NCBI GenBank assembly: GCA_024398075.1
Contig: JAKSJM010000026.1
Location: 1-37,329 of the forward strand
Direction: 5' to 3'
DNA length: 37,329 nt
Origin: Bacteroidales bacterium
Lineage (GTDB): Bacteria > Bacteroidota > Bacteroidia > Bacteroidales > UBA932
The stretch's first letter is position 1. Every line of letters begins with the position of its first letter. Made by a program: the position numbers and the translations under genes. The notes beneath the pieces are model-generated. The model did not search any database and was not told where the DNA came from. It was given only the letters and a program-made list of their open reading frames with translations. Below are positions 1 through 37,329 of this stretch, in pieces.

Positions 1-646
1 CGTCCACTTCCCTCCCATGCAGGACGCGACCCCGACGGATCAGCCGTTTCATCCGGGTCGTGGCATAGAAGGCGTCCACTTCCCTCCCATGCAGGACGCG
101 ACCCCGACGGATCAGCCGTTTCGTCCGGGTCATGGCATAGAACACGTCCATTTCCTGTCCCTGCAGGATGCGACCCCGACGGATCAGCCGTTTCATCCGG
201 GTCGTGGCATAGAATCCGTCCATTTACCACCCTTGCAGGACGCGACCCCGACAGATACGCCGTTTCATCCGGGTCGTGGCACAGAAGGCGTCCATTTCTC
301 TCCCGCGCAGGACGCGACCCCGACAGATACGCCCTTTCATCCGGGTCGTGGCATAGAAGCCGTCCATTTCCCTCCCATGCGGGACGCGACCCCGACAGAT
401 TCGACGTTTCATCCGGGTCGTGGCATAGAAGCCGTCCATTTCTATCCCATGCCGGACACAACCCCGACAGATACGCCATTTCATCCGGGTCGTGGCACTG
501 AATCCGTCCATTTACCACCCTTGCGGGACGCGTCCCCGACAGATTCAACGTTTCATCCGGGTCGTGGCATAGAAGGCGTCCATTTCCCTCCCATGCGGGA
601 CGCGACCCGGAAAAACACGCTCTTCCTTCCGGGTCGTGGCACAGCG
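1..646. repeat. Tandem array of nine 72-bp repeats
   Basis: The stretch consists of nine head-to-tail units with a strict 72-bp period (unit ends fall at 70, 142, 214, 286, 358, 430, 502, 574 and 646). The first unit is cut by the window edge, so the array probably continues to the left. Each unit contains the short inverted pair CGACCC...GGGTCG. Because 72 is a multiple of three, open frames run through the array on both strands (for example 17-673 plus and 224-511 minus). Their translations are 24-residue repeats with no signal peptide or known domain, and differences between units are not biased to synonymous positions, so I read the array as non-coding. It lies downstream of the minus-strand operon. 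Confidence 0.93.
603..636. other. Perfect hairpin in the last 72-bp unit
   Basis: The final repeat unit has changed so that its inverted pair becomes perfect: CGACCCGGAA at 603-612 pairs with TTCCGGGTCG at 627-636 around a 14-base loop. It could act as a transcription terminator for readthrough from either side, although there is no T-tract. The other units carry only a 6-bp version of the stem. Confidence 0.6.
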
Positions 647-661
647 AGGTGCGGTGGGCGC

Positions 662-780
662 GGCGGAGGGTGAGTGGCGGACCTTCCGTGCTGCGCACTC
701 CATCCCCCTTCGCGCTACGCGCTGCGGACCCATTCACGAGGCCATGGGCGGCCACGGGTCCGCCAATCCCACCCTCCGCC
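662..780. repeat. Long imperfect inverted repeat (119 bp)
   Basis: Two arms face each other. GGCGGAGGGTG at 662-672 pairs with CACCCTCCGCC at 770-780, and TGGCGGACC at 675-683 pairs with GGTCCGCCA at 757-765, separated by a small asymmetric bulge. The interior holds smaller self-complementary pieces, such as GTGC/GCAC near 690 and GGCC/GGCC at 741-754. It sits between two repeat arrays and has no plausible gene. It may be a folded RNA, a strong terminator or a miniature mobile element; the sequence alone does not decide. Confidence 0.65.
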
Positions 781-794
781 AGCGCTCCACCGAC

Positions 795-1018
795 ACTTGC
801 GCAAGCACAGCGCACAGGAGGGCGGTTCCGTGCGCAAGGGTGCGGGGAAATGATGGGAAACGGATGAAACAGGACACACTTGCGCGGGCATAGCGCACAG
901 AATGGCGTTTCCTCGCGCAAGGGTGTGGGGAAATGATGGGAAACGGCTGATACTGGCTACACTTACTTGCGCGGGTACAGCGCACAGGATGGCGATTCCG
1001 TGCGCAAGGGTGCCGTAC
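795..1018. repeat. Three ~85-bp repeats with GCGCAAG inverted pairs
   Basis: Three units begin with ACTTGCGC at 795, 878 and 965, giving spacings of 83 and 87 bp. Each unit has a CTTGCGC arm and a GCGCAAG arm about 30 bases apart, plus nested GCGCAC/GTGCGC-type pairing. The first two units continue into a shared G-rich tail containing GGGGAAATGATGGGAAACGG. The third unit ends about 11 bp past the stop codon of the small minus-strand gene at 1030-1329, so its stem is well placed to terminate the minus-strand operon. Short open frames here look spurious. Confidence 0.8.
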
Positions 1019-1029
1019 GGAAGGAAGGG

Positions 1030-1329
1030 CTAATGGGCCTGGGCGAGAAGGGCGGAGAGCTGATCAAGGGCGGAGCGGATATCAGTCTCGAAGGTGCTGT
1101 GCTCCTTGAGGAAGCTGTCATCGCCCTTCGAGAGGAGGGCGTAGAGCTGCATGGACATCTGGTCTACGTAGCTGCTGATGGCATATTCTATGTCATCTCG
1201 CTGCGATTCGGAGTGGGAGAACTCGTACACGCGGTATTTCTGATGGAAAAAGCAGTATGCCTGCTCAACGATGCCTCTATCCATAACGGCATCAAAGATA
1301 AGACAATGCTGCTTTTCGTACAATACCAT
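1030..1329 (-). CDS. Small cytoplasmic protein of unknown function (99 aa)
   Basis: This 99-residue protein has no signal peptide or membrane segment. It is rich in Tyr, Glu, Asp and His, starts with MVLYEKQH and looks mostly helical. I believe similar small proteins are common in Bacteroidales, but I cannot name a family. It starts 32 bp after the stop of the GH2 beta-mannosidase gene on the same strand, so it may be the last gene of the operon. A TACCTTTT sequence at 1354-1361 (minus strand) resembles the Bacteroidota -7 element TAnnTTTG with one mismatch, so it may also have its own promoter. Its stop is followed at once by the GCGCAAG repeats. A link to mannan use is not evident. Confidence 0.65.
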   Translation of the reverse strand: MVLYEKQHCLIFDAVMDRGIVEQAYCFFHQKYRVYEFSHSESQRDDIEYAISSYVDQMSMQLYALLSKGDDSFLKEHSTFETDIRSALDQLSALLAQAH

Positions 1330-1361
1330 TCTCTCAGGATATCATTCAGGGTGAAAAGGTA

Positions 1362-3917
1362 CTACGATTTCGCCAGATCCGAAAGAATGGCTACCATCTG
1401 GATGTCAGTCTCCTTGAGGGATTTCTCTGAGATGATCTCGACTGGGACACCGGGGACGAGGGTGACGTAGTCATCTGAAAGGCGGGTGTCGATGGCGGTC
1501 CTGAGATGCAGGCCGCGGACGAGGCGGTCTGAGCAGAGGGTAAGGCGGTGGCCGTCATCCTCAAGGCGGAGAGACACGTCAGCGGACGGGCGGTTGTAGT
1601 ACTTGGCGTCCTTCTCGAAGAAGATGTTCGTGGAGACTGTCTTGGGGCCTTCTGTCAGGGTCACGTAGACGAAGCGGTCGCAGTCTTCCAGGGACTTCAT
1701 GTCGATGGTGAGAGCATCCTCGCAGGCGTCGGCGGCGAGCTGGAGCGAGCGGCTGTCGTCGAAGAGGACGCGGCCATCGAAGGACATCACTTGGGTGCGC
1801 AGGAGGACTTTCGCCGGCGCCTTGCGGTCTGAGACCACCTTCACGGCCACGCTGCCATCCTCACGAAGATATGGCGATGCGAGCATCTCGGAATAGGCCT
1901 TCTTAGCATAGTAATGAAGTGCCTTCCAGCGGCCATAATAGTCTATACTTGACCAGGAAGCGACTGGCCAGCAGTCATTTATCTGCCAGTAGAGAGTACC
2001 CATGCAGTAAGGCTTGGCACGGCGGTGCGCCTCGATGGCGACCTTCACGGCCTCCGCCTGCTGATACTGGCTGAGGAAGACGAAGTCATAGAAGTCTGAA
2101 GGCACGTCATAGTATGCCTTCATGTACTTTATGATCTGGTTGTTTCCGAAGTTCGGATCGCGGGTCTCGTCATCATGTGCCTTCTGATGTGCCAGCATGA
2201 CTGCCGAGTCTATCTTCCTGTCCCAAGGCTGAGTGAAGCTGTCTATGGTTTTCTCGCATGGAAGCGCCTGGAAACCATACTCTGACATGAAGCGGGCGAT
2301 ATTCCTTGGCTTCAGGTACTCATCCACCATGCCACCCTTCCAGACACTCCAGAAGTGGCTGTCACCTTCTCCACCGCCTATGCCATTGAAACCGGAAACA
2401 GGCGATGTGGGATGGTAGTAATGTGCATCATCCACCTCGGCGATGGCCTGCGGGATGAGCTCCTCAAAGAGATGGTGAAGACTCTTCTCATACTGCTCCC
2501 TGTACTGCTGAGGGGTCTTGTCGCGCCAGCCCCAGCCGTAGTAGGAGATGGAATTCTCGTTGTTTCCGCACCACAGCGCCAGGCTCGGATGCTGACGGAT
2601 GCGGGTTACATTGTCCTTGACCTCAGCGGCCACTGACTCCAGGTAGTGAGCGTCGGATGGGAACATACCGCACGCGAACGCCATGTCCTGCCATACCATG
2701 ATGCCCAGGCTGTCGCAGGCGTGGTAGAAGTCGTCGCTCTCGTAGAGGCCACCGCCCCACACGCGAAGCATGTTCATGTTTGCGGCGGCAGCGTCACCCA
2801 CGGCTGCAGCGTACCATTCAGGAGTGATACGTGCCGGGAAGTTGTCCAATGGTATCCAGTCTGCGCCCTTGCAGAACACTGGCTTGCCATTCAGGATGAC
2901 GGCCATCCTATGGCCATGCTCGTCGGCGCTGCGATCCACCGTGAGAGTGCGGATGCCAGTCGTGATGGTCTTTGAAACGGTGGAATGCCCCGCACGCGCC
3001 GTGATGGTGAAGTCGTACAGCGGCTGATCGCCGAGACCATTGGACCACCACAGGCGAGGCTTCTTCACCACGAAGTCCATGGCCACCTTGTTCACGCCCT
3101 TTGAGAGCGAAACCACCTTTGAAGCGAGTTTCTTCCCTTCAGATGTAATGTCCAATGTCACAGGACCTTCCACATCGGCCTCCAAGTCCATCTCGGCCCG
3201 CATGCTCGCCGCCTTCGCGCCCTGCAGGCTCTCAGTCTTCACGTATGCTGAAGCTAGACGAAGCTCACTCCATGCTTCCAGATAGACGGGCTTCCACAGA
3301 CCTGTGGTGATGAGGCGCGGACCCCAGTCCCAGCCATAGTTGTAGCCCGACTTGCGGGCATACAGGCTGAGCCAGATGTCCGCTTGGTCATTGTTCGGCC
3401 ACGCCTGAAGCTTGTACGGCGCAGCCAGATACTTCGGCATGTCCACCTTGAAGATGGAGCTGAAGCATACTTTAATCTCGTTTTCGCCCTCAGCAAGATA
3501 AGATTTGATGTCAGTGCGCCATGTGCGGAAAGCATTGTCACAGACGAGCACCTTCTGCCCGTTCACGAAGACGTCGGCGTAGGTATCCACGCCTTCCATC
3601 ACCAGTTCGCAGTGAGTCTGAGCAAGCGTCTCAGCGCTCACGCTGAAGACGTACCTGTACTCCCAGTCCTTCTCCCCTACCCACTGGACATCCTTCTCAT
3701 TCCGTCCATAATAAGGGTCCTGGAGCTCACCGAGTGCCATGAGGTCGGTGTGCACGCAGCCTGGGACGCATCCCGCGCTCCAGGCCACTGCACCGACCTG
3801 TCGGAACTGCCAGTCACCTGACAGTTCCTGACGGCCTTGCGCCATGCTGCTTAAAGAAATCACGCATGACGCCACACTAACCAACAACAATCTATTATCA
3901 CTTAAGAACGATTTCAT
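1362..3917 (-). CDS. GH2 exo-beta-mannosidase
   Basis: The enzyme releases mannose from the non-reducing ends of beta-1,4-manno-oligosaccharides. It is 851 residues, usual for GH2 beta-mannosidases, with a signal peptide at about 1-27 that suggests the periplasm. An N-terminal sugar-binding jelly roll (about 30-200) is followed by a beta-sandwich (about 205-325) and a TIM barrel (about 340-650). The barrel carries RVWGGGLYE (385-393), the acid/base motif WCGNNE with Glu454, and the nucleophile motif SEYGFQ with Glu546, as in the Bacteroides thetaiotaomicron enzyme BtMan2A. A C-terminal beta-sandwich follows. The start codon lies inside the end of the preceding GH2 gene (20-bp overlap), which points to translational coupling. 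The start is chosen because the signal peptide follows it directly. The family call is firm; substrate range is inferred. Confidence 0.93.
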   Translation of the reverse strand: MKSFLSDNRLLLVSVASCVISLSSMAQGRQELSGDWQFRQVGAVAWSAGCVPGCVHTDLMALGELQDPYYGRNEKDVQWVGEKDWEYRYVFSVSAETLAQTHCELVMEGVDTYADVFVNGQKVLVCDNAFRTWRTDIKSYLAEGENEIKVCFSSIFKVDMPKYLAAPYKLQAWPNNDQADIWLSLYARKSGYNYGWDWGPRLITTGLWKPVYLEAWSELRLASAYVKTESLQGAKAASMRAEMDLEADVEGPVTLDITSEGKKLASKVVSLSKGVNKVAMDFVVKKPRLWWSNGLGDQPLYDFTITARAGHSTVSKTITTGIRTLTVDRSADEHGHRMAVILNGKPVFCKGADWIPLDNFPARITPEWYAAAVGDAAAANMNMLRVWGGGLYESDDFYHACDSLGIMVWQDMAFACGMFPSDAHYLESVAAEVKDNVTRIRQHPSLALWCGNNENSISYYGWGWRDKTPQQYREQYEKSLHHLFEELIPQAIAEVDDAHYYHPTSPVSGFNGIGGGEGDSHFWSVWKGGMVDEYLKPRNIARFMSEYGFQALPCEKTIDSFTQPWDRKIDSAVMLAHQKAHDDETRDPNFGNNQIIKYMKAYYDVPSDFYDFVFLSQYQQAEAVKVAIEAHRRAKPYCMGTLYWQINDCWPVASWSSIDYYGRWKALHYYAKKAYSEMLASPYLREDGSVAVKVVSDRKAPAKVLLRTQVMSFDGRVLFDDSRSLQLAADACEDALTIDMKSLEDCDRFVYVTLTEGPKTVSTNIFFEKDAKYYNRPSADVSLRLEDDGHRLTLCSDRLVRGLHLRTAIDTRLSDDYVTLVPGVPVEIISEKSLKETDIQMVAILSDLAKS

Positions 3918-6669
3918 TCTCTACATTGTATCCATCCACGCTGATGCCTACCCTCGAGCGGCCCTTTGCGGAATACGACACTGTAAATGTCCTGGATTCT
4001 CCAGGAAGAAGATTTACATATCCATCGCTGAAGAAAGCTGGAAGCACAGCAGTGCCATCTGTGAGGTAGCGGGCATTGAGCTTTATGCCAATGGCTGCGA
4101 CCTTCGCAGGATTCTTCACGGTGAAGCTTCCATCCTTGTTCCACTTCGCCGTGAGGCGGATCTTCGCGCTATCCATAGCCTTGAAGCTGCCGTCCTCGCT
4201 ACGCAGGTAATCGTTCTGCGAGAGAACCTTGTTCTTCGCATCCTTCAAGGTAAGTCGCACGATGTAGACTCCCTTTCCGGCGGAGAGATCTGCCGTAAAA
4301 CACTCAGTAAGGGCATTTGCAGGCAGCTGGGCGAGCTTATGGGTCACGGACGAGAGTTTCTTTCCCTCGAGAGAATAAAGCGCCATTTCGGCCTTTAAAG
4401 CGGATTTCTCCTCTACAGTAGTGTTCAGCACCACCACGTCAAGGTCGTCGAGATTCATCTGGATATGGACAGGCTCGCAAGCCTTCTTGCATCCGAAGAA
4501 GGAAGCCATGGTCTCGTAGTCCCATGAGTACACCTGCCACTCCACGCTTGGCCATGCCGGATGAGTCATCCACAGGAGTATGCCCGAGGTATTTGCCCAC
4601 ATGCGAGAATTCCAAGACTCGAGCATTGCACGATGAGAGTCGTAATTCATCATCTGAGCCTTGCGGCAGAAGTCATCGAGGCTCTCGCCCTTGCCGTACT
4701 TCTTCGCCATGTCGGCAAAGTAAGGAGCCGTGTCGAAGTGCATGTCGTGGTAGTACCACGCTTCCGACATAGGCCACTGATCCTCAGGAGCAAGGAACTT
4801 GCGCATGGTCTCAGCGGTAGGGAAAGAAGGTGTGCCGAGCTCGGTGTTGAAGCCAAATGCGCGGCCAGTATAGTACTCTGCAGGATTCACGAGGTAGTGC
4901 CAAGGGCCGCTGGTCCTGAGGTTTGAGTAGCGAGAGTTCGGATGGTATCTTCTGGTGCCGTCGTACTTGGCCACAGCATCATCAAGTCTAGTCTCGAGCG
5001 ACTCTGTCGCGTATCCCTCATTTCTTGGGCACCAAATGGCAATGGATGGGTGGTTTCTGAAGCGCTTCAGCACATCCACCACATTCTCCATGAAGAGATC
5101 CTCATCATTAGGGTCAAGGTTATAGCCTTCAGTAGACATCCAGAAGTCGTTCCACACGAGCATACCATACTCGTCGCAGAGCTCGTAGAACATCTCGTCA
5201 GTACTCTCACCAGTCCAGTTGCGGACCATGTTGAAGCCTGCATCCTTATGAAGCTGGAGATATGGCTCCATCTTCTCTCGCGAGCAGTCCTTCATGCCGT
5301 CATCCATACCCCAGTTTCCACCGCGGCAGAAGATGCGGACACCATTGCACTTAATCACAAGATATGGTCCCATCTCATCCTGTGGGATGGCCTTCAGGAT
5401 ATTTTCATTCACGCCCTTGCGAAGGGATGGGATCTCTGTCTCCCCCTCCACACGTCTCTGCATGCGGTTGTTGAAGAGAGCCCCATACTGCCTAAGGTCG
5501 GTAGGGTCATACTCGATGCGAAGAGCCTGGCGCGTAGGAGTGTCTACGCTAAGCTCGTAGCTAAACTCCCTCACACCGAAGCGAGTCTGCTGAACATCAA
5601 GAGCTTCCGCACCATCAAGCACCTCCATTTTCAGAGTATAGAGATTCTGCTCGCCGTAGCCATTTGGCATCCAGAGCGCAGGCTTCTCCATGCGGAGCGC
5701 GAGCTCGAACTCATTCTCGCCAGCGGCGAGTTCGAGCGCCTTCTCCACCTTCTCGCCTGCGACCTCAGCCACCACCTTCACCTTGCGCGCAGACGATGCT
5801 GCCACAGAGCTCTTCACGATGACATCGGCATACTCAGTAGACGGCAGCGGGAGGTCGGTGATGACTTGGGTATCGCCAATGGTCACGCCGTCAGACACGA
5901 CAAGTTCCACATCCTGCCAGAGGCCAATGTTCCTGTCCCTGATACCAGGCACCCAGTCCCAGCCCTCCGAACTGATGAAGGTAGGGCCGTCCAGGCAGAG
6001 CTGGCCTCCGTTAGGGCCTCGTCCAGACACGGATGACTGCTCATGAGGAATACCAGGGTTGAATGGAGGATAGATGTGCACTGCGATATGGTTCTCAGCC
6101 TTTGCAAGGGCTGTGATATCAAATCTTCCCCTTACAAATGCGCCCCTGATGCTTCCAGCCTTCGTACCATTGACCCAGACATCAGCCATGTAGTTGATGC
6201 CCTTGAAGAGAATCTCCACCTTCTTTGACGAGAGCTGCTCAGCGGTAAGGGGCAATTCTGCAGTGTACCACCAGTCCTGACGACAGAGCGACTCTGGGAT
6301 AGCCATGTTGTTCACTCCGAAGTAAGGGTCTGGATACACGCCACGCTTCACCAAGGTGGTGAGGACGGTTCCTGGCACTACAGCATTGTACTTATCACCC
6401 TGTCCGGCGATGAAGGTATCGCCAGACATGAGTGTCCATCCATCCCTGATGGCCCATGTACCATGTGCTACAGGAACGAGATTAACAGGCTGAGCCTGAT
6501 ATGGTTCCACTTCGGGAAAGACGATTTCAGCCCTGCTGGTAGGAAGCGAAGAAGGGTCTTGTGGAACGACAAGACCCTTATTGCTTGAAATCATCTGCCT
6601 GTGAGGCTGAGCAAGCGCGATGACAGAAATAGTCGCCATCAACGCTACGCTTATGATTCTTGATTTCAT
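3898..6669 (-). CDS. GH2 family hydrolase, mannosidase / exo-glucosaminidase-like
   Basis: This is a 923-residue secreted GH2 enzyme with a signal peptide at about 1-21. The sugar-binding domain spans about 70-255, the immunoglobulin-like domain about 260-370 and the TIM barrel about 430-700. The likely acid/base is Glu551 in CPRNEG and the nucleophile Glu610 in FNTELG. It resembles the branch containing exo-beta-glucosaminidases and plant-type endo-beta-mannosidases more than BtMan2A-type beta-mannosidases, but it keeps Glu rather than Asp as acid/base, so glucosaminidase activity is less likely. Its ATG overlaps the stop of the upstream DUF5060-GH5 gene by four bases (ATGA), and its own end overlaps the next GH2 gene by 20 bases. 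The exact substrate is unknown; a beta-mannoside is inferred from the locus. The lipoprotein at 29957-32866 is its paralogue. Confidence 0.85.
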   Translation of the reverse strand: MKSRIISVALMATISVIALAQPHRQMISSNKGLVVPQDPSSLPTSRAEIVFPEVEPYQAQPVNLVPVAHGTWAIRDGWTLMSGDTFIAGQGDKYNAVVPGTVLTTLVKRGVYPDPYFGVNNMAIPESLCRQDWWYTAELPLTAEQLSSKKVEILFKGINYMADVWVNGTKAGSIRGAFVRGRFDITALAKAENHIAVHIYPPFNPGIPHEQSSVSGRGPNGGQLCLDGPTFISSEGWDWVPGIRDRNIGLWQDVELVVSDGVTIGDTQVITDLPLPSTEYADVIVKSSVAASSARKVKVVAEVAGEKVEKALELAAGENEFELALRMEKPALWMPNGYGEQNLYTLKMEVLDGAEALDVQQTRFGVREFSYELSVDTPTRQALRIEYDPTDLRQYGALFNNRMQRRVEGETEIPSLRKGVNENILKAIPQDEMGPYLVIKCNGVRIFCRGGNWGMDDGMKDCSREKMEPYLQLHKDAGFNMVRNWTGESTDEMFYELCDEYGMLVWNDFWMSTEGYNLDPNDEDLFMENVVDVLKRFRNHPSIAIWCPRNEGYATESLETRLDDAVAKYDGTRRYHPNSRYSNLRTSGPWHYLVNPAEYYTGRAFGFNTELGTPSFPTAETMRKFLAPEDQWPMSEAWYYHDMHFDTAPYFADMAKKYGKGESLDDFCRKAQMMNYDSHRAMLESWNSRMWANTSGILLWMTHPAWPSVEWQVYSWDYETMASFFGCKKACEPVHIQMNLDDLDVVVLNTTVEEKSALKAEMALYSLEGKKLSSVTHKLAQLPANALTECFTADLSAGKGVYIVRLTLKDAKNKVLSQNDYLRSEDGSFKAMDSAKIRLTAKWNKDGSFTVKNPAKVAAIGIKLNARYLTDGTAVLPAFFSDGYVNLLPGESRTFTVSYSAKGRSRVGISVDGYNVENEIVLK

Positions 6670-8288
6670 AGATTAACGATAAAGAGTTTCTCCTGATGTG
6701 CTTTAAGCTTGACTTTCTTGACCTTGGCAGGCTTGCAAAGCGCTACCTTCTCGATGTCATACTCTGCGACCTGTGCCCACTCACTGTGTCCAGCGAGTTC
6801 GGTGACAGTCACAGCCTTGTCGGAGTCATTGAACAAGTAAACGAAAAGCTTGTTTCCACACTTGACTGCATGGCACTCAGCATTCGCTACAGGGATGGTG
6901 ACATTCTCGAAGCTGCCCTTGCCCTCTGCAAGCATCATGTCCGAGATCTCGCGTACAGGCTTGAAGTACTTCATCATGTCGCGGTCCTCGAAATACTCCC
7001 ACCACCAGCTCATAGGAGTGACTGGGGTCGAGTAGAACAGACCGTACCAGAGGCCACGTCTGAAGTCCCAGTCCATGCCGTCTGCGAAGTCATTGAAGTT
7101 CTGAGACCAATCCCACTCGTATGAGAACTCGCCGATGATGTATGGCTTGCCATGGGCGGCCTCATACTTCTGGATGGTACCAGGAATGGAATTGGTAGCT
7201 TTATAGATATGCTTCTGGTTGATGTCCATGTCAGGCACGTCGTTCATGCCCTTCACGTCGCGATGCGAGATGGAAGTGGTCACGATGTGCTTGTATGGGT
7301 CGAGAGCCTTGAGGTACTTGCTCATCTCAGCATGCCACCTGGTGATGTCCTCGTGAGGGATAGGGTTCTTGCGGTCGCTGAACTGGATGTTGTCGACCTC
7401 GTTGAAGAACTCCCACATGCCAATGGACTCGCTGTATCCCCAGCGTGCCACGATATAGCGGAGGCGGTTCTGATGCTCAGCCTTCGCGGCATCGGTAGCG
7501 AAGAAATCGCGGTTTGTACGCGCCTCGCCGGCACCCATGCAGAGCATCACCTTGATGCCGAGCTGCTCGCAGAGCTCCATCATATGGTCGAGGCGCTGAA
7601 CCGCGCTCTCGTTGATAGGCTCGGTGGTAGGAGTGTAACGGAGGTTGTTGAAATGGTCCTTCTTGTCGATAGGGAAGTTCCATCCGTTCACCCATACCCT
7701 TATGAAGTTTCCACCGTTCTGTGCGAACAGAGGAAGCATATAGTCGTAGTTATACTTCTCATGCTTCTCGTGGAGAGCCTTGAAGAACTTGGAGTCGTCG
7801 TTTGCACGTGACTCCCAGCAGATGTTCTCGCCGATACCACGGAAAAGATCACCATTGTCATACTTGAGTGTCCAGTTGTCATTGACACTCAGCATGCCTT
7901 GGCGATCGCTGGCGGTAACCTTGATAACTCCGCCTGCGCCAGCGCTCTCGAGCGCGCCCTTCTCCTTGTAGATGAAGGTGTAGGAATAGGTTCCGACCAT
8001 GCGTGGGGTGAAACGAGCCTCCCATGTAGAAAGTTCGCCTGCCTTTCCAGTCTTGTGGAAGCATGGCAGCACAAGTGTAGAACCGTCTGGAGCGGTGATC
8101 ACCATATCGAGGGTGACTTCCTGCTGCCTGTATGGGTTCTCCCAATTGCCCTTGAGGCTGACCTCAAAGTCAGCGCGGGCATACTGCTCCACTGCACCCT
8201 GTGGTGCCGAGCAGTTCATTATCTGCGCACTCGCAGGGACAAAAGCCACTGCGAGCGCTGCAAATACTGAAACAATAGTTTTATTCAT
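6666..8288 (-). CDS. DUF5060 domain plus GH5-like glycoside hydrolase
   Basis: This 540-residue protein has a signal peptide (about 1-22), a DUF5060-type beta-sandwich (about 25-125) and a clan GH-A TIM barrel (about 135-455), followed by a small C-terminal beta-domain. The probable acid/base is Glu297 in WEFFNEVD at the end of strand 4, and the probable nucleophile is Glu387 in IIGEFSYEWDW at strand 7. The barrel is GH5-like; I cannot assign a subfamily. Cleavage of beta-mannosidic or beta-glucosidic links in imported oligosaccharides is inferred from context. The gene ends in an ATGA overlap with the GH2 gene at 3898-6669 and starts 15 bp after the DUF1735 gene. A paralogue at 32863-34596 is coupled to another GH2 gene in the opposite operon. 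Confidence 0.85.
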   Translation of the reverse strand: MNKTIVSVFAALAVAFVPASAQIMNCSAPQGAVEQYARADFEVSLKGNWENPYRQQEVTLDMVITAPDGSTLVLPCFHKTGKAGELSTWEARFTPRMVGTYSYTFIYKEKGALESAGAGGVIKVTASDRQGMLSVNDNWTLKYDNGDLFRGIGENICWESRANDDSKFFKALHEKHEKYNYDYMLPLFAQNGGNFIRVWVNGWNFPIDKKDHFNNLRYTPTTEPINESAVQRLDHMMELCEQLGIKVMLCMGAGEARTNRDFFATDAAKAEHQNRLRYIVARWGYSESIGMWEFFNEVDNIQFSDRKNPIPHEDITRWHAEMSKYLKALDPYKHIVTTSISHRDVKGMNDVPDMDINQKHIYKATNSIPGTIQKYEAAHGKPYIIGEFSYEWDWSQNFNDFADGMDWDFRRGLWYGLFYSTPVTPMSWWWEYFEDRDMMKYFKPVREISDMMLAEGKGSFENVTIPVANAECHAVKCGNKLFVYLFNDSDKAVTVTELAGHSEWAQVAEYDIEKVALCKPAKVKKVKLKAHQEKLFIVNL

Positions 8289-8303
8289 TACGGCTATTTT
8301 CTA

Positions 8304-8852
8304 TTAAAGATAGGCCTTCATAGCGTCTACATCAAGCTTGATCACCACCTCGCTGGCATCCTTTGAGAGCTCGTACTTGGTAGGATTTGTGATGTCGACA
8401 CAAAGAACATATACCTTGCCTGAAGCTGCCTGGAGGGCACTCTTCTGGAGCTCAAGATATACAGTGGTAGAGTTCTTGTCACCAGGAACGGTGGCCTTGA
8501 GAGGGAGTGAATACATAGCATCTGGCATCACCTCTGCACCCATGGCCTTGGCCTGCTCAGCAGAAGCTGAAGCATTGGCCTCAAGGTTCACGGTCACATC
8601 CTCTGCGTTAAGCTTGCCTGAGCGATAAACGCTCAGGTAAACCTTAACTGCATTCTCCTCTACCTTGAAGTTGTAGGTATAGACATCTGCGCCTGCAGGC
8701 ACTGCGTATACATTGTCAATGGCGCCGTTTGTCATGGCCTGAGCGATGTATACCACAGCGTTTCCGTACTCCGCGTCGCCGTCACCCTTCTGGCATGAAA
8801 CAGCAGCAAAAGCGCACAATGTCGCAAGTATGCTGAATAATATCTTCTTCAT
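8304..8852 (-). CDS. DUF1735-type surface lipoprotein
   Basis: This 182-residue lipoprotein starts with MKKILFSILA and has a lipobox ending at Cys20 (AAVSC). The first half of the mature chain fits the DUF1735 / BT_3987-like beta-sandwich, including a YRSGKLNAEDVTV segment. Such proteins commonly follow susD and act as surface glycan-binding or accessory proteins. The frame is open 36 codons further upstream, but that extension would overlap the SusD gene and would bury the signal peptide; the chosen ATG lies one base after the SusD stop. It is shorter than most surface binding proteins and has only one recognisable domain. A binding role is inferred from position. Confidence 0.8.
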   Translation of the reverse strand: MKKILFSILATLCAFAAVSCQKGDGDAEYGNAVVYIAQAMTNGAIDNVYAVPAGADVYTYNFKVEENAVKVYLSVYRSGKLNAEDVTVNLEANASASAEQAKAMGAEVMPDAMYSLPLKATVPGDKNSTTVYLELQKSALQAASGKVYVLCVDITNPTKYELSKDASEVVIKLDVDAMKAYL

Positions 8853-8853
8853 A

Positions 8854-10500
8854 TTAATAACCCTTATTCTGTTCAAGTGTACCATTTGAGTTCTGGATCT
8901 CAGAACGCATGAATGGGAGATAATAATTACGCTCGTTGAAAGTACGTGTAGCGACCTCAACTACCTGGTAGCCACCATTGACCTTCACGCCCTTTACAGG
9001 CTGGTTGAGTACCTCCATGGCATCCTTCCAGCGGAGAAGATCCCAGTAGCGGTGATCCTCGAAGGCGAGCTCGATCTGGCGCTCGTGCTTGACAGCTGCT
9101 CTGAATGCTGCCTTGGTGGTAGCATTGAGCTTAGGAAGCTGTGCGCTGGCGCGGTTACGAACCATCATGATAGCCTCAGTAGCTGACATTGGATAACCCT
9201 CTGGCTTCTCGGTAGGACCGAAAGCCTCGTTCATGGCCTCTGCATAGTTGAGGAGGACCTCAGCGTAGCGGAAAGCAACCCAGTTGTGCTGAGCGGTAGC
9301 GCCCTGAGTGAGGTTGAGACCGTCGTTCACGAACTTCTTGAGGTAGTAGCCGGTGCGGCTGGCATTCTTTGTGGTCATGTCATCGCTTCCGCCTACAGTC
9401 TGGTCGATGGTACGACCATTCCAGTTAGAGCCATTGTACACGATGGAAGCCTCCATACGTGGGTCTCTGTTTGCGTAAGGATTTGAAGGATCTGCTGCGC
9501 CGATGTACTCATACTGAGAAACGAGGTTCTCGGTAGGGCAAGCACCACTATTACCACCTGCAGTAGCGATAGGATAGTTCGCTGCCTCGAGGGTGTTTGA
9601 GTTTGAGCTTCTCACTGCGTAGATAGTCTCATTGCTTGAAAGACAATTGTTTCCAAGGAAGTAGTTACGGTAGTCAGCAGCGAGTCCATATCCAAGGTCA
9701 GAGTTTGAGATGATGTCAGCGGCTGCCTTTGCAGCCTTCTTCCACTTCTCTACATTGCCCTCTGGGTTATGGAGTGGGCTGGCAGCATAAAGAAGCACGC
9801 GAGCCTTGATAGCGAGAGCTGCACCGAGGGTGAAGCGACCGCCTCTGTCGGCGAACTGTGACCAGTCTACTGCAAGCTGATCCTTGTAATTATCGATCTC
9901 AGAGATGATGTAATCCACACATTCGTCGTATGAAGAACGAGCTACAGGAACCTTGGTGTCAGACTCGATGATTGGCACTCCACCATACATCTTGATGAGT
10001 TCTGCATAGTAATATGCACGAGCGACATGAGCCTCAGCGATCATCCAGCCAAGTGACTGGAGATCTCTCTCGTAGCTGACCTTGTCGTTTGTGATATCAC
10101 GGTTCTGTGTAAGGATCTGCACACCCTTTCCATCCTTCACATAGTCAAGGAAGAAGTTTGCTGCGCGGATACCCTCATAGTAGTTGTTGTAAAGTCCTGA
10201 GATAGGGTTTACGTTCTCGTTGATGATACCCTTGTTGAAGTATACCACATTTGAGGCAGCAGAAGTCTGCTGAGCCTCGTCGGATGCTGTCGCAAAGATG
10301 TTTCCATCGATGCGAGAGAAACCGCCTGAAAGTGGAGAGTAGAATGCATAACCGAAATACCACACAGTGCTGCGGTCAGTCTCGATGTACTCGCTCTCGC
10401 GATTTGTGTCGATGCTGGTATCAAGGAACTTCTGACAGCCCATTGATGCTCCTGCGATCATGAAGACACTGACTAGATTGATTATTCTATTGATTTTCAT
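8854..10500 (-). CDS. SusD/RagB-type outer-membrane lipoprotein (second pair)
   Basis: This 548-residue protein has a lipoprotein signal ending at Cys22 (ASMGC). It has the RagB/SusD layout: helical TPR-like segments in the N-terminal two thirds (for example the AYYYAELIKMYGGVPI stretch) and a C-terminal part ending with RQIELAFEDHRYWDLLRWKD, a SusD hallmark, and closing in NKGY. It would bind oligosaccharides at the surface and act as the lid on its SusC partner, encoded 17 bp upstream. The neighbouring enzymes suggest manno-oligosaccharides. SusD proteins cannot be assigned a ligand from sequence alone. Confidence 0.93.
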   Translation of the reverse strand: MKINRIINLVSVFMIAGASMGCQKFLDTSIDTNRESEYIETDRSTVWYFGYAFYSPLSGGFSRIDGNIFATASDEAQQTSAASNVVYFNKGIINENVNPISGLYNNYYEGIRAANFFLDYVKDGKGVQILTQNRDITNDKVSYERDLQSLGWMIAEAHVARAYYYAELIKMYGGVPIIESDTKVPVARSSYDECVDYIISEIDNYKDQLAVDWSQFADRGGRFTLGAALAIKARVLLYAASPLHNPEGNVEKWKKAAKAAADIISNSDLGYGLAADYRNYFLGNNCLSSNETIYAVRSSNSNTLEAANYPIATAGGNSGACPTENLVSQYEYIGAADPSNPYANRDPRMEASIVYNGSNWNGRTIDQTVGGSDDMTTKNASRTGYYLKKFVNDGLNLTQGATAQHNWVAFRYAEVLLNYAEAMNEAFGPTEKPEGYPMSATEAIMMVRNRASAQLPKLNATTKAAFRAAVKHERQIELAFEDHRYWDLLRWKDAMEVLNQPVKGVKVNGGYQVVEVATRTFNERNYYLPFMRSEIQNSNGTLEQNKGY

Positions 10501-10517
10501 CTTGTGCCGTATTTAGA

Positions 10518-13274
10518 TTAGAAATTCATGATAAGACCGAAGGTGTAGGTCTTGAGAGTAGGATAGTAACCGTAGCAGCTCTCTGGGTCGAGACCGTAGT
10601 CCTTGAGAAGGCTGCTGATGGTGAAGAGATTCTGGCCACTCAGATAGAGTCTCACGTTCTTGAAGTTGTAACCGAGCTCTACGTTTCTGAGCTTGAGGAA
10701 GTCACCATTCTTAACCCAAAGTGAGCTAGTCTGGTAGTTGTTCTGGTTGCTCTGAGTGGTAAGACGAGGATAAGTAGCGGTCTTTCTGGTGTCGATGTTC
10801 TCGGTAGGATAGTATGCCCAAGCGCCCTTGGCGATAGGGTATGCATTTCCATTGTCAACGAATGCTACAGTCTGGTTCCAGTTGTCGAGGAGGTTCACTG
10901 AGCAAGCAGCTACGCCCTGGAAAAGAGCCTGGAAATCAAAGCCCTTCCAAGCGAGCTTGATGCCTGCGTTGAATGACCACTCTGGGAACTTGGAGTCACC
11001 CACTGCTGTCACATCGTTCTGGTCTACGAGGCCGTTCTTGTCGAGGTCCTTGTACTTCACGTCACCTGGCTGTACGCTACCGAAAGCTGGCTGAGGGAGT
11101 GAAGAGTTAAGGTTTCCTGCCTCATCGAAGTCGGTGACGTCATAGAAACCATCAGCCATAAGGCCAATGATAGTGCCATAAGGACGACCAGTCTGAGCGT
11201 TGAAGTAGTTTGCAGGAGCAACCTCTGACATCTCGTCGATGATGTTTCGTGCGTATGAAACGGCACCATTGACCTCAAATCTGAAGTCACCGGACTTGCC
11301 GAACACTGCGCCTGCCACCTCGAAGCCCTTTGAAGTCATTCTACCGATATTTGAGAATGAATACTGCTTGCCGAGATAGCCAAGAACATTGTTATCAAGA
11401 GTGAGGATGTCACTTCTCTTGTCGAGGAAAGCGTCAGCGCTTACTCTTACATGGTTGAAGAGCTCTGCGTCTACACCTACATTGTACTTCATGGCCTTCT
11501 CTGCGTGTGCGTCAGGATTTGCCTTGAACATTGGCACGAGAGTGGTCTGCCAGGTACCTGAAGTAGCACCCATGTAGAATGCACCGATGTAGCTGTTTGC
11601 ATAGTAGTCCTTGAAGAGGTATCTACCGTTTGTAGAGTAACCTGAGAGCACGCCAGTAGCGTTTGAGTCAGCAGCACCACTCATACCTGCAGATGCACGG
11701 AACTTGAGGAGCTGGACAGCGTCTGAATCCTTGAGGAATGACTCATTTGAAGCGATCCAAGCGCCTGCCACTGTAGGGTAGAATGCCCACTGGTGACCTG
11801 GAGCGTAAGCGTCGTTTCCGAAGTATGAGAACATTGCATCGAGGACATAGCGATTGTCGTAGCTGTAGCTAGCGAGGCCATTCCAGTTTGCGTAGTGATA
11901 CTTGTAAGAGAAGCGACCGTCGCCGCTGTATGCTGAGAGGTGCATGCCGGTCATGGCGGTAAGGTGGCTCTTGCCAATGTTTCCGTCATATCCGAGGGTC
12001 ACGCGACCCTGCTTCCAGTCCTCCATACCGTTTGAGCCGTAGCCGCTAGCGGTGATGGTAGTAGTCTCATTGGTAGTGGTTCTCTCGCCATTGAAGTAGC
12101 GTGCATAGTCCTTTGACTTGCTGAAGCCGCTGGCTGTGTGGCTGTTGAAAGAGAATGACTCCTCAAGGTAGAGGCCCTCGAGAATGTCGTCGAGGCGTTC
12201 CTTGATAGAGAAGTTACCCTGGAGGTTTCTGTACTTAGCGTGATTCCAACCGAGAGCGGTGATAGAACCGTAAGGGTTGTTTGGATAAACAGCTGTACCA
12301 GAGAAGTTCTCGCCCTTCTCATCATCAAACACATTGTAGATGTTTGAAGGATACTTAGCCACATCCTGCATGAGCTGGCTGATAGAGTAGTTTGGACGGT
12401 TTCTGAACTCGATACGTCCACCGAGATCCACCTTCACCTCGAAAATCTTGAGGATGTTGAAGTCAAGGTTTGCACGGAGGTTGAACTTCTGGTATCCGAG
12501 GTTCTTTGCCTGGTCGCTATTCTCTACATTGAGGAAGCTGCTGCTATTTACATAGCCGAGGTCCACATTGAACTTGGCGTCCTTGCTACCACCATTGAAG
12601 ATGATGTCGCCGTCCGCGTAGTTGCCCGCGCCCTTGAAAACCTGATCGTACCAGTCTACATTCACGCCCTTGCCGCTCTTGTAAGCAGCGAGCTGATCAG
12701 CAGAGTAAGCAGGAGCCCATGACATACCATTGTCATTTGACACTGCCTGGTTATAGAGATTTGCGTACTCGTATGAGTCAAGAGGCTTGTTGATGTTTGA
12801 AGGGGTCTGCACACCGTAGCGTACGCGCGCCTTCACGCTTACAGGACCTTCCTGACCACGCTTTGTCTTGATCACAATCACTCCGTTTGCGCCTCTCTCA
12901 CCATAAAGTGCGACAGCGGCTGCATCCTTGAGGACTGATACGCTCTCGACCTCTGAAGGAGAGAGTGTGTTGAGGTAGACCATGTTCACCTCGAAGCCAT
13001 CTACGAAGATCTTCGCAGAGTTGTAGTTTCCAGAACCGTAGCTACCTACGCCACGGACAAGAAGCTGCGCTCCGTTGTTGTCGATCTCGCCTGTTCCCTG
13101 TACCACAGTAAGTCCTGGGAGCAGACCGACCAGTGCATTGGTCAGACTAGTGGATGACACCTTGTACAGCTCCTCACCGGAAACGGTAGAGACAGCCGCT
13201 GTGGTCTGTGCCATCATTGAACCTGCGATGAGCAGGCCAGCACCGAGCGATACTATATGTTTAAATACTTTCAT
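10518..13274 (-). CDS. Short SusC-type outer-membrane transporter lacking the TonB box
   Basis: This 918-residue TonB-dependent transporter of the SusC/RagA type has a signal peptide at about 1-22. The chain then goes straight into the plug domain (SGEEL at about 32, LLVRGVGS at 71-78, LKDAAAVALYGERGANGV at about 115-132) and a 22-strand-type barrel ending in Phe (GLIMNF). Compared with the other SusC here (15108-18383) it lacks the 80-90 residue carboxypeptidase-regulatory-like extension and the TonB-box-like segment before the plug. No in-frame upstream start could supply these, because the previous SusD gene ends 18 bp before the ATG. It pairs with the SusD gene 17 bp downstream. The family call is firm; how it is energised is open. 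Confidence 0.9.
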   Translation of the reverse strand: MKVFKHIVSLGAGLLIAGSMMAQTTAAVSTVSGEELYKVSSTSLTNALVGLLPGLTVVQGTGEIDNNGAQLLVRGVGSYGSGNYNSAKIFVDGFEVNMVYLNTLSPSEVESVSVLKDAAAVALYGERGANGVIVIKTKRGQEGPVSVKARVRYGVQTPSNINKPLDSYEYANLYNQAVSNDNGMSWAPAYSADQLAAYKSGKGVNVDWYDQVFKGAGNYADGDIIFNGGSKDAKFNVDLGYVNSSSFLNVENSDQAKNLGYQKFNLRANLDFNILKIFEVKVDLGGRIEFRNRPNYSISQLMQDVAKYPSNIYNVFDDEKGENFSGTAVYPNNPYGSITALGWNHAKYRNLQGNFSIKERLDDILEGLYLEESFSFNSHTASGFSKSKDYARYFNGERTTTNETTTITASGYGSNGMEDWKQGRVTLGYDGNIGKSHLTAMTGMHLSAYSGDGRFSYKYHYANWNGLASYSYDNRYVLDAMFSYFGNDAYAPGHQWAFYPTVAGAWIASNESFLKDSDAVQLLKFRASAGMSGAADSNATGVLSGYSTNGRYLFKDYYANSYIGAFYMGATSGTWQTTLVPMFKANPDAHAEKAMKYNVGVDAELFNHVRVSADAFLDKRSDILTLDNNVLGYLGKQYSFSNIGRMTSKGFEVAGAVFGKSGDFRFEVNGAVSYARNIIDEMSEVAPANYFNAQTGRPYGTIIGLMADGFYDVTDFDEAGNLNSSLPQPAFGSVQPGDVKYKDLDKNGLVDQNDVTAVGDSKFPEWSFNAGIKLAWKGFDFQALFQGVAACSVNLLDNWNQTVAFVDNGNAYPIAKGAWAYYPTENIDTRKTATYPRLTTQSNQNNYQTSSLWVKNGDFLKLRNVELGYNFKNVRLYLSGQNLFTISSLLKDYGLDPESCYGYYPTLKTYTFGLIMNF

Positions 13275-13292
13275 ATTCCTACTACTTAACTA

Positions 13293-15095
13293 TTAATAAC
13301 CAGGGTTCTGAACGAGGGTTCCCTTGTTGATCTCACTCTGAGGGAATGGCTCAAGGAACATTGCTGGACTCCAGAATGAGTTGTATGCCACTGCATCCCA
13401 GTATGTATCGATGGTAGAAGCAGCGTAAGGCCACTGTGAACCAGCCTTGATATTGAACTGGAGCATTCTCATCGCACCACCGCAGATACCATTGCCGATA
13501 TCCTCGCGCTTCCAGTGCTTAGAAGCGAAGTATCTGTTTCCGTTCTCCTGGAAGAACTCGATGTAGTACTCTCTCTGGATGATCTGTCTGAGCTTAGCCT
13601 GATCTGTCTCTCTGATTGCAGGAAGACCAGCTCTCTCGTGAACCTTGTTAAGGTTCTGGAGTGCCTTGGCGCTGTTGCCATACTCATTGTATGCCTCTGC
13701 AAGGTTAAGATAGATCTCAGCCATACGGAAGAGAGGTGGTTCGAACCAAAGGCGTGAACCAGCCTTGTAGTAGAACTTGCAGCGCTCACCGCAGCCCTTG
13801 TTCTCATCGATGGCATTAGGGAATACATCACCCTTGTCCATATCTGCTGAGTAGCCACCGCGGCTCCAGCCGATGTTCTGCCAGTTGTAGATACCTTCGT
13901 TGTTCATGGCATCGTGACCGCCGAACTTGATGTCAGCGAGAGCACGTGGCTCAATCTTGGCGATATTTGCGATCCAGTTTGCACCAGCGCGTGGAGCGGC
14001 ATCACCAATCTTTGGCCATGAAAGCTCAGTACCATCTGCTGCATAGTAGTTCTCAAGCATGTTTGTGAGGACACCACTGCAGTCGGTATCGTATCTGTTT
14101 GAGTTCTGGTTAGGCGAGCAGTTGATGAAGTTCGAGAGTGCGTTGTAGTCCTGGTTGTTCTTGAATGCAAGGATAACCTCAGGATTTGAAGGCACTGAAG
14201 TAGCAGTAGCGTAATCCACGAATGGATTGTCTGAATCGATAAGATAGAAGCCAGCAGCATCAGCCCATGAGAGCACAGCCTCATTGGCAGCGATAGCTGC
14301 ATTCCAACGCTCCTTGTCAGCATTTCCGTAGCAGATCATGGTATTGTTCTCTGCATTTGCCATGCTGAGGTAAGGGGTAGCGCTGTTGAAGAGTGGACGG
14401 GCTGCATACTGGAGCACGCGAGCCTTGATAGAGAGAGCGGCACCCTTGTTGATGCGGCCAATGTTTGCGTCATCCCACTTGGTAGGAAGACCTTCTGCAG
14501 CCTCATCACAAAGACGGCTGATGAACTCTACCATCTCTGCTATAGTCGCGCGGCCTCTGGAGAGGTCATCGCTTGCCTGGAAAGTACCTTCTACGATAGG
14601 AACTCCACCATAACGGTAGAACATACCCATGTATCTGTAAGCCACGAGAGCCTTAGCCTCTGCCTTGATGGTAGCCTTCTCTGCATCGGTCATATCTACG
14701 CACTCATCGATATGCTCGTAGAGAGCCCAGCACTCACGAATCTTCTTGAAGTTGTTTGCGTAATGGTCAGCACCTGCATCAGAACCATCTGTACCGTTCA
14801 CGGTAAGACCAGACTGTGAGATGAAGTAGCTTCCATGCCAGTTGTAACCACGGCCTACCTCGCCGGAAATTGCTCCGAGGGTACAGTGGCCAATACCCAT
14901 ATCGCCTGGCCAGCCATGCAGAAGGACATCTCTGTAGCAAGCCATCAGGGCCATTGTGGCGTTCTTCTTTGAACCGTACACAGCGTCGCTGTCCACTGTA
15001 CCGGTGGTGTCAGGCTTCTCAAGGAAGTAGCTCTGGCAAGCGCTCATGGAAACAGCAGCGAGTGCAACGAGAATTATTCTATATAATTTTTTCAT
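13293..15095 (-). CDS. SusD/RagB-type outer-membrane lipoprotein (first pair)
   Basis: This 600-residue SusD-like protein has its lipobox at Cys20 (VSMSAC). Helical repeat segments include KALVAYRYMGMFYRYGGVPIV, cut by the usual insertions, and the C-terminal part carries the IQREYYIEFFQENGNRYF motif region, ending NPGY. It starts 12 bp after the SusC gene at 15108-18383, so the two form a cognate pair at the cell surface that captures and imports oligosaccharides. It differs clearly in length and sequence from the SusD at 8854-10500, so the two pairs may prefer different chain lengths or decorations; that is inference. Confidence 0.94.
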   Translation of the reverse strand: MKKLYRIILVALAAVSMSACQSYFLEKPDTTGTVDSDAVYGSKKNATMALMACYRDVLLHGWPGDMGIGHCTLGAISGEVGRGYNWHGSYFISQSGLTVNGTDGSDAGADHYANNFKKIRECWALYEHIDECVDMTDAEKATIKAEAKALVAYRYMGMFYRYGGVPIVEGTFQASDDLSRGRATIAEMVEFISRLCDEAAEGLPTKWDDANIGRINKGAALSIKARVLQYAARPLFNSATPYLSMANAENNTMICYGNADKERWNAAIAANEAVLSWADAAGFYLIDSDNPFVDYATATSVPSNPEVILAFKNNQDYNALSNFINCSPNQNSNRYDTDCSGVLTNMLENYYAADGTELSWPKIGDAAPRAGANWIANIAKIEPRALADIKFGGHDAMNNEGIYNWQNIGWSRGGYSADMDKGDVFPNAIDENKGCGERCKFYYKAGSRLWFEPPLFRMAEIYLNLAEAYNEYGNSAKALQNLNKVHERAGLPAIRETDQAKLRQIIQREYYIEFFQENGNRYFASKHWKREDIGNGICGGAMRMLQFNIKAGSQWPYAASTIDTYWDAVAYNSFWSPAMFLEPFPQSEINKGTLVQNPGY

Positions 15096-15107
15096 ACTCT
15101 CTAATGT

Positions 15108-18100
15108 TTAGAATCTCAAGCTAACACCGAAGGTGAGGATCTTGGTAAGAGGATAGATGTATGTGCTAGCATTTGTAGCCTCTGGATCGATGCCGTAAGG
15201 AGTGAGCTCGTTGTCAAAGGTGTATACATTGTTAGCATTCATGTACAGGCGGAGAGCGTCGAGATGAGCTCTGCTGAGAACACCTCTCTTGATGTCGAAG
15301 GTGTAACCAAGCTCGATATTCTTAAGCTTGATGTGGTTTGTAGACTTGAGCCAGTAGTCACTGGTAAGGTAGTTGTTGTGGCTGTTGTCTGCGCTCCAAG
15401 CGACTCTAGGATAGGTGATTTCCTCACCAGCCTTGAATCTCTCCTCTGTCCAGCGACCGTCGTACATCCACTTCCAAGCGTTACCGGCATTCTTGTAGAA
15501 TGGAATGGTGTAACCGCTGTTGAGGTAGAATGAACCGCCCATTGAACCTGTAAAGAGAACCTTGAGATCAAAGCCCTTGTATGCGAGCTGACCCTTGAGG
15601 TTGAAGTGATAGAGAGCGTAGTTTGGATATCCGATAGGAGCGACATCGTTCTGGTTGATCATACCATCACCATCAAGGTCCTTGTAACGGATGTCACCGA
15701 GGGTAGCCTTGTTTGCGGTGTAGGTGTTGTAAGGACGAGCAGCAAGCTCCTCAGGAGTGTTGAAGAGGCCGTCGCTTACGAGACCGAATCTCTGACCGAT
15801 AGCGAAACCAGTCTGGTTCATCCAAGGATAAGGGTTAGAAGCCTCAGCCTTGTAGATGATCTTGTTTCGAGAGTAGCTCATATCAGCAGCGAGAGTGTAG
15901 TGCCAATCACCCTTGTGGTCTGTCCAGTTAAGTGAAAGCTCATAACCCTTGTTCTGAGTGATACCCACGTTTGCAGGAGGTACTGCGCCAGCGTCCACAC
16001 CATAGATTGCAGGGATGATACCGAGGGTGGTGAGGATGTTGTCACGCTTCTCGAAGAAGTAGTCGAAATCTACTGAGAATCTGTTTGCGAAGAACTTTGA
16101 CTCGACACCGACGTCATACTTGCGAGCGCGCTCCCAAGTGATGTCTGGGTTACCGATAGTTCCCTCACGTGCACCTGAGAAGTAAGTACTGGTGCTTGAT
16201 CCATCGGTCTTTCCGATATAGTAACCGGTACCATTGATGGTGTAGGTGTTAGGGAGGTAGTAGTAGCGACGGCTACCACCGAGACGGTCGTTACCGACCT
16301 CACCGTAAGAACCTCTGATCTTGAGGAAGGTGAGAACGTCGTTCTTAGGGAACCAAGGCTCGAGTGTAGGCACCCAACCAGCTGAGATAGCTGGGAAGAG
16401 GCCGAAACGCTTGCCCTCTGCAAACTGCTCAGTTCCATTGTAACCGAGGTTGATCTCGGCCATGTATCTATCAGCGTAGTTGTAAGTCACACGACCAACG
16501 AAACCCATGATACCTGAAGGTACGTGGTATGAGTCGCTAGGCATGGTGTACTTTGAAGCCTTTCCGAGGAGGAGGGCTGAAACATTGTGCTGACCGAATG
16601 ACTCTGCCCAGTCGAAACCGCCCTCGATGTAGAGCTTGTTCCAGTTTGAGTAGCCCCATGAGTTGAATGAGCCGCTACCGATGCCGCCGCCGAAGAAGTC
16701 GAGGACATTTGGATCCTTAGGATTTCTCTGAACGTGGTATGAAGGGAGGCTAGGAGAGTAACTTACGAAACGGTTGTAGTTGTCCTGATATGAAACCAAC
16801 GCATGAGCATTGAGGTTTGGAAGGAGATAATCCATCTGGTGAGCCACCTTGATGGAGTTGTCAAGCAGTGAGTTGTAAACGGTACCGGTACCTGAAACCA
16901 AGAGGTTGTAAACAGGGTTCTGGAAACCAATGCTTGAGTTCATCTTCTTTGCGAGTGGGTTCTGTGCTGAACCTGCCACACCTGCGAAACCGCTGACGAG
17001 CTTACCGTCTACGATACCTGGAGAAATAGCAGGGTTACAGTCATAGATGTACTGCATGATGATCTTATAACGAGCCGAGAGATCGTATGCATCTGCGCCG
17101 GTACCAGGACCGGTGGTCTCACCGAACTGACCGGCTGAGCTGATGCTCACCTTCACATTCTTGGTAACGTCGATGTCGAAGTTCGATCTGAAGTTATAAC
17201 GGCTGAACTGTGATCCAGTGTTTGAACCATAGTAAGAAGCAGCGTTTGTGACACCATCCTGGTGGAAGTAACCGAATGATACGAAGTACTTCACTCTGTC
17301 GGTACCACCGCTCACGTTGATGTTTGCCTGATACTGAGGAGCTACCTTGTTGAACTGCTCCTTGTAGAGATCGTGAGAGGTGTAGTAGAGAGCTGGAGAA
17401 TCCTGGAGAGACTTCTTCTGGGCGGCTGAGAGATTCGACATGGCCTCAACCTCCTGAGGGGTGTAATCACGGTTGTTCTTGAACTTCCACAGATCGTAAT
17501 CGTCGAAGATGTAAGAGCTGAGCGCCTCATTTCCTGCGTAGCTTCTCTGCTCGTTGCGGATAGCCTCGTTACGAAGGAGTGCCCACTCATAAGAGGTGGT
17601 ACCCTCCTGGAGGTTGGTCGCAGCGGTGAGACCGTAGTTTCCAGAGAATGAGATTACAGGCTTGTTCTGAGCACCTCTCTTGGTGGTAACGATGATGACA
17701 CCGTTTGCACCACGCACACCGTATACAGCAGTAGAAGATGCATCCTTGAGGACAGATATACCTGCGATTTCGTTAGGGTCAATGGAGTTGAACTCGGCAA
17801 ATGCCTGCTCAGAAGCCTGCTCCACACCGTCGATGACGATGAGAGGTGAGCTTTCTCCATAGGTCGAAATACCACGGATGTAAATGTCGGCAGCATTACG
17901 TCCAGGCTCACCGGAGGTCTGGAGACCACCGACACCAGGAGTGTTACCCAAAAGGGCATTGGCAATGTTTGCTACAGGTGTAGAAACCAATGCGCTACCG
18001 TTCACTGAAGAAATGGCACCGGTGACATTGATCTTCTTCTGGGTCGCGAACGCAGTCACGACTGTCTCCTGAAGAAGCTCGTTATCCTCTTTGATGAGGA

Positions 18101-18383
18101 CCTCGATGCGTGTTCTTCCTTCTAATGCGACCTCTTGTGTCTGATAACCGATAGATGAGATGACGAGTGTAGCGCCTTCCTTTACCTTGAGGGCGAACTC
18201 ACCATCCACGTCGGTAACAGTACCATTGGTAGTGCCCTTCTCTATGACGGTCACTCCAACTGCAGGTCCGATCTGATCCTTTACGACACCGGTGACGTTG
18301 ACTGTCTGAGCGGAAGCGCTCAGAGAGAACAACATCGACAGCACGAAAGTGCAGATGATGGATAGTTTCTTGAAATTAGACAT
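15108..18383 (-). CDS. SusC-type TonB-dependent outer-membrane transporter (full length)
   Basis: This 1091-residue SusC/RagA-family porin has a signal peptide (about 1-25) and a carboxypeptidase-regulatory-like domain (about 27-98, with GTVTDVDGEFALKV). A TonB-box-like segment follows (QETVVTAFATQKK, 105-117), then the plug (about 119-240, with LKDASSTAVYGVRGANGV) and a large beta-barrel ending in Phe. It would import oligosaccharides across the outer membrane using TonB. It lies 25 bp after the GH26 mannanase gene and 12 bp before its SusD partner. Length and architecture are typical, and it serves as the reference against which the second, shortened SusC stands out. Confidence 0.95.
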   Translation of the reverse strand: MSNFKKLSIICTFVLSMLFSLSASAQTVNVTGVVKDQIGPAVGVTVIEKGTTNGTVTDVDGEFALKVKEGATLVISSIGYQTQEVALEGRTRIEVLIKEDNELLQETVVTAFATQKKINVTGAISSVNGSALVSTPVANIANALLGNTPGVGGLQTSGEPGRNAADIYIRGISTYGESSPLIVIDGVEQASEQAFAEFNSIDPNEIAGISVLKDASSTAVYGVRGANGVIIVTTKRGAQNKPVISFSGNYGLTAATNLQEGTTSYEWALLRNEAIRNEQRSYAGNEALSSYIFDDYDLWKFKNNRDYTPQEVEAMSNLSAAQKKSLQDSPALYYTSHDLYKEQFNKVAPQYQANINVSGGTDRVKYFVSFGYFHQDGVTNAASYYGSNTGSQFSRYNFRSNFDIDVTKNVKVSISSAGQFGETTGPGTGADAYDLSARYKIIMQYIYDCNPAISPGIVDGKLVSGFAGVAGSAQNPLAKKMNSSIGFQNPVYNLLVSGTGTVYNSLLDNSIKVAHQMDYLLPNLNAHALVSYQDNYNRFVSYSPSLPSYHVQRNPKDPNVLDFFGGGIGSGSFNSWGYSNWNKLYIEGGFDWAESFGQHNVSALLLGKASKYTMPSDSYHVPSGIMGFVGRVTYNYADRYMAEINLGYNGTEQFAEGKRFGLFPAISAGWVPTLEPWFPKNDVLTFLKIRGSYGEVGNDRLGGSRRYYYLPNTYTINGTGYYIGKTDGSSTSTYFSGAREGTIGNPDITWERARKYDVGVESKFFANRFSVDFDYFFEKRDNILTTLGIIPAIYGVDAGAVPPANVGITQNKGYELSLNWTDHKGDWHYTLAADMSYSRNKIIYKAEASNPYPWMNQTGFAIGQRFGLVSDGLFNTPEELAARPYNTYTANKATLGDIRYKDLDGDGMINQNDVAPIGYPNYALYHFNLKGQLAYKGFDLKVLFTGSMGGSFYLNSGYTIPFYKNAGNAWKWMYDGRWTEERFKAGEEITYPRVAWSADNSHNNYLTSDYWLKSTNHIKLKNIELGYTFDIKRGVLSRAHLDALRLYMNANNVYTFDNELTPYGIDPEATNASTYIYPLTKILTFGVSLRF

Positions 18384-18408
18384 ATTGAATCAATTATTAT
18401 TTGTCTGT

Positions 18409-19857
18409 TTATTTGACTGCGTAACCTTCTGGCATTGTGTACATATCAGGAAGATCCTTGCTGAAGAAGCTCTCTGGATCAGAGTACATGGTCCTGAAGT
18501 CATTCTCTGAAGAGTGGCCCTTGAATACGGAGTAGTAGTGCTTGTCGCTTTCATTGGTACCGACATACTTGTTTCTCCACATCACCACCATGCAAGGGCG
18601 TGTGCCCCTCACTGGTTCAAGGATGTTCGTGGTCCAGTAGTTCTGAAGAGTGAATGACTCCTGTCCGTCCTCTGTGACGCCGCAAGGCTTCTTCTTCTTC
18701 TCAGCCCAGCCAGAGAGTGCATTGATATACACCTTGAAGGCTGATGGATTCAGGCCCTGATAGCAATCGATACCCATGAAATCCACATACTCATCGCCAG
18801 GCCAGCGGTACACGATGCGGCCATCGGCCTCCTCGTTTGAGTACCAGCTATCCATCTGCGGAGAGATCGCGTAGAGGAAGTTGTGTACTCCCTTGGTATC
18901 GCGAAGGTAGTTCACCGTGAATCTCCAGAATGAGATGAACTCATTTTCTGTGGTACACTTGCTACCCCACCAAGACCAGCTCTGGGTATGCTCATGATAT
19001 GGGCGAAGGATGATAGGAACCAGTCTTCCCTTGGAATCCTTGAGGTTAAGAGCGAAATCAGCTAGGTTATCCAACCACTTGATGTACTTGGCTCTGGTGG
19101 TGGTGCCTTCCTTGAGAATCTCGCTGACGACCGTGGTCTTGGAGTTGTCCCAAGAATCACTGCCAGTGAGAGGGTTGTCAAGGTGCATCACTGCGAGAAT
19201 GACCTCGCCGCGCTCCCTTGCTTCAAGGATGACTCTTCTTCTGATCTTATTTTCATTGCCGTTTACGCCATCGCGTGCGATGGTCGCCAGATCCACACTG
19301 AACACTGCTGGATAGTCACCGCAGACGTCCTTGGTGTCCGAACGGCCTGGCTCATTATACCAGTAACGTCCATACCAAAGGTCATCGTGATGACCAAACA
19401 TGAATCCCTTTCCACCTATGTTATATAGGTTAGCGAAAAGCGCCTTCGTCTCGTCTGTGGCGTTCTTGTCCACAATGCTGAGAGTGATGTCAGGGTTTGG
19501 ATTCACATCCTGAGAGACAGTCACCGACTTGTTATAGTACTTGTCGCTCTTGTCTACCACCTTGATGGTCGCTGTACGCTTTGTGACGGAAAGGTTCTTC
19601 TCCACGCTGAAAACGAGCGATGACGATGTGCTCGCAGACTCATCAAGAGTGAGCCAAGATGCGTCTACGCTGGCCGAGAAGGCGAAATTTGCCTTCACAC
19701 CCAGCTCGAACGACGTCGCATCCCATGCGATGGTCTCGCTTTCAGGTGTCAATGTCAATGTCCTGGCGTCCACTTCCTGCTCTGTATCAGGCTGTGGCTT
19801 CTCGCCACATGCCACTATCAGGAGCGCGATGGACAGTATGACCGGAAACTTACGCAT
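18409..19857 (-). CDS. GH26 endo-beta-1,4-mannanase lipoprotein with BACON domain
   Basis: The enzyme cleaves internal beta-1,4 links in mannan. The 482-residue chain has a lipobox at Cys17 (LLIVAC), a BACON-type beta-sandwich (about 32-117) and a GH26 TIM barrel (about 124-465). The acid/base is Glu289 in RPYHEHTQSW and the nucleophile Glu396 in GVTEDG; FGHHDD (154-159) and YAISPQMD are further GH26 signatures. The lipid anchor and the BACON spacer suggest display on the cell surface, where long polysaccharide is first cut. The gene is second in the minus-strand operon, 8 bp after the binding lipoprotein. The GH26 domain at 23479-25707 is a close paralogue. Confidence 0.94.
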   Translation of the reverse strand: MRKFPVILSIALLIVACGEKPQPDTEQEVDARTLTLTPESETIAWDATSFELGVKANFAFSASVDASWLTLDESASTSSSLVFSVEKNLSVTKRTATIKVVDKSDKYYNKSVTVSQDVNPNPDITLSIVDKNATDETKALFANLYNIGGKGFMFGHHDDLWYGRYWYNEPGRSDTKDVCGDYPAVFSVDLATIARDGVNGNENKIRRRVILEARERGEVILAVMHLDNPLTGSDSWDNSKTTVVSEILKEGTTTRAKYIKWLDNLADFALNLKDSKGRLVPIILRPYHEHTQSWSWWGSKCTTENEFISFWRFTVNYLRDTKGVHNFLYAISPQMDSWYSNEEADGRIVYRWPGDEYVDFMGIDCYQGLNPSAFKVYINALSGWAEKKKKPCGVTEDGQESFTLQNYWTTNILEPVRGTRPCMVVMWRNKYVGTNESDKHYYSVFKGHSSENDFRTMYSDPESFFSKDLPDMYTMPEGYAVK

Positions 19858-19865
19858 CTGTCGAC

Positions 19866-20900
19866 TTAGAATTTATCGTTATGGTCTGCAAGTGGCTGGT
19901 CACCGAGCTTGACCATTGTCCAAATGGTCTCACGGATGTTGTCCACCATCCAGCGGGTATCAGGCCAGTTGTTGTCCACAACCCAGTCTGTGTGGGTGAA
20001 TGTACGTGTCCAAGCCATGTTGCCAATGCTGAAGTCCTTACCCTCGTGAGAGTAGCTACCTGCAGAAAGCTGGTTAACCTTGTACAATGGTGTAGTGTAG
20101 CCTGTATCCTCCTTAGCGAAGATCCAAAGGTCGCCATTGACGTCTTTCTTCCAGCGGCTGCCGCCTACAGGGATGATTCTGTAGTATGCATTCACATCAT
20201 ATGTATTATTATATGAATAGTTTGCACTCAAACCATCTGCGCCTGCGTCGTTAACGATAGTTCCATATGTCTCGCCAGTCTCGCTGTCCACCTCGGTGAG
20301 CATGAAGCTGACTACGTTGTCCTCCTCGTCTGCAGTGGTGTAGCCACCACCCCAGTGCCAAGACTTATCCATGGCGGTAGACATAACGACTGCATCTGGC
20401 CAACCACCGATGATGAGCATCGATGACTTAGGAGCACCGCCGTCGAGAATACCTGCCACTGGATCGTGGCCATAGGTGCCGACAATAGGATCGAGGAACT
20501 CAGAATAAGTGATAGTGTACTCACGGGTCTCGCCGTTGTATGCGGTCACCGTGAATGTGGCTTTACCGGAACTGAGGTCAATGGTATCGCCTGGCTTGAC
20601 AGAACAAGTAGGGCAATACTGGCTCTCAGGGAACTCAAACGAGAGAGAGACCACCTTCACTTTCTTCAGGTCAAGGCCTCCGGTCACGAGCTGCACAGAG
20701 ACAGAACCCTGATCGTCATGGCGCCAATCGTTGGAGATGGTAGCCGCGCCGACCTGCTTGTCAAGTCTGACGTCCACCGGTGTCCTCTCACGGAGCCAAG
20801 GATCCACAAGTTCTGCAGTATTGCGAGGTTCCTCCTGGCAAGCGCTGAAGCTTACGAGGGTTCCCGCAACACACAAGAAATGCAAGATTTTTTTCATCAT
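19866..20900 (-). CDS. Putative surface glycan-binding lipoprotein, one copy of a locus-specific module
   Basis: This 344-residue lipoprotein has its lipobox at Cys21 (FSAC). Residues about 25-137 look like an immunoglobulin/cadherin-like beta-sandwich of a type common in Bacteroidota surface proteins (ATFTVTAYNGETREYTITY). Residues about 139-333 form a Trp/Tyr-rich module (MDKSWHWGGG, YYRIIPVGGSRW) that recurs twice in the lipoprotein at 25727-27676. It has no catalytic motif. As first gene of the operon, just before the surface mannanase and SusC, it most likely holds polysaccharide at the surface. I do not recognise a named family for the module; ligand binding is inferred from its aromatic residues and position. 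Confidence 0.75.
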   Translation of the reverse strand: MMKKILHFLCVAGTLVSFSACQEEPRNTAELVDPWLRERTPVDVRLDKQVGAATISNDWRHDDQGSVSVQLVTGGLDLKKVKVVSLSFEFPESQYCPTCSVKPGDTIDLSSGKATFTVTAYNGETREYTITYSEFLDPIVGTYGHDPVAGILDGGAPKSSMLIIGGWPDAVVMSTAMDKSWHWGGGYTTADEEDNVVSFMLTEVDSETGETYGTIVNDAGADGLSANYSYNNTYDVNAYYRIIPVGGSRWKKDVNGDLWIFAKEDTGYTTPLYKVNQLSAGSYSHEGKDFSIGNMAWTRTFTHTDWVVDNNWPDTRWMVDNIRETIWTMVKLGDQPLADHNDKF

Positions 20901-20935
20901 ATTTGGGTATTAATTTGGTTACATTTTAATGCATA

Positions 20936-20943
20936 CAAATTTA
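20936..20943 (-). promoter_or_regulatory. -7 element of the minus-strand PUL operon promoter
   Basis: On the minus strand the sequence is TAAATTTG, an exact match to the Bacteroidota -7 consensus TAnnTTTG. It would give a leader of roughly 30 bases before the ATG at 20900. A clear -33 TTTG is not present, which fits an activator-dependent promoter. The element abuts the direct repeats at 20941-20980. Confidence 0.6.
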
Positions 20944-20980
20944 ATATGTATTTGTATCCCTTAAATATGTAATTTTACCC
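20941..20980. promoter_or_regulatory. Direct repeats, candidate AraC-type operator
   Basis: Two similar 20-base blocks lie side by side. Each contains TATGTA (20945-20950 and 20966-20971, 21 bp apart) and ends in ACCC or TCCC (20980 and 20960). A 21-bp spacing is two helical turns, as expected for direct half-sites bound by an AraC-family dimer. They sit immediately upstream of the operon's -7 element and 30 bp beyond the end of the regulator gene. A related ACATAT occurs 10 bp upstream of the -7 element of the opposite operon (21945-21950). Confidence 0.5.
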
Positions 20981-21009
20981 AATAATGATGCAAATTTGAC
21001 TTAAACGAA

Positions 21010-21885
21010 TTAGATAAACTTTTTCTGCTTCAGATAGACCTCTCTAAACTCTGTCGGAGTGAGGCCTTTTTTCTTCAGGAAGATACGGTTGAAATTCGCC
21101 ATATTATTGAAGCCGCAAGCATAGGCGATCTCGGAAACCGGCATCATGGTATCGATGAGAAGACGGCACACATGACCCAGTCTTACGTTGTTTAGAGAGT
21201 CGATGAAATTCACTCCCGTATGGAACTTGATATAGCGGCTAAACGCGACTTCAGTCATGTTCGCTATCTTAGCTACATCGCTGAGTGTCACTTTGTTCTG
21301 ATAATTCTGATTAATATAATCAAAGACTCTTTCTATCCTTCTGGAGTCAGACGAAACGCTATCACGCTGGAAGGCCGAAGAAGACAGCAACCTCCTGTCC
21401 GTGGCATTCGCCAGCTCATTCAGGATACCGAGGAATTCAAGGTAGGAATTAAAGTCCGCAGTATCTGTCTCGGAAAGAGCCATGAGCCTTCCAGCCATGG
21501 CGTACGCCACATTTGGAGAGAAAAGGACACCGCGCTTCACGTCCTCGAACAGTTTACGCATAGAGGACATCTGGTTTCTCTGCAGGAAAGACTCCTCAAA
21601 AAGGGATGGATTGAACTGTAGGGTGACCTCAGTGACGCCAGAGAATGTCTTTCCGTTATTGAACCATCCATGAGGCAGGTTCGGTCCCACGATCACCAGT
21701 TCGGCGCCACACATGTCCTCAACACTATCACCAACAATTCTTTGCGCGCCAGCGGCATTAAAGAGCAGATTAAGTTCTATCTCTGGGTGAGAATGGAGCG
21801 GAAAGTCAAATCCCGTCTTCAGTCTGTTGAAGATCATGAAACAATCCCCCTGATTCAGCGGGGTAACTTCTCTCAAAATTTCCAT
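21010..21885 (-). CDS. AraC-family transcriptional regulator
   Basis: This is a one-component regulator of 291 residues with an N-terminal cupin-like sensor domain (about 1-95, HSHPEIELN at 31-39) and a C-terminal AraC/XylS double helix-turn-helix (about 185-289; VTLSDVAKIANMTEVAFSRY is the first and VSEIAYACGFNNMANFNRIF the second HTH). It probably senses a mannan-derived sugar and activates both operons. The frame is open upstream to a GTG at 21906, but that codon overlaps the TACCTTTG promoter element, so the ATG at 21885 (protein start MEILREVTPL) is preferred. The gene sits between the two divergent operons, on the same strand as the minus-strand operon. It replaces the hybrid two-component sensor found in many Bacteroides mannan loci. 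Confidence 0.9.
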   Translation of the reverse strand: MEILREVTPLNQGDCFMIFNRLKTGFDFPLHSHPEIELNLLFNAAGAQRIVGDSVEDMCGAELVIVGPNLPHGWFNNGKTFSGVTEVTLQFNPSLFEESFLQRNQMSSMRKLFEDVKRGVLFSPNVAYAMAGRLMALSETDTADFNSYLEFLGILNELANATDRRLLSSSAFQRDSVSSDSRRIERVFDYINQNYQNKVTLSDVAKIANMTEVAFSRYIKFHTGVNFIDSLNNVRLGHVCRLLIDTMMPVSEIAYACGFNNMANFNRIFLKKKGLTPTEFREVYLKQKKFI

Positions 21886-21905
21886 AAACTCGATTTTTCT
21901 CGCCA

Positions 21906-21913
21906 CAAAGGTA
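21906..21913 (-). promoter_or_regulatory. -7 element upstream of the AraC regulator gene
   Basis: On the minus strand this reads TACCTTTG, matching TAnnTTTG. Transcription would start near 21899, leaving about 14 bases before the ATG at 21885. It also argues against the GTG start at 21906, which would lie inside the promoter. Confidence 0.55.
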
Positions 21914-21960
21914 TATTTTATTTTGATAAAAAAGTATCACTAAAACATATTTTATTTAAA

Positions 21961-21968
21961 TAACTTTG
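21961..21968 (+). promoter_or_regulatory. -7 element of the plus-strand PUL operon promoter
   Basis: TAACTTTG matches the Bacteroidota consensus TAnnTTTG and lies 32 bases before the ATG of the GH30 gene. No good -33 TTTG is seen. Upstream, ATATTTTATTT occurs twice (21913-21923 and 21947-21957), and ACATAT at 21945-21950 resembles the half-site of the candidate AraC operator at 20941-20980. Confidence 0.6.
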
Positions 21969-22000
21969 ATTGCTTAAAAATATCATTAGCTAAGAAAAGC

Positions 22001-23476
22001 ATGAAAAAAGTCATCCTTACAGCGATAATACTCGCCTTAGTATCTGTAAATCAGACACTTGCGCAAACAGTCGACGTTTGCCTCACCACTCGTGACCGCT
22101 CGTCCCTAGTCGAACTCATGCCTGGAAAATTAGCTTTTTCGGCTGAAAATTCAGGAAAGGACCAGTGTATCGTCGTCGACGACCAGCAGAGCTTCCAGAG
22201 CGTAGAAGGCTTCGGCTTCGCCCTTACCGGAGGTAGCGCTGAGCACCTTATGGGGATGACCAAGGAAGTGAGGATGCAGACCCTCCGTCAGCTCTTCGGC
22301 CACGAGCCAGGACAGGCTGGCATCAGTTTCATCCGCCTCACCCTGGGAGCGTCCGACATGAACAGCTTCGTTTTCTCTTACGACGACATGCCTGAGGGTA
22401 AGGAAGACTTCAAGCTCAAGCATTTCTCCCTCGCCCAGGACCTCAACGACGTAGTGCCTGTGATGCAGGACATCCTCACCATAAACCCAGACATCAAGGT
22501 CATGGCTTCACCATGGTCCGCTCCGGCATGGATGAAGGAGAGCAAGAACGTACGCGGCGGAAAGCTCCGCAAGGAGTGCTACGACGTATATGCCGAGTAC
22601 TTCGTGAAGTACGTCCAGGCCATGAAGGAAAAGGGCATCACCATACACGAGCTCACCATCCAGAACGAGCCTCTGAACTCCCGAAACACCCCAAGCATGC
22701 CTTGGTCGCCTCAGGACGAGGCCGAGTTCATTGGCAAATACCTGGGACCTAAGCTTGAGGCTGCCGGCCTCGACACGAAGATCATCCTCTTCGACCACAA
22801 CTGCGACCGCCCAGACTACCCTCTCACCACCCTGCTTGACGCAGACGCCGACAAGTACACCCACGGCATCGCATATCACCACTACGCTGGCGACATGTCT
22901 GCCATGACATACACCCACATGGTGCGCCCTGACAAGGGCATCTACTTCACAGAGCAGATGACCACCGAGCGCCCAGGCAGCCCTGAGATCGCCATTGCCC
23001 CTAGCTGCAAGCGTCTCATCGTGGACATCATGAGAAACTGGAGCCGCAACGTAGTGCTCTGGAACCTCGCTGCAGACTCCCTCAACGACCCTCATACCGA
23101 CAACGGTGGATGCTCTATGTGCCAGGGAGCCATCACCATTGACAATGGTAAACTCACCTCGCTGAACATCGCCTACTACGTCATCGCACAGATCGCGCAG
23201 TTCGTGCCAGCAGGCTCAGTCAGAGTCGCTTCCACATCACCAGAGGACCCTGCCCTCAAGCTCTTCGAGGATGAGCAGGCACCTGGCGTCTACAGACTCG
23301 TGTACGCTCCTCACAGCGGCGTGCTGCCAAATGTGGCATTCAAGACCCCAGAAGGCAAGACAGTGCTCCTCGTCGCAAATGACAGAGGCCAGCGCAGCAT
23401 GGTCAAGATTCAGTACAATGGAAAATACGCTATCTCCTGGCTAGATGCGGGCTCAGTAGCGACTTACATTTGGTAA
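22001..23476 (+). CDS. GH30 family glycoside hydrolase (subfamily 3-like)
   Basis: This is a 491-residue secreted enzyme with a signal peptide at about 1-21. A GH30 TIM barrel with its side beta-domain fills the chain: GFGFALTGGSA (70-80), the acid/base Glu223 in TIQNEPL and the nucleophile Glu318 in YFTEQM. GH30 members of this type are glucosylceramidase-like beta-glucosidases or beta-1,6-glucanases. In a mannan locus the likely task is removing or cutting beta-linked glucose units, but this is inference and the true substrate is uncertain. It is the first gene of the plus-strand operon and ends 2 bp before the next start. Its Ala, Leu and Val codons end mostly in C or G, like its neighbours. 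Confidence 0.9.
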   Translation: MKKVILTAIILALVSVNQTLAQTVDVCLTTRDRSSLVELMPGKLAFSAENSGKDQCIVVDDQQSFQSVEGFGFALTGGSAEHLMGMTKEVRMQTLRQLFGHEPGQAGISFIRLTLGASDMNSFVFSYDDMPEGKEDFKLKHFSLAQDLNDVVPVMQDILTINPDIKVMASPWSAPAWMKESKNVRGGKLRKECYDVYAEYFVKYVQAMKEKGITIHELTIQNEPLNSRNTPSMPWSPQDEAEFIGKYLGPKLEAAGLDTKIILFDHNCDRPDYPLTTLLDADADKYTHGIAYHHYAGDMSAMTYTHMVRPDKGIYFTEQMTTERPGSPEIAIAPSCKRLIVDIMRNWSRNVVLWNLAADSLNDPHTDNGGCSMCQGAITIDNGKLTSLNIAYYVIAQIAQFVPAGSVRVASTSPEDPALKLFEDEQAPGVYRLVYAPHSGVLPNVAFKTPEGKTVLLVANDRGQRSMVKIQYNGKYAISWLDAGSVATYIW

Positions 23477-23478
23477 CT

Positions 23479-25707
23479 ATGAAAAGACTTGTAACAATCC
23501 TACTTCTCTTCTCCAGCCTCGTAGCTGGAGCGCAAGGCTTCTCGACCAGTGGCTGGTGGAAGCCTGCTGGCGACAAATTCTCACCTGTGGTGCATCCAGA
23601 CCGCAGCGTGACTTTCCGTATCAATGCCCCCGAGGCAAAGACTGTGCAGCTTCTCTTCGGCGAGGGCAAGCAGCAGAAGGTTGAAATGAGCAAGGAGGAC
23701 AATGGTGTCTGGAGCGTAACCATCTCACCTGTAGCTCCTCGCACCTACGAATATAGCTTCATCGTGGACGGCGTCAAGACGCCTGACATGAAGAATCCTG
23801 AGATAAAGTCTGGTACAGAGATCTACGGAAGCGTTCTGCACGTGCCAGGCGACAAGCCTCTCTACGACGAGCTTGTGGAGAGCGGAAGCCAGGTGGACAT
23901 CATCAAGTACAAGTCGTCTGCGCTCGGCACCGTGCGCAAGGTATATGTATATGTACCAGCTTGTTACTATGAGAAAAAGAACATGAAACTCCCTGTTCTC
24001 TACCTTCGTCACGGAGGCGGAGACAGTGAGAGCAGCTGGGTGAACAGCGCCTATGCTGACAATATAATGGACAACCTCATTGCCTCAGGTGCGGCGAGGC
24101 CAATGCTCGTGGTCATGACGAATGGAATGACCGACGGAAGCTGGGCCGGCGGAAGCACCCCGGAGGGCATCCAGCTGCTGGAGAAAGAGCTCCTCAGCGA
24201 CGTGATCCCTCTCGTGGAGAGCCGCTACAGGGTGCTTCCTGGCGCACAGAACAGAGCCATTGCCGGCCTTTCAATGGGCGGCGGACAGGCGTATGTAATA
24301 GGTATGCGCAACCCTGACAAGTTTGCCTACATCGCAAACTTCTGCGCAGGCATCACCGCCGATGCGGCATTTGACCATGCAGCATACGGCATCACCAGCA
24401 TCAATGACGCAGCCTCTTTCAATGCACAGAACAGGCTCCTATGGATTTCTTGCGGCACCCTTGACCCTCGTTACGAAGGCACCAAGGCCTTTGTCGCAAA
24501 GCTCGAGGCGCTCGGTCTTCACCCAGAATACCGCGAACTCGTATATGACCATGAATGGGAGTTCTGGAGACAGCAGCTGCGCGACCTCGCTCCGAAGCTT
24601 TTCCAGAAGACACCTTCCACCGCCAAGTCTAGACACGAGGCCGCTGCCCCACAGAAGAAAGTGACACTCAGCATGGTAGACCCTAAGGCCACCGAGCGCA
24701 CCAAGGCGCTCTACGCAAACCTCTGGCTCATCCAGCAGCATGGAGTGATGTTCGGTCATCACGACTACCCTTCTTACGGCATAGGCTGGAAGGGCGACCC
24801 TGGACGCAGCGACGTGAAGGACATCACCGGCGACCATCCAGCCGTGTACAGCCTCGACATGCATGGCATCACACCTGGTAAGATAGAGCTCATCAAGCGC
24901 ACCTATCACGAGGGTGGCGTCAGCATGCTTGTTTGGCACCAAGACAACCCTCTTACCGAGGGCCCTGGACAGCAGTATCCTGCCGGCACAGCTTGGGACA
25001 ACACCAAGTGCGTGGACCAGATCCTCACCGAAGGTTCGGCACTTAACATAAAATATAAGGAGCGCCTCGACAAGGTAGCGGACGCGCTTCTCGCCATGAA
25101 GGACGACGACGGAGAGCCTATCCCTGTTATCTTCCGCCCACTCCATGAGCACACTCAGGCGTGGAACTGGTGGGGTTCGAAGGCCACTACCGATCAGGAG
25201 TTCATCAGCTTCTGGAGATTCATCGTAAGCTATCTTCGCGACATCAGAGGCTGCCACAACGTCATCTACGCCATCTCGCCACAGATGGACGCAGTATATG
25301 ACGATGCCGAAGGGCGTATCCTCTTCCGCTGGCCAGGCGACCAGTGGGTGGACCTCATCGGTATCGACTGCTACCATGGAAGAAACTACAAGGCCTTTGA
25401 GGCCAATGTCAATGCTCTCGAGCATGTAGCTATCATGAAGAACAAGCCTGTAGGTGTCACCGAGACCGGTCTTGAGAATCACCATCATGCAGACTACTGG
25501 ACTCACGATGTGCTCCCTTACCTGAGAGGCAAGCGCATCAGCATGGTTACCGCATGGAGAAATGACAACCCTCGCCATGCTTACGGTCCATACCCAAGCG
25601 ACGCTACAGCCGAAGACTTCGAGATGTTCTACGAGGATGATTACACCATCTTCCAGCAGGATCTCCCAAACATGTACAAAATGCCAAAGAATATCAAAGT
25701 AAAGTAA
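23479..25707 (+). CDS. Esterase-GH26 mannanase fusion protein
   Basis: This 742-residue secreted two-enzyme protein has a signal peptide (about 1-18) and an N-terminal esterase-associated beta-sandwich (about 25-122). The CE1/Esterase D-type alpha/beta hydrolase (about 140-375) has Ser265 in GLSMGG, Asp329 in CGTLDP and His358 in YDHEWEFWR. After a short linker (about 378-393) comes GH26 (about 396-740) with acid/base Glu557 in FRPLHEHTQAW and nucleophile Glu662 in GVTETG. The natural reading is removal of acetyl (or other acyl) groups from mannan by the same protein that cuts the backbone. The ATG at 23479 is chosen because the signal peptide starts there; a TTG three codons upstream overlaps the previous gene. 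Both catalytic sets appear intact. Confidence 0.92.
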   Translation: MKRLVTILLLFSSLVAGAQGFSTSGWWKPAGDKFSPVVHPDRSVTFRINAPEAKTVQLLFGEGKQQKVEMSKEDNGVWSVTISPVAPRTYEYSFIVDGVKTPDMKNPEIKSGTEIYGSVLHVPGDKPLYDELVESGSQVDIIKYKSSALGTVRKVYVYVPACYYEKKNMKLPVLYLRHGGGDSESSWVNSAYADNIMDNLIASGAARPMLVVMTNGMTDGSWAGGSTPEGIQLLEKELLSDVIPLVESRYRVLPGAQNRAIAGLSMGGGQAYVIGMRNPDKFAYIANFCAGITADAAFDHAAYGITSINDAASFNAQNRLLWISCGTLDPRYEGTKAFVAKLEALGLHPEYRELVYDHEWEFWRQQLRDLAPKLFQKTPSTAKSRHEAAAPQKKVTLSMVDPKATERTKALYANLWLIQQHGVMFGHHDYPSYGIGWKGDPGRSDVKDITGDHPAVYSLDMHGITPGKIELIKRTYHEGGVSMLVWHQDNPLTEGPGQQYPAGTAWDNTKCVDQILTEGSALNIKYKERLDKVADALLAMKDDDGEPIPVIFRPLHEHTQAWNWWGSKATTDQEFISFWRFIVSYLRDIRGCHNVIYAISPQMDAVYDDAEGRILFRWPGDQWVDLIGIDCYHGRNYKAFEANVNALEHVAIMKNKPVGVTETGLENHHHADYWTHDVLPYLRGKRISMVTAWRNDNPRHAYGPYPSDATAEDFEMFYEDDYTIFQQDLPNMYKMPKNIKVK

Positions 25708-25726
25708 TAATCAATCCATTAATCAC

Positions 25727-27676
25727 ATGAAAAAGTATTTGAACATCACGCTCGCACTCCTGGCTATGTCAGTCGCAGTAGTAGCATGTCGTACCACGGA
25801 CCCATTGGCACCGGATGACAGCAAGATCCAGCAGGGAGAGCAGAAGCCTGAGGAGCAGGTAGTGGATTTCACTGCCGTTCTCGAGTCCACAAACAAGACA
25901 GCTTGGACAAATGGCGAGGAGATCCTCCTCTTCGACGGTCAGACCAAGACTGTGAAGGTATCTGCTGCAGGCGCATCTGCCCAGATCAGCGGAGACATTG
26001 CAAAGGATGCAAAGGCATACATCGCTTACTGGCCTGCATCAGACAAGCCAGCGCTCAGCGCAGAGGGCATCAAGACCTCTGTTCCTACAGTACAGGCTGC
26101 AGCCGAATCCATCGACGGTCTCGTGAAGCTCGTCGCTAGAAGCAACTCACCTAGACTCGCATTCAACGACGTTTACTCTTATGTAGCATTCTCTACAAGC
26201 ATGGAGAACGTATCAAAGATCGTCTTCACCTCTGACAAGGAGATGGCCGGCGACATCACCATCGGTTTCGCAAATGGCGGAGCTACCATCTCTGGCGCTA
26301 CATCTAAGAGCATCGAGGTGACTGGACCATTCGAGCCAGGCAAGACATACTATTTCAGAGCGCTCCCTAACTTCAATGGCACCATCACCGGTACCATCAC
26401 ATCGAACGCGAAGGAGTATGAGTTCGAGGGCCTCGCTACAGACTTCATGGTCGGCCAGACCGCAGAGCTTCCTCTCATCTACAAGCCTTGTCCTCTCAAG
26501 GGTGTCTACAAGATCAGCCATATCTGGGTATATGGCGGTACAGGCCCTGAGTACGGCGGTGGCGGTGTAAGAGACCTCTTCGCACAGGCAAACCTCTTCG
26601 TATCCAAGCTCGGCAGAGGTATCGAGGCTGAGGCTGACAACTACATCGAGGTTCTCCAGGACGGTACCATGTACAACTGGGCTGGCGAGGACGGAAAGAA
26701 CTCAAGATTCGTCTTCAAGGCAGAGTTCAACAAGAAGCAGAAGGGCTACCCTATCGAGCTCGAGAAGTTCTACCGCAAGCTTCCTAAGGGACAGAGCGCA
26801 GTAGAGGCTGACGAGGCTGGAAACGTAACCATCACTGACGCTGCAGGAAACCAGACCAAGGGTTACACGATCCCTGCAGGTGAGTATGAGAACAATGGCG
26901 GTTCAAAGACCACCATCACCACCATGGCTATCAAGTTTGACATCGCCGGCGGTACTGATGACTGGACAAACATCTACAGTGAGTACGACAAGCTCGCAGC
27001 CAAGCCACGCGCAATGTGGATCGAGTTCGAGCCAATGGAGAAGGGCTTTGAGGTTCCTCAGGCAGCAAAGACCACTGAGACTATCCCAGCAGACGAGGTT
27101 CTCGATCCAGATGAGCCTATCCATACTTCATTCGACTTCACCAAGCTCCCTGGTTCATGGGGCTTCGACAGCGTCACCTCAGACTGCCAGGTACTCGGTG
27201 GTTGCGGTTCTGACCCTGCATTCGTAGGACCTGTAGACAAGTCTTGGGACTGGGATGATACCATCTGGAAGCTCGGAGACGACCTCGTGAACATCTCTAT
27301 CGAGAATGGCAAGTTCTACTTCAACTACTGGGCTGGTAACGACGGCCAGTTCTGGAACTACACGTGGAAGGCTACCGGTGAGGACCTCTCAAGATTCTAT
27401 GGTCTCCTTCCTAAGGGCAAGCATGAGGTTACCCTGAACATGGATACTCTCGTAGCTACATTTGACAATGGCACCAAGTGCCAGTTCCTCGTTCCTGGCA
27501 CATACCAGTTCTCTGAGTTCAAGAAGGAGAAGGTCGTACCAGATGACTGCTGGGCACTCTACTTCGACTTCGGTGCACCTAAGGGCGGTTACCCTGAGAA
27601 CGACAAGCACTGGACTGACGTCGACAGATTCGTAATGTCTCCTCACGGATACATCATGATCTTCCACAAGAAATAA
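25727..27676 (+). CDS. Large surface lipoprotein: fimbrillin-like domain plus two binding-like modules
   Basis: This 649-residue lipoprotein has its lipobox at Cys21 (AVVAC). Residues about 45-250 resemble fimbrillin-like adhesin domains ([22 protein letters not shown]). Two related modules follow, at about 256-440 and 470-649, sharing an NW/NYWAG-[ED]DG stretch, FY-x-x-LPKG (348-354 and 557-563), a strand ending in PAGEY or PGTY, and a final hydrophobic strand. The same module occurs once in the lipoprotein at 19866-20900. There is no catalytic motif. It is probably a multivalent surface glycan-binding protein that feeds the GH26 enzymes. The gene starts 19 bp after the esterase-GH26 gene, and its stop overlaps the GH130 start (TAATG). 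Confidence 0.78.
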
Positions 27677-28842
27677 TGACAATGACAGAATTTGAAACAA
27701 GATTGAAAAGCCTCAGAGAGCAGCACGAAGAGCTGCTCTCGAGGAAAAACATAGAGCTGGAGGGCAACGGTGTATACTGCCGTTACAAGTACCCTATCCT
27801 CACCGGTGACCATGCTCCACTCGAGTGGAGATACGACCTCGACGAGAAGACAAACCCATATCTCATGGAGAGGTTCGGCATCCACGCGGCGTTCAACAGC
27901 GGCGCCATCAAGTGGGGTGACAAGTACGTGCTCGTAGTGCGCGTCGAGGCGGCGGACAGAAAGTCATTCTTCGCAGTGGCCGAGAGCCCTAACGGAGTCG
28001 ACAACTTCCGCTTCTGGGAGCGCCCTATCACCATGCCTGAGTGGGGTGAGCCTGCTACCAATGTCTACGACATGAGACTCACCAGACACGAGGACGGATG
28101 GATCTACGGACTCTTCTGCGTGGAGAGAAAGGACCATGACCTCGAGGCTGACCTTTCGGCAGCCACCGCTGCCTGCGGTATCGCCCGTACCAAGGACCTC
28201 ATCACATGGGAGAGACTCCCTGACCTGAAGTCTCGCTCACAGCAGAGAAACGTCTGCCTGCACCCTGAGTTCGTGGATGGCAAGTATGCCCTCTACACAC
28301 GCCCTCAGGATGGATTCATCGACGCCGGCAGCGGCGGTGGCATCGGCTGGGCACTCATCGACGACATCACCTGCGCTGAGGTAAAGGAGGAGAAGATCAT
28401 CAACGCCCGCCACTACCACACCATCACCGAGGTGAAGAACGGAGAGGGTCCACACCCTATCAAGACCGACAAGGGCTGGCTTCATCTCGCACACGGCGTT
28501 CGCGGCTGCGCTTCGGGCCTCCGCTACGTCCTGTACATGTACATGACTTCGCTCGAGGACCCTACCAAGGTCATCGCGCAGCCCGCTGGCTTCTTCATTG
28601 CCCCTGACGGAGAGGAGTACATCGGAGACGTCATGAACGTCACCTTCGCGAACGGCTGGATTGCCGACAAGGACGGGAAGGTATTCATCTACTACGCTTC
28701 ATCTGACACCCGCATGCACGTGGCCACATCGACCATCGATCGCCTCGTGGACTACTGCATGAACACTGAGCCAGATGGCCTCAGGACGGGTCTCACAGTA
28801 GAAAGATTGAACCGTCTCATCGACAAGAACAAGAACCTATGA
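27676..28842 (+). CDS. GH130 4-O-beta-D-mannosyl-D-glucose phosphorylase
   Basis: The cytoplasmic enzyme splits beta-1,4-mannosyl-glucose with phosphate into mannose 1-phosphate and glucose. Its 388 residues, lack of signal peptide and near-continuous resemblance to the Bacteroides fragilis phosphorylase place it in GH130 subfamily 1: [12 protein letters not shown] (31-42), [20 protein letters not shown], then YDMRLT with the catalytic Asp132, and [19 protein letters not shown]. In known loci it acts with a cellobiose 2-epimerase that converts mannobiose to Man-Glc; no epimerase is visible here, though Man-Glc could come directly from glucomannan. The ATG overlaps the previous stop by one base; an ATG two codons later is also possible. 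The gene overlaps the reductase gene by four bases. Confidence 0.95.
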
Positions 28843-29831
28843 TCGACCACTACCTTCCTTCTCCCGACCGATATGAGTCGGGCATGATCTACAACAGATG
28901 CGGCCGCAGCGGAGTGCTGATCCCTCAGATCTCACTCGGCATGTGGCAGAACTTCGGCAGCACAGCGCCTTACGAGAGATCTAAGGCCATACTTCGTACT
29001 GCGTTTGACGAAGGCATCTGTCACTTCGACCTTGCAAACAACTACGGACCTGTATTCGGTTCTGCCGAAGAGAACTTCGGCAAGATGATGGAGACAGACT
29101 TCAAGCCATTCCGTGATGAGATGTTCATCTCCACCAAGGCTGGCTGGAGCATGTGGCCAGGTCCTTACGGCGACTTGGGTTCCAGGAAATATCTGATGGC
29201 CAGCCTCGACCAGAGCCTGAAGAGAATGCACCTGGACTACGTGGACATTTTCTACTCGCATCGCTACGATCCTAACACTCCGCTTGAGGAGACTCTTCAG
29301 GCGCTTGTGGACATCGTACGCAGCGGAAAGGCTCTCTACGTAGGTATCTCAAGCTACCCTTACGAGGCAGCCAAGTTTGCATACGAGTATCTGGAGGCAC
29401 ACGATACGCATTGCCTGCTGAACCAGACGAAGCTGAACATGCTCTACACAGACCCTATCGAGGAGCATATCCTCGAGCTCGGACAGGAAAAGGGAGTAGG
29501 TTTCATAGCATTTTCACCACTCGCTCAGGGCCAGCTCACAAACCGCTATCTGAATGGCGTTCCTGCTGGTTCAAGAGGTGACAATGGTACCCTCAAGGGT
29601 AGCGTCACACCAGAGCTCGTGGAGAAACTGAACAAGCTCAATGACATGGCAGCGGAGCGAGGCCAGAGCCTCGCGCAGATGGCCCTCTCGTGGGATTTCG
29701 CTCAGCCAGGGCTGACATCTGTCATCGTGGGCGCGAGCTCAGTGGAGCAGCTGAAGGACAGCCTGAAGGCGGTCCACAGCCCTGCTCTCACGAGCGAAGA
29801 GCTCACCCGCATAGCTGATATCCTGAAATAG
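28839..29831 (+). CDS. Aldo/keto reductase, YghZ-like
   Basis: This is a 330-residue cytoplasmic NADP(H)-type aldo/keto reductase of the YghZ / Kv-beta-like branch. The catalytic tetrad is present: Asp64 (HFDLANNYG), Tyr69, Lys100 (STKAGW) and His141 (FYSHRYD). Cofactor-binding residues lie near the C-terminus ([15 protein letters not shown]). E. coli YghZ reduces glyceraldehyde 3-phosphate and small aldehydes. It overlaps the GH130 gene by ATGA, so the two are probably made together, yet the physiological substrate is unknown; reduction of a sugar released by the phosphorylase is speculation. It may instead detoxify aldehydes formed during fast sugar use. Confidence 0.9.
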
Positions 29832-29850
29832 CCGGTTATTTGGCACAAAA

Positions 29851-29927
29851 CGCGCTATCCGCATAGCGCGACTCTCATACAGCGTGGTTTTCCAGTAGAA
29901 TCACGCTGTGTTGTTTATCGTGATAAA
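29851..29927. promoter_or_regulatory. Three successive inverted repeats between reductase and GH2 genes
   Basis: The only sizeable gap inside the plus-strand operon holds three perfect inverted repeats in a row. CGCGCTAT (29851-29858) pairs with ATAGCGCG (29863-29870) over a 4-base loop. ACAGCGTG (29879-29886) pairs with CACGCTGT (29902-29909) over 15 bases. TTTATC-GT-GATAAA lies at 29914-29927. None is followed by a T-tract. They could be an RNA processing or attenuation region or a protein-binding site that sets the level of the two genes that follow. No TAnnTTTG promoter is seen here. Confidence 0.6.
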
Positions 29928-29956
29928 TGCTGAGGCTTCTTTCGCAAATTAACCAT

Positions 29957-32866
29957 ATGAAGAAATCGATGTACATAGCCATGGCGATCGCGGCGCTGCT
30001 GTCAAGCTGCAGCCCGAAACCACGGCTACTGATGCCAGCAGACGGCATCGAGACCAGCCAGAACATGCCTACCCTCGCCTGGAAGGGCGTCGAGTGCGAC
30101 TATTACGAGGTCATTGTCAATGACATCGTAGTGGAGAAGGTGCCTGGCTACAAAAGTGCCTGCACGGCGTTCCCTCTCTCGTACGGAGAGAACACCTGGC
30201 AGGTGCGCGCAGTGAAGGGCGGCAGCGCCAGGGAGTCGGAGAAGCGCGTGATACGAGTGAGCGACGGCACGCTCTCCCCTCTCCCGCAGCGCAGCCAGCT
30301 GCTCCGCGAGGGCTGGGCCGTTCAATCGTCTGCAGTGGTCGGCAGCGGACTTCCAGAAGCCACTGAAGGGTGGTACAAGACCTCTATCCCTGCCACCGTG
30401 CTCACAGCGCTTGTGAGAAATGGAGTGTATCCAAACCCATACGTGGGCATGAACAACATGCAGATACCTGACTCGGACGATGAGTACAACGAAGAGTATA
30501 ACCTACTGAAGTTCAGCCACATCCCTGGCGTAAATCCTTGGAAGGACCCATACTGGTTCATGACCCGTTTCACGCTCAGCGAAGAGATCGAAGACTCCAA
30601 GCATATAGAACTGAACTTCCGCGAAATAAACTACCGCGCAGACATATATCTGAATGGGCAGCTTCTCGCTGACAGAGAGCAGGCCGTGGGTATGGAAAGG
30701 CATCTCCAGTACGATGTGACAGACATCGTGAAGCGTGACTCAGAAAACACCCTCGCTGTGCTCATCTATCCGGTTGACCATCCCGGAAAGCCTGAGGTTG
30801 AGCCACTTACGGCACTGGCGAACCCAGGCCAGAACATGGGTGACGGCATGATTTCGCACGATTATGCGAAGTGGGACACCATGGGATGGGACTGGATTCC
30901 TGCCGTGCGCGACCGCGACATGGGCATCACCGAAGAGGTGTTCCTCGCAGGTGACGACGGGCTGGCGATGGCCAATGTTTACGTGTCTGCCGAGCCAGAC
31001 CTTGCCCAGAGTGGCAAGGCCGCGGTAGCTATATCATTGGACCTCAAAAACTTCTCTGACTCGGAGAAAGCCGGCGAGCTTAAACTTTCCATCAAGGGAC
31101 ACGGCAAGGACATAGCACTCAGCAAGCCTTATCAAGTCGCTGCGGGAAGCTGTCAGAGCGTCACGCTCGATGCTAGCGAGTTCGCGGAACTAGAGCTTTC
31201 AGACGCGAAGCTCTGGTGGCCAGTCGGCTATGGCGAGCCTGACCTCTACGAGTACAGCCTCACAGCCGACGCCGACACGCAGAGCGGCCACTTCGGCATC
31301 AGGAAGGTGGAGTCGCGCATGGGCGCTTCTGCACGCGAGTTCTTCATCAACGGTCGCCGCATCTACCCTGTCGGAGGAAACTGGGTCATCGACATGATGC
31401 TGAACTGGACCCCATCCAGGTACGAGAAGGAGGTACTTCTCTCGAAGAACGCCGGCTTGAACATGCTGCGCGTCTGGGGCCCTACGGGTATCGCCCCTGA
31501 CGCACTCTTCGACGCCGCTGACCGCCACGGCATCCTCATGTGGCAGGACTTCCTGAATGACTTCTGGGGCACTTTCCGCAACCGCCCAGGCTACCAGCCA
31601 GAACTCGCTCTCTATAAGGAAATCTCCACAGGCATCGTGAAACGTCTGCGTAACCACCCATCCCTCATCATCTGGTGCGGTGGCAATGAAGGCGTGAACC
31701 CTCGCGAAGAAATGCTTGTAAATGAAATACTTGCTCAAGAAGACAGCAGAACGTCGCGCTTCTACCTAAGCGCTTCCGACGGAGACGGTCTGCATGGTGG
31801 TGGCCCATACAACACCATCCAGCCGGAGGAGTACTTCACCCACCAGAAGCTGTCCGGCTTCAGCAGCGAGATCGGCCCAAGCGGCCTCCCTGTATGGCAG
31901 AGCGCCGAGAAGTTCCTGCTCGGGCAGGAGGGCGAGGCAGCGCCAGGGCGCTTCCCTCTGGACGGCCAGTTCGCATATCACGATGCGAACGACTGGCCTG
32001 GCCAGGACAAGCGCAAGTTCCACACCTACGACGACATGGTGCGCGGGTGGTACGGAAGCATTGACTCCACCGACTTCCGCAAGGCCTGCAAGGACTACTT
32101 CGCAAAGGCTCAGTTCGTAAACTACGACGTCTACAAGGCAGCCGTGGAGTCCATCAACCGCCAGCTCTGGGACGGCGCATGCGGCATCATGCTGTGGAAG
32201 TCAAACTCCGCATGGCCAAGCATGGTCTGGCAGCTCTATGACTGGTATCTGCAGGCAAATGCCGGCTACTACGCCACGAAAAAGGCGGCAGAGCCGCTGC
32301 ATGTGCAGCTGAACCGCGACGACCACAGCGTGAGCGTGATAAACCTCACTTCGCAGTCCGTCAGCAGCCTCAAGGTCAATGCTACACTATATGACTTCCA
32401 GGCCAATGCTGTCTGGACAGATGAAGCGGCTCTTGACAACGCCCTCGACGGCGCCACACTCACAGGCATCTGCGTTCCGAAGAAAGCAGAGACTGGCATA
32501 CTTCGTCTTACCCTCCTCTCTTCCGAGGGCGAGCATATCAGCCACAACGACTATTGGATAGGGTCAGACCATGATTACGCGAGTCTTGTAAATCTCAAGC
32601 CATCTATCTCTGTCTCAGTCGTTTCCGAAACCATAGAGGGCGAAAAGCACTGTTACGAGATCATTGTCCAGAACAATGGAAAAGACATTTCCCCTCTCAC
32701 ACAGCTCAGCCTCCAGGGACGCAAGTCGCACCAGGAGATACTCCCATCTCTGTGGAGCGACAACTTCCTGACCCTTCTCCCTGGTGAGCAGCGCACGCTT
32801 ACTCTTCAGGTCTTCGAGGAGGATATTACAGAACCCGTAGAAATAAACAAATCTCTCAAAAAATGA
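29957..32866 (+). CDS. GH2 family hydrolase lipoprotein with FN3-like N-terminal domain
   Basis: This 969-residue GH2 enzyme is anchored as a lipoprotein (Cys18 in ALLSSC). Residues about 20-105 resemble a fibronectin-III-like domain; the GH2 sugar-binding domain spans about 115-330, followed by a beta-sandwich (about 335-450) and a TIM barrel (about 455-760). Acid/base Glu578 lies in WCGGNEG and the nucleophile is probably Glu638 in SSEIGPSGLP. It is a paralogue of the 923-residue enzyme at 3898-6669, for example in the TVLT-LV-GVYP-PY-G-NNM stretch. The chosen ATG directly precedes the lipoprotein signal; an ATG ten codons upstream lies on the edge of an inverted repeat. Its end overlaps the next gene by ATGA. 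A beta-mannoside substrate is inferred from context only. Confidence 0.87.
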   Translation: MKKSMYIAMAIAALLSSCSPKPRLLMPADGIETSQNMPTLAWKGVECDYYEVIVNDIVVEKVPGYKSACTAFPLSYGENTWQVRAVKGGSARESEKRVIRVSDGTLSPLPQRSQLLREGWAVQSSAVVGSGLPEATEGWYKTSIPATVLTALVRNGVYPNPYVGMNNMQIPDSDDEYNEEYNLLKFSHIPGVNPWKDPYWFMTRFTLSEEIEDSKHIELNFREINYRADIYLNGQLLADREQAVGMERHLQYDVTDIVKRDSENTLAVLIYPVDHPGKPEVEPLTALANPGQNMGDGMISHDYAKWDTMGWDWIPAVRDRDMGITEEVFLAGDDGLAMANVYVSAEPDLAQSGKAAVAISLDLKNFSDSEKAGELKLSIKGHGKDIALSKPYQVAAGSCQSVTLDASEFAELELSDAKLWWPVGYGEPDLYEYSLTADADTQSGHFGIRKVESRMGASAREFFINGRRIYPVGGNWVIDMMLNWTPSRYEKEVLLSKNAGLNMLRVWGPTGIAPDALFDAADRHGILMWQDFLNDFWGTFRNRPGYQPELALYKEISTGIVKRLRNHPSLIIWCGGNEGVNPREEMLVNEILAQEDSRTSRFYLSASDGDGLHGGGPYNTIQPEEYFTHQKLSGFSSEIGPSGLPVWQSAEKFLLGQEGEAAPGRFPLDGQFAYHDANDWPGQDKRKFHTYDDMVRGWYGSIDSTDFRKACKDYFAKAQFVNYDVYKAAVESINRQLWDGACGIMLWKSNSAWPSMVWQLYDWYLQANAGYYATKKAAEPLHVQLNRDDHSVSVINLTSQSVSSLKVNATLYDFQANAVWTDEAALDNALDGATLTGICVPKKAETGILRLTLLSSEGEHISHNDYWIGSDHDYASLVNLKPSISVSVVSETIEGEKHCYEIIVQNNGKDISPLTQLSLQGRKSHQEILPSLWSDNFLTLLPGEQRTLTLQVFEEDITEPVEINKSLKK

Positions 32867-34596
32867 AAAACTCAAGATTCTTGGTTGCCGCCATCCTTAT
32901 GATATTGGGCGCATCCACACTCGCACAGGGCAAGAGCAAGATCATCTCCGCCCAGCCTGATGGAAACGATTTCCTTCAGTACAAGATGAACGAATGGACC
33001 GTAGTCCTTAACGGACAATGGCAGAATGACCCATACGACCAGCAGCAGATCGCGCTTGACCTTCTGTTCGCAGGCCCAGACGGCGTGGAGAAGGTGCTCC
33101 CTTGCTACTATGTGTCTGGAAACAGCGGCAAGAAGAGCGTATGGAAGGCGCGCTTTGCGCCTGTCGCTGCCGGCAAGAACAGTCTCACCTTCGTTCTGCG
33201 CGAAGGTGGCCAGAAAGTGGCTGAACTGGCTTGCAAGGCCATTGATGTAAAGGCCACCGATGCCAAGGGATTCCTTCATCCAAATGACAATTGGACCTTC
33301 AAGTACGACGACGGCACCCTTTTCAGAGGTGTCGGAGAGAACATCTGCTGGGAGCTCCGCAGGGGCGAAAGCCAGAAATTCATGAAGGAGTATGGCGATG
33401 ACGGAAGCCGCTTCAACTATGGTTACATGCTCCACAAGCTCGCTGACCTCGGAGGCAACTTCTACAGAGTCTGGTTCACATCAAACCTGGTCCGCGGCGA
33501 CTTCAGAAGAGGCGAGCAGAGGCCTGCCGCTCCTCAGAAGCCAGAGTACAGGCCTGAGTTCAGTGAGTCAATGATGTCGAAGATGGACTACATGGTAAGG
33601 CTGAGCGACAGCCTCGACATCCACATGATGCTGGCCCTTGACACTCACAATTTCCTTATCAATTGGAAAGGAAACAGATACAACGTCGAGAATGGCGGTC
33701 CTGCCACGACACGCACCGATTTCTTCGCCATGGACGAGTGCCGCAGACTCTACAAGAACAAGCTGCGCTTTGTCATTGCTCGTTACGCATATAGCCCTGC
33801 CATCGGCTGCTGGGAGTTCTTCAACGAGGTGGACAACGCCATGTTCAACACCGAGGAGCAGATCCCCGAGAACGTGGTGATGGACTGGCACAGGGAGATG
33901 TCAGAGTATGTGAAGGCCACCGACCCATACAACCACCTCGTGACCACCAGCATCTCGCATCGCGACGTTCAGGACATGAACTTCATCCCTACCATGGACT
34001 TCAACCAGAAGCATATCTATTGCCACACAGACAGGATTCCAGCCACCATCCGTGACTACGAGACCATCTACGGCAAGCCTTATGTCATCGGAGAGGAAGG
34101 ATATCATTGGGACTGGAACCTCGACTTCGCGACCATGGTCCCAGGTCTCATCCACGACTACAAGTTCGCGCTGTGGCTGGGACTGTTCTCACCTACCCCT
34201 ATCCTCCCTATGAGCTGGTGGTGGGAGTTCTTCGAGTACCACGGCACCTACGAGTACATCGCCATTGTGAGCAAGCTGCACGAGATGATGATGGAAGCCG
34301 CAAATGGCGACTTCAGCAGCATCGACTGCGCCGGCTCGGCGGAGAGCACAGCCCTGGCAGTCAAGGCGGGCAAGAAGATCTTCGTCTACATCCACAATGA
34401 CAATGACTCAGACTTCACAGCAGGCTTCTCCATCGCAGCACCAGCCGGAGAGTACAGCCTGGAATGCTTCGACACAAAGACCGGAGCCCTCACCGCCATG
34501 CCGAATCTGACCTGTGGCGCCCAGAACACGCTTCACCTTCCGAAAGCGAACCTCGGCCCGAAGGGTGACGTGATCTACATCGTCACCCGGCCATAA
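32863..34596 (+). CDS. DUF5060 domain plus GH5-like glycoside hydrolase, second copy
   Basis: This 577-residue secreted protein has a signal peptide (about 1-22), a DUF5060-type beta-sandwich (about 28-130) and a GH-A TIM barrel (about 140-480) with acid/base Glu322 in WEFFNEVD and nucleophile Glu411 in VIGEEGYHWDW, plus a small C-terminal beta-domain. It is a clear paralogue of the 540-residue protein at 6666-8288, sharing NDNWT-KYD and SISHRDV blocks, but it has an insertion around residues 208-240 before the active-site strand. Its ATG overlaps the GH2 stop. It is the last gene of the plus-strand operon; a hairpin sits over its final codons. The exact substrate is not known. Confidence 0.85.
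   Translation: MKNSRFLVAAILMILGASTLAQGKSKIISAQPDGNDFLQYKMNEWTVVLNGQWQNDPYDQQQIALDLLFAGPDGVEKVLPCYYVSGNSGKKSVWKARFAPVAAGKNSLTFVLREGGQKVAELACKAIDVKATDAKGFLHPNDNWTFKYDDGTLFRGVGENICWELRRGESQKFMKEYGDDGSRFNYGYMLHKLADLGGNFYRVWFTSNLVRGDFRRGEQRPAAPQKPEYRPEFSESMMSKMDYMVRLSDSLDIHMMLALDTHNFLINWKGNRYNVENGGPATTRTDFFAMDECRRLYKNKLRFVIARYAYSPAIGCWEFFNEVDNAMFNTEEQIPENVVMDWHREMSEYVKATDPYNHLVTTSISHRDVQDMNFIPTMDFNQKHIYCHTDRIPATIRDYETIYGKPYVIGEEGYHWDWNLDFATMVPGLIHDYKFALWLGLFSPTPILPMSWWWEFFEYHGTYEYIAIVSKLHEMMMEAANGDFSSIDCAGSAESTALAVKAGKKIFVYIHNDNDSDFTAGFSIAAPAGEYSLECFDTKTGALTAMPNLTCGAQNTLHLPKANLGPKGDVIYIVTRP
34563..34588 (+). terminator. Hairpin over the last codons of the plus-strand operon
   Basis: GGGTGACG (34563-34570) and CGTCACCC (34581-34588) form a perfect 8-bp stem with a 10-base loop, ending five bases before the TAA of the DUF5060-GH5 gene. 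There is no T-tract, so it may protect the 3' end of the mRNA rather than terminate on its own. Confidence 0.4.
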
Positions 34597-34619
34597 TCCC
34601 CGGTCACACGCTGCCATCC

Positions 34620-34953
34620 GGCCATGATTCCCGGCTTTTCCTGGCAGAATCCCGCCATTTCCCTCGAATGGCCATCAGAACGCCAGTTTTGATGGCCGCT
34701 TCCTGCTTCCCACCGCCAGACGGCCATGATTCCCAGCTATTTCTGGCAGAACCCCGCCTTTTCCCTCGAATGGCCATCAGAACGCTAGTTTTGATGGCCG
34801 TTCCCGGCTTCCCACCGCCAGACGGCCATGATTCCCAGCTTTTTCTGGCCGAACCCCGCCATTTCCCTCGAATGGCCATCGGAACGCCAGTTTTGATGGC
34901 CATCTTCGGCTTCCTACCGCCATCCGGCCATGATTTCCTGCTTTTTCTGGCAG
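34620..34953. repeat. Tandem array of 102-bp repeats (three units plus a partial)
   Basis: GGCCATGATT recurs at 34620, 34722, 34824 and 34926, a strict 102-bp period. Each full unit holds an inverted pair GGCCATCA/TGATGGCC (34670-34677 with 34690-34697, and 102 bp on; the third unit pairs only seven bases). An open frame on each strand reads through because 102 is a multiple of three (123 codons on the minus strand, 127 on the plus), but the products are simple 34-residue repeats without signal or domain, so I treat it as non-coding. The array lies directly after the plus-strand operon. Confidence 0.92.
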
Positions 34954-34954
34954 A

Positions 34955-35004
34955 GTATAATACGATTATCGCCACCCTTGGAGGTGGCGATAACTGTATT
35001 ATGC
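34955..35004. terminator. Long hairpin between convergent genes, probable bidirectional terminator
   Basis: A perfect 11-bp stem (34966-34976 with 34983-34993, loop of six) is extended outward to about 22 pairs with one mismatch and a few G-T pairs. It lies nine bases past the stop of the minus-strand Rpn-type gene and after the plus-strand repeat array, where transcription from both sides would meet. T-tracts are weak, which is common in Bacteroidota. Confidence 0.6.
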
Positions 35005-35013
35005 ATAGACCAT

Positions 35014-35934
35014 CTATTCTCTTTCAGATTTTCCTACGACCGACCGGATGACCTCAGGAGAAAGCCCAAGACTTGCCAGCTTCTCTGCGACATCGTTAAG
35101 CGCAGATTCACGCCCTTCAGCGCGTCCTTCTGCATGACCTTTCGCACGTCCTTCCGAATAGCCTTCGTCAAAGCCCTCCTCACGGGCGCCGTCCATGTGG
35201 TACTCGTAGTCGGTCTCGCTCATGATGGATTTCATGTAGTCGTCTCGCATGTCTGTATTCATTCTTGAGGTGTCTGCTTCGTGGAATAGACGCTCCAGAA
35301 GCGGGTCGCCGAGGTTCTCGGGAACCCCCGCGCAGTCCGCCATCTCCATCAGCACGTATGCCAGTTTCTCCACAAATGGGGTGCTCGCGTCTATATCATC
35401 CAAACTGCCACCAAATTTAGGCAACTCCACGAAGATTTGCAAGAGCTTGTCGTTGCGCACGACCGTTGATACCTCATCGATGTCACACAGGGACAGACGA
35501 ATCGGGGTGCGTCCCACCGAGCAGAACACCGGGTCGCCCACGAACGCAAGGAAGATCGTCTTGCCTATCCTGTAGTTCTTCTCGCTCGAGTTCACGAAAT
35601 GCTCCAGTACCGCAGCTGACGTATACACCAGCGAGCGGTCCAGAAACGCCTTTCTCGCGTAGTTCTGCATCTCTATCACTGCAATGCTCCCGTCATGCAT
35701 CCGGCAGAACACGTCGAAACTCGCGTCCTTCATCTTGCCCACCGGGATCGTGACGTCGCGCGGGAGGTACTCCACGCTCTCGATGTCAAGTTCAGGAAGA
35801 AGTCCACGGAGGACGCCCAGCAGCAGGTCCTTGTTTCTCTCGGTTCCAAGAAGATGCTTGAAACCCCAGTCAGAGGTCGGATAGATGTACCACTGGTTCT
35901 CGTCATAGACGAAATGGCGATATTTCCTAGCCAT
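35014..35934 (-). CDS. Rpn / PD-(D/E)XK nuclease-family transposase protein
   Basis: This 306-residue protein belongs to the recombination-promoting nuclease (Rpn) / PD-(D/E)XK transposase family. It opens with a SDWGFKHLLG motif (21-30) and has a nuclease core with Asp74 and Glu88-x-Gln90 (IEMQ). The C-terminal tail has the family's Glu-Gly-Arg-rich low-complexity stretch (about 255-277). Relatives nick or cut DNA and are often present in many copies per genome. I chose the ATG followed by ARKYRHFVYD; the frame stays open 21 codons upstream but that part has no family resemblance. It is not functionally linked to the sugar locus and its presence marks a recombination-prone boundary. Confidence 0.88.
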   Translation of the reverse strand: MARKYRHFVYDENQWYIYPTSDWGFKHLLGTERNKDLLLGVLRGLLPELDIESVEYLPRDVTIPVGKMKDASFDVFCRMHDGSIAVIEMQNYARKAFLDRSLVYTSAAVLEHFVNSSEKNYRIGKTIFLAFVGDPVFCSVGRTPIRLSLCDIDEVSTVVRNDKLLQIFVELPKFGGSLDDIDASTPFVEKLAYVLMEMADCAGVPENLGDPLLERLFHEADTSRMNTDMRDDYMKSIMSETDYEYHMDGAREEGFDEGYSEGRAKGHAEGRAEGRESALNDVAEKLASLGLSPEVIRSVVGKSERE

Positions 35935-35941
35935 TGTAATT

Positions 35942-36101
35942 GATATTATGGGTTTGACTTCCCGGCAGGCACGATGTGCCCCCGGCTCCGCTGTCATTCA
36001 CCCACAATATCATCGAAAGTGCCGGGCTGTGCCCCAACCCCTCGGACCTGTCCCTCGCATGACGGGAACAGGTACAGCCATGGCTCCATCGCTACTGGAG
36101 C
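35942..36101. other. Structured non-coding stretch upstream of the Rpn-type gene
   Basis: The gap 35935-36230 has no convincing gene but several inverted repeats. An outer stem (35942-35953 with 36000-36011) has one mismatch in 12. Inside it lies GGCAC-GAT-GTGCC (35969-35981). Then come CCTGTCCC (36047-36054) with GGGAACAGG (36064-36072), and GCTCCA (36083-36088) with TGGAGC (36096-36101). A palindrome AGCCATGGCT lies at 36076-36085. It could be a leader RNA of the nuclease gene or a dispersed repeat attached to it. The rest to 36230 shows nothing I can name. Confidence 0.45.
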
Positions 36102-36230
36102 ATTCGGCAAACTCGGGCTCCCCCACAGCAGGGTACGAAAATCACAACACCCGAAGAGTCTAGCGCTATCATTGAACTATGAAACAAATATAATGAAATA
36201 GCCGCATTTACGATTATCTTCATCAAACAT

Positions 36231-36983
36231 TTATTTCAGAAATTCCTTTATCACCTGATTGTATTTCTCCCGAGATAATTCTATATCTATCTCTGGCTCT
36301 AAAATCACATGTCCTTTCCCTAATAGTCCACAATAAAACTTCCTCACTGCAGACACATTCAGAATCCATTGCCTCGATATCTTTTTGAATTGCATAGAAT
36401 CCAATCTCTCAGACACGTCCTTCAGGCTCATCCCTAACACAAAGTCTTTTCCATCCTTCATATAGCATATCACGACCTTGTCCGTCGTGTTTATGCATGA
36501 AATATTATTGATATCAATAGGAACCACTTCCTCCCCTCTTCTGACAAACAGTCTTGAAGGAAACTGTCTTTCATTTGTGCCCACTCCATCTATGATCTGC
36601 GACATCATCTCTGGCACCTCATCCGTTTTTATCAAAGTATCATACTTATCAAAAACTGCGGACAAAGACTCCAGAGTGACAGGTTTCAGAAGGTAATGTA
36701 AAGAATTATACTGAAACGCCTTGATGGCATAGTCATCAAAAGCTGTAATAAAAACGATGGGGCTCTTAACATGAATCTGATGGAAAATCTCAAACGAAAT
36801 GCCATCTATCAGACGAATGTCAGAAAAAACAATATCAGGTTCCGAATTCTTGCGAAACCATTCAACTGATTCGATTACTCCTGTAAGGCTAGCCACGACC
36901 TCAATGTCGTCACGCACCTCATATAACAGAGACTCAAGATGCTCCGCAAACAAGGCCTCATCCTCAATTATTACTGCCCTCAT
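36231..36983 (-). CDS. LytTR-family response regulator
   Basis: This is a 250-residue response regulator of the LytR/AlgR type. The receiver domain (about 1-120) has Glu7-Asp8, the phosphate-accepting Asp55 (VFSDIRL), Thr80-Ala81 and Lys100-Pro101. The LytTR DNA-binding domain covers about 142-250 (FVRRGEEVVPIDINNISCI, then ISRQWILNVSAVRKF). Partners are usually histidine kinases of the LytS/YehU type encoded next door; none is seen on this strand. An 18-bp palindrome lies about 31 bp upstream of the start and could be an operator. The gene is more A+T rich than the sugar locus. No evident link to mannan use. Confidence 0.93.
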   Translation of the reverse strand: MRAVIIEDEALFAEHLESLLYEVRDDIEVVASLTGVIESVEWFRKNSEPDIVFSDIRLIDGISFEIFHQIHVKSPIVFITAFDDYAIKAFQYNSLHYLLKPVTLESLSAVFDKYDTLIKTDEVPEMMSQIIDGVGTNERQFPSRLFVRRGEEVVPIDINNISCINTTDKVVICYMKDGKDFVLGMSLKDVSERLDSMQFKKISRQWILNVSAVRKFYCGLLGKGHVILEPEIDIELSREKYNQVIKEFLK

Positions 36984-37014
36984 AAAAACTATTACTCCGT
37001 TATTGTTTCTATTG

Positions 37015-37032
37015 GGTCAATGCACATTGACC
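37015..37032. promoter_or_regulatory. 18-bp palindrome upstream of the response regulator
   Basis: GGTCAATG-CA-CATTGACC is a perfect inverted repeat with a 2-base centre, 31 bp before the response-regulator start and between it and the rightward gene at 37188. It has the size and symmetry of a dimeric repressor site, possibly autoregulatory. Confidence 0.45.
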
Positions 37033-37075
37033 GGTGTAAATAAAAAGATAATAATCCTATATCCAATCTGGACGG

Positions 37076-37134
37076 CATCACACTAAAGTAGGTATTTCGT
37101 ACCACCGACATAAAATACCTACTTTAGTGTGATG
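37076..37134. repeat. Perfect 22-bp inverted repeat with 15-base loop
   Basis: Arms at 37076-37097 and 37113-37134 are exact reverse complements. The stem begins CATCACACTAAAG and encloses 15 bases. On the plus strand it is followed by TTTT, so it could terminate a short rightward transcript, but it lies between divergent genes, about 53 bp before the ATG at 37188, where a terminator is unexpected. Other options are a folded leader of the rightward gene or an element end. Confidence 0.75.
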
Positions 37135-37187
37135 TTTTCCAAGAAAAACTCACTAGCTTAGCAACACATAACTAAACTGAAATCCTC

Positions 37188-37329
37188 ATGACTGACATAA
37201 ACAAGTTTCTTTCCAATAACAGGGAGCCAGAGTCTTTTGGCGAAGCCAGCTTGAATCTGCTGATTGCAGCAGTCGACGCCAGCTCACGTCTGAATAATCA
37301 AAGCGCAATCCTTATTGACTTTGACAAGC
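37188..37329 (+). CDS. N-terminal fragment of an unidentified cytoplasmic protein
   Basis: From the ATG at 37188 the frame stays open to the window edge (47 codons), starting MTDINKFLSNNREPES and continuing through LNLLIAAVDASSRLNNQSAILIDFD. There is no signal peptide. The helix then strand pattern with ILIDFD resembles the start of a PAS-like sensor or regulator domain, which would fit its place opposite a response regulator, but the fragment is too short to assign. Confidence 0.5.
   Translation, partial: MTDINKFLSNNREPESFGEASLNLLIAAVDASSRLNNQSAILIDFDK

Follow-up and report, generated by a model that had tools for sequence, protein, structure and literature searches.

The analysed stretch of 37,329 nucleotides (the window), from an uncultured Bacteroidales of the herbivore gut, carries between positions 1362 and 34596 a PUL assigned to beta-(gluco)mannan. 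We consider it likely (probability about 0.78) that this is a beta-1,4-(gluco)mannan PUL in which an old tandem SusCDCD transport unit has been combined with enzymes of separate ancestry. This reading builds on the observed gene content, gene order, conservation, trees and the glutamates kept by the GH26 and GH2 enzymes. As part of the same model, and with the same confidence, the pairs found left and right of the regulator would reflect division of labour and accretion rather than the duplication of a block.

Gene content and layout

The features of the window are as follows.

793-1013: tandem repeat array, left of the locus
1362..3917, minus: GH2a, beta-mannosidase-like GH2 (Mannosidase_ig; Pfam)
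3898..6669, minus: GH2b, GH2 with Ig_GlcNase domain (Pfam)
6666..8288, minus: GH5a, DUF5060-GH5 with signal peptide (Pfam GH5 32.9 bits, cut-off 23.5; DUF5060 32.2 bits, cut-off 27.2)
8304..8960, minus: DUF1735 (BT_3987-like_N) lipoprotein, after SusDb (Pfam); reading frame listed from a TTG at 8960
8854..10500, minus: SusDb (Pfam)
10518..13274, minus: SusCb, TonB-dependent receptor without CarboxypepD_reg match (Pfam; orthologues)
13293..15095, minus: SusDa (Pfam; orthologues in relatives)
15108..18383, minus: SusCa (Pfam)
18409..19857, minus: GH26a, BACON-GH26 lipoprotein, presumed surface mannanase (Pfam; lipobox)
19866..20900, minus: lipo2, lipoprotein presumed to bind glycans at the surface, in which an unnamed module occurs once (no Pfam match; profile comparison)
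21010..21906, minus: AraC-type regulator (Pfam HTH_18), in the left operon's orientation
22001..23476, plus: GH30 with signal peptide (Pfam)
23470..25707, plus: fusion of a CBM48-CE1-type esterase with GH26b, signal peptide I, location presumed to be the periplasm (Pfam; both halves with solved relatives)
25727..27676, plus: g15, lipoprotein in which the unnamed module occurs twice (no Pfam match)
27676..28842, plus: GH130, mannosylglucose-phosphorylase type, without signal peptide (654 bits to solved 3was)
27889..28805, plus: 917-base tract identical to part of the GH130 at G000:C1:51663-52805 in the same genome
28839..29831, plus: aldo/keto reductase, YghZ-like, without signal peptide (Pfam; NCBIfam PRK09912 377 bits, cut-off 448)
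29927..32866, plus: GH2c, GH2 lipoprotein with Ig_GlcNase domain (Pfam)
32863..34596, plus: GH5b, DUF5060-GH5 with signal peptide (41% identity to GH5a over 523 residues)

The left operon, on the minus strand, holds GH26a, lipo2, Ca-Da-Cb-Db, the DUF1735 lipoprotein and GH5a-GH2b-GH2a, while the right operon, on the plus strand, runs from GH30 through GH5b. The AraC gene is flanked by AT-rich gaps of 94 bases to GH30 and 109 bases to lipo2, and the promoter consensus TTTG-N17-22-TAnnTTTG has no match in the window. With adjacent SusC and SusD genes next to carbohydrate-active enzymes, the locus is Sus-like. The DUF1735 protein probably starts near residue 36, as its homologous matches begin at about residue 35.

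The enzyme, SusCD and AraC classes exceed their Pfam cut-offs, most by a wide margin and GH5a modestly. The exception is GH5b, which has no Pfam GH5 match at E 0.01 and a DUF5060 score of 22.8 bits, under the cut-off of 27.2, and which is assigned through its identity to GH5a. On this basis, all components listed in an earlier note on this DNA (GH26, CE-GH26, GH130, three GH2, two DUF5060-GH5, GH30, two SusCD, AraC) were recovered, including a GH26 and a GH2/DUF5060-GH5 pair on each side; the aldo/keto reductase at 28839-29831 was absent from that list. Of the extent given there, 1030..34596, the right end stands but the left start does not, the outermost left gene ending at 1362. Likewise, the view that almost every component is doubled holds for GH26, GH5, GH2, the binding module and SusCD, but the GH30, the esterase, the GH130, the aldo/keto reductase and the DUF1735 lipoprotein are each present once in the window.

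The proposal of a beta-mannan locus is supported by gene content, namely two GH26, a mannosylglucose-type GH130 and mannosidase-like GH2. The two GH26s share 45% identity, and both keep Glu 289 and Glu 396, invariant across 10 GH26 sequences, which we take to be the catalytic pair. Similarly, glutamate is aligned in all three GH2 at both positions presumed to be catalytic. The best solved matches of GH26a are 4zxo, then Man26C entries, and the closest solved relative of the GH130, 3was, is a 4-O-beta-D-mannosyl-D-glucose phosphorylase, pointing to the type expected in a mannan PUL. The solved relatives of the esterase are named ferulic acid esterases; it probably removes acyl groups, acetyl specificity being a guess. 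A lipobox was read in GH26a and an SPase I-type signal in esterase-GH26b by a motif-reading script, which marked a doubtful lipobox in GH2a as well, so that lipoprotein placement is to be taken as a motif reading.

That the binding lipoproteins are built from the same module is borne out by profile comparison alone: lipo2 and g15, whose copies lie at about residues 255-460 and 461-649, match in hhalign (99.9%, E 6e-34), and blastp found no match between them. The best solved match of lipo2 reaches only E 0.11.

Ancestry of the transport unit and of the paired enzymes

Both SusCD pairs lie on the minus strand (8854-18383, order Ca-Da-Cb-Db) and the plus-strand operon has none; SusCD is thus present as two pairs, as previously noted, but these are not split across the two sides. 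Since the complete C-D-C-D order was found in 71 of 80 named relatives' loci, including Pedobacter and Chitinophaga, and adjoins GH16 or GH43 genes in some relatives, SusCD was not doubled in this locus. As judged from this conservation, the tandem unit is an old module that several orders have retained.

SusDb occurs at 60% identity or more in at least 35 of 350 genus genomes, its own included. Neighbours were counted with 10 kb flanks, so that presences among the 80 named loci are lower bounds: where SusDb reaches 60%, 41 of 43 loci have mannan-type neighbours (GH26a, GH5a or GH130), compared with 8 of the 37 where it stays below, and GH5a orthologues (at least 38% identity) are present in 46 of the 80. 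Among the 11 Pedobacter and Chitinophaga loci, five combine SusCDCD with GH130, GH5a and esterase, three of them also with AraC and one with GH30. The four Pedobacter loci in this group hold a GH26 as well (26-27% identity; two checked with Pfam), and in the Chitinophaga locus a GH26 lies about 1.2 kb beyond the stretch, provided that contig G940:C1 is the same record. The other six loci have the transport unit but none of these enzymes. A termite-gut draft genome (L118), one of five genomes checked, has the unit and GH5a and no GH26 at all. These six loci and L118 count against the mannan model.

The earlier note had described the doubled classes as paralogues rather than identical copies, and the identities agree: besides the 45% of the GH26 pair, they amount to 41% for GH5, 29% for GH2b/GH2c (24-25% for GH2a against the others) and, within the transport unit, 27% for SusC and 28% for SusD. 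It had also raised an ancient block duplication with divergence, which the trees of the paralogue pairs oppose. In the GH26 tree (13 of 61 rows dropped; long-branch warnings), the relatives of GH26b are GH26s from other genomes, both fused and stand-alone, rather than GH26a, and the esterase-GH26 fusion is also present in L079, L087 and G452. A joint GH26a/GH26b clade was rejected with p-AU 7e-48 when the G452 orthologue of each was held along, and with 1e-9 when the two other fusions were held along too. In the GH2 tree (33 rows after exclusion of loci according to name prefix; long-branch warnings), GH2a forms its own deep clade and GH2c, 96% identical to its counterpart in G452, a lone branch; orthologues of GH2b in relatives show mostly 49-57% identity, and a GH2b/GH2c sister relation was rejected (p-AU 3e-11). 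For GH5, after removal of reading frames under 430 residues and identical ones and then of 14 near-duplicates of 57, 37 of 43 rows, GH5a among them, formed a starred clade to which GH5b did not belong; the sister test (p-AU 0.035) goes marginally against a joint origin of the two GH5s, the GH5b branch being very long. Apart from itself, GH5b has nothing above 44% identity in 299 family genomes and a best match of 47% in 345 phylum genomes (E 1e-60). GH5a has a distant match to the solved DUF5060 protein 9gmj, and no paper linking DUF5060 with mannan was found in the literature searched.

The duplication of one ancestral mannan operon followed by divergence would account for three enzyme classes and the binding module being present on both sides. 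It is nevertheless very improbable, as the two sides are not collinear, the GH5-GH2 order differing between them (GH5a-GH2b-GH2a against GH2c-GH5b), SusCD is doubled on one side only, and the clade tests above, within the sampled rows, reject it for both GH26 and GH2b/GH2c, a duplication predating the whole sampled set being beyond their reach. A recent block duplication is ruled out by the GH26, GH5 and GH2 trees and clade tests. From its sequence relationships, the locus is a mosaic whose doubled-looking parts are mostly old, separately inherited enzymes.

The GH130 tract and a second PUL

The sole recent doubling found is that of the GH130, whose partner lies outside the window, in a second mannan-type PUL on contig C1 (GH26, two GH5, GH130, MFS_2, GH94). 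Outside the identical 917 bases, the gene ends are divergent and the neighbours unrelated between the two copies. In a sister species, each end of the tract coincides with a break in the PUL contigs, and the tract differs by 4.8% between the two species. The pattern is probably due to recurrent gene conversion. In a tree of 24 rows (L165, L083 and the C1 copy removed, L219-L223 absent), the tract clusters with GH130 copies that do not belong to the PUL (L049, L158; SH-aLRT 92, unstarred), no more than a hint at the C1 copy as donor. We give even odds to a broader proposal, in which recurrent gene conversion keeps the two PULs alike at the central ~920 bases of GH130 in each of the two sister species while ends and surroundings diverge, the PULs would thus be coupled in evolution at a shared cytoplasmic step, and the repeatable, Pfam-less lipoprotein module would represent a new mannan-binding family.

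Proposed pathway, alternative substrates and known systems

In the proposed model, whose substrate, compartments, order of steps and regulation are predicted, lipoprotein GH26a would cut mannan at the cell surface, where lipo2, g15 and the SusD proteins would bind it and the SusC channels import the oligosaccharides. In the periplasm, esterase-GH26b would strip acyl (probably acetyl) groups and cut further, and GH5a/b, GH30 and the GH2 enzymes would trim the ends. In the cytoplasm, GH130 would split mannosyl-glucose with phosphate, mannobiose probably being first converted by a cellobiose-2-epimerase-like enzyme from contig C12. The AraC-type regulator would control the locus. The mannobiose epimerase and symporter expected of a mannan PUL are both absent from the window, which counts against the model. 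The genome does contain an epimerase, on C12, scoring 303 bits to cellobiose 2-epimerases against 104 to N-acylglucosamine epimerases; it sits among ROK kinase, MFS and SIS genes, and a mannan link is not certain. An MFS_2 transporter lies in the second PUL on C1. The alpha-galactosidase of a B. ovatus-type galactomannan PUL was also not found in the window, and Melibiase_2 matches occur elsewhere in the genome.

It is conceivable, though unlikely, that the left operon serves one mannan and the right an acylated or otherwise altered one, given that the esterase is on the right side only and that the binding proteins differ in module number; against this, there is a single transport set, on the left, and the esterase is on the strand of the transport unit in the 20 named loci carrying one. 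A second form of the substrate would more naturally fall to the second PUL on C1. Still less probable is a mixed glycan with beta-1,6-glucose, with GH30 as a main enzyme. The nearest curated model of the GH30 is the BT3312 endo-1,6-beta-glucanase, at 329 bits below the cut-off of 700, and the SusCDCD unit is also found in loci with GH16, but the two GH26, the GH130 and the mannosidase-like GH2s indicate mannan, and GH30 at 45% identity or more occurs in just 18 of the 80 named loci (10 kb flanks, a lower bound). Resemblance to a beta-1,6-glucanase is uncalled for by plain glucomannan and counts against the mannan model.

In the literature searched, no described mannan locus with such a gene order was found, in line with the earlier note. 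The B. ovatus beta-mannan PUL bacova_02087-02097 encodes two GH26, of which one is located at the surface and the other probably in the periplasm, and B. ovatus has a second putative beta-mannan PUL (PMC5217682). From the signal sequences and by analogy, a division of the two window GH26s between surface and periplasm suggests itself as a simpler reading than two polysaccharide forms. According to the available part of that account, the B. ovatus PUL shares with the window the GH26 pair, a mannoglucosyl phosphorylase, glycan-binding proteins and a mannobiose route to the cytoplasm; it differs in having one SusC and one SusD, a hybrid two-component regulator, a GH36, a symporter and an isomerase, whereas the window has tandem SusCDCD, AraC, three GH2, two DUF5060-GH5, GH30 and esterase-GH26, without GH36 or symporter (PMC5217682). 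The B. cellulosilyticus mannan locus/PUL32 and B. uniformis PUL9 resemble the window in their GH26 pair, esterases and a GH26 predicted at the outer membrane, and the former also in a GH130_1. Of their esterases, those in the locus belong to CE7 and those on a different contig to CE25, in contrast to the CE1-type of the window; the excerpts available name no DUF5060-GH5 or GH30, and the "two SusC/SusD-like" proteins may be one pair or two (PMC13276840, PMC13357471). From these excerpts, the second PUL on C1 looks closer to these loci than the window does.

The Segatella copri glucomannan PUL 7/8, in the portion of the report available, likewise has two GH26 plus a fused GH26, a GH130 and an esterase, in two neighbouring PULs, each with SusC/D, but the GH26 fusion partner is a GH5_4 instead of an esterase (PMC12704710). 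One S. copri GH26 is without both catalytic residues (PMC12704710); an inactive second GH26 of this kind is ruled out in the window, both enzymes keeping their glutamates. Two SusC/SusD pairs in tandem, then a further outer-membrane protein, are described for the xylan system xusA-B-C-D-E (PMC7848910), and two SusC/D pairs for B. ovatus PUL-XylL (PMC4491172). The window shows the Xus-kind order, C-D-C-D plus a further lipoprotein, a likeness of gene order; as far as these partial accounts go, both systems carry xylan enzymes (PMC7848910, PMC4491172).

The locus exemplifies how accretion around an old double transport unit can give rise to a complex PUL. It also illustrates that a tally of doubled components within a single window may point to a duplication which is then rejected by trees. 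The combination of SusCDCD, DUF5060-GH5, CE1-type esterase and GH130, in some cases joined by GH30 and GH26, is found repeatedly, in rumen MAGs as well as in Pedobacter and Chitinophaga, and the DUF5060-GH5, the esterase and the binding module are therefore clear targets for mannan assays. The GH130 tract, if the proposal is true, would offer a clean example from nature of two PULs exchanging sequence by gene conversion.

Locus layout and predicted compartments

The window is the entire contig C19 of a draft genome of 2.49 Mb (82% complete). Its genes form two divergent runs, within which neighbors overlap or are separated by at most 109 bases. The two central gaps, lipo2/AraC (109 bases) and AraC/GH30 (94 bases), are AT-rich. 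The features are as follows:

1-1013: tandem repeat array
Minus strand, from the center outward: AraC (21010-21906), lipo2 (19866-20900, presumed glycan-binding lipoprotein), GH26a, SusCa, SusDa, SusCb, SusDb, DUF1735 lipoprotein, GH5a, GH2b, GH2a
Plus strand: GH30, esterase-GH26b, g15 (25727-27676, presumed glycan-binding lipoprotein), GH130, aldo/keto reductase, GH2c, GH5b
34619-34954: tandem repeat array (units in the two flanking arrays, 72, 83 and 102 bases)
35014-35997: PD-(D/E)XK family transposase-type gene, immediately outside the locus
36231-36983: putative LytTR-type response regulator gene (read by eye)

Searches of the window for tRNAs and, at gathering score, for Rfam RNAs returned nothing. 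Among named relatives, the closest is Bacteroidales bacterium Horse_feces46, a MAG from horse faeces (L124; SusDb 96%); the genus may be Candidatus Cryptobacteroides. Since five genus members (G286, G526, G469, G558 and G359) carry an opposite-strand GH30 beyond lipo2, the divergent layout is not unique to the window; in the named esterase-bearing loci, the esterase and the transport unit lie on one strand. By sequence, AraC is closer (52-54%) to AraC genes of Pedobacter and Flavihumibacter that adjoin the same transport unit (L117, L126, L130) than to those of the same-genus loci examined (37-41%, the sister genome G452 excepted).

The best catch of the earlier note, that the binding lipoproteins on both sides share a module, was borne out: lipo2 contains one copy and g15 two. 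This unnamed module has no Pfam family, and its best match among solved structures reached only E 0.11. In two related mannan loci, Pfam-less proteins of 483 and 491 residues adjoin lipo2 and GH26 (L036:8224-9675, L045:11686-13161).

Motif reading assigned lipoprotein signals to GH26a, lipo2, g15, GH2c and SusDa, and SPase I-like signals to GH2b, GH5a, GH30, esterase-GH26b and GH5b, while it detected none in GH130 and the reductase. A suitably placed cysteine was also seen by eye in SusDb and in the DUF1735 protein. GH2a was scored as a lipoprotein by the motif script, a later MAQG site making SPase I equally likely. The signal motifs of GH26a and esterase-GH26b therefore point to a surface/periplasm split, matching the B. 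ovatus mannanase pattern described in PMC5217682.

Substrate and standing against described loci

The assignment to beta-mannan made in the earlier note agrees with several sequence features. Both GH26 domains retain two glutamates invariant in 10 sequences, which we take to be the catalytic pair, and Man26C-type mannanases rank first among their named solved relatives. GH130 aligns with a solved 4-O-beta-D-mannosyl-D-glucose phosphorylase at 654 bits. GH2a, GH2b and GH2c have Glu at both positions taken as catalytic; in exo-glucosaminidases such as CsxA, the acid/base is Asp. Mannan is thus the inferred substrate, and the gene set fits the known route from mannan through mannobiose and mannosyl-glucose to mannose-1-phosphate; here one step falls to a gene beyond the window. 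A cellobiose-2-epimerase-like gene is present elsewhere in the genome, as are additional GH26 genes (contigs C1 and C22). The roles of GH30 and the DUF5060-GH5s are putative; literature searches listed no paper linking DUF5060 with mannan.

The earlier note knew of no described mannan locus with this combination of genes, and no locus with this gene order was met in what was read of PMC12704710, PMC13276840, PMC13357471, PMC9860051, PMC11216935, PMC5217682, PMC4491172, PMC7848910 and PMC9599597. The locus is filed as a variant of the known beta-mannan PUL.

Ancestry of the paralogues

Block duplication, one of two explanations proposed earlier for the paralogue pairs, is not supported by the trees of the rows sampled. 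GH26a groups with left-operon GH26s of relatives. The group of GH26b takes in the GH26s fused to the esterase in G452, L079 and L087, together with stand-alone GH26s from four further family genomes. Forcing GH26a and GH26b together, each with its G452 orthologue, cost 198 log-likelihood units (p-AU 7e-48), and 90 units (p-AU 1e-9) when the two other fusions were kept with them. The esterase-GH26 fusion is the rarer state, since among 20 named loci the esterase is fused to GH26 in two, alone in 16 and cut off in two. The three GH2 genes form three deep lineages, and a sister relationship of GH2b and GH2c was rejected (p-AU 3e-11).

For the GH5 pair, the joint-origin test gave a p-AU of 0.035. 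GH5b sits on a very long branch, closest to two rows from another family and outside the starred clade (37 of 43 rows) containing GH5a. At E 1e-60, no GH5b orthologue was found in 299 family genomes (best other match 44%) or 345 phylum genomes (best 47%). The window and G452 have GH2c (96%) and the reductase (98%) in common, and the G452 contig stops short of the expected GH5b start.

Probable GH130 exchange and the transport unit

A second GH130 (G000:C1:51663-52805), 94% identical, lies in another PUL of the genome (G000:C1:46001-64000), a more ordinary glucomannan-type one encoding SusC, SusD, an SGBP-B-type protein, a TIG protein, GH26, GH5, GH130, MFS_2, GH5 and GH94. The two copies are identical over 917 bases (window 27889-28805), although zero mismatches may mean few, as assemblers can merge single differences in repeats. 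Mismatches crowd both sides of this tract (55 in 204 aligned gene bases 5', 16 in 37 bases 3'), the flanking genes are unrelated, and window 14700-34600 has no other such stretch in its own genome, the next match being 79 bases at 87% inside SusCa. In G452, contig C32 spans the second copy while two PUL contigs (C44, C21) stop inside the tract, 55 bases at each end equaling C32 exactly and bounding a 926-base stretch (window 27862-28787). An exact repeat would be expected to make a k-mer assembler break in this way, and the identity of the G452 copies is deduced from these contig ends. Between the two species, 44 of the 917 bases differ. Being equal within and different between species, the tract implies that exchange took place in each lineage once the species had parted, and recurrent gene conversion between the GH130 genes of the two PULs is probable. 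Gene conversion between PULs was absent from the titles and abstract openings of the 12 papers listed by a literature search on it.

The doubling of SusCD described in the earlier note stands insofar as two pairs are present; both lie in the minus-strand run, the plus-strand run having neither SusC nor SusD. Among 80 named loci around SusDb (the best 80 of 475 relatives found), the SusCa-SusDa-SusCb-SusDb order occurs in 71; in the remaining nine, the contig reaches no further than 6.2 kb upstream of SusDb. Within these best 80, mannan-type genes adjoin the unit in 41 of the 43 loci whose SusDb is at least 60% identical, and in 8 of the 37 where SusDb identity is lower. Five of the 29 low-identity loci devoid of mannan-type genes were inspected, and the neighbors were GH16 (L138, L148), GH43 (L143), GH20 (L111) and GH3 (L127). 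Tandem SusCD pairs are recorded for xylan in PMC7848910 and PMC4491172. The conserved order and the varied glycosidase neighbors therefore indicate that the tandem SusCD is an old transport unit, which probably serves several glycans.
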